NCBI GenBank assembly: GCA_946412355.1
Contig: CAMKGX010000009.1
Location: forward strand, 1-50,426
Length of the DNA: 50,426 nt
Source of the DNA: an uncultured Clostridia bacterium
Lineage (GTDB): Bacteria; Bacillota; Clostridia; Oscillospirales; Oscillospiraceae
Direction of reading: 5' to 3'
The notes beneath the pieces were generated by a model that saw only the letters and a program-made list of their open reading frames with translations, made no database searches and had not been told where the DNA came from. Shown piece after piece: positions 1 through 50,426 of the stretch. A program made the translations under genes and the position numbers. Every line of letters begins with the position of its first letter. Within the stretch, counting starts at the first letter, position 1.

Positions 1-38
1 CGTCACGGCGGCCTCGAAAGTCCGTGCAACTGGCCTTT

Positions 39-839
39 TCAGCCCGGTATTTGTAGTAAATCTTTTCTTACAGAGCCGTGGTACTTCGATAGTTTTTCAA
101 GTCTGCCCTTTTTATCGGGATTGTGAATATCCCAGTCAAAGCGTTTCTTGCAACGCATTAAATATCGACCATCATTGTTAAACGCGACCTTTTCAAATCT
201 GCTCGGCGCATACCGTAAGGAATTACCATTTGCATATCTTCCATCAACTTGAAATTGTACCCAGCCCTTCTTTGCATCTGAGTCAATAATAAAGCCGATA
301 TCTCTTATTGGAATAAACAATTCCGCACAGCCAAATGTAATTGAAAAGGCTCGGTGAACGCAAGGAGTGTTGTAGAGCAGATCATAAATTGTGTATGTCT
401 TTTTTACTGCTTCTTCATTGAAATATTTCGACAGTTCAAATAATACACCGCTTCCGTTAAATACCACTTCTGCGTTGCTGATGTTATTGTTTGACCATTG
501 CCGTCTATCCGAAGAAATGCCATGAGCAATATTGTCAAAGTTTATCTCAGCTGGGCCATTGATTGCAAGCAGTGCCTTCGCGGCATTCAAGCAGCAGTAA
601 TACGAAGTCAGTGGTCTTGATTCTATAGGCAGGCATTCTGAAGCATCAAAGAAATTATGAGATTGTTGCCAAAAGAAAAGCGCATCTCTCGCACGTTCCC
701 CACTCTGTCGCCTTAGCCACAATTCTACATACTCCCATGCGGAATTTGTAAGAACTGTTTTTGCATTATAATCTGCACCCGTCACAGATTTCATAAGGTT
801 GAGGCGCTTTGAATTAATCTCTAATGGTTTTATCGCCAT
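39..839 (-). CDS. YaaC-like protein, possibly C-terminally truncated
   Basis: This 266-residue soluble protein resembles the YaaC-like family, whose function is not established. What I see is the Trp-rich helical N-terminus, the stretch SRPLTSYYCCLNAAKALLA near residue 80, and a C-terminal part ending in KYHGSVRKDLLQIPG. An AGGATGAGG ribosome binding site lies just upstream of the ATG. Family members I recall run to about 300 residues or more. After about position 48 another minus-strand frame stays open to the window edge (GLKRPVARTFEAAV), so a one-base frameshift may have shortened this gene. It is the most downstream gene in the visible minus-strand series and may not belong functionally to the polysaccharide locus. 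Confidence 0.6.
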   Translation of the reverse strand: MAIKPLEINSKRLNLMKSVTGADYNAKTVLTNSAWEYVELWLRRQSGERARDALFFWQQSHNFFDASECLPIESRPLTSYYCCLNAAKALLAINGPAEINFDNIAHGISSDRRQWSNNNISNAEVVFNGSGVLFELSKYFNEEAVKKTYTIYDLLYNTPCVHRAFSITFGCAELFIPIRDIGFIIDSDAKKGWVQFQVDGRYANGNSLRYAPSRFEKVAFNNDGRYLMRCKKRFDWDIHNPDKKGRLEKLSKYHGSVRKDLLQIPG

Positions 840-962
840 TTCCTCATCCTTTCAAGTTTGCTTCCGTGTAAGCCGAAAACTCACGCCGTTAAGTAGAACT
901 TTCCACTTCTGTTGCCCCGCGGCAAGTCATTGTGGTAATCTGCCGCATTCAAAGGTCAGTTC

Positions 963-1205
963 TCAGCTCTTATCATTTTTACCATAAAACTTTGTGTAGT
1001 CAACACGATTCTCATCGACGTTCTTTTCTACTTTTCTTTCCATCTTTGGCCATTCCGGCTGACGCTCCATTGGCTCTTTGCTGCGATCCCAAGCGGTCAG
1101 CTTTCTACCACAGGTAGGACATGTTCTGAGTGATTGCCTAGACGGATTCTTTTTGCAGAAGGTGCATGTCCAGATAATGTCAGGATTCATATCAGATGAT
1201 TCCAT
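963..1205 (-). CDS. small zinc-ribbon-like protein
   Basis: This hypothetical protein of about 80 residues has two CxxC knuckles (CTFCKK and CPTCGRK) about 14 residues apart. That is the signature of a small zinc ribbon, so zinc binding is the only supported inference. The tail is Lys/Glu rich and charged. I chose the ATG at 1205 because GAGGA sits six bases upstream. A longer in-frame start at 1256 has only a poor ribosome binding site. It follows the degraded gene at 1267-1877 by about 60 bases on the same strand. No function can be named. Confidence 0.5.
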   Translation of the reverse strand: MESSDMNPDIIWTCTFCKKNPSRQSLRTCPTCGRKLTAWDRSKEPMERQPEWPKMERKVEKNVDENRVDYTKFYGKNDKS

Positions 1206-1266
1206 AGCCATTCCTCTTTTCTTCAGTGCTATCAAACACATGTGGTGTGTCTTCATATTTAGCTCA

Positions 1267-1877
1267 TTAATTCATATCCCCATATCTTCCGTCAGGGATA
1301 TAAACACGCCCCGTCGCCTGAGCCTTTGGAATCTCTCCCATGGGATCATAAGCATTCTCTATCCACATCTTATCTCTATCGATCAGGACAAAGAACCCTA
1401 TGAAATACCCGTAAAGTGGTCTATCTCCCATGTGAGTATCCAGTTTCGTTAGCTCCTGTAACCTCCATCTATCATCGTCCCATCCCGTATTTGAAGTCTT
1501 TTTAAACTCCGCGCACAGCAGATTATGATAGCCAAGGTTCTCGTCATTCTCACGGCTCGTTACCACAAGATCTAAGCGAATATTATCATTTCTGCGTCCA
1601 TCAGCATTATAAAGATACTTGGCGGCATGAGTATTTCCTTCAGTGCCTTTGTTGTACTCGATATCCACATACATACTATGGAATCGATAATCGTTACGCA
1701 TCAAGTCCGTCATATGCTGTGCCAGACAATGGGCCATCGATACTTCGTAATACTCGTTCTCCAAAAGGAACTTATCATGAAGGTTGAATGCGTCGAAGCT
1801 CTTTCCATAAGGTCAAGAAGCTCTCCATTCTTTTGATAGAGTGGAATTATGCCATTTTGATAAAAGTATCTGTTCAT
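1267..1877 (-). pseudogene. frameshifted PD-(D/E)xK-like hypothetical protein
   Basis: The open part (1267-1764) has only a TTG start and no ribosome binding site. In the next frame an ATG at 1877 starts MNRYFYQNGIIPLYQ and runs to about 1795. Joining the frames at the GAAAG around 1797-1802, as if one A were missing, gives a smooth sequence: LDLMEKSFDAFNLHDKFLLE. The joined length of 203 codons is a whole number with a single base added, which supports one deletion. The C-terminal part contains RLDLVV followed by LLCAEFKKT, a D...ExK pattern like PD-(D/E)xK nuclease-fold proteins. Function is unknown. A sequencing error cannot be excluded from the sequence alone. Confidence 0.55.
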
Positions 1878-1941
1878 GGTGTATTACCAAAGAGTGTGGT
1901 TGGAGCGGGCAATGTGATCCCAAGAGCACCACCAGTATATT

Positions 1942-2979
1942 CTACACACCCAGCTTCTTCAGCAAATCAGCTCTTGCGGATCCACGACCGATATCGTCCT
2001 TCAGCTTGAAGCCTCTTCCTATTCCCTGCCGTATATATCGGAATATCTGGTAGAGACAGCAGAAAGGTTTTAGCATATGGTAGCGGTGATAGAGCGCCCA
2101 GTTGTGCTCGCCGGCAAGCTGAAGATAGTAAAACACACCATGACTCTTCATCGCAGCCGTGACCGTTTCCACGTTGTTCCCTGTTCCGGTTTTTATGCCG
2201 AAGTTGCCAGAGGTGAGAATTGTTTCCAGCAACTGGTTGACAAGTTCTTCATCCGCACCTTGACACCATGATCTTGCGGGTAGCCCGAGGTAATTTTGAC
2301 ACAATGCTGTGGCTGTGATTGCTAAAGTGGAAAAGCCGAGCTCATTAACTGCTGATTGAAAAGTAGAATACCAAAACTCATCATTAAGGACTCTATCAAC
2401 GTACATCATCCAATCGATGATCTGACGAAGGCCGAGGCCCAAATACAGGTGATGACTGATGTGAGTCAACAGAACCAACCCGTTAGCCAGCGGTGGCAGC
2501 ATTGGGAACTCATGGTCATTGATGCGAACTTGTACTCTGTTTTCGATGCCAGCCTGTATATATCGTTCTATATCAAGGTCAGTATAAGAGAACCTGTGAT
2601 GCAGTTCAAAATGGTATCCATCTTTGGAATAACCGATATGACGGTCTTCGTCCTCTGGTTTAGAGTTTTTAATGTACCCATTCGCTTCAAGTAGCGTTGT
2701 AGCAATTGAGAAGTATTGAAGAGGGACAATGAAGTCGATGTCCCCAAAGGTACGGGCTGAAGGTATCGGATAATAGATCGCTGCAGAAGTGCCTTTTACT
2801 ATCACCGTCGGGATATTATGGGAAGATAAGAGTTTAACCAGTTCATCCTCCACATAGCAATACTGTACAAACCTAGTCGCGGTATATAAGTCCTCACCAT
2901 TGAGAAGTCCTGCAACAGCTTGCAGTTGAGCCTCTTCAAGGACAAGAGATGGTTGTATAGGTGTCATGCCAGAGGGCAT
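1942..2979 (-). CDS. nucleotidyltransferase family protein (PF14907-like), 5' end disturbed
   Basis: This 345-residue ORF resembles the uncharacterised nucleotidyltransferase family common in capsule and EPS loci. The core is VIVKGTSAAIYYPIP followed by ARTFGDIDFIV, where the G-D-x-D pair is the expected metal/nucleotide site. Helical regions rich in His and Leu follow. The ATG at 2979 lacks a ribosome binding site. Just upstream, in another frame, an ATG at 3010 starts MQINLLKALSDALWHD, which looks like the normal N-terminus of this family, and a GAGGAG site lies at 3033-3038. Removing one base near 2978 would join them into a 355-residue protein, so the gene is probably frameshifted. It is paralogous to the gene at 3067. 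Confidence 0.65.
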   Translation of the reverse strand: MPSGMTPIQPSLVLEEAQLQAVAGLLNGEDLYTATRFVQYCYVEDELVKLLSSHNIPTVIVKGTSAAIYYPIPSARTFGDIDFIVPLQYFSIATTLLEANGYIKNSKPEDEDRHIGYSKDGYHFELHHRFSYTDLDIERYIQAGIENRVQVRINDHEFPMLPPLANGLVLLTHISHHLYLGLGLRQIIDWMMYVDRVLNDEFWYSTFQSAVNELGFSTLAITATALCQNYLGLPARSWCQGADEELVNQLLETILTSGNFGIKTGTGNNVETVTAAMKSHGVFYYLQLAGEHNWALYHRYHMLKPFCCLYQIFRYIRQGIGRGFKLKDDIGRGSARADLLKKLGV

Positions 2980-3066
2980 CGGATAGAGCTTTCAGTAGGT
3001 TGATTTGCATATGTGTCATAAATCATATAAATCTCCTCTGTACAATATCATCTATTACCCTTGAAG

Positions 3067-4227
3067 CTACAATCCCCAGTCCGAATATATCTCTTCTCTT
3101 AGGTTTATCGTTTTAGCATCTGCAAATGATGTTTTATTCAATATTTTTATATTCTGCTTTATTCTCCTATTAAATATTGTCCTTCCAAATCTGTGTATCC
3201 AAGCAAATGGTAACAAGCACGGTAACTTAGCCAGATAAAAATAGTATGGTTCTTTTACCATAGAATGATAACCAGGAAAAAGCTTGCAGATTGCTAGGCT
3301 TAACATCGCAATCCTATTGTTCTTCTTTTCTCTGATTGCATTTATCACAACATTCTTCTTATTGTCTTCATTGTCAAATCCGAAAACGCCATTTTTTAAA
3401 ATCAGATCCGTTGCTGAAGTTAAAAATTCTAAAGATGCCTTTTTAATGTAGAATGGCGGCTCTACGCCGAACCAGTATTCATTCACAGCGAAGACATGTT
3501 CTGCAAACTGCAACAGGCCAAGTTTTTTAAGTTCTGTCTCAATCCATTGCCAATCAAACTGGGGTCCATAAACAGTAAGAACAGCAATATCCATGAACTG
3601 ACGAATGCCAACGCCTGCATTCATAAAATGCTTGCGGAGATGAAGTATTAGAAACAAAACATGATAATTCCAGTCCAACTCGTTCTTTATCACGTACTTC
3701 CAAAAATCGCAAAAATATACTTTAAAATCACGCTTGCTAATAGTTTCTTCATAGATGAGGTGATCATGCACTTCGATATCCATATCGCCGAAAGAATAAT
3801 GCCATTCATACCCATTATTACGTTGCACATGTTTTGGAGTAAGCGACATTAATCTTTTGTCGGTTTCTTCCCTATCTTCTTCATGAATTACAATATCCGT
3901 GTCACCCATTGTTCTGAGTGCTGGCGATGGATAAAACTGTGCTATTGAAGTTCCTTTGACTACGAAATGCTCAATATCATCTAAGACGATTTCAATCCTA
4001 TCGAGCAATCTCTTCCTATTGGCATAATAAAAAAGAGCTGCACTATATTCTTGTTCGTATTCTGCCTTAAACCTTTGGGGAATAAAGTTTTTGCACTGAC
4101 TATAAACGATTGCTGCAACTTGATGCTGTTTGGCCAACTTTAACAACGCGGCCCAATCTGTATCAAATGGTGCTGTTATTTCTTTATTCAAATGATTAGA
4201 TAGAATTCTAATTAGATGGTTATTCAT
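3067..4227 (-). CDS. nucleotidyltransferase family protein (PF14907-like)
   Basis: This intact 386-residue paralogue of the neighbouring gene belongs to the same uncharacterised nucleotidyltransferase family. The diagnostic block is FVVKGTSIAQFYPSPALRT followed by MGDTDIVI, with the G-D-x-D catalytic pair near residue 113. His-rich helices (LHLRKHFMNAGVGIRQF) follow. The start ATG overlaps the TGA that would end the upstream acyltransferase reading frame, so the two were translationally coupled before the nonsense mutation upstream. The substrate is unknown. By analogy with other EPS loci it may transfer a nucleotide or phospho group during sugar-precursor or polymer modification, but that is inference. 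Confidence 0.75.
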   Translation of the reverse strand: MNNHLIRILSNHLNKEITAPFDTDWAALLKLAKQHQVAAIVYSQCKNFIPQRFKAEYEQEYSAALFYYANRKRLLDRIEIVLDDIEHFVVKGTSIAQFYPSPALRTMGDTDIVIHEEDREETDKRLMSLTPKHVQRNNGYEWHYSFGDMDIEVHDHLIYEETISKRDFKVYFCDFWKYVIKNELDWNYHVLFLILHLRKHFMNAGVGIRQFMDIAVLTVYGPQFDWQWIETELKKLGLLQFAEHVFAVNEYWFGVEPPFYIKKASLEFLTSATDLILKNGVFGFDNEDNKKNVVINAIREKKNNRIAMLSLAICKLFPGYHSMVKEPYYFYLAKLPCLLPFAWIHRFGRTIFNRRIKQNIKILNKTSFADAKTINLREEIYSDWGL

Positions 4228-5222
4228 GGTTTACGAACCCTTCTGTTTATTCTTGTGATAAGAACGTGAATCGCAGATGCGGCAATCATTGTTAGTATTA
4301 TAACAACTGTACTATATAAAAACAAATTGTTATAAACCACGTCAACATTTTTAAAAATATTCAAGAACAATCCTTATACACCATATATCTCTAATGATCT
4401 ACATCCCAGCCATTTAAGAATAGGATTGAAAAACAGCACAATTCCATTTGTTCTACTTATCGTGTGAAAAAAACACAATATGCAGACTACAAAAGCCAGG
4501 GCAGATAGCATCTTAGATAAAACGCCAGCCAAACTTCCTCGTAACAAATACTCTCCATCAACCGTAAAAGCAAAGACAAATGATGCAATTACGGCACTAC
4601 TAAATTGAGTTATCTTGGCAAGCAGTTTCCCGTTCGATGCTAAAAGCATTCCTAATGGAAACGTCAAAACGCTCTTATATAATGTCTGCGATTGTTTGAA
4701 TATTATGTTTAATGCATAAAAGCCAATTGCAGATACTGAACATAGTCTCAAAGCTGCCTGGGGTTGTTCTGAAGCCACAAATGACACATAAAACAAAATA
4801 TACAGAATTAATGCTACCTGAAAATACCAACCATTAGAGATAATTGTCCCGCCATATGTCAGTGTCTTTACAACCAGCAGCCAGTCTGTCGGCCCGTACA
4901 TTATAACGTTTGATACGCAATACAAAGCCGTGAAGATAGCAACATCAAAATAGAATGTCAAAATCCTATTTCTAGGGAATTTATGTATGTAACGAGTACC
5001 CCCCCCCATGACCGATTTCATCAATCCATATCCGGAGATAAAGAAAAACATCGCTACAGAAAGATATCCCATCATTTGAAATATTGTACCAAGATTTGTA
5101 GCGTAGAAGCGCATACTCTTCTGAGATATATGATGCCACAGAACGCAGAGCGTAAAGACCCCCTTTAGGCAGGTTGTTGATTCTTTAGAGAGTATATTTG
5201 TTTCCTTAACTAGTAATTTCAT
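4224..5222 (-). pseudogene. acyltransferase-3 family O-acyltransferase, poly-G in frame but nonsense-truncated
   Basis: This is a multi-pass membrane acyltransferase of the acyltransferase-3 (OafA/WecH-like) type, expected to acylate sugar hydroxyls of the polymer. N-terminal landmarks are KGVFTLCVLWHH, with the family's conserved His, and FFFISGYGL. A run of nine G (coding strand) encodes Gly-Gly-Gly near residues 73-75 and keeps the frame open. The ORF stops at TAA (4376-4374) after SLEIYGV. The same frame continues after that stop with GLFLNIFKNVDVVYNNLFLY and ends at a TGA overlapping the next gene's ATG. Homologues usually read through here (LEIYxxHG/QG), so a CAA or CAG codon probably became TAA. 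Full length would be 332 residues. The visible product has 282 and lacks the last membrane segment. Confidence 0.8.
4999..5007 (-). repeat. poly-G tract (9 G on coding strand), acyltransferase 1
   Basis: Nine uninterrupted C on the plus strand (G on the coding strand) lie inside the acyltransferase gene at codons about 72-75, between SVM and TRYIHK. With nine G the upstream and downstream frames agree. Eight or ten would truncate the protein after about 75-100 residues. The tract's length and position match slipped-strand mispairing sites. Confidence 0.85.
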
Positions 5223-5608
5223 TTGCGTTGCCTCTGCTGCTTAAAACTTCGATAACTGGCTTAGTCATTAATTTGAATGCAAACGACATTAAAATAGTTG
5301 AAGCATATACAATCACAACATATATAATTTGATTGTCGATGCAGATAACATCATGCCAAAATGAAATTGCAATGCCGTGTGTCAGGTAAATAAATAAGGA
5401 AATGTTCGCCAAAACGCCACTGCTTACTGTCTTTTGTTTGATGTATGACAGAATGATAAAAACAGTAGGAAGCATAAAAAACGGTGCGAGCAACTTAAAA
5501 AAGATTCGAAACAGTGGCTGAGTTCCTATTCTTACCAAAATTGAGCTATTACCAAGTACAATGAAAACAGAACCTAAAAGAAAGCATACAATAAATCGTA
5601 TCGATGTA

Positions 5609-5618
5609 CCCCCCCCCC
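5609..5618 (-). repeat. poly-G tract (10 G on coding strand), acyltransferase 2
   Basis: Ten uninterrupted C on the plus strand lie at codons about 214-217 of the acyltransferase at 5206-6259. The reading frame changes exactly here. Nine or twelve G restore the full-length protein. Confidence 0.9.
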
Positions 5619-5631
5619 GTACAAATTTCAG

Positions 5632-5655
5632 GCTCACACGTATGCTCACACGTAT
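5632..5655. repeat. 12-bp tandem duplication next to the poly-G tract
   Basis: Two exact copies of GCTCACACGTAT stand head to tail, 13 bp to the right of the ten-C run (just upstream of the G run on the coding strand). At 12 bp the duplication is in frame (encoding TCEHTCE on the coding strand), so it does not cause the frameshift. It could be a second slippage or duplication site. Confidence 0.8.
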
Positions 5656-6291
5656 ATTGATCTTCTGCGACGAATAAACCCAATGCAACAGCAAGTATGG
5701 AATCGTACCACATTGGTTTTGCATCGATCATCACAGCTACAATTACATATACGACAAGAAAAAGTATAATAAGTATCTTCTTTAGGGCATTATTAATATG
5801 CAAAGAATATACCGCAAAGAACATCAGATAAACCAAAAGTGTGGCCTGTATATACCACCCATAGAATACATATGTTCCACCAAACACTATTGAGCGTAGC
5901 AAGTACCAGATATCTATTAATTCATGTAACAGCGTTTTCCTATATATAGCTGATATAATCAAGACAATACAGTATTGAAAATACAACAAGAACACACGAC
6001 GCGCAAGAAAGTTTTTTAAATAGTCGGGTTTTTTCAAGTATGCGGTCATCATCCCATACCCGGACATAAAGAAAAAGAAACAACAAATCAGTTGGCCTGA
6101 GACCATAAGAACAAAATTAATTCCGGGAATATCGGAAAGAATCGTATTTCCTCTGGCATGGATAATGACCAAATACAGTGCGAGAACGCCTCGCATGAGA
6201 TCGGTTTTGGTCTTTTTCAGACCACTTTCGGGGTAGTATTTTCTTAATAATTTTATCATCTTTCGTCCATTCTTGAGCAATAGAACAGTGA

Positions 6292-7206
6292 CTAATTATT
6301 TATGCTTTTCAATTTATGATTTATAAAATCTTTGACTAAGTATTTCTTCGATTTATGGAAATACTCAGATAAAACATATAATATGTATTCAAAAATATAT
6401 GAAGGAATACAACGATATATAATGTCGAACTGCGAGAAAAAATAATTTACTACTCCGTTTTTACTATTTGAATGTTTACTTCCATTTTCATCAGCTTCAA
6501 AAAAACCTCGTTTTGAGAAATCTACAATTAAATCCTCGCTTTCAAACAAACCAACCACATCGTCCTTAACCCACTTTCCACGAAAAACACCCATCCCTTG
6601 TTGATTATACCCATAATCAATAAACATGTCCTTCGATGTGCTTGCACAAAAAAACCTGTATTTACTTGAAAGCGCACCATAAATATTTGTATATAGTTCC
6701 CACTCCCATGGAGTGACTTTTGGCTTCCAGAAAGCCAAAAGAATATCAGTACGCCAAATTGCCGCTTGCATGTTGAGAGTATATTCACGTCCAGGTTGTA
6801 AACGACTATAGCCTTGATATCGTTCATCTGTTATTCCCGTTTTACCAAGTTCATAGTCACAGTTAAAATATGCAATATCAGGCTCTTTATCCATTATTTT
6901 CAAGATTCTGTCAATTTCATCATATTCCACCTTTTGTCGAATAAAGAAATCATCAAGCATCAATACGACAAATGGTGTTGACACTTGTCTAAGTACATTC
7001 ATAATACGAGCGCCATAATGGCATTTTTCTTGTGGTGGATGAACGCACTCAATATTTAGTCCTGGGAACGTGTAGTTTAGCGATTCGGTGTTTAATATTA
7101 GTCTAGCTTCTGGATTCCAATACTTCTTATAAAGTGTGAAAAAAGGTTCCCATAAATCTGCATAGGAATCACAGGAGTTTACTATAACAGTATATCTTTT
7201 ATCCAT
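6292..7206 (-). CDS. putative glycosyltransferase
   Basis: This is a 304-residue cytosolic protein with a glycosyltransferase-like plan. The N-terminus (KRYTVIVNSCDSYADLWEPF) resembles a nucleotide-sugar-binding strand-helix, and VVLMLDDFFI near residue 101 supplies an acidic D-D motif that could bind the metal and UDP-sugar. It ends in a basic, aromatic region that may touch the membrane. The start overlaps the flippase stop by 8 bases, so the two are coupled. I do not recognise a named family member. The sugar donor and linkage are unknown. Confidence 0.65.
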   Translation of the reverse strand: MDKRYTVIVNSCDSYADLWEPFFTLYKKYWNPEARLILNTESLNYTFPGLNIECVHPPQEKCHYGARIMNVLRQVSTPFVVLMLDDFFIRQKVEYDEIDRILKIMDKEPDIAYFNCDYELGKTGITDERYQGYSRLQPGREYTLNMQAAIWRTDILLAFWKPKVTPWEWELYTNIYGALSSKYRFFCASTSKDMFIDYGYNQQGMGVFRGKWVKDDVVGLFESEDLIVDFSKRGFFEADENGSKHSNSKNGVVNYFFSQFDIIYRCIPSYIFEYILYVLSEYFHKSKKYLVKDFINHKLKSINN

Positions 7207-8746
7207 GAATGCGCCTTCCCTTCTTTGTAATCCTACAAACGATGCTCACCACAATATTCTTCAGAAACGAAAATTCATCTTCATTTCGGTACAGAGCATA
7301 AAAGAATAGATTCGGTATTACTGCAACCAACAAACATAATACGACAAAACGTATTATCGTAATATCTTTCAAAACAACAACTGACAAAAGTTTAAGAATA
7401 ATTCCCGGAATAATTACTGAAATCAAATATTTCATTAAATACTTGAAATAAACAATTGTCTTTTCTCCGGTTATTCGTGTAAACGCAATCATCGGACGAC
7501 GTATAGACTGATATAGGCCCGAAATAATTGTTCCTAAGAAAACGCCTGTAATCCCAAGATATATAGCACCGACGATTGAAATCACAAGGTTGATTACAAA
7601 AGACGCAATGACGACGTACTGGTCATCATAAAAAATACCAAATCCAGTTTTATAGTTTTGGAAGGCAATTCTCTGTCCAAGCAGATAATAATCTATGCAG
7701 ATAAGTAACCATGCTATATCGCTGATCAGCATCGACTCGCCAAGCCAAAGTGTTATGAATGGCCCGCTAAGAGTATAAAATGCAATCGAGCAAAAGCCGT
7801 AGATCCAAAAAGACAAAAAGTTATAGGTTTTAAATACTGAATACTGCTTTTTTAAATCAGTAGTAGCAACCAAATTCCCAATACTTGGGATTGCTCCAAA
7901 AAAAATCATCTTCACGAACCCGTTAACGGCGTTCTTTATCAAGGTATAGTTTAAAAGCAGCCCAACCGTTCTAATACTAATAAAAGCAGAAATAATGATA
8001 TTGTCTGTTGAGTTAATTAGTACATCGCCCATCTTATGCCATACTAAAGCAATAACATTCTTCCTAATTTCCTGTTTTTTTTCTTGAGGCATTGGTTCGA
8101 TATTTTTGTCTTTAAGGAATCGGTACTTTTCCCCAAGATAAATGTGAAGAACAACCATTCTCACAAACTCAATTATTGTCCCCGCTATCAAGCACAACAG
8201 ATAATTGTGTGTTATTATGACTATGGCGATTCTACTCATTATTGATACAATATTAGTAATTGTATCAATATTTGTTAATATATATTTTTTCTGCTCGGCA
8301 TTAACTAGACTACACCTGTATGTTAAGAGATAAGAAACCGAGGTGCTAAAAAGCGAGATTAAATAGTATAGCCCAATATTGCCAACATCCCCGGGATCCT
8401 TTACAAGAACATCTAAAAACGGATAAACAAATAATCCCGCACCAAATACTACAAGGCCAATGTAGGTATAAAACTTTTTATACATAGCCATAACCGTTTT
8501 GATCGCTTCAATATCACCATTTGCGACCGGCTTGTATAAATTATAGTTCAATACAGTGCCTATTCCTAACTCTGCAAAGGAGAGTACACCCAGTATGTTG
8601 AAAAAAAGGCCATTTACGCCAAGATAATTCGCTCCTAAATACTTTATAAATACCGTCCGATAAATAAAATTAAGTATCATCGAAACAACGCTTGAGATAG
8701 CACCCCAACTAATATTTTTTAAGGTATTCTCCACTCTGCTGTTCAT
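7199..8746 (-). CDS. wzx: Wzx-type oligosaccharide flippase
   Basis: This 515-residue polytopic membrane protein belongs to the polysaccharide transporter (MOP/MviN-like) superfamily. It should flip the undecaprenyl-linked repeat unit across the membrane. Evidence is the N-terminal TLKNISWGAISSVVSMILNF, the FGAIPSIGNLVATTD segment, about 12-14 hydrophobic helices and a length near the family's usual 480-520. The ATG at 8746 lies within the 3' end of the upstream GT2 gene (38-bp overlap), and its stop overlaps the next gene. It is intact. Together with the polymerase at 17308 it defines a Wzx/Wzy pathway. Confidence 0.88.
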   Translation of the reverse strand: MNSRVENTLKNISWGAISSVVSMILNFIYRTVFIKYLGANYLGVNGLFFNILGVLSFAELGIGTVLNYNLYKPVANGDIEAIKTVMAMYKKFYTYIGLVVFGAGLFVYPFLDVLVKDPGDVGNIGLYYLISLFSTSVSYLLTYRCSLVNAEQKKYILTNIDTITNIVSIMSRIAIVIITHNYLLCLIAGTIIEFVRMVVLHIYLGEKYRFLKDKNIEPMPQEKKQEIRKNVIALVWHKMGDVLINSTDNIIISAFISIRTVGLLLNYTLIKNAVNGFVKMIFFGAIPSIGNLVATTDLKKQYSVFKTYNFLSFWIYGFCSIAFYTLSGPFITLWLGESMLISDIAWLLICIDYYLLGQRIAFQNYKTGFGIFYDDQYVVIASFVINLVISIVGAIYLGITGVFLGTIISGLYQSIRRPMIAFTRITGEKTIVYFKYLMKYLISVIIPGIILKLLSVVVLKDITIIRFVVLCLLVAVIPNLFFYALYRNEDEFSFLKNIVVSIVCRITKKGRRIHG

Positions 8747-9665
8747 TTTTTCTGTCCTCTATAATAATCCGATAGATCTTAAATACACTCATTATTAAAA
8801 GATAATGTATACGGTTCATATGCGATAGCATGCAGAATTCAGTAAAAGACAGTTTAACTTTTTTGAGCCTTTTTCGAACTGTATCGATACTATCTTCGCC
8901 GTTTCTTATTGAATTGTTTATTATGTAAATAGACTGCTCAACAAACGACTTGATTAACCGTTTGCGTATTTCGCCTGATTCGGCCTCACAGATATATCCC
9001 TTCACTTCAGTATCGCACAGGACTTTATTCCACGATTTTGTCGAAGACAATGAATGATCGCCGCTATTGTAAAAGTACAATTTTTCCAGCAAGAAAACGC
9101 ATTTGCAATTACTTCTGCAGGCAATATCATAATTAAATTTCAAGTCTTCGGCAATCGTAAGTTTCTCTGAGAATTGTATCCCTTTAATCTCTTCTCTTGC
9201 ATACAACTTATTCCAACAGCTGTAATTGAAATTATTGACTTTACTCCACAGCTCTTTATATGTCAAATATAGCCCTTCTTCTCCCTGAAGCGCATGCATG
9301 TATTCACTATAAAAACCACATACGGCAATTGATGCCGCATTCTCCTTTATTGCATAATACATTTTTTCATACATACGTGGTGAAATATAATCGTCGCTGT
9401 CTACAAAACCGATATATTTACCATTGGCATAATTCAATGCCATATTACGCGCTACGCTAACGCCTTCATTCAATTTATCAATTATTCTTATCCGAGGATC
9501 AAGTTCTGCATATTCATTGCAAATTATCAAAGAATTATCGTGAGATCCGTCATTTACAATAATCAGTTCAAAGTCTTTAAATGTTTGATTGCAAATACTA
9601 TCGATGCAACGTCTCAAATACTTTTCTGAATTATATACCGGAACTATTATACTAATCTCTGGCAT
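8709..9665 (-). CDS. family 2 glycosyltransferase
   Basis: This 318-residue GT-A fold enzyme begins with ISIIVPVYNSEKYLRRCIDS, the classic GT2 N-terminus. VNDGSHDNS follows, then the metal-binding acidic cluster GFVDSDDYIS near residue 93. It should add one sugar to the lipid-linked repeat on the cytoplasmic face of the membrane. The C-terminal third is helical and basic. It lies 23 bp downstream of a second, similar GT2 and overlaps the flippase. The donor sugar cannot be read from sequence. Confidence 0.88.
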   Translation of the reverse strand: MPEISIIVPVYNSEKYLRRCIDSICNQTFKDFELIIVNDGSHDNSLIICNEYAELDPRIRIIDKLNEGVSVARNMALNYANGKYIGFVDSDDYISPRMYEKMYYAIKENAASIAVCGFYSEYMHALQGEEGLYLTYKELWSKVNNFNYSCWNKLYAREEIKGIQFSEKLTIAEDLKFNYDIACRSNCKCVFLLEKLYFYNSGDHSLSSTKSWNKVLCDTEVKGYICEAESGEIRKRLIKSFVEQSIYIINNSIRNGEDSIDTVRKRLKKVKLSFTEFCMLSHMNRIHYLLIMSVFKIYRIIIEDRKNEQQSGEYLKKY

Positions 9666-9688
9666 ACTTCAATCTCCATCTATTCTGA

Positions 9689-10723
9689 TTAAATGTGCTT
9701 AGCTATAATACTCCACATATGGCATTTTATTAGATAGAAATAGATTGCTTTTTTTGCGCCCATCTCTTTACAAGCCAGTAATAATGATTTAAACGTTATG
9801 GCATTTGAAAAAAATATATCGCCAAATATTCTATTCAAGTTATTAGCATAGTCCTCGTTGAATCTAATCTCATTCTGAACAACCTCATTAACTGCAGCGA
9901 GCTGTAGTTTTATTATAAAGTGTTCTTTTTCCTTGTTTCTTAAATTATTATTCCTTTTTACAAGCTCAGTTTGCCTAATCGCCAGGTATTTGCTTCGTTT
10001 CTCTAACTCCGGATTATACTTGCCGAATGTAGTGCTTGTAGCAGACGCTGAGTTTGTCATTCGATAATGATACAAATACTCATCAACGATTGCAGCTCTT
10101 TCGCAATACAAAAGATACTCCATCAGAAACAATCTATCTTCTGCAATTTTCAAGCCGGTGGAAAATGTGATTTTGTGATTAACAATTATATTTCTTAAAA
10201 AAAGCGATCGGCAGACACTGCCAAATACACGATCACATATTAGCTTAGAATCAACAACCTGATTCTTTTTTTCATCTGTGTAGTATTTATAATCATATGG
10301 TCTTTCTATTAATAGTTCAAGATTAGATTCAAATCTGTACTGTGTTTTACCATCGTATTCATACGAGAATCTGCTGAAGACAATTGGACGGTTGCCAATT
10401 GCGGAGAGCATTTTTTCGTACATAGTATCTTCTATATAATCGTCACCATCAACAAATGCTATATATTTTCCACCCGCTATTGTCATCCCATTGTTCCTTG
10501 CAACACTTACTCCCGCATTTTCTTGATGGAGAACTTTTATACGACAATCCTTCTGTTTGAACTGATCGCATAGTTCACCACAATTGTCTGGCGATCCATC
10601 GTCAACGAGAATGATTTCTATGTTTCTATATGTCTGATTCCTTATGCTGTTAACACATTGCTTTAAATACTGCTCGACATTATATACAGGTACAATTACA
10701 GAAATTAGTGGGTTATCATTCAT
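9689..10723 (-). CDS. family 2 glycosyltransferase
   Basis: This 344-residue GT2 has ISVIVPVYNVEQYLKQCVNS at the start, ILVDDGSPDNCGE and the AFVDGDDYIE metal motif. I placed the start at 10723 because this ATG overlaps the stop of the upstream gene in an ATGA arrangement. The upstream in-frame ATG at 10762 would lie inside that gene. It is similar to the next GT2 downstream, so the pair may have arisen by duplication or may add similar residues. The acceptor and donor are unknown. Confidence 0.88.
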   Translation of the reverse strand: MNDNPLISVIVPVYNVEQYLKQCVNSIRNQTYRNIEIILVDDGSPDNCGELCDQFKQKDCRIKVLHQENAGVSVARNNGMTIAGGKYIAFVDGDDYIEDTMYEKMLSAIGNRPIVFSRFSYEYDGKTQYRFESNLELLIERPYDYKYYTDEKKNQVVDSKLICDRVFGSVCRSLFLRNIIVNHKITFSTGLKIAEDRLFLMEYLLYCERAAIVDEYLYHYRMTNSASATSTTFGKYNPELEKRSKYLAIRQTELVKRNNNLRNKEKEHFIIKLQLAAVNEVVQNEIRFNEDYANNLNRIFGDIFFSNAITFKSLLLACKEMGAKKAIYFYLIKCHMWSIIAKHI

Positions 10724-11634
10724 TTTTGCACTCTTTCTAAAAGCCATTTCATATCTTCCCACGTCTGATAAAGCTTTGATGGATCATACTCGTGATCCTT
10801 AATCAAATAGTCCAGAATCGTGGACGCTGGGGCAAACCAACCGTTTTGCGATGACAGGTAGTCGATGGTCTTCATAAACTCCTCGCTCAGGTTTCCGTTC
10901 TCATCGACAAAATCATACGCAAAATGCGTATAAACGATACAGCATCCATGCTCGGCTGCGAGTTTGTCAATCTTCTCCTTGGTCAGCAGCTTCAAAAACG
11001 CAATCAAACGCATCCCATCAGAGGAACTGAACCAATAATTTGAATACTCTTCTTTCCCTGTTTCTCTATAGACCAGTCTCGGATCGGCTTTCAATGTGTT
11101 TGTATCGTTGAATGTACGATTCCGGATAAAGCGAAAGTGCTCTTTTGCAAAATCGCCCCAAAAATAGTCACTATTCGGATCAGTCCCCAGAGACTTTATC
11201 TTAGACTGTCGCAGTTTATATAATGCTTTCACTAACGGTGAGAAGCGTTCCGCTCCCCAGTATAGATTTTCAACATTATTGCTGTGATTGATGTGAAGAG
11301 ACGGATACTCGCCCAGTTTCTCTCTATACTCTTCAAGTGCATTCAATGTTTCTTCCCGCTTAAACCCACCGGATCCAGCATTGTGGAAGCCAAGCTCAAC
11401 ACCATGTTCTTTCAGATAAAGCAGAAAATCTAGGTAGTCCTTATCCTGGAGACACTGACCTGTATAGACATTATCCCTCGATGGATATACCCAACATGTT
11501 TTAGTTGTTAATATACCATGATCAATCAAGTAATCATATACCGGTTTAATATTCGCTACCGTTGCGCCGTCGGTATCGTCTACTACTGTGAAGGCAAAGT
11601 CATGACCATCGGGCCACTTGATATTTCGTTTCAT
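10720..11634 (-). CDS. polysaccharide-deacetylase-like (NodB-like) protein
   Basis: This 304-residue protein has a NodB-like opening. FAFTVVDDTDGATV carries the double Asp expected at the metal/catalytic site, and HGVELGFHNAGSG later supplies a candidate His. No signal peptide is present, so it would act in the cytoplasm, perhaps on a precursor rather than on finished polymer. It lies directly after the LicC-like cytidylyltransferase with a 4-bp overlap, which suggests a shared task. The assignment rests on motifs only. It could be a non-deacetylase member of the fold. Confidence 0.65.
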   Translation of the reverse strand: MKRNIKWPDGHDFAFTVVDDTDGATVANIKPVYDYLIDHGILTTKTCWVYPSRDNVYTGQCLQDKDYLDFLLYLKEHGVELGFHNAGSGGFKREETLNALEEYREKLGEYPSLHINHSNNVENLYWGAERFSPLVKALYKLRQSKIKSLGTDPNSDYFWGDFAKEHFRFIRNRTFNDTNTLKADPRLVYRETGKEEYSNYWFSSSDGMRLIAFLKLLTKEKIDKLAAEHGCCIVYTHFAYDFVDENGNLSEEFMKTIDYLSSQNGWFAPASTILDYLIKDHEYDPSKLYQTWEDMKWLLERVQK

Positions 11635-12353
11635 TTATCACTCCCCCGGTTCGTGACGTTCCGATGTCTGAGTATTCTTCTGTAATCTTCAATCATATCA
11701 ACCTCAGCCCAGAATTTGCCAGCAATATCGTGAACATAGATATTTAATTCCGGTAGCATATCGTACATAACACTTTCCCACCAAACTGAATGCTTTTGAT
11801 GATTAATCATGTCAATCATGTGTTCACGATATACAGGGATAAAATCTGCACTAAGTTTTGCCATTCCAAGATTCTCACCTGTCGTATCCGCTATGGATAA
11901 ATCCTTACCATGTCTCATAAGAATACCGTTTTCAAAATGGAACCTGTAGTCTGCATCAACTATCCTCGTAGAGTCTACAAGGAGAACAGGACTTTTCTGT
12001 TCTCCAATCAGCTCATCAAGAATCGCAGGTTCTATGTAAAGATCCCCGCTCATGACAATAGTATCTTCTTCATTAAGCAAATCTTTTGCGAACCACATAG
12101 ACGCGATGCCATTCGTTACATCGTAAAATGGATTGTAGATATATTTTACCGCATCATCTTCAATAACAGACCTAATATAATCAGCTTTATAGCCAACACA
12201 AATTGAGATATCTTCAATTCTTCTGCTTTTCAGAAGATTAATCGTATACTGCAGAAGTGTTATTCCTCCGATATCAACCATGGACTTCGGCTTTTCTTCT
12301 ATGAATCTGCTGATCCGCGTCCCCATCCCGGCGGCTAAAATAATACCTTTCAT
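11631..12353 (-). CDS. LicC-like sugar/choline-phosphate cytidylyltransferase
   Basis: This 240-residue nucleotidyltransferase opens with GIILAAGMGTR and EKPKSMVDIGG, the nucleotide-binding signature of the sugar-1-phosphate/LicC family. YNPFYDVTNGIASMWFA and VMSGDLYIEP resemble phosphocholine cytidylyltransferases. It would activate choline-phosphate or another phospho-alcohol with CTP. It lies 10 bp behind a licD gene, whose product would transfer the activated group onto sugar. The natural substrate could instead be another small phosphate ester. Expression is probably coupled to its neighbours through short overlaps. Confidence 0.72.
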   Translation of the reverse strand: MKGIILAAGMGTRISRFIEEKPKSMVDIGGITLLQYTINLLKSRRIEDISICVGYKADYIRSVIEDDAVKYIYNPFYDVTNGIASMWFAKDLLNEEDTIVMSGDLYIEPAILDELIGEQKSPVLLVDSTRIVDADYRFHFENGILMRHGKDLSIADTTGENLGMAKLSADFIPVYREHMIDMINHQKHSVWWESVMYDMLPELNIYVHDIAGKFWAEVDMIEDYRRILRHRNVTNRGSDK

Positions 12354-12363
12354 ATACTACCTC

Positions 12364-13164
12364 TTAAAGCTTGCACTCGATGATATTGTGAATCGGCTGT
12401 TGCTTATCCTCTGGTGGTAATTGCATATAATCACCATAACATTTTCTCAGTATCTGATCATAATTTCTCGGAACCGGGTAAAGCTTTTCACAATACTCCG
12501 CATCAATCAGATCCTCAACGTCTGTTTCTGTAAACTTCGGCCAGTACCTTCCCCGATGGGAAAGCTGATTCTTATACTTTGTGGGAAAAACATTATAGAA
12601 TCTCATTGTAAACTCTGTCAGGGATCGACATACTGAAAGCGGCATCAGTGAATACAGAACTCTCTTGACAGCTCCGGCATTCTTTTTCCCATCGTTACGT
12701 AATTTGAAATCCCTTACCGCTTGGAGCTTAATTAGAATTGCTGTCTGCAGCCTGTATGCAGGAAGCCAAATATTATCAAGTGGAAAAATGTCAATATAAA
12801 TTCCGCTCGTCACATCAATATTTGAAAAAATACCCTCAACATATCTCGTGCCGACTTTTTCAATCTTCATAATTGAAAGCGGAAAGCGAATATTCGAGAA
12901 ATAATCTACTGCACAAAATTTTGAAGACATTTGCGTCTTTATAATCTTTTTGAATTTTTGATAGTTCTTTCTTGTCATCCAGAGATCAATATCATCATCC
13001 CATGGAATAAACCCCTTGTGCCGGATAGCGCCAAGCAAAGTACCCCCAGAGAGGAAATACTTGATTCCATTCTCTTTACACAGTCGATCAACTTCATCAA
13101 GTATTTCCAGTTGAACGTTATGGATGTCATCAAGATCAACACCGCAGATTTTATAATCGCTCAT
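12364..13164 (-). CDS. licD: LicD family phosphotransferase
   Basis: This 266-residue LicD/fukutin-type protein has YFLSGGTLLGAIRHKGFIPW followed by DDDIDLWMTR, the family's nucleotidyltransferase-fold core with its catalytic Asp triad. LicD enzymes transfer phosphocholine or similar groups from a CDP-donor to glycans. I chose the ATG at 13164 because GAGGAAAG sits 8 bases upstream. The in-frame TTG at 13182 has no such site. Its 5' end overlaps the upstream GT4 by 14 bases. A cytidylyltransferase follows immediately, as with the second licD at 24560. Confidence 0.88.
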   Translation of the reverse strand: MSDYKICGVDLDDIHNVQLEILDEVDRLCKENGIKYFLSGGTLLGAIRHKGFIPWDDDIDLWMTRKNYQKFKKIIKTQMSSKFCAVDYFSNIRFPLSIMKIEKVGTRYVEGIFSNIDVTSGIYIDIFPLDNIWLPAYRLQTAILIKLQAVRDFKLRNDGKKNAGAVKRVLYSLMPLSVCRSLTEFTMRFYNVFPTKYKNQLSHRGRYWPKFTETDVEDLIDAEYCEKLYPVPRNYDQILRKCYGDYMQLPPEDKQQPIHNIIECKL

Positions 13165-14317
13165 AATGTGTTCTTTCCTCAATTACATATTCATATACTT
13201 TTCTAAGTTCTTCAGCTGATTGATCCCACGTATACCGCATGCTTGTTTCTCTTGCGCGCATCGACATTTGTTTTAACTCTTCGGATGTCATACTGCCAAT
13301 TTTTAATAATACATTTGATATTGAAACACTTGATTGCGGCTCAACAAGAAATCCATTAATACCATTTTCAATTATTTCATCTATACCTTGCCCTTTTACT
13401 CCTACTGTAATCATTCCAGCAGACATGGCCTCAAGGTACACACATCCTAAGGCCTCATAGAAGGACGGTAAAACAAAAATATCCTTTTCCTCCATATATT
13501 TAGATATTACTTCATACGGGACATAGCCTGCAAAAGTGCTGTCAATTTGCTTCTCCAAGCATAGCTTTTCAAGCGCTGGTTCATCTGGTCCGCTACCTGC
13601 AAACAACAATGATGGTTTTAATCCGTTGATAGTCATTCCTGACAATGCATCAATTAAGTACTTCTGTCCTTTTATCGGAATCATATTACCCACACAAAGG
13701 ACTTCATATTTCTCTCTACAAAAAGACCTATCATCAACGTGAAAAAGATCAACATCAACACCGTTGTAAACTATGAACGACGGAACACCTTTAATTCTAG
13801 TTTGAAAAACATTCTTCACTTTCCCGCTCACATTCACAGTAGCGTCAATCTTGGAATACAAAATACTCTTTAATATATTATTGTATTTGGTAAGTAGTGG
13901 ATGACTATCAAAATAATCGCCCCAAATATTAAGACCGTGAAAATGTAGAATCAGAGGAACCCCTTGTTTTTTGCATACAGCATAAACTGATTGTAAGGCG
14001 CTAAAACTTCCAAAGTGGAAAGATACGCAATCGTATTCGTTTGATAATACCAAATAAAGCTTTGATTCGTCTTTACTTGATAGTCTTTTTGGGAACAACA
14101 CATCTATTTTTTTACTTTTACTAACAATCTTTCGAACAAATACTCGAATGCCATGAATCACATAATCTTTATCTGTTACAACTTCGTTATCCTTAAAATA
14201 ATAAACGTCCACTCCTACTCCTTGTTTCTGAAGAGCCTTCGCCTGCTGTTCTAAAAAAATACAGTATTGAGGTTGCTCTGGCGTGGGATAGCAGTCTGTT
14301 ACAAATAGAATTCTCAT
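13151..14317 (-). CDS. family 4 glycosyltransferase
   Basis: This 388-residue GT-B enzyme has an N-terminal domain starting MRILFVTDCYPTPEQPQYC. The C-terminal nucleotide-sugar domain contains EVLCVGNMIPIKGQKYLIDA and FVLPSFYEALGCVYLEAMSA, the latter with the E-x7-E motif. It is a retaining sugar transferase acting on the lipid-linked intermediate. The start ATG overlaps the stop of the preceding gene by 4 bp. It is intact and of normal length. The donor is not determinable. Confidence 0.88.
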   Translation of the reverse strand: MRILFVTDCYPTPEQPQYCIFLEQQAKALQKQGVGVDVYYFKDNEVVTDKDYVIHGIRVFVRKIVSKSKKIDVLFPKRLSSKDESKLYLVLSNEYDCVSFHFGSFSALQSVYAVCKKQGVPLILHFHGLNIWGDYFDSHPLLTKYNNILKSILYSKIDATVNVSGKVKNVFQTRIKGVPSFIVYNGVDVDLFHVDDRSFCREKYEVLCVGNMIPIKGQKYLIDALSGMTINGLKPSLLFAGSGPDEPALEKLCLEKQIDSTFAGYVPYEVISKYMEEKDIFVLPSFYEALGCVYLEAMSAGMITVGVKGQGIDEIIENGINGFLVEPQSSVSISNVLLKIGSMTSEELKQMSMRARETSMRYTWDQSAEELRKVYEYVIEERTHYERL

Positions 14318-15489
14318 ATACGCTCACTTCGTATCCAATCATTTTGGATAATGTCCGCTTTGCTGCAAGGACCATTTTTATATAATTCTATATCACCGTT
14401 TCCATCCAAAAGATTTTGACATAATTCAATCAGCCTTCGTGCTGCAATTTGATGATTCCATACATCCGTGATTGTTTGATAAGCTGCTTGACCTATTTCT
14501 TTCTGTTTGAATGGATTATTAATCAATTCCTTCACTATATTTGCTAAGTCTTCTATATTACCATTTTCGTAAATATATCCATTCTTACCATTATCTATCA
14601 AAAAAGGTGCCGAACCAACTGCATGACTCGCTACTACGGCACAACCACTATTCATTGCTTCGTTTACAATCGCTCCCCACCCTTCCTGAAAGTCTGAAGT
14701 ACATATTAAAATCCCCGCATTTTCCATATTCAGTCGCACCTCATTGGGGGGCATAGCCCCAACGCATGTTATATGGTCTTCTACTCCCCTCTGTGTTATT
14801 ATTTTTTTTAAATGCGAAGCTTCTTCTCCTTCTCCGATAACTCTTATCGCAAAATCTTCTCCCGTCTTTTTTAGCAGATTCGCCAGTTCTACAGCCGTTT
14901 CGGGATGCTTCCAACCTATCAGCCTACCTACCCAAAGGATTAGACGTTGGTTTTTACTAGCCTGCAGCTCATCAATAGAATGATAGCGTTTATACTCTGG
15001 AAAGTACCCCCACTTATAACATTTATTCAAATAATTATGAAATAATGCTCCATCAGCAGAAGTATACGCACTTGCGCACAACATAAACAGCGGATAGTTC
15101 TGATACCGTCCATGATGCAGCCAAGTTCCAACTAGTATTCTTGGAAGAGTTCGAAGATTAATTCCTTTTTTATAAAATCTTTCTGAGTATTTAAATGTTA
15201 ATTTTCTGAGCTTCAAACGGTTTCTTATCAGATAATCTGGAGCTGAGCCGATTACAACAACACTTGCAGTATTTATCCATTCTATCAATTCGGTCTTTCG
15301 AACTTTGAACTCAGCAGCGCTTACCAAGAAAGGATAATCTTCCATTTCAGCCTTCCATCCGATAGGAATATTGTCGCTCCTTTCGATTGTCTCAATAAAG
15401 CAAAACCCACGTCCTAATAAATGATATAATTCTCTGCAAAGTGGAATTTGATGTGGAGTCAAAAAATTAGAGATAAATACGATATCCAT
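14314..15489 (-). CDS. family 4 glycosyltransferase (fused in this copy to the upstream acetyltransferase)
   Basis: This GT-B glycosyltransferase has about 390 residues from MDIVFISNFLTPHQIPLCRE. Its donor domain carries LILWVGRLIGWKHPETAVEL and EGWGAIVNEAMNSGCAVVA, with the usual E-x7-E pair. As sequenced, it is in frame with the upstream acetyltransferase, giving one 558-codon ORF to 15990. I treat it as a separate gene because a one-base change in a six-G run upstream creates the fusion, and because an ATG lies five bases after the stop that a five-G version would use. No separate strong ribosome binding site is visible, so translation probably depends on coupling. Donor sugar unknown. Confidence 0.75.
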   Translation of the reverse strand: MDIVFISNFLTPHQIPLCRELYHLLGRGFCFIETIERSDNIPIGWKAEMEDYPFLVSAAEFKVRKTELIEWINTASVVVIGSAPDYLIRNRLKLRKLTFKYSERFYKKGINLRTLPRILVGTWLHHGRYQNYPLFMLCASAYTSADGALFHNYLNKCYKWGYFPEYKRYHSIDELQASKNQRLILWVGRLIGWKHPETAVELANLLKKTGEDFAIRVIGEGEEASHLKKIITQRGVEDHITCVGAMPPNEVRLNMENAGILICTSDFQEGWGAIVNEAMNSGCAVVASHAVGSAPFLIDNGKNGYIYENGNIEDLANIVKELINNPFKQKEIGQAAYQTITDVWNHQIAARRLIELCQNLLDGNGDIELYKNGPCSKADIIQNDWIRSERI

Positions 15490-15494
15490 TTTAG

Positions 15495-15990
15495 CTATAG
15501 TATCCGTGCCGATACCCCCCACTACAACGCTATTGTCAGGAACATCTTTGTCCACATAAGTATTAGCACCAATTTTCACATTATCACCTATTTTAATTGC
15601 CCCAACCACAACCGCCCCAGCGCCAATCTGTACGTTATCTCCGACTATAGGCATATATCGTCCATTATTCTCTTTTCTATTGCTTCCAATTGTGACATTT
15701 TGAAAAATCTCACAGTTTTTTCCGATAACCACTTCGTGACCTATAACAATTCCTACACTGTGGTGCACTCGAAACCCTTCACCAATATCAGCATAGGGTG
15801 ATATTTCACAAGAATATTTTGTTAACATTCGCTTCTTAATAAGGTCCGGGATGAACATAATATGATGTCTAAACCAGTGCCCAACCCTGTACAACCTAAT
15901 TAAGCAAAATGTATGTGCTGTTAAATATGCCCTTAGCACTCCTTTCCAATTCAAACCAAATGCCTTCATATCAGACAAATAATAATTCAT
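15495..15990 (-). CDS. serine-acetyltransferase-like (hexapeptide) acyltransferase, lost stop by frameshift
   Basis: This left-handed beta-helix acetyltransferase resembles serine O-acetyltransferase and sugar acetyltransferases of EPS loci. It contains hexapeptide repeats such as EVVIGKNCEIFQNVTIGS and IVGDNVQIGAGAVVVGAIKI. The natural end is expected to be VVVGVxARIL then stop. With five G the sequence reads VVVGVSARIL and stops at TAG (15497-15495), giving 164 residues. The window has six G, so the protein instead reads VVVGGIGTDTIAK and runs into the glycosyltransferase. It probably acetylates a sugar precursor or the polymer. The start ATG overlaps the upstream gene by 4 bp. Confidence 0.72.
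15515..15520 (-). repeat. six-G run that fuses two ORFs
   Basis: The coding strand reads GTGGGGGGTATCGG. Six G join the acetyltransferase to the glycosyltransferase. Five G would end the first protein with the family-typical tail VGVSARIL. Confidence 0.75.
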
Positions 15991-17240
15991 TTCAAAACTC
16001 CCCTAGTTGATCTGCTGGTAACTAAATGTCGCAGATATTTATAACATTTTAAATATCCATTAACCATAGTTTCCGACGAGTACTTTGCTACCGCCAGTTC
16101 TGGGAGGCACTGATCTTTTTCCCTATGAATAAACTGCTCAATACACAAAGTGAGATTGTCTAAATCTCCATAATCCACAAACCTGCTGTGCTCTGAAACT
16201 GAAATGTGTTCCGGCCCGCCAGCTCTAAAACCAACTACGGGCGTACCACAGCATAGGCTTTCGGCGGTAACCATGGAAAAAGTTTCTCGCTTGCTGGTCA
16301 GAACTGTGACGTCAGCCATCGAATAGTACTGGGCCAAAGTCTTCTGATCGCTGACACGTCCAAGCAGAATTACGTTATCCGGAGCCTTCATTTCACCAAC
16401 AACCGGACCGGCAACTAAAAATGTGACTTCCGGCATCCTTCTTGCCAGATCTATAATGAAATGCCCGCCTTTGATATGATCAGGCGACATTGAAAACGCC
16501 GGTGTCGCATGAAAAACAATCTTTTTCCCAGTCAAGCCCAGCTTCTCTCGCAGCGCCGCTGTATCATATGGGTGAAAGACCTCTGTATCAAGTCCGTTAA
16601 GGACTACGCAGTGATCTTTGTCCGCTAAAATCGGCGATTGCTTTGCGCGTTCCATCAGCCAAGGAGAAACTGAAGTCACGATCAAGTCATCAAAACCATC
16701 GAATGCATCTTTCATGCGTCTCCACATAGTCGCTGTACGGTCAAAAAACAGCGACTTCGTTTCCGCGCGCCAGCGCGGACAATGTGTGGAGTGACCGCAT
16801 CCTGTGCGGGTACTCCATTGATTACAGTCAATGGAGTACCCGCATCCTCCGGTATACATGAATTCGGCATGTAGCGTCAGTACCGTTTTCTGATGGTGCT
16901 TTTTGAGCCAATTCACGAGTCGGTAGATATTTACGAAATACCCATTGATGCACTGCAAATGAACGATGTCCGGTTGTTCTTTCTTTATTATTGAAATCAG
17001 GCGATTGGTTGAAAAGAAACAGCCGCCATACATAATGCCTGTTATCCTTGACCAGGCGTTATTCAGCTTGGAATACCATTCCGGGCAAGTCTTATATACT
17101 CCCGGCTCCTTTATTAGTTCACCGCGTCCATAGCAGACCACGGACTCGATGCCCTTGGCCTGCAAGCCCTGATGCAAATCATATGTAATTTTTCCTGTGC
17201 TTCCCTTTTTATAGACACAGTTCACTTGTAAAACTTTCAT
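15987..17240 (-). CDS. family 4 glycosyltransferase
   Basis: This 417-residue GT-B enzyme starts MKVLQVNCVYKKGSTGKITY. A Cys-rich insertion (TGGCGYSIDCNQW and TGCGHSTHCPRW) is typical of a subset of EPS glycosyltransferases. The C-terminal domain has VTAESLCCGTPVVGFRAGG. I selected the ATG at 17240 because GGAG lies seven bases upstream. The in-frame extension up to 17336 overlaps the polymerase gene and does not look like family sequence. It lies directly downstream of the Wzy-like polymerase gene. Confidence 0.88.
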   Translation of the reverse strand: MKVLQVNCVYKKGSTGKITYDLHQGLQAKGIESVVCYGRGELIKEPGVYKTCPEWYSKLNNAWSRITGIMYGGCFFSTNRLISIIKKEQPDIVHLQCINGYFVNIYRLVNWLKKHHQKTVLTLHAEFMYTGGCGYSIDCNQWSTRTGCGHSTHCPRWRAETKSLFFDRTATMWRRMKDAFDGFDDLIVTSVSPWLMERAKQSPILADKDHCVVLNGLDTEVFHPYDTAALREKLGLTGKKIVFHATPAFSMSPDHIKGGHFIIDLARRMPEVTFLVAGPVVGEMKAPDNVILLGRVSDQKTLAQYYSMADVTVLTSKRETFSMVTAESLCCGTPVVGFRAGGPEHISVSEHSRFVDYGDLDNLTLCIEQFIHREKDQCLPELAVAKYSSETMVNGYLKCYKYLRHLVTSRSTRGVLK

Positions 17241-17307
17241 TATACTCCAAATCAATTCAGTAAACTCTGTCCCATCTTTCACTGTTATGTGGACACGATT
17301 TTGTAGT

Positions 17308-18483
17308 CTATAGTGCGGCTTCTGCTTCCCAGTCATATCGTGCCAATATTAGATATGAACAAGCAATCGCATACATTCCCATGCTACCATAGAACAACCC
17401 GTTTTCCCCGTTTCCCATAAAGATGGTGCCAAAGAAGCATATTAAGCAAATCGCTTGTAATGAATTTTGCATTGTCTGATTTGCGTTTCTTATAACATCA
17501 ACTAAAAATTTCACCAATAAGACTATACCAATAATCCCATATGATCCAAGTATAGTCATGTGAGTATTATGAAGATTTCCGCGTAGATGAGCAAAATCAC
17601 CCGTTAGCCAATAAACTCCTTTTAAGGTATTAAACACATTTCTCCATACTTCAACTCTACTTGTAATTGGTTTACCTTCTTCAACTATAAAATCAAGTCT
17701 CCCTGTAGAGCCAATCGTTTCTATAAATAGTAAATATGCAATTGCAAAAATCAAAGGCATAATTGAGACTATAAAGAACGATAATGGGTGAAACTTTCTA
17801 ATCCTTTTAATTTTTATATATATTATTCCAGCAACTACAAACAAAACGGTAAGAATGCTATTTCTTGCAGCTGACAAAATTAGAAAGTAGAAATCAAATC
17901 CAAATGCAATCATAGATATAACTTTAACAAATCTTTTTTTTATTAGTATGATACCTAAAATTGCACACAAACACGCTTGCGCTAAGTACATCCCTGCTAA
18001 ATTTGGTGATGAAAAATGCATCGTTAAAAGCAGAGAACCCATTCTTCTGTATTCGTTTGCTCCGAGGAAAAAATAACATATTGGATAAAGAAGCGTCGAT
18101 GTCATTCCTATATATAGAACAGAATTTGCAACTTCTTTAGTTACAAAAATACTACTTGCTGCCATCATAAACATTATTGTTGCGGCAAATGTAAAAAAAC
18201 TAATTAAATCCTCGAATGTAATTATTTTATCTCCACTTACATATGAAAAAGCAATCGATATCACGCACCATATAAGAAGAAGCAAACCGAACGATGTCGT
18301 CTCGCATTTACAATATGAAGACAGATAAAGGAGAATCAAATTGACAAAGCTTAAGGAAAACATAGCGCTGGCCAAAGATTGTGAATTAATAAGAGTAAAA
18401 AGGATAATAAGAGTACTTATTATTAATTGAATTGAAAGAAATACTCTATAGTCTAGTACATAATTGTGTATTCGCAATTTCAT
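17308..18483 (-). CDS. wzy: Wzy-like polysaccharide polymerase
   Basis: This 391-residue membrane protein has roughly ten to eleven hydrophobic segments and a large loop before the last helices (about residues 255-300, containing GSTGRLDFIVEEGKPITSR and FNTLKGVYWLTGDFAHLRG). That organisation fits O-antigen polymerase/ligase family members, which join repeat units on the outer face of the membrane. Such proteins have little sequence identity, so the call rests on topology and context. A single flippase and a single candidate polymerase make a complete Wzx/Wzy set. The gene is very AT-rich, as is common for wzy. Confidence 0.75.
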   Translation of the reverse strand: MKLRIHNYVLDYRVFLSIQLIISTLIILFTLINSQSLASAMFSLSFVNLILLYLSSYCKCETTSFGLLLLIWCVISIAFSYVSGDKIITFEDLISFFTFAATIMFMMAASSIFVTKEVANSVLYIGMTSTLLYPICYFFLGANEYRRMGSLLLTMHFSSPNLAGMYLAQACLCAILGIILIKKRFVKVISMIAFGFDFYFLILSAARNSILTVLFVVAGIIYIKIKRIRKFHPLSFFIVSIMPLIFAIAYLLFIETIGSTGRLDFIVEEGKPITSRVEVWRNVFNTLKGVYWLTGDFAHLRGNLHNTHMTILGSYGIIGIVLLVKFLVDVIRNANQTMQNSLQAICLICFFGTIFMGNGENGLFYGSMGMYAIACSYLILARYDWEAEAAL

Positions 18484-18530
18484 CTTTTCCTATGCTCCAC
18501 TAATTAATTACATGTAAAGCTTACATTATT

Positions 18531-19811
18531 TTACGTTATAGCATTATGAACATAATATATTATTTCTTTCATTCTGTTGGAATTAGTTATAGGATTATGC
18601 TCTGCTTCTGCTTGCCTAATCGCATTTCGAATAAATTCTTCTCGCAATGATTCATTATTTATTAGATTAACCAATGATGTCTCGATATCGTTGGCATTTT
18701 CTATTACCAATCCGAGATTGTGTTCCTTAAAATATCTGATACTAGCAATTTTTTCGCTTCCATAAATTATCGAACACACGCCCGAAGCGAGCATATCTGC
18801 TATTTTTGTTGAGAAAGCATACTCTAGATCCTTCACGTTCCAAGGTCTCTGGCTTTCGATATGGAGGACAAAGTCACTGTTCTTTATTTCAGTTTGTAAT
18901 TGTTCATATGTTACTGGTCCATGAAGGTGAATGCCGTTTTCAGGTATAAGCGCTGACATATGTGCCCCTGTGCTTGAAGTAAATACGTCAATATGAAACC
19001 CCAATTTTTTTACTACGCACCCTATCTCAACAAGCGGTTCGCAACGGCCAACGGTTTCTCCTAGATTTCCTCCGTAAATAAAACGCACATGATGTTTGTC
19101 AAAAACTCGTGGGCTTTTCTCTGGTTTGATATTTGTGGCTTTCATTATTGTCTCACAGGGAACATTAAAAAACCGTTTATAGCTATCTTCGATTGCCTCG
19201 CACAAATAGACGCAATATGATGTTTGTTTCATCAATCGTTCATAAGATCTCTTAAAGTCATATCGGAATAGTCTATAAAACAATGTCTTTTTTTCATATT
19301 CCTTCAGATAGTATGTCTCCGATTGATGCACAACAATGGGCAGTCTATATTTATTTGCGAGAAAAACAGCCATATCCAGCAGATAAGAGAAATCTCCCGG
19401 CTGCACAAGAATCACTTGAGGGTTATACTTTTCTATCCATACTTGAAATTCTTTAGTGTTCCAAAGTTGGGTACTCCAAAGCAGTTTTCTTCCTAGCATT
19501 GCAATGTCTCTATGCTTGTGTCCGCCAGCCGCTGAGACTCTGGCTGCAGTTCCCAAATCTGCTTCATTGACGAGTTCTACAGTCTTTCCAACAGTGCCCT
19601 TTATTGGATGCATAATTTTTTGAACAAGCTCATTATCTGTCACTCGGAAGAAGTGTTTGCATACATGAATGTTTGGATTCATTTCCTTAATGTAGAACTG
19701 TGCAACGTTGTCCGGATTGTACGTCATGAAATAAGTTGCCAGTGTGCTTCCCATGGAGTCTTCTTTTGAAAACGCTGTATGGCTGATTACAAGTACTCTT
19801 GGATATTCCAT
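18531..19811 (-). CDS. family 4-like glycosyltransferase
   Basis: This 426-residue protein has GT-B features. The N-terminal half contains VLVISHTAFSKEDSMGSTLA and VILVQPGDFSYLLDMAVFLA. The C-terminal half has RFIYGGNLGETVGRCEPLV and FSTKIADMLASGVCSIIYG, positioned like the donor-binding domain. AGAGGG lies five bases before the ATG. It should transfer one sugar of the repeat unit. The motifs differ from the standard E-x7-E glycosyltransferases here, so the exact family is less certain. No lesions are seen. Confidence 0.72.
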   Translation of the reverse strand: MEYPRVLVISHTAFSKEDSMGSTLATYFMTYNPDNVAQFYIKEMNPNIHVCKHFFRVTDNELVQKIMHPIKGTVGKTVELVNEADLGTAARVSAAGGHKHRDIAMLGRKLLWSTQLWNTKEFQVWIEKYNPQVILVQPGDFSYLLDMAVFLANKYRLPIVVHQSETYYLKEYEKKTLFYRLFRYDFKRSYERLMKQTSYCVYLCEAIEDSYKRFFNVPCETIMKATNIKPEKSPRVFDKHHVRFIYGGNLGETVGRCEPLVEIGCVVKKLGFHIDVFTSSTGAHMSALIPENGIHLHGPVTYEQLQTEIKNSDFVLHIESQRPWNVKDLEYAFSTKIADMLASGVCSIIYGSEKIASIRYFKEHNLGLVIENANDIETSLVNLINNESLREEFIRNAIRQAEAEHNPITNSNRMKEIIYYVHNAIT

Positions 19812-19909
19812 TTTTCCCTCTTATTAAACATCTGTGGTCGCTCGGTTGTCTCACATATTTGACGGATTAATCCATTTCTTTCGCTGTACTAATTGTCAGT
19901 TCTTATATA

Positions 19910-20891
19910 TTACATTTGAAAGTCTCGCATGATCGTTTTTATAGCAATATGACTCAATGCGGCAATACCTATGGTAAGGGCAAAGAACAGCAAGGCATTT
20001 ATAAACGTCAGGTCTACCATCCACAGGGTATAGCCATGGGTCAGATAGATCTCATAAGAAACGACCCCCAGATAATACAATGGGGCAAGAAGCCGTTTTC
20101 CTACTGCCGCTGGGATGATCAACAACGAAACTGCGAAGCCGGTAGCCATAAGCATATCCAGGCAGTTTTGGATCTGCGCAGGTGTTGTGCGGAACACTGG
20201 GATTTGCTTGATTCCGAGCAGCATGATAGCCAGCACCGCAATACCACAAATCACTTTATTCTTCTTTAATACCGCAAACCACGACTTATAATCTGACAAC
20301 GCAACGCCAAGGATGAATGTCAATGCCTGTCTTGCATACAACATGCGCATGAAAAGCAGAATAACGAGCCCTATTAGAATCCACGCACTGTAACGGACCT
20401 TCTGATCCTTTATAAATCGCATTCCGAAGTAGTACAGCGCATACCACGCAAACTGATATGTAATATACCATCCGAGATAGTACTTAGAGTGAACCGCTGT
20501 CAAATCAACCAGTACATCCCATACCGAGGAATACCCCCCCCCGAATAGGAATTGTTGCCACCTCAATGATCAGGTAAGGGATATAGACCGATACAAAACG
20601 CTTCTTCCAATAGTCCTGATATCCATTTTTCTTCCACGACTCATTGATCCCATACCCAGACAGGATTAAAAACATAGCAACGCCTATGCCGCCAAGAGGA
20701 GTCAAATAACGTATATGAAAGTATTCTCCAAGATGTCCATATACAACGATGGCAATTGCCAGACCTTTTCCGATCATCGAGTAATCTTTGCTGAACGGAA
20801 GATTGACAAGTAACTCTTTCTTTCGGAGGGCAACAGCTGCCGTAACAAAAAACACGGAGAAGATCGCAAGATACATCAATGCAGCTTTCAT
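19910..20891 (-). pseudogene. acyltransferase-3 family protein, poly-G phase-OFF
   Basis: This is a third acyltransferase-3 gene with a homopolymer switch. The first part (from ATG 20891) encodes IGKGLAIAIVVYGHLGEYF, with the conserved His, and FLILSGYGINESW. It then goes out of frame after nine G and stops at 20505. The second part, in another frame to 19910, carries YYLGWYITYQFAWYALYYF, later helices and SYEIYLTHGYTLWMVDL. Eight (or eleven) G would produce one 326-residue protein reading IPIRGGYSSVWDVLVDL. Both halves are otherwise undamaged, so a reversible OFF state is likely. Substrate and acyl group are unknown. O-acetylation of the polymer is the usual role of the family. Confidence 0.85.
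20534..20542 (-). repeat. poly-G tract (9 G on coding strand), acyltransferase 3
   Basis: Nine uninterrupted C on the plus strand lie at codons about 117-119 of the acyltransferase at 19910-20891. The frame breaks exactly here. Eight or eleven G restore it. Confidence 0.9.
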
Positions 20892-20935
20892 GGTTTGTTC
20901 ATCATCTTTCGTACATGTTTGTAGTTTATATATGC

Positions 20936-21730
20936 TTATTTTTTTACAGTGCGAATCCCAATATAGTAATTCTTCAATATTTCGTTAAACTGCAAAGTGC
21001 ACTTCTCTCTCTTTGAAAACTTATACGCGCTGCGGATGGCCAGAAGGTGAGCTATGTGTGGATAGCAGGTGTATAGAACTTTTCCTGCTGTTTGAAAAAA
21101 ATCTTCGTTAAACCCAGTAAACCAACTGCTCTCCGTCTGGTCTATTCCTGCTATATCCACGGGTGAACGGTATACTGACACGCCCTTATCCAGCATTTCC
21201 ATGAGGAAAATAGTATCTTCACCGCTCTTGTTGGGTGTTCCTGTGCCAAAATTCTCGTGGAAATGCAGATTATGAGCTTTCAGTACATCCCGCTTAATGA
21301 CAAGCCCACACACGCCCGATGATGACATATTGCGTCGAGTCGCTTTCTCAAAGCGCTCGATTCGTTTCATACTGATTTTTCTCGTAGCGGAAAGATCGTG
21401 TATATTAAATTTTATAGCATCTGCTTCCGGATGCTTTTCGAACTCTGCAACGATCTTCCCTTCATATCCATCAGAAAACACAAGATCGTCATCGGAAAAC
21501 AGCAGGAGGTCAGTCTTCTGTGATGAATGAGCAAGTGCAATATTTCGATTGCGACTTAAACCTCGTGTATCAGTAGTTATCATTTTGACCTGGTGCCCAT
21601 TTATCTCTTCTTCACAGTAGTCATTACGATCTGCTTGATTCGCAATGACAGCATCTGTTTGGAGATTCATTGACTTGTATTTTGACAAGTCAATTTGGTG
21701 CATTGTTGTTACTAAAATTGTGATTTTCAT
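20936..21730 (-). CDS. family 2 glycosyltransferase
   Basis: This 264-residue GT-A type enzyme opens with MKITILVTTMHQIDLSKY. TRGLSRNRNIALAHS marks the nucleotide-binding region, and LLLFSDDDLVFSDGY has three Asp that fit the metal-binding DxD. It is slightly short and carries a tail of basic helices. It lies between the epimerase gene and a phase-variable acyltransferase, so it may add the residue made by the epimerase, although this is only context. Confidence 0.8.
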   Translation of the reverse strand: MKITILVTTMHQIDLSKYKSMNLQTDAVIANQADRNDYCEEEINGHQVKMITTDTRGLSRNRNIALAHSSQKTDLLLFSDDDLVFSDGYEGKIVAEFEKHPEADAIKFNIHDLSATRKISMKRIERFEKATRRNMSSSGVCGLVIKRDVLKAHNLHFHENFGTGTPNKSGEDTIFLMEMLDKGVSVYRSPVDIAGIDQTESSWFTGFNEDFFQTAGKVLYTCYPHIAHLLAIRSAYKFSKREKCTLQFNEILKNYYIGIRTVKK

Positions 21731-21778
21731 CTATTTTCAGCCCTTAATAATGCTAATTCAATTAGTTGATTAGTGAAC

Positions 21779-22840
21779 TTAAAAAATGTCTCTTACTATT
21801 TGAATCGTTCTTATTATTCCACTTTTAAGGTCATATTCAGACTTCCATCCAAGCTCATGTAATTTTCTTCCATCCAATCTCGCCTTTGTCGCCGTACTGT
21901 ATCCGGCAGCTTCAAGGGCATCTGGGATTTCAAAAACGACTTCTTTCCCGTTCATCTTCGCAATAATGGCAGCCAAGTCCCTTAACATAATATCTGAATT
22001 CTCATCTGCTATATTGTATGCCTCCCCACTCTCTCCATAGAGGAGAACGGTCAGCACGCCTGCTACGGAATCCGCTACATACTGATAGCTGTAGTATTGA
22101 TTGCCCGCAGACTTAAGGACAACATCTTCTCCTGCGATTCCCTTCTTGATAAACTGACTAATGGCCTTAGTGTCGGACATAAGCATTGTCGGCCCATAGG
22201 TCCGTGTCAGGCGCGGGATAACAATGTCTAGTCCCTTCTGAGCTTTATACGCCTGGCACAGTGCCTCTCCACAACGCTTGCTTTCAGGATACCCCGCTCT
22301 TAACGTGTTGGAATTTATATAACCACAATAGCTCTCCTCAAAGAACTCCACATCTCCTCGGTTCTCGCCGTATACTTCATTGGACGAAGCAAAGGCAAAT
22401 CGTGTTGCATGATGCTCCACAGCAAAATCCAGCATGTTCTGGAGGCCAATGATGTTGGTGGTTATCGTACCAATAGGGTCGGTGGAGTACTGCATGGGAT
22501 GAGTATTTGACGCAAGGTGCAGCACATAATCTACCGTACCCAAGTCATTCCGTTTGAAGGGAATCTTTACATCATATGGAATAAAGACAAAGCGTGGATC
22601 ATCCGCATACTTGCTGAACCGAGCCTTTGCCTTCTCTTCGCTACGTCCCAATCCATAAACCGTGCAGTTTAATCCATCAATTATATTTTTTTCAAGAATT
22701 ACATCCACGAGAAAGCTGCCAATCATGCCCGTAGCACCGGATAGCAGAAGGCTTTTATTCTTGAGCTTTCCCCAAGGAAGATTCAGTGATTTCACATAAT
22801 TGATATCTTCCATATAAAGGTTGTTATCATAGAGATTCAT
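21779..22840 (-). CDS. NAD-dependent epimerase/dehydratase (extended SDR)
   Basis: This 353-residue extended SDR has the Rossmann motif LLLSGATGMIGSFLVDVIL near residue 30, the active-site stretch RAGYPESKRCGE (YxxxK) and the downstream IPRLTRTYGPTML. It should oxidise, epimerise or dehydrate a nucleotide-activated sugar or alditol for the polymer. I chose the ATG at 22840 because GGAGATAA precedes it. The in-frame extension to 22951 overlaps the upstream gene. Its position two genes after the IspD-like cytidylyltransferase allows a role in making a CDP-linked precursor, which is a guess. Confidence 0.82.
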   Translation of the reverse strand: MNLYDNNLYMEDINYVKSLNLPWGKLKNKSLLLSGATGMIGSFLVDVILEKNIIDGLNCTVYGLGRSEEKAKARFSKYADDPRFVFIPYDVKIPFKRNDLGTVDYVLHLASNTHPMQYSTDPIGTITTNIIGLQNMLDFAVEHHATRFAFASSNEVYGENRGDVEFFEESYCGYINSNTLRAGYPESKRCGEALCQAYKAQKGLDIVIPRLTRTYGPTMLMSDTKAISQFIKKGIAGEDVVLKSAGNQYYSYQYVADSVAGVLTVLLYGESGEAYNIADENSDIMLRDLAAIIAKMNGKEVVFEIPDALEAAGYSTATKARLDGRKLHELGWKSEYDLKSGIIRTIQIVRDIF

Positions 22841-22842
22841 AT

Positions 22843-23831
22843 TTATCTCCCTAACGCCAGGTGAATCGGACTCCTTTTTAATACCTCGTTTATGCCCGCG
22901 CAAGCCAGAATTGTAATCAGAAGTGTAATAAGATTTAATGCAATATGCCACACGATTCCTTCTGAAAGCACCTTTGATAGAACTTGTTTACAGAGCATAA
23001 TAAAAAACTGATTCATACAAAGGAAAGCTATAGAATTCACACTGAGATATAATACCCCTCCAACTTTGGAGGGAATACTTTCCACGATTTTTCGGGAAAC
23101 TCCCCAATAAGCAAGCGTGCCCGAGACAGCGTTGATGATGTATAGCAAACAATTATGGTATCTTGCTGACCTCATATCGCATGAGCCGTTAATTAGCGCT
23201 AAAACCGCTTCAATTGACAATAACAGTACTACTATTCGCCATTCATTTAATAAGGTGAAAATGCTTTTCTCGTATTCTTTTATCTTCTCTCCGACGAACA
23301 TAAACAGCAACGCTACTGCCAGCGGTTCAATACACAAAGGAAGCATGATGTCTGATAGCGATGAATATGCCATGCCAACCACTGCTACCAATACTATTAG
23401 TGCCCACTTTGCTTTACTAACGCTTTCCCTATCACAGCATATACAACGTTGCAAAGCCAAAAGCACGGAAGAAACCATTACGCTGGAGCAAACGGCATGT
23501 TCGCCATATCTGTAGGGTAGAGCAATACTGCGCGAATGGCCTTTTCAATTGACTGATTCATCGCGCCAGCATTTACAGAAAAACATAAAAGGAGCATGTA
23601 GAACGTTGCAAATGAAGCATAAGGAATCATCACAGATTTAGCACGTTTTTTTGCTACCTCCGCAACGCTATATTCATTATTCCATAAGTAACCACTGACG
23701 ACAAAGAACAACGGCATATGAAAGGATTGAATATACGTATGAACGATATCCCCCCAGCCAACATGGTCAAATACCATGAGGAAGATTGCAAATCCCTTCA
23801 ACAAATCCAGTTCTTTATTACGTCCCTTCAT
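22843..23831 (-). pseudogene. acyltransferase-3 family pseudogene (nonsense plus frameshift)
   Basis: This is a fourth acyltransferase-3 gene, here without a long G tract. The start ATG (23831) overlaps the upstream stop. ELDLLKGFAIFLMVFDHVGW and MPLFFVVSGYLW identify the family. The frame meets TAA at 23480-23478 (codon 118), inside what should read PFAPALWFLPCFWL, so a Leu codon TTA probably became TAA. The same frame continues for about 25 codons, then a one-base loss in the GGGAAA around 23424-23430 shifts to the frame that encodes the remaining helices to 22843. With one base restored the length is 330 codons, normal for the family. Two independent lesions mean a dead gene rather than a switch. 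Confidence 0.8.
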
Positions 23832-24544
23832 TTCAGCCAATTATCCTTGTCCGACTTCAAATACGCTTTGAACATCTCAAGATCGTCCTTAGTAGTCAGT
23901 TTTATATTCTTATCAGAGCCAGCTGCAAAATAAAGACGCACGCCCAACTCTACCATCATGGTGTTTGTGTAATGGGAACCATAGATGCCAATCCCTTTTT
24001 CATAAGCCTCATGGTACTTAGAGTCAAGGAGATCAAACCGATACGCTTGCGGTGTAGAGACACGCCGAAGCGTTTCCCGTGGTATAAACTTGGTTGTACT
24101 AATCTCGTCATCAATGACAAAAATCTGCTCGTTATACGGAAGAGATGTAACGGCATTTCCGTGCTCTTGTGCCTTACGAATAACATCTGTCAAGACAGTT
24201 TCATCAACAAGTGGGCGAATTCCATCGTGGATGATGATAATATCTTCGGCTGCAACTTTATCTTCAAGGTTATAAACGCCATTTCGGATAGACTCTTGTC
24301 CAGTATTGCCGCCGGACACAATCCACTTAAGCTTAGTTATATTAAACTGCTTCGCATAAGCCCAAACAACATCGTGCCAGCCGTCAATACATACAACTTC
24401 AATCGCATCGATCTGTGGATGCTTCTGAAATCCTTCAAGTGTATAAATCAGAACGGGTTTATCATAAACATTAATAAACTGCTTCGGGATATCCTGACCC
24501 ATTCTTGCGCCAGAACCGCCGGCAATAATTATAGCTGTTGTCAT
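23828..24544 (-). CDS. IspD/TarI-like cytidylyltransferase
   Basis: This 238-residue enzyme has the IspD/TarI fold. IIIAGGSGARMGQDIPKQF is the CTP-binding loop, and IHDGIRPLVDETVL is the conserved middle motif. It could make CDP-methylerythritol (IspD) or CDP-ribitol (TarI). Because it sits directly behind licD in a polysaccharide operon, a CDP-alditol donor for LicD is more likely than isoprenoid synthesis. The TGA overlaps the next ATG. It starts 15 bp after the upstream licD. Confidence 0.8.
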   Translation of the reverse strand: MTTAIIIAGGSGARMGQDIPKQFINVYDKPVLIYTLEGFQKHPQIDAIEVVCIDGWHDVVWAYAKQFNITKLKWIVSGGNTGQESIRNGVYNLEDKVAAEDIIIIHDGIRPLVDETVLTDVIRKAQEHGNAVTSLPYNEQIFVIDDEISTTKFIPRETLRRVSTPQAYRFDLLDSKYHEAYEKGIGIYGSHYTNTMMVELGVRLYFAAGSDKNIKLTTKDDLEMFKAYLKSDKDNWLK

Positions 24545-24559
24545 CTATTAACCTCTATC

Positions 24560-25369
24560 TTATAAATACCCATGCTCTAAATCACATAGTTTATAATCAT
24601 GATGTGAAACTTGACGGTCTTTTGGTGGTAATTTTCTCCAATCGCCATAAATTGCAGTCAAATATGCATCCGCCTGTTCAACGCCAAGTATTGTAAAGCC
24701 TTCAAACACGTATTCTTTAGGTTTGCCAAAAAATGAAGTTGGAACAATTTCTTTTTCCCACCAGTTTCCTACAAGATTACCGGCCCATGTGCTTTCTTCA
24801 AAACTATATCTCGAACACATTCGACTAATACTTTTCCTTAGCTCTATATTATCTACTATGCAGTTTGGAATCGAGCGCATTACAAGAACAACTGCATTTT
24901 TATATAAACTTCTTCCTTTCCTAACGCCAGTAATTCTTGCTAAGTAAAGTTGATATTTTTTCTTAATCCTCGCATACCATCTCAAATCTGGCTTATCCGA
25001 TGTTCCTATTCCATCAATCGGGAAAATGTCGAGGTAAATGCCACGTCTAAGTCCTGTATGAACATTTTCGACAAGTGTTGTTGTTGTATCGTACAATTTG
25101 GCAAAAGGATAACAATAACTTTTGTCCTCGGAGTATTCGGTTTCCAAAAGGTATTTACCAAACACTCTGTGATCCATTATTTTAGCTAGTTTTTCATAGT
25201 CTGATCTTGGCATGCCTATATCAATATCATCATCCCAAGGAATAAATCCATTGTGCCTTACTGCCCCTAGCAAAGTACCGCCAATTGCATAATACCTCAG
25301 ATTATTCTCGCGGCAATAATGATCAAACCATCTAAGCATTTCCAATAGTTTTGTTTGTAGCTCCGTCAT
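24560..25369 (-). CDS. licD: LicD family phosphotransferase
   Basis: This is a second LicD-type protein, 269 residues, with YYAIGGTLLGAVRHNGFIPW followed by DDDIDIGMPRSDYEKL. It is clearly paralogous to the one at 12364 but divergent in its C-terminal half, which suggests a different donor or acceptor. I placed the start at the ATG at 25369, preceded by GAGGGAAG. The upstream TTG at 25384 is unlikely. It is followed by the IspD/TarI-like gene, whereas the other licD is followed by a LicC-like gene. That gives two donor/transferase modules in one locus. Confidence 0.88.
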   Translation of the reverse strand: MTELQTKLLEMLRWFDHYCRENNLRYYAIGGTLLGAVRHNGFIPWDDDIDIGMPRSDYEKLAKIMDHRVFGKYLLETEYSEDKSYCYPFAKLYDTTTTLVENVHTGLRRGIYLDIFPIDGIGTSDKPDLRWYARIKKKYQLYLARITGVRKGRSLYKNAVVLVMRSIPNCIVDNIELRKSISRMCSRYSFEESTWAGNLVGNWWEKEIVPTSFFGKPKEYVFEGFTILGVEQADAYLTAIYGDWRKLPPKDRQVSHHDYKLCDLEHGYL

Positions 25370-25391
25370 ATTATCTTCCCTCAAATACAGG

Positions 25392-26210
25392 CTATTTTTC
25401 TTCTCCTTTATTCCATGCCTCCATCATGAATAAGTGTCGAATTCCATTCGGTAATATTTTTTTGTCACACATCAGATAAATCATTCTTCTAAAAGGGAAT
25501 CCAACTTTTATAAGTATTGAAATTGGGAAACGATATCTTGTGTTTAAAACGCAATATGCTTTACGAAAGGCAAAGTACTTTTCAAGAAAGTCCTGAAAGT
25601 GTGTCTTGTGTACCAATACTCTAGAGCCATCGCATAAGTAACACCCTTCTCTTAATTCCTTATCAAAGTAGGAGAGAATCCCGCATATCAGAGCAAAGTT
25701 TACCCCCTCTCGTCCCATAGCTGGGATTGTCTTTATTGAACTAATAGGAAGATATGGATACCGTTTATAGACATCTGCATATCCACACAACTGATCATTA
25801 TCTCGAGAAAAAGTACCAAATATAACTGCTTCCGGGGATGCCCATGCATTAATCTGCTTCTCAAACTGTTCTTGACTAATTGGTTTCCTCTTATCAGCAT
25901 ACCCACCCAAACTTTCACAATATACGGAATATAACGCTTCTTTATATTTTAATGGGTCAATGACATTTGTATAAAAATTTCTATTACCTTTATTTATTTC
26001 ATAGCGCCGTTTTGCTTTTAATTCATCAATATTAAACGGCGTGTCTTTAATGACGTACCAGAATTGTGTCTCCTGGTTGCAGTCAAAATCAGTCGTCCAT
26101 CTGGCAATCCATGCGCCAGAATGTTCACCCCAATTAATCTTCTTTATATCAACTTTTTCGTGAGGGAAATACTCGAACTCCAAGCAATGATGGATTATGT
26201 GTGATTTCAT
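25392..26210 (-). CDS. GNAT/FemAB-like acyltransferase, putative
   Basis: This 272-residue soluble protein has features of the GNAT/FemAB superfamily: ELKAKRRYEINKGNRNFYTN, a central strand region with QLCGYADVYKRYPYLPISSI, and a later YLCDGSRVLVHKTHFQDFL. It may transfer an acyl or aminoacyl group to a sugar amine, but no substrate can be named. Homologues are common in EPS loci as hypothetical proteins. I prefer the ATG at 26210 because GAGGA lies seven bases upstream. A TTG six bases earlier is possible. Confidence 0.55.
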   Translation of the reverse strand: MKSHIIHHCLEFEYFPHEKVDIKKINWGEHSGAWIARWTTDFDCNQETQFWYVIKDTPFNIDELKAKRRYEINKGNRNFYTNVIDPLKYKEALYSVYCESLGGYADKRKPISQEQFEKQINAWASPEAVIFGTFSRDNDQLCGYADVYKRYPYLPISSIKTIPAMGREGVNFALICGILSYFDKELREGCYLCDGSRVLVHKTHFQDFLEKYFAFRKAYCVLNTRYRFPISILIKVGFPFRRMIYLMCDKKILPNGIRHLFMMEAWNKGEEK

Positions 26211-26212
26211 AC

Positions 26213-27058
26213 TCAATTCCTCGCCAGCTTTTGAAATACCCAGCCTCTAACCTTATTCGGCATCAGCACCTGAACAGCAAGGCGCTCACAAATATTGACT
26301 AGGTATCGAGGAAAACTGATGATGCTATTGCGTAACATGTACCTTTGCAGATTGGCTTCGCTCTTAAAATACTTCCAGCCTCCGCGGCGCTGGTACATCT
26401 CCTCTCCGACGCGGACATTTACAAGATTCTCAGGTATGTTGCCGAACTGTTTCCCTGCAAGTGCCAATCGAATCCATAGATAATAGTCTTCCTCACAATA
26501 CCAATCTATGTAGCCGCCCACTTCAGCCACATCGTCTTTCATAAACATTACGGTGACCTGATTCATCGGGCAGCGTTTTTTCATGTACTGCTTAATCTCT
26601 TCATCCGTCTCCGGCACAATTCGGCTGCCTGCCTTTTGGGATATATCCGTTGGATCAACCGCTGTGATAAACTCTGTGATATACCCTCCGACGACAGAGA
26701 CACCAGGATGTTCAGCAAAATACTGAATTTGCTTTTGAAATCTATCAGGTACCGACAGGTCATCAGCATCCATCAGCGCAATTAAATCACAAGAGCAATT
26801 ATCAAAGCAGACTCTACGCGCTTCTCCATGGCCAACATTTTTCTCAAGTCGTATCACTTTAAAGGCTATTGAGCCATTCATGGTTTGCTGGTATTTATTA
26901 ATAACGGCTTCAATGCTCTCCGGAATAGGCCCGTCAACAGTCAGAACAATTTCTGTCGGTTTAAGTGTTTGCTCAATAATGCTTGATAACGCCGCATCAA
27001 AGTGAGCCGCATTGTCACCGCCATATACACACATTGATACGGAGAATTCATTACTCAT
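26213..27058 (-). CDS. family 2 glycosyltransferase
   Basis: This 281-residue GT2 has FSVSMCVYGGDNAAHFDAAL at the start, PTEIVLTVDGP and the LIALMDADDLSVPDRF metal motif near residue 97. CPMNQVTVMFMKDDVAEVGG and WCEEDYYLWIRLALAG follow, as in rhamnosyl- or galactosyl-type GT2 enzymes. It lies directly after the initiating transferase with a 4-bp ATGA overlap, so it may add the second sugar of the repeat unit. The exact sugar is unknown. Confidence 0.88.
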   Translation of the reverse strand: MSNEFSVSMCVYGGDNAAHFDAALSSIIEQTLKPTEIVLTVDGPIPESIEAVINKYQQTMNGSIAFKVIRLEKNVGHGEARRVCFDNCSCDLIALMDADDLSVPDRFQKQIQYFAEHPGVSVVGGYITEFITAVDPTDISQKAGSRIVPETDEEIKQYMKKRCPMNQVTVMFMKDDVAEVGGYIDWYCEEDYYLWIRLALAGKQFGNIPENLVNVRVGEEMYQRRGGWKYFKSEANLQRYMLRNSIISFPRYLVNICERLAVQVLMPNKVRGWVFQKLARN

Positions 27059-27789
27059 GAATGTACTTCCTCATTTACCTTAATAAGCTCTCTAGCCTCT
27101 GCCTGCAGCGCATCGTACTTCTCTCTGCTAACTTTCCCACTCTTCAGCAAAGCATCCCCGTAGTCATCCGTTACATCCAGTTCTTCCGATTTCTCGCCCT
27201 TACCGAAGACTTTCTTAACGGTCATCCATACGATTTTACAGTCACCGATAAAGCTGACATTCTCAATATACTTCAGATCCCAGTTTAGTTTATCTTCCCA
27301 ACTCACTGCGTTCCGACCGTTGACCTGCGCCAAACCGCTCAGGCCAGGCTTCGCAGTGTGCCTCATGCGCTGTTCATCGGTCATAAACACCATATCCCGG
27401 ACAAGCTGCGGTCTCGGGCCAATAACACTCATGTCACCCTTCAAAATATTAAATGCTTCCGGCAGCTCATCAAGAGAAGTTGCCCGAAGCATACGGCCAA
27501 AAGCCGGAAGGCGTGCTTCATCCGGTAACAATTCTCCATTCACATCTCTTTCATCCGTCATCGTCCGGAACTTATACATCTCAAAGATACGTTCCCTTCC
27601 GGTTTTCGGATTGATTAGACCGGGTCTTGGTTGTCTGAAGATTACCGGTGAGCCCATCTTTATCCGAACTACAATGGCAATAATGATGTACAGCCAGGAA
27701 AAGACGATAATGGCGAGTAGCGAACAGATGATATCTAAGAGCCGCTTTATGTACTTTTCATAAAAGCCTCGTTTTCGCTCAAATCTCAT
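27055..27789 (-). CDS. initiating sugar-phosphate transferase (bacterial sugar transferase family)
   Basis: This 244-residue monotopic phosphoglycosyltransferase starts repeat-unit assembly by moving a sugar-1-phosphate to undecaprenyl phosphate. Features in order are a hydrophobic reentrant helix (LDIICSLLAIIVFSWLYIII), GSPVIFRQPRPG, EMYKFRTMTDERD, and ATSLDELPEAFNILKGDMS with IGPRPQL, which contains the catalytic D-E pair. The last 40 or so residues (DALLKSGKVSREKYDALQAE) are an extra charged tail resembling a SHOCT-like helix pair, unusual for short PglC-type enzymes. It overlaps the VanZ-like gene by 11 bp. The donor is probably a UDP-sugar. Confidence 0.9.
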   Translation of the reverse strand: MRFERKRGFYEKYIKRLLDIICSLLAIIVFSWLYIIIAIVVRIKMGSPVIFRQPRPGLINPKTGRERIFEMYKFRTMTDERDVNGELLPDEARLPAFGRMLRATSLDELPEAFNILKGDMSVIGPRPQLVRDMVFMTDEQRMRHTAKPGLSGLAQVNGRNAVSWEDKLNWDLKYIENVSFIGDCKIVWMTVKKVFGKGEKSEELDVTDDYGDALLKSGKVSREKYDALQAEARELIKVNEEVHS

Positions 27790-28186
27790 CCGTGTCCCTC
27801 ATTATCCATTTCTTAATCAAATACATAAACCAGAATCCAATGACGGCTCCAATTGTGTTACAGATTACATCATCAAGCTCTGCTAAGCCTAATCCACCGG
27901 CATATTGCGCGAGCTCGATGCAAAACGAGAAGCCAAATCCGGCTATCAACGCTTTCTTCCATGAATTGACCGGCAGAAGGAAACCGAACGGTATGAAAAA
28001 CAGAATATTATCAATATTCTGAATAACGTCCGCTCTTGCTGTAGGCACTCCCGCGAACAAGTTTCGATATGACCACAGCAATCTTAGCTCAACTCTATGA
28101 TTCGCGCTAGGAGTCCGCGAGAATACTGTGCACCAGCCGATGATACAGCACCAAGCCGCGAATAGCAGTCGCCGAATTGATTTCAC
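27779..28186 (-). CDS. VanZ-like membrane protein
   Basis: This small membrane protein of about 135 residues has four hydrophobic segments and the VanZ-family landmarks NILFFIPFGFLLPV, FSFCIELAQYAGGLGLAELD and DDVICNTIGAVIGFWF. Family members often accompany cell-envelope polysaccharide loci, and their function is poorly defined. I prefer the GTG at 28186 because it overlaps the aminotransferase stop in a GTGA arrangement. A GTG three codons upstream is also possible. It lies between the aminotransferase and the initiating transferase. Confidence 0.78.
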   Translation of the reverse strand: MKSIRRLLFAAWCCIIGWCTVFSRTPSANHRVELRLLWSYRNLFAGVPTARADVIQNIDNILFFIPFGFLLPVNSWKKALIAGFGFSFCIELAQYAGGLGLAELDDVICNTIGAVIGFWFMYLIKKWIMRDTDEI

Positions 28187-29493
28187 CGAAAGCACCTATG
28201 GATAATATCAATTACTGTATCCTGCTGCTCTTTTGTCATTTTATTATCACTGGGGAGACACAGGCCGCGGCGGAAGATGTCGGCGCCTACGTCGGCGGTG
28301 GTACCCTGGATATAGGCGTTGGTGCGGCCGCGACCGTTGCCCTCGGCGGTTACGAAGGGGTGGGCGCGGTAGATGGGCTGCATATGCATGGGTTTCCAGA
28401 TGGGGCGGCCCTCGGCGTTGAAGGCAGCGAGGGCTTCCAGAATCTCGTGGGGGCTGCTCTTTCCGGTCTCATGCTTCCAAAGGTAATCCTGCTCGCCGCG
28501 GACCATGGGGGCCATGGCGTCCTCGTCGATGATAAGGCAGCTCAGCCAATAGTTGGGGCGACTCCTCTCCACGTCAAAGGGATTCATTTTTACCGGCAGG
28601 TCGGCAAGGCCGGCCTTATAGCGCTCATAAATCGCCTTTTTCTGGGCGATATGCTCATCCAGATAGGGAATCTGGCCACGGACTACGCCGGCGATGATAT
28701 TGCTCATACGGTAGTTGTAGCCGATTTCCTCATGCTGGTACCAGGGCGCGGCCTCCCGGCTCTGGGTGGACCACTTGCGGACCTTATTGGCGTCGGCCAG
28801 GCTGTTGGTGAGGAACATGCCGCCGGCGGAACCGGTGATGACCTTATTGCCGTTGAAGGAAATGCAGTTATAGTCCCCCAGGGCGCCGGTCTCCGTCCAG
28901 TGGCCGTTCAGCAGATACTGGGCGCCCAGGGACTCGGCGGCATCCTCCACGATAAGAGCATGATGGGCGTCACAGATTCGGCGAATCTCCGCCATTTTGC
29001 CGGGGGTGCCATACAGGTGGGCCACCACCACAAGGCGGACGTCGGGGTACAGCTCGAATGCCTTTTCCAGGGCCTCCGGGCTCATGTTCCAGGTGTCGGG
29101 CTCGGTGTCGATGAAGATGGCCTCGCCGTCCTCATAGGCCACGGGGTTAATGGAGGCATCAAAGGTCATGTCAGAGCAGAAGACCCGGTGGCCCTGCAGC
29201 GTACCCTGATTGGGCTTGGCCTGGCCGTACAGCCGTTCCCCTGCCAGCTTTGTGGCCAGGTGCAGGGCGGCGGTGCCGCAGGACAGGCCCACGGCGTACT
29301 TGACGCCCACGTATGCAGCCAGCTGCTCCTCCACAGCGTCAATGTTAGCGCCCACGGTGGAGACCCAGTTGGTGCGGATGGCCTCATCCACCCAGCGCTG
29401 CTCGTCACCGTGCATGGTGGGAGAGGCCAGCCAAAGTTTGTTTTGCAACGGAGTGATACCCTTAAAGCGGGAATCCGATAAGAAGTCGTGCAT
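28183..29493 (-). CDS. DegT/DnrJ/EryC1/StrS-type sugar aminotransferase
   Basis: This 436-residue PLP enzyme should aminate a nucleotide-linked keto-sugar to give an amino sugar for the repeat unit. Seen features: VGLSCGTAALHLATKLAG (cofactor phosphate site), LIVEDAAESLGAQYL with its PLP-binding Asp, and SFNGNKVITGSAGGMFLTN, where the Lys after GN is the likely Schiff-base residue. GAGGG lies seven bases before the ATG. It is the first gene after a good promoter. It is strikingly GC-rich compared with the following genes, so the composition break of the locus lies at its 3' end. No 4,6-dehydratase is visible here, so the substrate may be made elsewhere. Confidence 0.87.
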   Translation of the reverse strand: MHDFLSDSRFKGITPLQNKLWLASPTMHGDEQRWVDEAIRTNWVSTVGANIDAVEEQLAAYVGVKYAVGLSCGTAALHLATKLAGERLYGQAKPNQGTLQGHRVFCSDMTFDASINPVAYEDGEAIFIDTEPDTWNMSPEALEKAFELYPDVRLVVVAHLYGTPGKMAEIRRICDAHHALIVEDAAESLGAQYLLNGHWTETGALGDYNCISFNGNKVITGSAGGMFLTNSLADANKVRKWSTQSREAAPWYQHEEIGYNYRMSNIIAGVVRGQIPYLDEHIAQKKAIYERYKAGLADLPVKMNPFDVERSRPNYWLSCLIIDEDAMAPMVRGEQDYLWKHETGKSSPHEILEALAAFNAEGRPIWKPMHMQPIYRAHPFVTAEGNGRGRTNAYIQGTTADVGADIFRRGLCLPSDNKMTKEQQDTVIDIIHRCFR

Positions 29494-29574
29494 ATTTATC
29501 CCTCATTTATGTAGTTGCGCCGGTGTAATAATTCGCTCTTTCATAGTTGGGCGCAGTTATCCATAGTTATCATC

Positions 29575-29603
29575 ATGGTATCACAATTCGCATTTATTGA
29601 CAA
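29575..29603 (-). promoter_or_regulatory. putative promoter of the polysaccharide operon
   Basis: On the minus strand TTGTCA is followed after 17 bp by TACCAT, with an extended -10 TGA directly before it. It lies about 80 bp ahead of the aminotransferase start. No other comparably good promoter was seen in the gap. Confidence 0.55.
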
Positions 29604-29764
29604 GCCTGTAGGGATGGAAAGAGTTGGAGAAAAACAGAGAATATGTTTGGAAAAACTGTGAAATATGCCGAGTATGGTATGCTGGGAGCATAGTTATTTT
29701 GTGAAATGGGCGAATTCTTTTTATTTTTAGGGATTGTTGAATGGCGGATTATTGGGGAGATGGC

Positions 29765-29793
29765 TTCACAGGGTTGGGAAAATGTGGTATAGT
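29765..29793 (+). promoter_or_regulatory. putative promoter of the homocysteine methyltransferase/MTHFR gene
   Basis: TTCACA and TATAGT are separated by exactly 17 bp. The -10 ends 29 bp before the ATG, leaving a very short leader with a GGGGTGG ribosome binding site. Confidence 0.6.
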
Positions 29794-29822
29794 GGGAAAA
29801 ATGTTGTTTTGCGGGGTGGATT

Positions 29823-31598
29823 ATGATACGGGATGTGCGGGAGATGTTGGCGCAGCAGGGCGCGCTGCTGTTTGACGGCGGGATGGGGACCTTTTACGCC
29901 CAGCGGAACCGCACCGGGCATCTGGCCTGCGAGATGGCCAACTTGACGGCGCCGGAGGAGGTGGAGGTCATCCACCGTCTCTACGTCAAGGCGGGGGCAC
30001 AGGCCATCAAGACCAACACTTTCAACGCCAACCGGGAGAATTTCCCGGAGGCTCACTGCCGGGAGATCATCCGCTCGGGCTGGGAGATCGCCTGCCGGGC
30101 CGCCGGGGACGAGGCGGCGGTATTTGCCGACATCGGGCCCGCGGCGGCGGACGGCGCGCACTCGCCCGAGGAGGAATACGGCTTCGTGGCGGACTGCTTT
30201 TTGGAGGCCGAGGCGGTGCATTTCATCTTTGAGTCCGTGGGCGAAGAAGCGGGCATTGCGGAGGCGGCGCGGCGGATTAAGGCGGCGCGGCCGGAGGCGT
30301 TTATCCTGGTGTGCTTTGCGGTGCAGCCGGACGGATTCAGCCGGGAGGGGCGGAGCGCCGGTCAGCTTTTGGCCTGGGCGGACGGATGCCGGGACATTGA
30401 CGCCATGGGGCTGAACTGCGTACTCAGCGCTCACCACATGGCGGGGCTGATGGCGAAGCTGCCCCGATTTTCCAAGCCCCTGGCGGCGCTGCCCAACGCC
30501 GGGTACCCCACGGTGCGGGCCAACCGGGTGTTTTACGACGGCAGCGCGGCCTATTTCGCCCAGGAGGCGGCGGGGCTGCGGCAGTATGGCGTCACCATTT
30601 TCGGGGGCTGCTGCGGCACCACTCCGGAGCACATCGGGGCGTTGAGGCGGCGGCTACCCTTGGTGGAAAAGACTATTTCCCCCTCCCCTGCCCTGCCTTT
30701 GCGGGAAAAGGCTCCCTGGCGGCAGGACGTTTTTTGGGACGCGCTTTGCGATGCTGCGCGGAAGCCTTTTGCGGTGGAATTAGACCCGCCGGAGGCGGCC
30801 AATTTGGGCAAGTACATGGCGGGGGCCAGGGAATTACAGGCGGCGGGGGCGGACATCATCACCATCGCCGACTGCCCCATCGCCCGGGCGCGGATGGACG
30901 CCAGCCTGCTGGCCTGCAAGCTGCGGCGGGAGCTGGGGATGAACGCCATGCCCCACATGACCTGCCGGGACCGGAACCGGAACGCCGCCCAGGCGCTGCT
31001 GCTGGGGCTCAGCGCCGAGGGCATCAACCACGTGCTGGCGGTGACCGGCGACCCGCTGCCCTCCCAGCGGCGGGACGAGGTGCAGAGCGTGTACCACTTC
31101 AACTCCCGGAAGCTGATGGCCTACATCGACGGCCTGGGGCGGGAGGTGTTGGAGTACTCGTTCCACGTGTTTGGGGCGCTGAACGTGAACGCCGCCAACT
31201 TCGACATTCAGTTGGCGCTGGCGAAGGAGAAGGAGGCCAACGGGGCGGATGGCTTTTTTACACAGCCGATTTTGACGCCGCGGGCGTTGGAGAATTTGAA
31301 TACGGCGCGGCGGGAATTATCCGGGAAGCTTTTGGGGGGCATCATGCCCATCATCAGCCATCGGAACGCGGTGTTTTTGGCCAGCGAGGTGGCGGGCGTG
31401 GCGGTAGACCCGGCCATTGTGGCCCGCTATGAGGGGGCCGATCGGGCCCGGGGCGAGGAACTGGCGGTGGAAATCAGCCTGGGAGCGGCGGAGGACATGG
31501 CACCCTACGTGGACGGGTTTTACCTGATGACGCCCTTCGGACGGACGGGCCTGATGGTGCGGATCATGGAGGAGATACGGCGGCGGGGCCTGGCGTGA
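29823..31598 (+). CDS. yitJ: bifunctional homocysteine S-methyltransferase / methylenetetrahydrofolate reductase
   Basis: This 591-residue fusion of the YitJ type links one-carbon metabolism to methionine synthesis. Residues about 1-290 are the Zn-dependent homocysteine methyltransferase barrel: LLFDGGMGTFYAQR at the start, Cys199 in GLNCVLSAHH, and the Cys263-Cys264 pair in GGCCGTTPEHI, which together supply the zinc thiolates. Residues about 300-591 are a MetF-like reductase barrel (FAVELDPPEAANLG, GINHVLAVTGDPLPSQR, FFTQPILTPRALENL). It is strongly GC-rich, like other genes on this side of the window. It appears monocistronic or co-transcribed with the small gene 80 bp downstream. Confidence 0.92.
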   Translation: MIRDVREMLAQQGALLFDGGMGTFYAQRNRTGHLACEMANLTAPEEVEVIHRLYVKAGAQAIKTNTFNANRENFPEAHCREIIRSGWEIACRAAGDEAAVFADIGPAAADGAHSPEEEYGFVADCFLEAEAVHFIFESVGEEAGIAEAARRIKAARPEAFILVCFAVQPDGFSREGRSAGQLLAWADGCRDIDAMGLNCVLSAHHMAGLMAKLPRFSKPLAALPNAGYPTVRANRVFYDGSAAYFAQEAAGLRQYGVTIFGGCCGTTPEHIGALRRRLPLVEKTISPSPALPLREKAPWRQDVFWDALCDAARKPFAVELDPPEAANLGKYMAGARELQAAGADIITIADCPIARARMDASLLACKLRRELGMNAMPHMTCRDRNRNAAQALLLGLSAEGINHVLAVTGDPLPSQRRDEVQSVYHFNSRKLMAYIDGLGREVLEYSFHVFGALNVNAANFDIQLALAKEKEANGADGFFTQPILTPRALENLNTARRELSGKLLGGIMPIISHRNAVFLASEVAGVAVDPAIVARYEGADRARGEELAVEISLGAAEDMAPYVDGFYLMTPFGRTGLMVRIMEEIRRRGLA

Positions 31599-31677
31599 AT
31601 GGTTGCAATTTGGCCGGGGATATGGTAGAGTTAGGGCAAGATAACGGACGCGCCGGAAGGCGGGAAAGGACGAGAAT

Positions 31678-31944
31678 ATGAGACTGATTGACGAAGTGGT
31701 GCTCAGCAACGTGGGCACGGAAAGCGTGCTGGTGCCGGTGGGCGCGGCCGGGGAGAAGCTGCACGGCATCGTGCGGCTGAACGAGACGGCGGCGTTCATC
31801 GTGGGCAAGCTGCAGCAGGAGACGGACGCGGAGGCTATCATCGCGGCGCTGGGCGAGACCTACGAGGGCACCCGGGAGCAGTTTGCGGCATCGGTGGAAA
31901 AGACGGTGGCGCAGCTGCGGGAGCTGGGGTTTTTGGTGGAGTGA
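31678..31944 (+). CDS. PqqD-like (RiPP recognition element fold) small protein
   Basis: This 88-residue protein matches the PqqD family pattern: a short beta-hairpin start (SNVGTESVLVPVG), then LHGIVRLNETAAFIVGKLQ, then a winged-helix-like half ending AQLRELGFLVE. PqqD proteins bind leader peptides of RiPPs for a radical-SAM partner, and similar domains also occur in polysaccharide loci. No radical-SAM gene is in the window, so its partner is unknown. AAGGAC lies seven bases before the ATG. A strong hairpin follows its stop. Confidence 0.75.
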   Translation: MRLIDEVVLSNVGTESVLVPVGAAGEKLHGIVRLNETAAFIVGKLQQETDAEAIIAALGETYEGTREQFAASVEKTVAQLRELGFLVE

Positions 31945-31961
31945 GAGAAATGTGTATAGTG

Positions 31962-31998
31962 AAACCCGGACGGTGAGAGCCGTCCGGGTTTTGTTTTG
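31962..31998 (+). terminator. rho-independent terminator after the PqqD-like gene
   Basis: An 11-bp perfect stem AACCCGGACGG/CCGTCCGGGTT with a 6-nt loop is followed by TTGTTTTG. It lies 18 bp after the PqqD-like stop. It could also slow the convergent minus-strand transcript. Confidence 0.85.
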
Positions 31999-32032
31999 CT
32001 ATGTGGTTGTGTGCCTGATGGGCACGGCGCGA

Positions 32033-32617
32033 TTAGCGCTTTTTCCTGCGGTAAACAACAACGGCTACAATCACCGCCGCCGCAGCCACAAGCGCAATGA
32101 TGACATAGAACAACACACTTCCGTCTGCCAGAGGTGCCGAGGGCTGCCGGGATGGCGAAGATGCCGTCTCGACATTGTCGGCGGAAGTCACGCCGGTTTT
32201 ACCAGTGTCAGTATCGCCGGGTGTCTCGACACTATCACCCCCTGTGGTAGCAGCATCGCCACCAGGCACTGGTGCATCCGCATCTACGCTGATGTCGCCG
32301 GGATCCATTGCAGGAGCAGGGGTTGTCGCATTGGCATTGCCTGTGTTGCCAGCAGGAGCCTGGGGGACAGGTGTTGTTGCGTCTGTTTTGCCTGTGACAG
32401 AGGGTGTCACATTGGGCTGCGAGGGAGTAGGCGCATCTGTTCCGTTATTGCCGGAGGGGGTCTCCGTCCCCGCGCCCGATTCGGGCGCGGGGTTGGAGGA
32501 ATTGGTGGGGAACAGGGGGACTTCCGGCATCTCATACGATGACTCAGCAAATGCCGGAGCGCATGTCATTATAAAACACAGTACCATCATAAGTATCAGT
32601 ACTGATTTCTTTCTCAC
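32033..32617 (-). CDS. secreted Pro/Thr/Gly-rich protein with C-terminal membrane anchor
   Basis: This surface protein of 194 residues has a signal peptide (KSVLILMMVLCFIMTCAPAF then AES), a low-complexity middle rich in Pro, Thr, Gly and Asn, and a final hydrophobic helix followed by YRRKKR, which would hold it in the membrane. There is no LPxTG motif. I chose the GTG at 32617 because GGAGGGAG lies just upstream and the signal peptide begins there. The in-frame ATG at 32668 would put an odd charged stretch before the signal. It is last in a run of four minus-strand genes headed by the giant surface protein, so it may act as its membrane partner. That is inference. Confidence 0.7.
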   Translation of the reverse strand: MRKKSVLILMMVLCFIMTCAPAFAESSYEMPEVPLFPTNSSNPAPESGAGTETPSGNNGTDAPTPSQPNVTPSVTGKTDATTPVPQAPAGNTGNANATTPAPAMDPGDISVDADAPVPGGDAATTGGDSVETPGDTDTGKTGVTSADNVETASSPSRQPSAPLADGSVLFYVIIALVAAAAVIVAVVVYRRKKR

Positions 32618-32630
32618 GCGCTCTCCCTCC

Positions 32631-32753
32631 TCAATTGTTAGGCCCAAGTGGAACCTCCGACGTTTCAAACGGGTTGCTGTTTGTTGTTCCGCTTGTGGTG
32701 ATGATATCAGCGAAATAAACCGCCTCTATCAACGGGTTTTCAAATGTCTTCAT
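32631..32753 (-). CDS. short peptide, D-I-I-x-T-S-G family, copy 2
   Basis: This 40-residue peptide starts MKTFENPLIEAVYFADIITT followed by SG, then a variable polar tail rich in Asn, Thr and Pro. Its first 22 residues align with those of the adjacent 36-residue peptide. It has no signal peptide or membrane segment. Its ATG lies two bases after the TGA of the upstream peptide, so translation is probably coupled; the site before it is weak. I know of similar unnamed short proteins in gut Clostridia but no described function. Confidence 0.55.
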   Translation of the reverse strand: MKTFENPLIEAVYFADIITTSGTTNSNPFETSEVPLGPNN

Positions 32754-32755
32754 AA

Positions 32756-32866
32756 TCAATCCAGTCCGTCAGATGAGCCAGAATCATCCTCATCCTCTCC
32801 GCTGGTAACAATGATATCCCGGACAAGAAGGAGATCTACCTGGGGGTCAAGAAATAATTTCTTCAC
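32756..32866 (-). CDS. short peptide, D-I-I-x-T-S-G family, copy 1
   Basis: This 36-residue peptide starts at GTG with AGGAAA upstream. The N-terminus VKKLFLDPQVDLLLVRDIIV is followed by TSG and an acidic Ser/Gly/Asp tail. The shared pattern with copy 2 is a basic start, P at position 7-8, a hydrophobic stretch, then D-I-I-x-T-S-G, with divergent tails. It sits 25 bp after the stop of the giant surface protein. Its composition and spacing fit a real gene, but its role is unknown. Confidence 0.5.
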   Translation of the reverse strand: MKKLFLDPQVDLLLVRDIIVTSGEDEDDSGSSDGLD

Positions 32867-32891
32867 TTTCGTTTTTCCTTTCCTATTGTAG

Positions 32892-35800
32892 TCAGTTGTT
32901 TATTTGGAAGTATTCCCTTGCCTTCTGGTTGTAGTCATACATGGCACGAATCGTATCCCTCAGCGTCTCGCTCGTAGTATTTTTACTGAGCATGGAACCG
33001 CCATAGATCATGGGGCTATAGGTGGTACTGTATACTTCTCCATCGGTATCCGAAACGATTTTAAAAGTAACGCCCCTATCAAGATACGCGGCAGGAATGC
33101 CCTTGCTATTTACGTACCAATAGTTGCCCGTGCGAACCGGATCTACCTCGTATTCTACATCCTCGGCATATCCACCGTCATCATAGGTATACGAGTGGGT
33201 GAAATAGAACTTATAGCCGGAATAGTCTACGTTATCGTCAAAACGATAGGCTATAACAGTCTCGGAACGGAGAAGAAGCGTCATGCCGCTACCGCTTATC
33301 GGATATGTACCATAAGGGTTTCTCCAATCCTTATAGCTAATGATAGCATCATCGTCCAAATTGCTCACGGTATTGTAGACGGTATTCCCATCTTCCTTCA
33401 GGAGGTGCCGATTGGCATAGTAACCATAGGTACCCAAGGATCTGGCAAGGGCTTTTTCGGCATCAGTTTTACCATTATCCTTCACATAGTTTACATATTC
33501 AGCAACACTATACGTAAACTTATTAGCAAAGCTATCCGGATAATCTTTATAGTTGAATGCCTGCGTTGCCTTGTCCGCGTTGAGGAGTTCAATCGTGACG
33601 TCTTTATAGATGTCCTTTGCCGCAACGGGGATGGAGAACTTGTAGCGTTTCTGCACAGAATCATAACTACCATTTTCGCGAGACACTGTCGTAGTGGTGC
33701 CCCTATATGTGAAGCGCACAGCAGTGACATCGTCCTGCAGCTTCAGGTAGAAGTTCAGATCGATGGAGCCGCCCAGGGTCAGGGAGGCGGTAATCAGCTG
33801 ATTGGTGTCATCAACCACATAGGGCGTCAGCTCGAACTCGCTGAAGTGGGTGGTCTCGATGACAACGTAGTGGTTGCCCGCTTCATCCTCCTGCACGGTG
33901 AGCAGAGAGGTGCTATCTCCGTATTCAGCGCTACGGTGGGTGACAATCACCTGGTTAGAAGCCGGGACAGCGCTGTCGGGCACGGGAAGCTCGAACTTCA
34001 GCGTCAGGCCCTGGTCCTCAAGGTCCCTGTTGGTCAGTGTTTCAGCATTGCAAAGCTGTACGCCAGAGGCATTCAGCAGGACAGCCTGGGGCGTGACCTG
34101 ATAGATCAGGGCAGTGGTGACCACGGAGTCGCCCTCACCCGCCAGTGTATAGCTGGTCAGCTTGGTTTGAAGCTGGATTTCAACCTTGGCGATATCATTC
34201 GCCTCATCAACGTTTGCCGCAGCCTTGGTAATGGCTTTGGCTGCCGCCTGGGTGGTGAGAAGGTTGACATTGCCGTAATCACCCTCGCCCTGCTTTGCCT
34301 GAATCTTCGTGGTTCCGCTTGCAGCAGATTTCTCCACAGCTTCTTTCACTTCGGCTACTTTGTCTTCGTTCGCATCGCCGCTTACATTCGCCGCATTCTG
34401 GCTGACAGCGGGCTTGGTGACGATGTCCGTCTGCACCGGGGTGTAAGCCACCTGAGTATTATTCGTGGTGGTCTTGATGGCGTAGGTTACGTCATCATTG
34501 GGATTCCCGGTGGTAGCTGTGGCGAAGGAGAAGGTGGTATCGCCGCTGGTCTTGGTCACAGGATCCTCGTTAGCGTCCTCTACCTCTATGAAGGCACCTT
34601 CAATGACACCGACGGTCCATTCGTAGGTGCTACGGGTAATGGGGTCGGGGTTTTCGATGGCCTCGTAGCCGGTAGCGATGTATTGGGTAGTGGGATCCTT
34701 GGTAAAGATACCGCCGGTGATCTGGATGGAGTTTGCCTCGGCACTAGCTACCACCTTATTGCCAGCATTGTAGCTGCCGCCGGTTACGTAGATCTTTGCG
34801 CCGCGTTCATTACCCGTTCCGGTAGCCAGGACGCCCCTGCCGCCAGTCTGCGTATCGGTATAAGTGCCGCTCAAAATAGTTACCGTTGCATTCGTTTCCG
34901 CCCAGACGGCGTAGAACTTATTCGGCGTGGATCTGGCGGTGACGTTGTCCAGCGTAACAGTGGCGCTGCACAGGTTGATGCCGCCGTTGCAAACCACGTT
35001 TTTCACCAGGACAGTGTCAGCACTGTCACCATTATTGTCGATGATCAGCGCATAGCTGCCTTCCTTGTAGCTGCCGTCGGTGTTTTTGGGCACCAGATTG
35101 AACGTACCGTTCTCGATGGTAGCGCCGTTGCCGCCGAACTCAACTGTGGCGTTGATGGTGCTGATGGTATGGCCATCCATGTCAAGAGTCAGGTCGCGCA
35201 AATCAACGACATGCTCGTCGCCATTATCACGTGCATTGCGCACGGTGTAGGTGGTGCTGTAGTCGATATCGGCGATCAGCTTGACGGTAGCGCCGGGCTG
35301 GGCGGCAGCGGCGGCTGCTTCCAGGGTCTCGTACTTGGTGGATCCGACCTGGGCGACGTAGTCCTTGGCTTTCACGGTCCAGGTGCCGTCGCTGTTGGCA
35401 ACAGCCTTGTAGTCCTCGGCGATATACCGCGCGTCAGGCTCCACATTGAATGTGCCACCGGTTACAGCAACCTTGCCAGTGTAGCCATCGGATGAAAGCA
35501 AATTGCCGCTGTTAACAGCGATAACAGCATTTTCACCATTCAGATTAACGTTATTGCCATCGCTTAGGGCTACGATACCGTCACCAGCATCTTTAATATT
35601 GTAACTAACGATGCCTTGCTTCTGATCGCTGTCTGCGTTGATAGTGATATCTGTATTCTCGATATTCACCGTCACATCATCGGTCTCAATCATAACAGCG
35701 GCAAATGCGTTGGAGGTGTTGTCATAGATGTTCTTGGATACCAGCGTGCTGTTCGTAATGGTGAACTCTGAACCGGCAGAGCCGGCAGAGCTGTCCGGGC

Positions 35801-38219
35801 CCTTTGCATAGATGCATGCCCAGCCCATGATGGTGCTGTGGTCGATGGTCATGTTCACCGGGTTAAAGGTGATGATGGCATAGTAGGCGGTAGCATCATC
35901 ATTGGTCTTGATGGTGCTATTGTTGATATTAATGGTGGCAGTTTTGCTCTGACTGCCGCCGATGGTCAGAGGCTGGGTGTAGCCGCTCGGCGCACCATCC
36001 GTACTCAGCGTCACTTTGTCCAGCGTGAGACTATTAAGGTTACCACGGGTGTCGATGCAGCGGGCTGCGCCGCTGTTATTATGGATGGTGACATTCTTGA
36101 AGGTGACATCGATCGGAGCAGTCGCATAATCGCCAACACCGAAACCGCGTCTCGAAACCTCAATCGTATGCCCATTACCGTCGATGGTCATGGACGTTTT
36201 AATCGGGATTCTAGTGCTGCCGGAGCCGTTATAAAGGTTGCCTGCTGTGGCATCCACGTTTTCCAGCAGCGTGATGGTGTCGCCGGGGTTGGCGGCGTCA
36301 ATGGCTTCTTTGAGGGTGGGGTAGCCAGTGGTGCCGATGGCGGCTACGCCGTCAATCTTGGTGAGCTTGTTATTGTCGTCCCAAGAGTAGCCGGCAGGAA
36401 TAGTAACATTAGCGGGTGTTGTCGCCGTCACGTTGGCCTTGAGCGTTTCGCTGCCGTCCGCCAATGTAATCACTGTACCCACGATATTGCCATTGATGGT
36501 AACAGTGGGGTCACCCACATAGCCCGCGTTGCTGATGGCAGCGATGGCATAACCGGAGGTGGATGTGCCGTTGCCGTTAGCGACGTGGGACTGTGCGGTA
36601 GCATTGGCGGTCACGGTTGCGCCATTATTGATATTGACGGTGCCGGACTTGACCTCGATGCCGCCCTTGCCGGTTACGGTGCCGTTGACGGTGAGGGTGC
36701 CCTTGCCGGGGTGGTAGATGGCGTAGTCACCAGTTGCCGTGACTACGGCATTGGCGCCAATGGTCATGGTGGTGGCAGAGAGGGTATTGGTGCCGTTGCC
36801 GGAGATGGCTGCCTGGCTGCCGGTGACATTGACCTTACCGTTTACCACAAGCTCGATGTCCGAGGTGTCTTTGGTATTATCACTATCGTTGTTACCAAAG
36901 ACGGTGATGCCATAGCAGAAATCCGTGCTGACGGTGACACCTTCACCAATAGTCAGCTTCGCCTTGTTTTCATTTGCTGCTTTGTCGCCCACGCGGATGA
37001 CGGAGGAGTCGGACTTGAAGGCAGTGTTGTCCTCGGTGTGGGTGGAGGAGATGGTGCCGGTGCCGGTGATGGTCACGTCGCCGGACTCAACCCACAGGGC
37101 GCGGGCGTCGGTGGCGGTGATGTTGTGGCCGTTCAGGTTGATGGTCAGATTCTTGTCGATGTTCACCGTTGCGGTCAGGGCAACATTAGACAGCAGGGTG
37201 ATGGTCTGGCCGTCCTGGGCGGCGTCGATGGCGTCGGCGAGGGTGTTGTAGGGAATATTGCCAATCCGAGCCACAGCGCTCTCAACCTCACCCTGACTCT
37301 TCAACAATTCATAGCCATTCTCAGTTGGCTGCCAGACATAGCCCTCGGGAATCTTCGAGGAGCTGACAACGTTCGCAGAGACGGACACATTATCGAAAGT
37401 GTTGCCCTGGGGATTCTGGACGGAAACAGCAACCGCAGTGCCTACTTCTGGAACTTCAAATGTAGCACCGGAGATATTGGCCTCAATTTTTTTCGCTGTG
37501 GTATGCTGGGCGATGGCGATGGCCGCGCCCTCGGTGGTCGAGCCATTGCCGTTGAAAGTGCAGTAAAAGGCCGAAGTCAGCGTTACAAAGGTACCGCCGG
37601 TAACATTCAGCGTACCGGAGCGAACCTCGATACCGGTATCCTTGCCAGTCATGGTACCGCCGGATATGGTCAGAGTACCCTCCTGGGGGTGATAGATACC
37701 GGCGCCATTGGTACCGGTGATGGTACCTCCGGTGACGTTGATAGCAGTATTGTGGCGGGTGCCGTTGCCGGAGATACCGTAGTAATAACCGGTAATGGAG
37801 CCGCCGTTAACAGTCAAGGTAGCAGGAGTGGAAGGATCATCCTCTCCAGCCAAAGTCACCTTGATGCCACAATAGACTTTTTTACCCGTCGCGTTGATAG
37901 CGCCGTTCTTGCTCTGGCTGTTATCCGTAACGGTCAGGTTACCGCCACGCATCACGCCAATCAGGTAGTCATCGTCATAGCCTTCACCATCAGAGATGGT
38001 ATGGCCGTTCAGGTCAAGGATGACAGTTTTGCCTGCCTCGACTTCAAGGCCCTCAGTAAGGGTAACATCCTGGGTCAAGGTAACTTCTCCACCGTTATCA
38101 AATTGGGCCTGGAGATCGACCGGCGCGACCGGCTCGTTCTCTGCCATTGCCGTTACCGGCAACAGGGAGAAAGTCATTACCAGCGCCATGAGGAGCGCCA
38201 GCAATTTCTTTTTGTTCAT
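32892..38219 (-). CDS. giant secreted beta-helix-type surface protein
   Basis: This 1775-residue protein has a clear signal peptide (KKLLALLMALVMTFSLLPVT then AMAEN). Most of it is Thr/Asn/Gly-rich with repeated short strands typical of right-handed parallel beta-helices. Three larger modules begin with an xIGxxxYxTLxxAIxAAxxGxTITLL-like block near residues 315, 623 and 952 (for example GNIPYNTLADAIDAAQDGQT). From about residue 1470 a different C-terminal region starts (ASLTLGGSIDLNFYLKLQDD) and ends with RAMYDYNQKAREYFQINN. No LPxTG or SLH motif is seen, so its attachment is unclear. GGAGG lies seven bases before the ATG. It is likely an adhesin or glycan-binding protein, but this is not proven. 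Confidence 0.82.
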   Translation of the reverse strand: MNKKKLLALLMALVMTFSLLPVTAMAENEPVAPVDLQAQFDNGGEVTLTQDVTLTEGLEVEAGKTVILDLNGHTISDGEGYDDDYLIGVMRGGNLTVTDNSQSKNGAINATGKKVYCGIKVTLAGEDDPSTPATLTVNGGSITGYYYGISGNGTRHNTAINVTGGTITGTNGAGIYHPQEGTLTISGGTMTGKDTGIEVRSGTLNVTGGTFVTLTSAFYCTFNGNGSTTEGAAIAIAQHTTAKKIEANISGATFEVPEVGTAVAVSVQNPQGNTFDNVSVSANVVSSSKIPEGYVWQPTENGYELLKSQGEVESAVARIGNIPYNTLADAIDAAQDGQTITLLSNVALTATVNIDKNLTINLNGHNITATDARALWVESGDVTITGTGTISSTHTEDNTAFKSDSSVIRVGDKAANENKAKLTIGEGVTVSTDFCYGITVFGNNDSDNTKDTSDIELVVNGKVNVTGSQAAISGNGTNTLSATTMTIGANAVVTATGDYAIYHPGKGTLTVNGTVTGKGGIEVKSGTVNINNGATVTANATAQSHVANGNGTSTSGYAIAAISNAGYVGDPTVTINGNIVGTVITLADGSETLKANVTATTPANVTIPAGYSWDDNNKLTKIDGVAAIGTTGYPTLKEAIDAANPGDTITLLENVDATAGNLYNGSGSTRIPIKTSMTIDGNGHTIEVSRRGFGVGDYATAPIDVTFKNVTIHNNSGAARCIDTRGNLNSLTLDKVTLSTDGAPSGYTQPLTIGGSQSKTATININNSTIKTNDDATAYYAIITFNPVNMTIDHSTIMGWACIYAKGPDSSAGSAGSEFTITNSTLVSKNIYDNTSNAFAAVMIETDDVTVNIENTDITINADSDQKQGIVSYNIKDAGDGIVALSDGNNVNLNGENAVIAVNSGNLLSSDGYTGKVAVTGGTFNVEPDARYIAEDYKAVANSDGTWTVKAKDYVAQVGSTKYETLEAAAAAAQPGATVKLIADIDYSTTYTVRNARDNGDEHVVDLRDLTLDMDGHTISTINATVEFGGNGATIENGTFNLVPKNTDGSYKEGSYALIIDNNGDSADTVLVKNVVCNGGINLCSATVTLDNVTARSTPNKFYAVWAETNATVTILSGTYTDTQTGGRGVLATGTGNERGAKIYVTGGSYNAGNKVVASAEANSIQITGGIFTKDPTTQYIATGYEAIENPDPITRSTYEWTVGVIEGAFIEVEDANEDPVTKTSGDTTFSFATATTGNPNDDVTYAIKTTTNNTQVAYTPVQTDIVTKPAVSQNAANVSGDANEDKVAEVKEAVEKSAASGTTKIQAKQGEGDYGNVNLLTTQAAAKAITKAAANVDEANDIAKVEIQLQTKLTSYTLAGEGDSVVTTALIYQVTPQAVLLNASGVQLCNAETLTNRDLEDQGLTLKFELPVPDSAVPASNQVIVTHRSAEYGDSTSLLTVQEDEAGNHYVVIETTHFSEFELTPYVVDDTNQLITASLTLGGSIDLNFYLKLQDDVTAVRFTYRGTTTTVSRENGSYDSVQKRYKFSIPVAAKDIYKDVTIELLNADKATQAFNYKDYPDSFANKFTYSVAEYVNYVKDNGKTDAEKALARSLGTYGYYANRHLLKEDGNTVYNTVSNLDDDAIISYKDWRNPYGTYPISGSGMTLLLRSETVIAYRFDDNVDYSGYKFYFTHSYTYDDGGYAEDVEYEVDPVRTGNYWYVNSKGIPAAYLDRGVTFKIVSDTDGEVYSTTYSPMIYGGSMLSKNTTSETLRDTIRAMYDYNQKAREYFQINN

Positions 38220-38785
38220 GTTTTTTCCTCCATTAGAAATACGTTTTGTTTTCTTATGGTGTGCCGGGATGCGCCCGGCGGGGTTTTGGGCGGACAGAGT
38301 CGTCCGCCCCTACGAATTGGCGGGCATTGCCCGGCGGGGGTGGGGGCGTTCTACCGGGGGGTAGATGGAAATCGCCCCCTCATCCGTCACGGCCTTTGGC
38401 CGTGACACCTCTTGCCCTCGTTGCGGCAACCGTTTTTCGCTCCCGTTGGTCGCGAAAAGCGGGCCGCTGCCTTGCCACAGCCTCGCTTTTTCCGCCGCCG
38501 GCGGCGCTTCGGCTGTAGGCCCCCCCCAAGGAGAAGGCTGGGTTCTACGATTTTTTTCGCCCTGTTGTCCCTATCACCTCCGATGGTTGGTCCGGTGGGC
38601 GGTACGGCTGCCGGTGGTTCAGCAGCTACGCGCCGGCTGCCAACTGACTGGCCGCCATGTCGCCCGATTGCCTGGGCGCTCCGTTGGGGGAACGCCGCTT
38701 CTTACTATTTCACGGGAGGCGCGACCTCCCGGTGAAATCGGATGGGGTGGGCGGAAATGACTATAGGCCCACCATGGTATTATCC
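38220..38785 (-). other. long leader or intergenic region of the surface protein
   Basis: About 565 bp without a credible gene lie between the candidate promoter and the surface-protein start. It contains GC-rich palindromes, including GGGCGGAC...GTCCGCCC at 38288-38309, and a stem of about 13 bp at 38707-38738 (ATTTCAC...GTGAAAT). If the distal promoter is the real one, these would form a structured 5' leader. A closer promoter cannot be excluded. Confidence 0.45.
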
Positions 38786-38791
38786 ATCTCA

Positions 38792-38820
38792 ATATTACGA
38801 CAAACGGGCGGTGATGTCAA
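38792..38820 (-). promoter_or_regulatory. putative distal promoter of the surface-protein operon
   Basis: On the minus strand TTGACA is followed after 17 bp by TAATAT. It is a near-consensus site about 570 bp ahead of the surface-protein start, with no other gene between. Confidence 0.55.
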
Positions 38821-38893
38821 TTCTTTTATGATGCAATTTTACGCGTTTGCAGGGGATTGCCCTATGGAATATATTGTATTTGGATAAATGAAA

Positions 38894-38962
38894 ACACCTG
38901 TCCGCGGAGGGCGGACAGGTGTGAGGCAGAGAAAAGCCCCGGGAGCGTAGCTCCCGGGGCTT
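38894..38962. repeat. two strong inverted repeats beside nagB
   Basis: The first hairpin is ACACCTGTCCGC/GCGGACAGGTGT (38894-38922). The second is AAGCCCCGGGAGC/GCTCCCGGGGCTT (38934-38962). Both are near-perfect and lie downstream of the nagB terminator on the minus strand. They lack long T runs and may be RNA processing or backup termination elements. Confidence 0.6.
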
Positions 38963-38964
38963 GT

Positions 38965-38997
38965 GCCTGCGGGCGCGAAATCTGCGATGCTTTTTTG
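38965..38997. repeat. 33-bp dispersed repeat, copy A
   Basis: The sequence starting GCCTGCGGGCGCGAAATCTG and ending GATGCTTTTTTG recurs exactly at 46244-46276. Part of it (CGCCTGCGGGCG) can fold on itself. It is noncoding in both places. Confidence 0.85.
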
Positions 38998-39002
38998 GCT
39001 AT

Positions 39003-39038
39003 AAAACCCCCGGGAGCGTGGGGCTCCCGGGGGCTTTT
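39003..39038 (-). terminator. terminator of the glmM-nagB operon
   Basis: On the minus strand a perfect stem GCCCCCGGGAGC/GCTCCCGGGGG is followed by TTTTAT, 16 bp after the nagB stop. Confidence 0.85.
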
Positions 39039-39053
39039 ATTATATGGGGGGAA

Positions 39054-39785
39054 TCAGCCCTTATAGCCGATGGCGTCGGCCAGGGACTTTTCCAGGATGA
39101 CCACGGCGTCGCGGTGCATGCGCATGAAGGTGCAGGGGCAATGGGGGTCCAGCTTATCGGTGCACAGCAGGGCGCGCATGGCGTCGGCCTTATTGCCGGC
39201 CACGATCATCAGCAGCTTTTTGGCACGCATGATGTTGCCCATGCCCATGGTGACGGCGTAGCGGGGCACATCGTCACGGCTGGCGAAGAAGCGGGCGTTG
39301 GCGTCGATGGTGGAGGCATCCAGGGTCTCCTTATGGGCGCCGTCCACCAGCACGTCGCCGGGCTCATTGAAGCCCAGGTGGCCGTCGGGGCCTACGCCCA
39401 GCACCTGGACGTCGATGTCGGTCTGATCCAGGATGGCGTTGAACTCACGGAGATTTTCCTCCACGTCGCCCACGCCCTTGGCCACGTAGGTGTTGGCCTT
39501 GTCGATGTTGATATGGTTGAACAGGTTATCGTCCATGAAGTAGCGATAGCTCTGGTCATGGGTGCCGGGGAGGCCCACGTACTCATCCAGATTGACGCTG
39601 TGGACGCGGGAGAAGTCCAGGCCCTCCTCATGGCAGCGGCGGCTCAGCTCCTGGTACATGCCCACGGGGCTGGAGCCGGTGGCCAGGCCCAGGGTGCAAT
39701 CGGGCTTGGTACGGACGATATTCTCAATGATGTCGGCGCCCAGGCGGCTGGCCTCGGCGTGATCCTTGGCGATGATAACTTTCAT
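39054..39785 (-). CDS. nagB: glucosamine-6-phosphate deaminase
   Basis: This 243-residue NagB interconverts glucosamine-6-phosphate with fructose-6-phosphate and ammonia. Family motifs are LGLATGSSPVGMYQELSRR (phosphate loop), VNLDEYVGLPGTHDQSYRYF with the catalytic Asp and nearby His, and LGVGPDGHLGFNEPG. It is downstream of glmM and a GlmU-like gene on the same strand, 54 bp after the latter. That gap has an AT-rich -10-like stretch and a small hairpin, so an extra promoter is possible. Its place in an anabolic amino-sugar operon controlled by a glmS-type ribozyme suggests it may run toward GlcN6P synthesis. NagB is normally catabolic, so this needs testing. Confidence 0.93.
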   Translation of the reverse strand: MKVIIAKDHAEASRLGADIIENIVRTKPDCTLGLATGSSPVGMYQELSRRCHEEGLDFSRVHSVNLDEYVGLPGTHDQSYRYFMDDNLFNHINIDKANTYVAKGVGDVEENLREFNAILDQTDIDVQVLGVGPDGHLGFNEPGDVLVDGAHKETLDASTIDANARFFASRDDVPRYAVTMGMGNIMRAKKLLMIVAGNKADAMRALLCTDKLDPHCPCTFMRMHRDAVVILEKSLADAIGYKG

Positions 39786-39839
39786 GGTCTATTTCCCTAT
39801 CCCCCGAAACGGGGGCCTTTCTATAATAATATAGTATGG

Positions 39840-40499
39840 TCAGTGCTTGGCCACGATGTGCTGCTGGTCCTTATAGATATGGGCGGCAGGGATGACGCCG
39901 CGGACGCAGGAGGTGGGGTAGACGTTGCTGTCGCGGCCGATGACGGTGCCGGGGTTGAGGACGCTGTTGCAGCCCACCTCTACCCGGTCGCCCAGCATGG
40001 CGCCCACCTTTTTGCGGCCGGTGGGGATCTGCTCGTCGCCGTTCTTGATGACCACCAGGAGCTTGTCGGACTTGACGTTGCTGGTGATGGAGCCGGCGCC
40101 CATGTGGGCCTTATAGCCCAGGATGGAGTCGCCTACATAATTATAATGGGGCACCTGGACGTTATCGAAGAGGATGACGTTCTTCAGCTCGGTGGAGTTG
40201 CCCACCACGCAGTTATCCCCCACCAGGGCGCTGCCGCGGATGAAGGCGCACTGGCGGACCTCGGTGCCGTGGCCGATGATGCAGGGGCCGTGGATATAGG
40301 CGGAGGGGAAGACGGTGGCGTCCTTGGCGATCCACACGTCGGGGGCGGGGTGGTCATACTCCGCCTCGCTGAGGGTGGCGCCCAGAGAGAGAATCAGGTC
40401 GGAGATGCCGGCCAGGGCCTCCCAGGGGTAGGTAAACTGCTGCAAATACTCGCCTGCCGCAGAGTGGGACAGGTCATACATATCCTCAATATGCCACAT
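39840..40499 (-). CDS. GlmU-like left-handed beta-helix acetyltransferase (no uridylyltransferase domain)
   Basis: This 219-residue hexapeptide-repeat protein is similar to the C-terminal acetyltransferase half of GlmU: YIHGPCIIGHGTEVRQCAFI, then HYNYVGDSILGYKAHMGAGS with ITSNV where GlmU has its acetyl-CoA/GlcN-1-P site. The N-terminal pyrophosphorylase domain is absent. The start is the ATG at 40499, which overlaps the glmM stop (TAATG). The longer in-frame ORF to 40670 reads an Arg-rich shadow of glmM. It probably acetylates GlcN-1-P made by GlmM. A separate uridylyltransferase would then be required elsewhere. Confidence 0.8.
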   Translation of the reverse strand: MWHIEDMYDLSHSAAGEYLQQFTYPWEALAGISDLILSLGATLSEAEYDHPAPDVWIAKDATVFPSAYIHGPCIIGHGTEVRQCAFIRGSALVGDNCVVGNSTELKNVILFDNVQVPHYNYVGDSILGYKAHMGAGSITSNVKSDKLLVVIKNGDEQIPTGRKKVGAMLGDRVEVGCNSVLNPGTVIGRDSNVYPTSCVRGVIPAAHIYKDQQHIVAKH

Positions 40500-41863
40500 T
40501 ACTTCTTCACCTCGATCAGATGTCCGGACGCCTCCATGGCGGCGATGATGGCGTCCACGTTGGCCTCGCACTCGGCGTCGGAGCCGGCCTCGGCCATGAC
40601 CCGCAGCACCGGCTCGGTGCCGCTCTTGCGCAGGAGGACGCGGCCGTTGTCGCCCAGGCGGGCGGTACACTCGTCCACTGCCTTCTGCACGGCGGGGTCG
40701 GCCAGAGTGCCGTCCTTATCGTCCACCCGGACGTTTTTCAGCACCTGGGGATACATGGTGACATCCTGGGCCAGGACGCTGAGGGGCAGCTGGGTGGCCA
40801 TCATCACGTCCATGAGCATGATGGCGGTGATGAGACCGTCGCCGGTATGGGCGAACTTGCGGAAAATCACGTGGCCGGACTGCTCGCCGCCGATGAGGTG
40901 GCCGTTCTGCTTCATGTTCTCGTAGACGTAGCGGTCGCCCACGGCGGTCTTTTCATAGGCGATGCCCAGGCGGTCCAGGGCCTTATAGAGACCGAAGTTG
41001 GACATGACGGTGGTGACCACGGTGTTGGTGGTGAGCTGGCCGTGCTCCTTCATATACTTGGCCACGATATACATGATCTTATCGCCGTTGACCACCTGGC
41101 CACGCTCGTCCACGGCCAGGCAGCGGTCGGCGTCGCCATCGAAGGCGAAGCCCACGTCCATGTGGTTCTCCCGGACGTACTGCTGGAGGCCCTCGATGTG
41201 GGTGGAGCCGCAGCCGGTATTGATGTTGACGCCGTCGGGCTGGGCGTTGATGACGCTGGTCTTGGCACCCAGGGCGTTGAACACGGCGCCGCCGATCATC
41301 CAGGCGCTGCCGTTGGCGCAGTCCAACGCCACCTTGCACCTGTCGAAGGGGCGGGTGGCCAGGCTGGTGAGGTAGCCGATGTAGCGGTTGCGGCCGGAAT
41401 AGAAGTCCACGGTGCAGCCGATCTTATCCTCGGTGGCCCAGGGGATCTCGGGCAGGTCGCCGTCGATATAGCGCTCGATCTCATCCTGGAGGTCGTCGTC
41501 CATCTTCTCGCCCTCGCCGTTCATCAGCTTGATGCCGTTGTCATAATAGGGATTATGGCTGGCGGAAATCATGACGCCGCAGTCGAAGGACTCGGTGCGG
41601 GTGATGTAGCTGACGCAGGGGGTGGTGGTGACGTGGAGAAGGTAGGCGTCGCAGCCGGAGGAGGTGATGCCTGCGGCCAGGGCGGACTCGTACATGTAGG
41701 AGGAACGACGGGTATCCTTGCCGATGACGATGCGGGCCTTGTCGCCGGTGTGGAGGGCGGCGTAATGGTGGCCCAGGAAGCGGCCGGTGAGGAAGGCGTG
41801 GCGGGCCGTCAGGTCAACGCCGGCCTTGCCGCGGAAACCGTCGGTGCCGAAATATTTGCTCAT
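40499..41863 (-). CDS. glmM: phosphoglucosamine mutase
   Basis: This 454-residue enzyme converts GlcN-6-P to GlcN-1-P for peptidoglycan and polysaccharide precursors. It shows MSKYFGTDGFRGKAGVDLT at the start, the phosphoserine loop GVMISASHNPYYDNGIKLM, the metal loop FAFDGDADRCLAVDERG, and the sugar-binding GEQSGHVIF. The start at 41863 is preceded by AAGGAG nine bases upstream. The ORF could run upstream to 42001, but that part is ribozyme sequence. It is the first gene of the operon glmM, GlmU-like, nagB. Confidence 0.95.
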   Translation of the reverse strand: MSKYFGTDGFRGKAGVDLTARHAFLTGRFLGHHYAALHTGDKARIVIGKDTRRSSYMYESALAAGITSSGCDAYLLHVTTTPCVSYITRTESFDCGVMISASHNPYYDNGIKLMNGEGEKMDDDLQDEIERYIDGDLPEIPWATEDKIGCTVDFYSGRNRYIGYLTSLATRPFDRCKVALDCANGSAWMIGGAVFNALGAKTSVINAQPDGVNINTGCGSTHIEGLQQYVRENHMDVGFAFDGDADRCLAVDERGQVVNGDKIMYIVAKYMKEHGQLTTNTVVTTVMSNFGLYKALDRLGIAYEKTAVGDRYVYENMKQNGHLIGGEQSGHVIFRKFAHTGDGLITAIMLMDVMMATQLPLSVLAQDVTMYPQVLKNVRVDDKDGTLADPAVQKAVDECTARLGDNGRVLLRKSGTEPVLRVMAEAGSDAECEANVDAIIAAMEASGHLIEVKK

Positions 41864-41934
41864 AGGAATACACTCCTTATTGATCCATTTTGCGGGACAG
41901 CCGCGCTGTGGCGCGCAGAGCCGTCCTCCTCCGG

Positions 41935-42124
41935 TCACGGTTTCTTCTGTTTTGCGGTCGCCCGCATATTTGTAAAGCCGTGTCACATGGCCGGACACCA
42001 CGGGAGAGCACCCGCCGAATGTTCGATAACCGCGGCAGACCGCCGCGGCAACGGCGCGGAATGCGCCGAAAGCCCTCCTCCTCGTCGTCCCGCTTACCTG
42101 CCATCAGGCGCGGGCGCTGGCGCT
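41935..42124 (-). ncRNA. glmS ribozyme: glmS-type ribozyme ahead of glmM
   Basis: The minus strand carries the ordered signature of the glucosamine-6-phosphate-activated ribozyme. It starts with A then GCGCC, with predicted cleavage between 42124 and 42123. Next come GACGAGG (42080-42086), TTATCGA (42023-42029) and TCGGCGGGTGCTCTCCCG (42001-42018). A GTGTC...GACAC stem and a GCGGGCGACCGC GNRA-loop hairpin follow. About 46 nt containing two extra GC hairpins are inserted between GACGAGG and TTATCGA, longer than in the Bacillus form I remember. In known cases GlcN6P binding triggers self-cleavage and mRNA decay. Here the downstream gene is glmM rather than glmS. The ends are approximate. Confidence 0.85.
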
Positions 42125-42177
42125 ATGTCGGTATGAGCCGAAAGCCTCCTTTCACAGCCACAGGTTTTAACCAGGTA

Positions 42178-42206
42178 ATTATAGCACCCTCTTACAAAAT
42201 ATTCAA
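42178..42206 (-). promoter_or_regulatory. promoter of the ribozyme-glmM operon
   Basis: On the minus strand TTGAAT is followed after 17 bp by a perfect TATAAT. Transcription would start near 42171, about 45 nt before the predicted ribozyme cleavage site. Confidence 0.75.
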
Positions 42207-42279
42207 GATATGGGGGGATAATTCGTAGGGAGGGGCAGATGAAGGGGTGGGCGCCCCTGCGGGGGAGATGATGACGGGT

Positions 42280-43085
42280 GCCATTTGACCGGGGTTGGGG
42301 GTGGACGCTACCGGGCATGCGGGCCGCCGGGGGCGGCGGCCCCTACGGGGGTAATCGCGGCCATCCACGTCTGACGGTAGCCGTTATCATCATTGTCGCC
42401 GGGGTGCGGGCGCTTCGTGAAGCGCCCCTACGGGGGTATCGTCAACGATTGCCGTGTAGCCGAAGTGTGGGGGTATTGCAGCGGCGATGGGGCGGACAGA
42501 GTCGTCCGCCCCTACGGAGGGATGACGCCGTTTGCCGTTCAACCATTTGCGGCGGTTGTCGTTACCGGGGTGCGGGCCGCCGGGGGCGGCGCGCCCTACG
42601 GATGGTCGTAGCTGTTTGCCGTTCCACCGGGGTTGGGGGTGGACGCTACCGGGCATGCGGGCCGCCGGGGGCGGCGGCCCCTACGGGGGTGATCGCGGAC
42701 ATCCGCGTCTGACGGTAGCCGTTATCATAGCCATCGCCGGGTCGCGGGCGCTTCGTGAAGCGCCCCTACGGACAATAGGAAGGCATGTGCCATTCAGCCA
42801 ACATGGGCGGTGATTGTTGCCGGGGTGCGGGCCGCCGGGGGCGGCGGCCCCTACGGAGGTGAGGCAGACGGGTGCCGTGCAACCGGGCGGGGCGGTGGGG
42901 AACACGAGGGGCGGACAGAGTCGTCCGCCCCTACGGGGGTATCGAATCCGTTTGCCATTCAACCGGGGTTGGTCGCAATTGTAACCTGGGTGCGGCGCGC
43001 CGGGCGCCAGTGACGGCCCGCGAGGTACGAGCGGCTGCCGGAACCAGTGCCCTTGGGGTAGTCGTCCCGCCCTACGGAGGGGTGT
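42280..43085. repeat. array of REP-like intergenic palindromes
   Basis: About 800 bp of noncoding GC-rich DNA is made of at least nine palindromic units, each ending in CCCTACGG. There are three kinds: GGGCGGACAGAGTCGTCCGC (42489 and 42908), GGGCGCTTCGTGAAGCGCCC (42408 and 42746), and GCCGCCGGGGGCGGCGGC (42322, 42660, 42830; a variant at 42572). A block of about 155 bp containing two unit types is repeated with a 338-bp offset (42281-42436 and 42619-42773). ORFs here are repeat artefacts. I see no gene or transposase. Confidence 0.8.
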
Positions 43086-43167
43086 GTTGGCGGTTGGTGG
43101 GGACATACAAAAAATGGCCCCGGCTGGTGGGCCGGGACCGTTTTATGAGGCTTTTTGAACGGGGCTG

Positions 43168-43494
43168 TTACCGGGCGTTGGGGTCGGTGCAGCGGTCATA
43201 CTCCACCTGCATGACGCTAGCTACCGTGTGGCGGCCGTAGTCATCCAGCCTGGCGTACTGGGTGAGAAGCTGCTCGGTGTCCTCGGTGAGGTAGAAGGCG
43301 GCATCGTCGCTGAGGGCCTTGATGCCCAGGGTTTTACAAATCTGCACCACCGTGTCGAAGCTGGAACCGCCTACGCCGTTATGCAGAGCGCTGTTGATGG
43401 TGGACAGGGGAATGTCCACGGCAAAGGCAAACTGCCTGACGCTCTTATACTGGCGTGTGATCTCGTCGCGGACGATCTTGGTGAGATTATCCAT
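43168..43494 (-). CDS. HTH-type (Cro/XRE-like) regulator
   Basis: This 108-residue DNA-binding protein is basic at the N-terminus, with a helix-turn-helix in residues about 14-60: SVRQFAFAVDIPLSTINSAL, then FDTVVQICKTLGIKAL, as in small XRE regulators. The C-terminal 40 residues (LLTQYARLDDYGRHTVASVM) are likely a dimerisation helix. AAGGAG lies ten bases before the ATG. A promoter and a partial palindrome just upstream suggest autoregulation. Targets are unknown. It is divergent from yihY. Confidence 0.82.
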   Translation of the reverse strand: MDNLTKIVRDEITRQYKSVRQFAFAVDIPLSTINSALHNGVGGSSFDTVVQICKTLGIKALSDDAAFYLTEDTEQLLTQYARLDDYGRHTVASVMQVEYDRCTDPNAR

Positions 43495-43524
43495 GTGATC
43501 TCATCTCCTTGCGTTATCATAGCG

Positions 43525-43542
43525 CTTAATTTCCAGAATTAG
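43525..43542. promoter_or_regulatory. candidate operator
   Basis: An imperfect inverted repeat CTTAATTTCCAGAATTAG sits between the HTH gene's -10 and its start. It could bind the HTH protein. Evidence is symmetry and position only. Confidence 0.35.
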
Positions 43543-43550
43543 GTAGACTC

Positions 43551-43579
43551 ATTATAACAATTCCCCGGGCTTTCGCCAA
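43551..43579 (-). promoter_or_regulatory. promoter of the HTH gene
   Basis: On the minus strand TTGGCG is followed after 17 bp by a perfect TATAAT, about 57 bp before the ATG. Confidence 0.65.
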
Positions 43580-43734
43580 TATAAAAATGAAAAATTAACA
43601 CTTTTTTCACACTTTTTGGCGATATATCAACTATAATTCGTCACTATTATTTATATATTGCTCGCCGCGGTATTTTATGCTTCCTTTTTGCCATAGGCTA
43701 TGGTAAAATGGACGGCGAAACAGGAGGGAACGGA

Positions 43735-44607
43735 TTGAAGAAGCTACTGGAAAAACCCCTGCACACGGCGCCGGGACAGGTGGGCGAGGAAATGGTGAAG
43801 CGCTATTTCGCCCACGACGTGGCCCGGGACAGCGCCGCGCTGACCTACTATTTACTGTTCGCCATCTTCCCGCTGCTGATTTTCATCAGCACGCTGGTGG
43901 GCAAGCTGAATCTGGACATCCCCGCCGTCACGGCCTGGATGGGGCAGGTGGCCCCGGCCCAGGTGGTGGCCATGGTGGACAGCTACCTTGTGTATGTGAC
44001 GGAAAACCACAGCCCGCAGCTTTTGTGGTTCAGCCTGATTTTCTCCGTGTGGTTCCCCATGCGGGCCACGGGATGCGTGCTGCACTCCATGCGCAAGGCC
44101 TTCGGAAAGGCCGCGCCGGAGAACATTCTGCTGGACACGGTGCGGAACTTTTTATACGCACTGGTGCTGATCATCCTCATCGGGGCCTCCATCGTCATGA
44201 CGGTGGTGGGCCGGCGGGCACTGGAATTTCTGGCCCGGTTCTTTACGCTGAACCAGCGGTTCATTGACGCCTGGAGCTATCTGCGATTCGTACTGGTATT
44301 TGTGCTTTTGGCCTTTGCCATCGGTACCCTTTACATGATGGCACAGGGCAGCCGCAGGCCCCTGGGCGAGGTATGGCCCGGGGTGGTGACGTCCCTGGTG
44401 CTGTGGATGGTGCTGAGCATTTCCTTTTCCTATTATGTGGAGCACATGGCCAACTATGCCGTGCTGTATGGTTCCATCGCCGCCATTGTGGTGGTGCTGC
44501 TGTGGCTGTACATGTCGGCGGTGGTGGTGATTCTGGGGGCGGAGCTGGCCGCCGTTTTGCAGCAGCGCAAGGTACGCGTGGCCCGGAAGGGCGAGGAGGC
44601 AACATGA
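43735..44607 (+). CDS. yihY: YihY/BrkB-family membrane protein
   Basis: This 290-residue inner-membrane protein has about six hydrophobic helices and family motifs: YFAHDVARDSAALTYYLLFA near the N-terminus, IFPLLIFISTLVG, and a C-terminal LYGSIAAIVVVLLWLYMSAV with VILGAELAAVL. The function of the family is not settled; the old RNase BN label is wrong. I chose TTG at 43735 because AGGAGGG lies 6-7 bases upstream. The ATG at 43708 has no ribosome binding site and overlaps a -10-like TAAAAT. It overlaps trkA by 4 bp, so the two are co-translated. Confidence 0.85.
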   Translation: MKKLLEKPLHTAPGQVGEEMVKRYFAHDVARDSAALTYYLLFAIFPLLIFISTLVGKLNLDIPAVTAWMGQVAPAQVVAMVDSYLVYVTENHSPQLLWFSLIFSVWFPMRATGCVLHSMRKAFGKAAPENILLDTVRNFLYALVLIILIGASIVMTVVGRRALEFLARFFTLNQRFIDAWSYLRFVLVFVLLAFAIGTLYMMAQGSRRPLGEVWPGVVTSLVLWMVLSISFSYYVEHMANYAVLYGSIAAIVVVLLWLYMSAVVVILGAELAAVLQQRKVRVARKGEEAT

Positions 44608-45962
44608 AAATTATCATCGTAGGCAACGGCAAGGTGGGCTACGCCATCGCCAAGCAGCTCTCCGGCGAGAGCCACGACATCACTATGGTGGACCGGAGCG
44701 CCGAGGCCCTGGCCCGGGCGGAGAACACGCTGGACATCATGGGTGTGGTGGGCAACGCCGCCAGCATATCGGTGCTGGTGGGGGCCGGGGCGCGGAATGC
44801 CGACCTGGTCATCGCCGTGACCAACCTGGACGAGACCAATCTGGTGTGCTGCCTGATTGCCAAGAAGCTGGGGGCCAAGCACACGGTGGCCCGGGTGCGG
44901 AACCCGGAATACCGCAGCGAGGCCAACCTTTTGAAGCAGGAAATCGGGCTGGACATGGTCATCAACCCCGACCTGGCGGCGGCGCTGGAAATCAGCCGGA
45001 TTCTGGCCTTCCCTGCCGCCTTCAGCGTGGAGCCCTTTGCCCGGGGCCGCATCGACATGATCGGCTTCGCCGTAAAGGAGGAGGACAAGCTGTGCGGCAT
45101 GGCGCTGCACGAGCTGTCACGCCAGCACCACGCCCAGGTGCTGTTCGGCTGCGTGCAGCGGGGGGAGGAGTTCATCATCCCCGACGGCAGCTACGTGCCC
45201 CAAAGCGGCGACAACGTGTACATGCTGGGCACTAAGCCGGAGCTGCAAAAGATGCTCCACGCCATTGGGCGGCAGTGGCAGGCGGTGCGCTCGGCGTCCA
45301 TTTTGGGCGGCAGCCGCATTGCCCAGTACCTGTGCCAGGAGCTGAAAAAGGCGGGCATCAGCGTGCGCCTGGTGGAGCAGGACGAGCAGAAGTGCCTGAC
45401 GCTGGCGGAGGCCCTCCCCCACGTGATGGTGATACAGGGCGACGGCACCGACAGCGACCTGTTGCAGCAGGAGAACATCTACGGCACCGACGCTTTTATC
45501 TCCCTGACGGGACGGGACGAGGAAAACCTGCTGATGGCCATGCACGCCCAGCGCAGCGGCGTGGACAAGGTGATCGCCAAGATGACCCGGCCCAACTACA
45601 TGGACATGGTGAAGGAGATGGGCGTGGCCAGCGTCATTTCCCCCAAGGACATTGTGGCGAGCCAGATCACCCGGTACGTCCGGGCCCTGGCCAACTCCAA
45701 CGGCAGCGCCGTGGAGAGCCTGTACAAGCTGCTGGGCGGCGCGGTGGAGGCGGCGGAATTCGTGGCCAGCGACGCCAGCGAGGCCGTGCTGCACACGCCG
45801 CTGAAGGACATGAAGCTGAAAAAAGGCGTGCTGGTGGCAGCCATCGCCCGCCACGGCGCCATCATCATCCCCGGCGGCATGACCACCATCGAGCCGGAGG
45901 ACACGGTGGTGGTGATCGCCCGGGAGCGGGTGCTCCACGATTTGACGGACATTCTGGCGTGA
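44604..45962 (+). CDS. trkA: TrkA-type potassium-uptake regulator
   Basis: This cytoplasmic protein of 452 residues has two RCK repeats. The first starts MKIIIVGNGKVGYAIAKQL (Rossmann GxGxxG) and continues MVDRSAEALARAENTLDIMG, with VTNLDETNLVCCLIAKKLGA later. The second begins SASILGGSRIAQYLCQELKK. Each has a TrkA-C-like tail (KLCGMALHELSRQHHAQVLF; VLHTPLKDMKLKKGVLVAAI). It binds NAD(H) or other nucleotides and gates a TrkH/KtrB-type channel, which is not in the window. GAGGAGG precedes the ATG. The ATG overlaps the yihY stop. Confidence 0.92.
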   Translation: MKIIIVGNGKVGYAIAKQLSGESHDITMVDRSAEALARAENTLDIMGVVGNAASISVLVGAGARNADLVIAVTNLDETNLVCCLIAKKLGAKHTVARVRNPEYRSEANLLKQEIGLDMVINPDLAAALEISRILAFPAAFSVEPFARGRIDMIGFAVKEEDKLCGMALHELSRQHHAQVLFGCVQRGEEFIIPDGSYVPQSGDNVYMLGTKPELQKMLHAIGRQWQAVRSASILGGSRIAQYLCQELKKAGISVRLVEQDEQKCLTLAEALPHVMVIQGDGTDSDLLQQENIYGTDAFISLTGRDEENLLMAMHAQRSGVDKVIAKMTRPNYMDMVKEMGVASVISPKDIVASQITRYVRALANSNGSAVESLYKLLGGAVEAAEFVASDASEAVLHTPLKDMKLKKGVLVAAIARHGAIIIPGGMTTIEPEDTVVVIARERVLHDLTDILA

Positions 45963-46280
45963 AATAAGTAGATTTACATAGCTATATTCAGATGGGCGGA
46001 TTCGTATGGTATCTTATCTCTTACGATTTCGCCCATCATTATTGATAGCGGGTACGGCGCGCCGAGTCGTCGCGCCCTACGAAGCCTGTCAAAAAACGGC
46101 TATGCCGTTTTTTGACAATGGGATTACAGGCTACTGCGCGCACGAATAGTACGCCTTTGGCGCACGATTCGCACACTTCGTAGCCTGAGATGTGAAAAAA
46201 GTGACGCGCATGTCGTCACTTTTTTCGAATTTCATGGGTTCGCGCCTGCGGGCGCGAAATCTGCGATGCTTTTTTGACAA
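45963..46280. other. noncoding mosaic of inverted repeats
   Basis: This gene-free stretch holds a CGCGCC palindrome ending CCCTACG (46057-46081), the hairpin CAAAAAACGGC...GCCGTTTTTTG (46090-46114), AGCCTG/CAGGCT repeats in both orientations, and a 12-bp perfect stem AAAAAAGTGACG/CGTCACTTTTTT (46195-46225). It has no ORF of its own. It may be a decayed mobile or REP-like element, or several stacked terminators after trkA. Confidence 0.6.
46244..46276. repeat. 33-bp dispersed repeat, copy B
   Basis: This is an exact copy of the repeat at 38965-38997, 7.3 kb away, again in intergenic DNA near a terminator. Confidence 0.85.
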
Positions 46281-46284
46281 TCTG

Positions 46285-46317
46285 AGGGGCGGGCCCGGCG
46301 GGGCCCGTCCTTTTTTT
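46285..46317 (+). terminator. terminator upstream of proS
   Basis: The GC-rich stem GGGCGGGCCC/GGGCCCGTCC is followed by seven T. It would end plus-strand transcription coming from trkA and insulate proS. Confidence 0.75.
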
Positions 46318-46346
46318 CAGATTGGAGGCGGAGATGGGGCCAAGAC

Positions 46347-46376
46347 TTGACAAGGCCCGCGGGGACACGGTATAAT
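46347..46376 (+). promoter_or_regulatory. promoter of proS
   Basis: Consensus TTGACA and TATAAT stand 18 bp apart, about 50 bp before the start codon. The leader is too short for a T-box. Confidence 0.8.
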
Positions 46377-46427
46377 CATTCGTCGGAGAAAAATCCAAAT
46401 TTACATAGAAACACGAGGTATCGTATC

Positions 46428-47867
46428 ATGGCCAAGGACCAGAGAAATGTGGAAGCCATCACCCCCATGGAGGAGGATTTTGCCAAGTGGTATACGGACA
46501 TCTGCCTGAAGGCGGAGCTGGTGGACTACGCCAGTGTGAAGGGCTTTCTGATTCTGCGCCCTTACGGCTACGCCATCTGGGAGAACATCCAGCGCTACAT
46601 GGACAACGAGTTTAAGAAGACTGGGCACACCAACGTGGCCATGCCTGTGCTGATCCCCGAGAGCCTGCTGAAAAAGGAGGGCGAGCTGGTGGCCGGCTTC
46701 GCCCCCGAGGTGGCCTGGGTCACCCACGGCGGCAGCGAGAAACTGGAGGAGCGGCTGGCTTTCCGCCCCACCTCCGAGACCATGTTCTGCGACCACTGGG
46801 CCCACGTGCTGCATAGCTGGCGGGAGCTGCCCATGCTGTACAACCAGTGGTGCTCCGTCATCCGCTGGGAGAAGACCACCCGCCCCTTCCTGCGGAGCCG
46901 GGAGTTCTGGTGGCAGGAGGGCCACACCATCCACGAGACCGCTGAAGAGGCCATGGCTGAGACGGAGCAGCAGCTCAACTGCTACGCCGACGTGTGCAAA
47001 AACGCCCTGGCCATGCCGGTGGTGAAGGGCCGCAAGACCGACAAGGAGAAGTTTGCCGGCGCCGAGGCCACCTACACCATCGAGTGCATGATGAAGGACC
47101 ACAAGGCCCTCCAGTCCGGCACCTCCCACTACTTCGGCGACAAGTTCTCCCGGGCCTACGACGTGACCTTTACCGGCCGGGACAACAAGCTGCAGTATCC
47201 CTTCCAGACCTCCTGGGGCGCTTCTACCCGCCTGATCGGCGCGGTGATCATGACCCACAGCGACAACAACGGCCTGGTGCTGCCCCCGGTGATCGCCCCC
47301 ACCCAGGTGGTGGTGGTGCCCATCGCCCAGCATAAGCCCGGCGTCATCGAGGCCGCCACGGCGCTGAAAGACCGGCTGGTGAAGGCGGGGCTGCGGGTCA
47401 TCATGGACGACTCCGACCAGTCCGCCGGATGGAAGTTCGCCCAGTATGAGATGAAGGGCGTGCCCCTGCGGCTGGAGATCGGCCCCAAGGACATGGAAAA
47501 GCAGCAGTGCTGCGCCGCCCGCCGGGACACCGGCGAGAAGTGCTTCATCCCTCTGGCCGAGCTGGAGACGGCTGTCCCCTCCCTGCTGCAGGACATCCAC
47601 GACAACCTGTACCGCATGGCCTGCGAGAACCTGGAGGAGAACACCTTCGACATGACCTCCTGGGAGGAGGTCAAAGCCATGGCAGAGGGCCGCGGCGGCT
47701 TCGCCCGCACCAAGTGGTGCGGCTCTTTGGAGTGCGAGCTGGCTATGAAGGAGAAGGCCGGCGTGTCCTCCCGCTGCATGCCGCTGCAGCAGTCCGGCAC
47801 CACGGGCAAGTGCGTGGTGTGCGGCAAGGAATGCACTACGGATATCTACTGGGGCGTGGCGTATTGA
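46428..47867 (+). CDS. proS: prolyl-tRNA synthetase, short (eukaryote/archaeon-like) type
   Basis: This 479-residue class II synthetase attaches proline to tRNAPro. It starts MAKDQRNVEAITPMEEDFAK at 46428. The upstream in-frame ATG at 46347 lies over the -35 and is rejected. Class II motifs are TRPFLRSREFWWQEGHTIHE, FRPTSETMFCDHWAHVL and QTSWGASTRLIGAVIM. The anticodon-binding domain follows, then a C-terminal Cys-containing block (CGSLECELAMKEKAGVSSRC and CVVCGKECT) like the zinc domain of the short type. There is no editing insertion of the long bacterial form. GAGG precedes the ATG. Confidence 0.95.
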   Translation: MAKDQRNVEAITPMEEDFAKWYTDICLKAELVDYASVKGFLILRPYGYAIWENIQRYMDNEFKKTGHTNVAMPVLIPESLLKKEGELVAGFAPEVAWVTHGGSEKLEERLAFRPTSETMFCDHWAHVLHSWRELPMLYNQWCSVIRWEKTTRPFLRSREFWWQEGHTIHETAEEAMAETEQQLNCYADVCKNALAMPVVKGRKTDKEKFAGAEATYTIECMMKDHKALQSGTSHYFGDKFSRAYDVTFTGRDNKLQYPFQTSWGASTRLIGAVIMTHSDNNGLVLPPVIAPTQVVVVPIAQHKPGVIEAATALKDRLVKAGLRVIMDDSDQSAGWKFAQYEMKGVPLRLEIGPKDMEKQQCCAARRDTGEKCFIPLAELETAVPSLLQDIHDNLYRMACENLEENTFDMTSWEEVKAMAEGRGGFARTKWCGSLECELAMKEKAGVSSRCMPLQQSGTTGKCVVCGKECTTDIYWGVAY

Positions 47868-47923
47868 TTGCCTTAACAGATGTAAACAGGCCGAAAAGTA
47901 TATAATTCTTCACAATAATTGCA

Positions 47924-47966
47924 ATTGGGAACTGCCGGGACAAAGCGGCAGTTCCCAATCTTTTTA
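47924..47966 (+). terminator. terminator of proS
   Basis: A 14-bp perfect stem ATTGGGAACTGCCG/CGGCAGTTCCCAAT is followed by CTTTTT, about 57 bp after the proS stop. Confidence 0.9.
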
Positions 47967-48013
47967 CTGTTTTGATGATGGCAGCTTATGATGATGTACA
48001 AACCGTGTGCGGC

Positions 48014-48036
48014 GGGCGCTTCGTGAAGCGCCCCTA
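48014..48036. repeat. isolated REP-like palindrome
   Basis: GGGCGCTTCGTGAAGCGCCC then CTAC is the same unit as at 42408 and 42746, here alone between proS and hom. Confidence 0.8.
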
Positions 48037-48064
48037 CAATCTATCGGTGCGTGACGGTCTTTTG

Positions 48065-49192
48065 TCAGCGGATGCCGGCGATGAAAGTGCCGGGGTGGGA
48101 CTTGGCCCAGGCGATCATGTCGTAGGTGTTGGCGGCGGCGGTGATGACGGCGCCGTCCCAGCGCTCTACGGTGAGGCTGTCCAGCCAGGGGTCGGCGCCC
48201 TCATAGCGGACGTAGTAGGGATGGGCTTCATTGGTGCCGTCCAGGGTTGTGGGGACGGCCCTCTCGGTATAGAACCGGCGCTGGCCGTTCTGGATGTCCA
48301 GGCAGTCCTGCATCACGTTGGCGGCGGTGGGGAAGCGGCCCGCGCCCTGGCCGTAGAAGCTCTGGCGGCCCAGCTGGGCGGCCTCATAGGTGATGAGGTT
48401 GAAGTTGGCGGGGACGGCGGCCTCCAAATCGTGGGCGTCCACCAGGGTGGGCTCGATGTAGGCGCAGACGCCGTTTTCCGCCGTGCCGGCGTAGGCCAGC
48501 AGCTTGCACACGAAGCCGTGGGCGCGGAAGTTGGCGATGTCCTTGGCGGTGACATAGCGGATGCCGAAGGTGGGGATGGCTTCCTCCTCCAGCACCGCGC
48601 CGAAGGCGATGTTGGCGGAAATGGTCAGCTTGCGGCGGATGTCGTCGCCGTCGATGTCGGCGCTGGGGTCGGCTTCGGCATAGCCCAGGGCCTGGGCCTT
48701 TTGCAGCACGGCGGCAAAGTCCACGTCGCTGCGGTGCATGGCGTCCATGATATAGTTGCTGGTGCCGTTCATAATGCCGCCCAGGGACTCGATCTCGTCC
48801 AGGCGGGCCACACGCTCCAGGTTCACCAGCCAGGGGATGCCGCCGCCCACCGCCGCCGTGCAGCGCAGGGCCACGCCCTTTTCCGCCGCCAGGGCGGTGA
48901 GCTCCCGGTAGTAGGCGGCGATGAGGGCCTTGTTGGCGGTGACCACGTTCTTGCCCGCTTCCAGGGCGGCTTTGACGTACTCGTAGGCCGGGTGGATGCC
49001 GCCCATCACCTCCACCACCGTGTCGATGGCATCATCGCCCAGAATATCCTGGATGTCACGGGTGGAAATGGCGGCAATCTCCGGCTTGTCCGAGCGCACC
49101 AGAACGCGCTTCACCGCCACGTCGCCGCGGCCCAGGCACCACTGATGCACGCCGCCGCCTACCACGCCATATCCCAAAAGGCCAAGTTGCAT
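48065..49192 (-). CDS. hom: homoserine dehydrogenase
   Basis: This 375-residue enzyme reduces aspartate semialdehyde to homoserine for methionine and threonine synthesis. It has MQLGLLGYGVVGGGVHQWCL as the NAD(P)-binding start, KNVVTANKALIAAYYRELT, GIMNGTSNYIMDAM with the substrate loop, and EADPSADIDGDDIRRKLTIS with the catalytic region. No C-terminal ACT domain follows, so feedback control by threonine may be absent. I chose the ATG at 49192, preceded by GGAGG. A more upstream ATG (49207) has no proper site. Confidence 0.93.
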   Translation of the reverse strand: MQLGLLGYGVVGGGVHQWCLGRGDVAVKRVLVRSDKPEIAAISTRDIQDILGDDAIDTVVEVMGGIHPAYEYVKAALEAGKNVVTANKALIAAYYRELTALAAEKGVALRCTAAVGGGIPWLVNLERVARLDEIESLGGIMNGTSNYIMDAMHRSDVDFAAVLQKAQALGYAEADPSADIDGDDIRRKLTISANIAFGAVLEEEAIPTFGIRYVTAKDIANFRAHGFVCKLLAYAGTAENGVCAYIEPTLVDAHDLEAAVPANFNLITYEAAQLGRQSFYGQGAGRFPTAANVMQDCLDIQNGQRRFYTERAVPTTLDGTNEAHPYYVRYEGADPWLDSLTVERWDGAVITAAANTYDMIAWAKSHPGTFIAGIR

Positions 49193-49222
49193 ATCGCACC
49201 TCCGCAAAAACGAATTTGCCTT

Positions 49223-49251
49223 ATTGTACTCGCATAAAGGGCATTTGTCAA
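49223..49251 (-). promoter_or_regulatory. promoter of hom
   Basis: On the minus strand TTGACA is followed after 17 bp by TACAAT, about 30 bp before the start codon. Confidence 0.75.
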
Positions 49252-49317
49252 CTGTAAGAGAACAGATTGGGGGTGGGGGGAGAAAATGCCGGAAAGACAG
49301 CGTTTATAACAGACCGT

Positions 49318-49346
49318 TTGACGAATGGGCCGGCATGGGGTATAAT
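49318..49346 (+). promoter_or_regulatory. promoter of the mntA-hepT pair
   Basis: TTGACG and TATAAT are separated by 17 bp, about 35 bp before the mntA start. Confidence 0.75.
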
Positions 49347-49381
49347 ACGGTTATAGAATACCGGTGCAGGGGGGTGTTTTC

Positions 49382-49669
49382 ATGCTGACGGTGCAGAAAA
49401 TTGAAGACTGTGTGCGTGTGGCGTCCCGGGAATACCCGCTGCGCAAGGTGGAGCTGTTCGGCTCCTATGCCAGCGGAAAGAACACGCCCCAAAGTGACGT
49501 AGACTTGCTGGTGGAGTTTGTGCAGCCCCGGGTGTCGCTGCTGACCCTTAACGCGCTGAAGCTACGGATGGAGGAGCTGCTGGGCACGGAGGTGGACATC
49601 GTCCACGGCCCGCTGCCGGAGGACAGTATGCTGGAGGTGGACAGGAGGGTTACGCTGTATGGAGCGTAG
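49382..49669 (+). CDS. mntA: MntA-type nucleotidyltransferase antitoxin
   Basis: This 95-residue minimal nucleotidyltransferase has the motif LFGSYASGKNTPQSDVDLLV, with G-S and the D-x-D pair, and a third Asp in GTEVDIVHGP. MntA antitoxins polyAMPylate a Tyr of the partner HepT toxin. It starts at 49382 after a G-rich site. An in-frame ATG at 49364 is less likely. It overlaps hepT by 11 bp, as is typical of this toxin-antitoxin family. The pair has its own promoter and is GC-rich like its surroundings. Confidence 0.85.
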   Translation: MLTVQKIEDCVRVASREYPLRKVELFGSYASGKNTPQSDVDLLVEFVQPRVSLLTLNALKLRMEELLGTEVDIVHGPLPEDSMLEVDRRVTLYGA

Positions 49670-49988
49670 AGACCGGATTATTCTGCAAAAGGTGCGCAGC
49701 GAAATCGACATCGCGCAAAAAATGATGGGTGGCTGCACGCTGGCGCAGTTCAAGGAAAATGAAATGCTGATGCGGGCCGTGGGAATGACCGTTATCAATA
49801 TCGGTGAGCTGGTCAAGAATCTCACCGAGGAAACCCGACTGAACTATCCCCAGATACCCTGGAAGGCCATTGCCGGTTTTCGGGATATTGCGGCCCACAA
49901 GTACCAGACGCTCCGCATGGAGGACGTGTATGAAACGGTGGTATCCGATTTTCCGTCCTTAAAGGAACAGTTGGAAGCCATACTCTGA
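49659..49988 (+). CDS. hepT: HepT-type (HEPN) toxin
   Basis: This 109-residue HEPN-domain protein of the DUF86/HepT type has FRDIAAHKYQTL near residue 75, which gives the R-x4-H-x-Y motif. The R and H are the RNase or toxin site, and the Tyr is the site modified by MntA. The rest is a helical bundle (MRAVGMTVINIGELVKNL). It is a toxin-antitoxin partner of mntA by overlap and motif. A strong terminator follows immediately. Confidence 0.85.
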   Translation: MERRDRIILQKVRSEIDIAQKMMGGCTLAQFKENEMLMRAVGMTVINIGELVKNLTEETRLNYPQIPWKAIAGFRDIAAHKYQTLRMEDVYETVVSDFPSLKEQLEAIL

Positions 49989-49995
49989 TATGATA

Positions 49996-50029
49996 GAAAA
50001 CCCGCCGCCCGGTTGGGCGGCGGGTTTTG
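49996..50029. terminator. bidirectional terminator between hepT and trxA
   Basis: The stem AAAACCCGCCGCCC/GGGCGGCGGGTTTT with a GTT loop has A and T flanks on both sides. It serves both convergent genes. Confidence 0.9.
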
Positions 50030-50050
50030 CGCTATTTATCGGGTTTGGTT

Positions 50051-50365
50051 TTACAGGCTGTGGAGGGCGTCCAGCAGGCGCTGCTTGTCGGTGACGCCTA
50101 CGAACTGCTTTACCACCTGGCCGTCCTTGAAGATCATCAGGGCGGGGATGCTGCTGATCTGGTAGGCGGCGGCCAAGTCCATGTTCTCGTCCACGTTTAC
50201 CTTGGCCACCTTGAAGTCGCTGGCACCGGCGTCCAGGTCCTCCAGCACGGGGGCCATCATCTGGCAGGGGCCGCACCAAACCGCCCAGAAGTCCACCAGA
50301 ACGGGCTGCTTGCTCTGCAGCACTTCCTTTTCAAAGTTGTCGCTTGTGGCATGAATAATCGCCAT
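50051..50365 (-). CDS. trxA: thioredoxin
   Basis: This 104-residue thioredoxin is the cytoplasmic disulfide reductant. Its active site is [16 protein letters not shown] (Cys-Gly-Pro-Cys), with the cis-Pro in [12 protein letters not shown] and the Lys/Asp pair expected in the fold. AGGAGG lies eight bases before the ATG. No partner reductase is visible before the window ends. A promoter would lie beyond or very near the edge. Confidence 0.95.
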
Positions 50366-50426
50366 GTCAAGTTCCTCCTATTACAATAAATTTGGTTGGA
50401 AGTCCGGCACACCAGCCGGGCTTTTT

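Follow-up and report, generated by a model that had tools for sequence, protein, structure and literature searches.

Poly-G runs in three acyltransferase genes of a surface-polysaccharide locus from an Oscillospiraceae bacterium as candidate contingency sites

Poly-G runs of 9 or 10 bases lie inside three acyltransferase-3 (AT3) genes of one surface-polysaccharide locus, raising the question of whether these genes are switched by changes in run length or are simply falling into decay. The locus (1942..29493, minus strand) was identified by Pfam and NCBIfam scans in a window of 50,426 nucleotides, i.e., the whole stretch of DNA analyzed here. It includes four AT3 genes together with genes for a polyprenyl glycosylphosphotransferase, glycosyltransferases, two LicD proteins, nucleotidyltransferases, an epimerase, and an aminotransferase; PF02397 is matched with an E value of 1.6e-56, and the glycosyltransferases are many. 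Wzx-like (E value, 1.2e-5) and Wzy-like (Wzy_C; E value, 0.002) proteins are also encoded, both as weak matches under the cut-off. The host is represented by a metagenome-assembled genome (MAG) of Oscillospiraceae whose closest relatives are MAGs from goat forestomach and cattle, a placement that fits the gut Clostridia origin proposed in the initial annotation.

A recount of the window placed three C runs on the plus strand (i.e., G on the coding strand, minus) at 4999-5007 (9 bases), 5609-5618 (10 bases), and 20534-20542 (9 bases), and PF01757 matches confirmed that they lie in three different AT3 genes, as originally described. Second to them in length among all G/C runs of the window is a C8 at 38520-38527, and no plus-strand run of more than six G was found in the whole window. 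The claim that the locus holds no other run of this length also stands: across 21 other coding sequences of the locus, the longest G/C run is 6, and the tripeptide GGG is absent. The runs had been assigned to three different codon positions; read in the upstream frame, gene 3 (base 2) does differ, whereas genes 1 and 2 are alike (base 3).

Across the genome (2,062,587 bases; 92 contigs), there are four G/C runs of at least 9, three of which are the AT3-gene runs; the fourth is a 13-G run at C4:1904-1916, intergenic by our reading of that region. AT3 genes make up 0.196% of this genome yet contain three of the four runs (P of about 3e-8, or about 5e-4 when the same placement statistic is restricted to the window). 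Dinucleotide-shuffled versions of the window contained a mean of 0.52 G9 matches and reached the observed 4 in 1 of 100 shuffles. The count of runs by itself is therefore a modest excess, and their placement in AT3 genes is the strong part of the case. Upon synonymous recoding with the codon usage of the locus, a run of at least 9 was retained in 0.6 to 2.8% of 20,000 recodings per AT3 piece. For the run of gene 1, which lies in a loop after an SGYG motif, a conserved glycine motif was considered as the source and rejected, as four aligned homologues have other residues in this loop.

None of the four AT3 genes, all on the minus strand, reads full length in this genome. Two are interrupted at their runs (genes 2 and 3), one by a nonsense codon past an in-frame run (gene 1), and one without a run (gene 4). 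Gene 1 (4374..5222; 282 amino acids) scores 51.7 bits for PF01757, whose curated cut-off is 31 bits. Three-frame reading shows its frame to pass unshifted through the run, as had been reported, but an in-frame TAA follows downstream at 4374-4376, 49 codons short of the likely end of the gene; after this stop, another 49 open codons run up to a TGA (4224-4226), which overlaps the start codon (ATG) of the following gene. The suggestion that the locus could take up to eight states presupposes three working genes and is not sustained, given this nonsense codon beyond the run. Gene 2 (5206..6259; earliest ATG of the frame at 6259) consists of two frames, 5549-6280 and 5206-5724, that are both open around the run, with PF01757 scores of 39.4 bits before the run and 23.1 bits, under the cut-off, after it. 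Gene 3 (19910..20891) likewise consists of two frames open around the run, 20505-20891 and 19910-20566, scoring 47.1 bits ahead of the run and 32 bits beyond it. Gene 4 (22843..23840), which is absent from the initial annotation, has no run of 9 and is interrupted by a TAA at 23478-23480; PF01757 is matched at 61.2 bits by the first part only, a match was also read across the TAA, the last part is without an AT3 match, and the gene is likely a pseudogene. An additional frame change near 23395 was judged by eye.

We consider it likely that the three runs are slippage-prone contingency sites in AT3 genes, and O-acylation of the polysaccharide of the surrounding locus is the probable role of the encoded enzymes. 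As in simple-repeat contingency loci, a slippage-prone repeat (9, 10, and 9 G) lies inside the reading frame. Slips of the polymerase would change a run by one or more G, and the enzyme would be complete in one of the three length classes and cut short in the remaining two. A population would in this way come to mix cells with differently acylated coats, possibly a defense against phages or antibodies by which the coat is recognized. In favor of this reading, genes 2 and 3 are shifted at the run only, with frames open on either side, which bears out the earlier observation of two genes out of frame exactly at the run and otherwise intact. Against it stand the nonsense codon of gene 1, the break of gene 4 without a run, and AT3 genes elsewhere that break without poly-G (in four other genomes, i.e., G004, G139, G272, and G020), as well as the presence of MutS and MutL, which should slow slippage; the assembly, itself a MAG, also gives a single consensus length for each run. 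Matches to MutS_I and MutL were found in all 24 genomes tested, and loss of mismatch repair was accordingly rejected as the origin of the runs.

The interruption of all four AT3 genes, two of them through ordinary lesions, and the AT3 genes broken without poly-G in the four other genomes would also fit a loss of function, in which acylation is no longer valued in this strain and the four genes are becoming pseudogenes, with the runs as the first frameshift sites. Such decay leaves unexplained why AT3 genes contain the sole coding runs of at least 9 in this genome, why AT3 runs recur in five further species, in two of which the frame is kept, and why genes 2 and 3 lack a second lesion; we regard it as unlikely. 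Far less probable is an error of sequencing or consensus calling, by which genes 2 and 3 would only appear shifted and all of the runs would be fixed and in frame. Homopolymers are the usual site of length errors, the genome is fragmented (92 contigs), and its closest named records are MAGs. An error, however, does not give AT3 genes, alone among the genes of this genome, a run of 9 or 10 G, and runs in many other assemblies show like behavior.

Among 300 genomes of the family, runs of 9 to 11 G were found in AT3 genes of five further species; two of these genes are in frame and three are shifted, with no further break seen in the shifted ones. The search pattern, G9TAY, was chosen after four runs had been seen, a point against the contingency reading. 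Reading 78 of 82 G9TAY places among the matches listed gave eight AT3 genes with runs, i.e., the three described here and five elsewhere; the five outside the window compare with an expectation of 0.28 when AT3 genes are counted generously. G9TAY had 83 matches against 24 for the reversed control (hand-summed). A special G9TAY motif was rejected: the excess lies in part in promoter -10 boxes and therefore does not reflect one motif. A local AT3 HMM applied to six-frame pieces of the run loci found the genes of G056, G268, and G023 and missed those of G192 and G051, which were detected by Pfam; this HMM is too insensitive to exclude further AT3 genes.

Runs also occur in other polysaccharide genes of related species. 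In G051, a member of another genus, four 9-G runs lie within one polysaccharide locus. In the sister species G320 and G244, orthologous runs hold their position in genes other than those of the window, with lengths of 10/9, 10/9, 10/9, and 9/9, so that three of four differ. These length differences in DNA, and the variation of run position, length, and frame between genes and species, argue against slippage at the level of expression, in which DNA lengths would be fixed and a slipping RNA polymerase or ribosome would supply a low, constant dose of full-length enzyme with no heritable switch. Frames that remain open on either side of the runs in genes 2 and 3 would suit such a mechanism, and transcript slippage can arise at long homopolymers, although it is known mostly at A/T runs; we find this explanation scarcely credible here. 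The AT3 runs of five other species, the four-run locus of G051, and the differing orthologous lengths thus strengthen the original proposal of a contingency system for polysaccharide acylation, which gene 1, with its nonsense codon, and gene 4, broken without a run, weaken.

Closer relatives did not add to this comparison. Among 32 genomes of the genus, the DNA of positions 4200-8800 matched its own genome alone and was absent from the 31 others; a search of genome contigs with P0003 found no relative, and P0001 and P0004 had no relatives among viral contigs. No strain with the locus was thus found among the genomes searched, and no length variant of the window's runs was seen, which counts against contingency. 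Homologues without runs had been named as a sign that the genes are simply dead. The homologues of genes 1 and 2 do lack the runs, but at just 22 to 38% identity they show no more than that AT3 genes have not carried the run since long ago.

A survey of runs across the genus covered 36 regions taken from the matches listed, leaving out G029, G030, and most of G027. Among these, the 10 G-strand frames scanned (G023 apart) had no Pfam match within an E value of 0.01, and 4 of 10 C-strand frames matched families, namely, AAA, D12 DNA methylase, peptidase M20, and PNPase. We therefore make no claim that the poly-G runs of this genus are generally coding or generally located in surface genes. Runs of at least 22 in G003 adjoin N stretches, and the run of such length in G027:C20 begins at a contig end. 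At the family level, the evidence leaves us evenly divided on whether Oscillospiraceae carry an unrecognized, family-wide set of poly-G switches. Such a set would comprise AT3, hexapeptide, pyruvyl, methyl, and glycosyl transferase genes of surface polysaccharides, DNA methylases, type I specificity subunits, and -35/-10 spacers; it would favor polysaccharide acyltransferases, and three or four runs per locus would give many coats per strain.

Similar AT3 runs in relatives suggest that these gut bacteria toggle their surface decoration via copying slips, a trick familiar mainly from pathogens. The rumen commensal described here combines three runs in a single locus, and several more exist in its relatives. 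If the runs do switch, slippage-based coat variation would be part of ordinary gut life and would matter to phage resistance and to the way hosts recognize commensals; existing metagenome reads allow this to be tested.

Poly-G runs occur within surface-carbohydrate contingency genes of Campylobacter and Neisseria, which differ in being Gram-negative; Campylobacter is not known to carry MutS and MutL, both of which are present in the host genome here. The initial annotation knew of no described system of this kind in the group, a statement that can stand for this bacterial family at most: phase-variable AT3 acetylation in Haemophilus influenzae and Salmonella and a slipping 9-G run in an exopolysaccharide gene of Akkermansia are on record (PMC6479036, PMC9558356, PMC13055324). 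The oafA gene of nontypeable H. influenzae encodes a phase-variable O-acetyltransferase of lipooligosaccharide, i.e., an AT3 gene switched by an intragenic repeat, with states that are favored in different niches of the host (PMC6479036, PMC9558356). It differs in its GCAA repeat, single gene, Gram-negative pathogenic host, and lipooligosaccharide substrate, compared with poly-G in three genes here; the repeat described here is a mononucleotide rather than a tetranucleotide of the oafA type and works alike without being a member. Salmonella oafB resembles our case in that AT3 acylation of a surface polysaccharide (O-antigen) is turned on and off, with ties to phage interactions and immunodominance, but its control is epigenetic instead of an intragenic run (PMC9558356). 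Gardnerella, like the host a Gram-positive resident, has many variable homopolymer tracts, some upstream of genes; these are Actinobacteria of the urogenital tract, and AT3 genes are not named in the available part of that report (PMC11287997). In the gut commensal Akkermansia muciniphila, a length change in the 9-G run of the surface-polysaccharide gene Amuc_1413 occurred in culture, shifting the reading frame and costing the cells their mucin binding, and 8-G and 10-G variants occur in other genomes; runs of this length can therefore slip (PMC13055324). Amuc_1413 is a single gene from another phylum and encodes a putative exopolysaccharide export or biosynthesis protein, not an acyltransferase (PMC13055324). 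The kind of system is already known, from oafA of Haemophilus and the 9-G exopolysaccharide gene of Akkermansia.

The window locus encodes a polyprenyl glycosylphosphotransferase, many glycosyltransferases, two LicD proteins, an epimerase, an aminotransferase, and several nucleotidyltransferases, one of them clearly IspD-like, together with Wzx-like and Wzy-like proteins that gave weak matches only. Based on these profile scans, it is classified as a predicted surface-polysaccharide locus; "capsule" is a reasonable though unproven name for its product, and the putative role of its acyltransferase-3 (AT3; PF01757) proteins in modifying the polymer of the surrounding locus is likewise unproven. 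The prolyl-tRNA synthetase of the window is 99% identical to those of Oscillospiraceae MAGs from the reticulum and abomasum of goats and 98% identical to that of MAG RUG11024, which, going by the RUG naming, we take to be from cattle rumen. Long overlapping open frames occupy both strands at 32892-38405 (1775 aa on the minus strand; 863 and 855 aa on the plus strand), and the 1775-aa frame had no Pfam match.

A run scan of the window found the three poly-G runs where the initial annotation had placed them, i.e., 9 G at 4999-5007 (gene 1), 10 G at 5609-5618 (gene 2), and 9 G at 20534-20542 (gene 3). These account for three of the four G/C runs of at least 9 in the genome (2,062,587 bases). The remaining one (13 G at G000:C4:1904-1916, in stretch L001) is intergenic by reading, and the frame downstream resembles an MFS transporter by eye. 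Matches to PF01757 in this genome are confined to the window (four minus-strand genes, five matched pieces). Two genes had been described as out of frame exactly at the run and a third as in frame: the run does divide both gene 2 (5206-6259) and gene 3 (19910-20891) into two open frames, and gene 1 (4374-5222), though in frame at its run, has a TAA beyond it, at 4374-4376. After this TAA, across which the Pfam match continues, 49 codons are open before a TGA overlapping the ATG of the next gene. The post-run part of gene 2 scored 23.1 bits, under the Pfam cut-off. Gene 4 (22843-23840), which lacks a run of 9, contains one TAA and a second frame change (by eye), and its last part had no AT3 match in the profile scan. 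Since all four AT3 genes are interrupted, the genome as assembled holds no full-length AT3 gene. The reference set, 21 further coding sequences from the locus, consists of single open frames of at least 238 aa.

The number of runs alone represents a modest excess (mean of 0.52 in shuffles of the window, with the observed 4 reached in 1 of 100). Their placement in AT3 genes, unlike their number, goes beyond this: AT3 genes make up 0.196% of the genome yet hold three of its four runs (P about 3e-8; P about 5e-4 when only the window is counted). The longest G/C run in the 21 other locus genes is 6, and when the AT3 pieces were recoded with synonymous codons (20,000 trials each), a run of at least 9 persisted in 0.6 to 2.8% of the trials.

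The main rival to reading these runs as contingency sites, i.e., slippage-prone runs that switch a gene on or off, is decay of the AT3 genes. AT3 genes of relatives are broken without poly-G by frame changes (G139:C3 about 92502; G272:C25 about 15076, near an A7 run; G004:C78 about 15003) or by a TAA (G020). AT3 genes in Oscillospiraceae seem to break often, and the nonsense codon of gene 1 and the lesions of gene 4 are of this ordinary kind. Also counted against switching were the presence of MutS and MutL genes, the single consensus length at each run in the assembly, and the finding that most runs of at least 9 in the genus at large could not be assigned to a known gene family. Homologues were sought in 300 family genomes, six of them from the genus, including the genome itself. 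Family homologues of genes 1 and 2 have 22-38% identity (33% at best over 200 residues); the pre-run part of gene 3 is 40% identical to a G323 sequence over 91 residues, and its post-run part had no homologue outside the window among the 300 genomes. None of these homologue loci has a G/C run of >6, and, in an alignment with four homologues, GGG in gene 1 replaces ordinary residues of a variable loop after SGYG. Among AT3 loci of the whole genus, identity to gene 1 reached 31% at best, and the DNA of 4200-8800 is absent from all 31 other genus genomes searched.

The pattern G9TAY (nine G followed by TAC or TAT) was picked post hoc, the window's three runs and one in G023 having been seen first. 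It matched in 47 of the 300 family genomes, with 83 matches versus 24 for the reversed control (hand sum). Of 82 listed places, 78 were read (the window, L064, and L069-L138), leaving out G319:C119, G133, G095, and G296. Eight lie in AT3 genes, i.e., the three in the window and those of G023, G192, G268:C20, G051, and G056. Pfam confirmed the G023, G268, and G051 genes and the second of two AT3 domains in G192, which contains the run; the G056 assignment has a weaker basis (local HMM E of 3.3e-5 before the run; 18.1 bits after it, under the cut-off). The G023 and G192 genes are in frame, and the other three are shifted, the G051 shift being inferred because of an upstream ATG behind AAGGAG; in each of these three, the two frames combined give the usual AT3 length without a second break. 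The five AT3 runs outside the window compare with 0.28 expected among 80 runs (P about 1e-5), assuming a deliberately high seven AT3 genes per genome. Other polysaccharide genes also carry runs: a stretch of about 9 kb in G051 contains four runs of 9 G, in GT2, GT8, C-methyltransferase, and AT3 genes; a hexapeptide-repeat transferase (G088; 11 G) and a pyruvyl transferase (G268; 10 G) are shifted; and the runs in an FkbM methyltransferase (G191) and an RmlD-like epimerase (G244) are in frame.

Between the sister species G320 and G244, at loci other than AT3 genes, runs keep their place and change in length. The two share four orthologous run loci with flanks 85-96% identical and lengths of 10/9, 10/9, 10/9, and 9/9; the pairs differing by one G are L101/L115 (a short distance upstream of a frame for a LytTR response regulator), L104/L116, and L106/L117. 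Elsewhere, 9-11 G stand immediately 5' of TATAAT or TACAAT (L094:1501, L124:121, L096:1501, L100:1905, L107:2006, and others), and in several cases a box resembling TTGACA or TTGAAA lies 16-18 bases upstream of that hexamer (about 20 in L096). Poly-G in such promoter spacers is a candidate transcriptional switch; 12 sites were listed from L033-L138, with L074 and L099 being one site and L092 and L069 doubtful. Dam-family DNA adenine methylase genes (PF05869) in L083 and L086 have 10-G runs at two different points, both shifted, and a related piece in L084 has 9 G at the contig end, which suggests that runs arose repeatedly in this gene. The runs at L126:1444 and L128:1943 (minus-strand positions), L097, and L132 lie inside genes for type I restriction specificity (PF01420; 11 and 13 G) or close to the end of N6/N4 DNA methylase genes (PF01555; 10 and 11 G).

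We consider it probable that the window runs are genuine poly-G contingency sites. What makes them interesting is the commensal host, the repeated targeting of acyltransferases, and the possibility of testing the switch with existing reads alone. Open-access literature yielded no paper on homopolymer phase variation in Oscillospiraceae or on phase variation by simple sequence repeats in Ruminococcaceae, and no match listed for related phase variation concerned Oscillospiraceae, which argues only weakly for a true absence. Phase variation of AT3 acetylation is established, being reported for Haemophilus influenzae oafA through GCAA repeats (PMC6479036) and for Salmonella oafB under epigenetic control (PMC9558356). 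Many variable homopolymer tracts are reported in Gardnerella (PMC11287997), and a 2010 survey that sampled Clostridia among other groups argued that homopolymeric tracts are a general mechanism (PMC2831843). A putative exopolysaccharide gene of Akkermansia muciniphila, a gut commensal, contains a run of 9 G that reportedly became 10 G in culture in 4 of 9 mutants sequenced, and mucin binding was lost (PMC13055324); this slippage speaks for the mechanism and makes the present case less novel.
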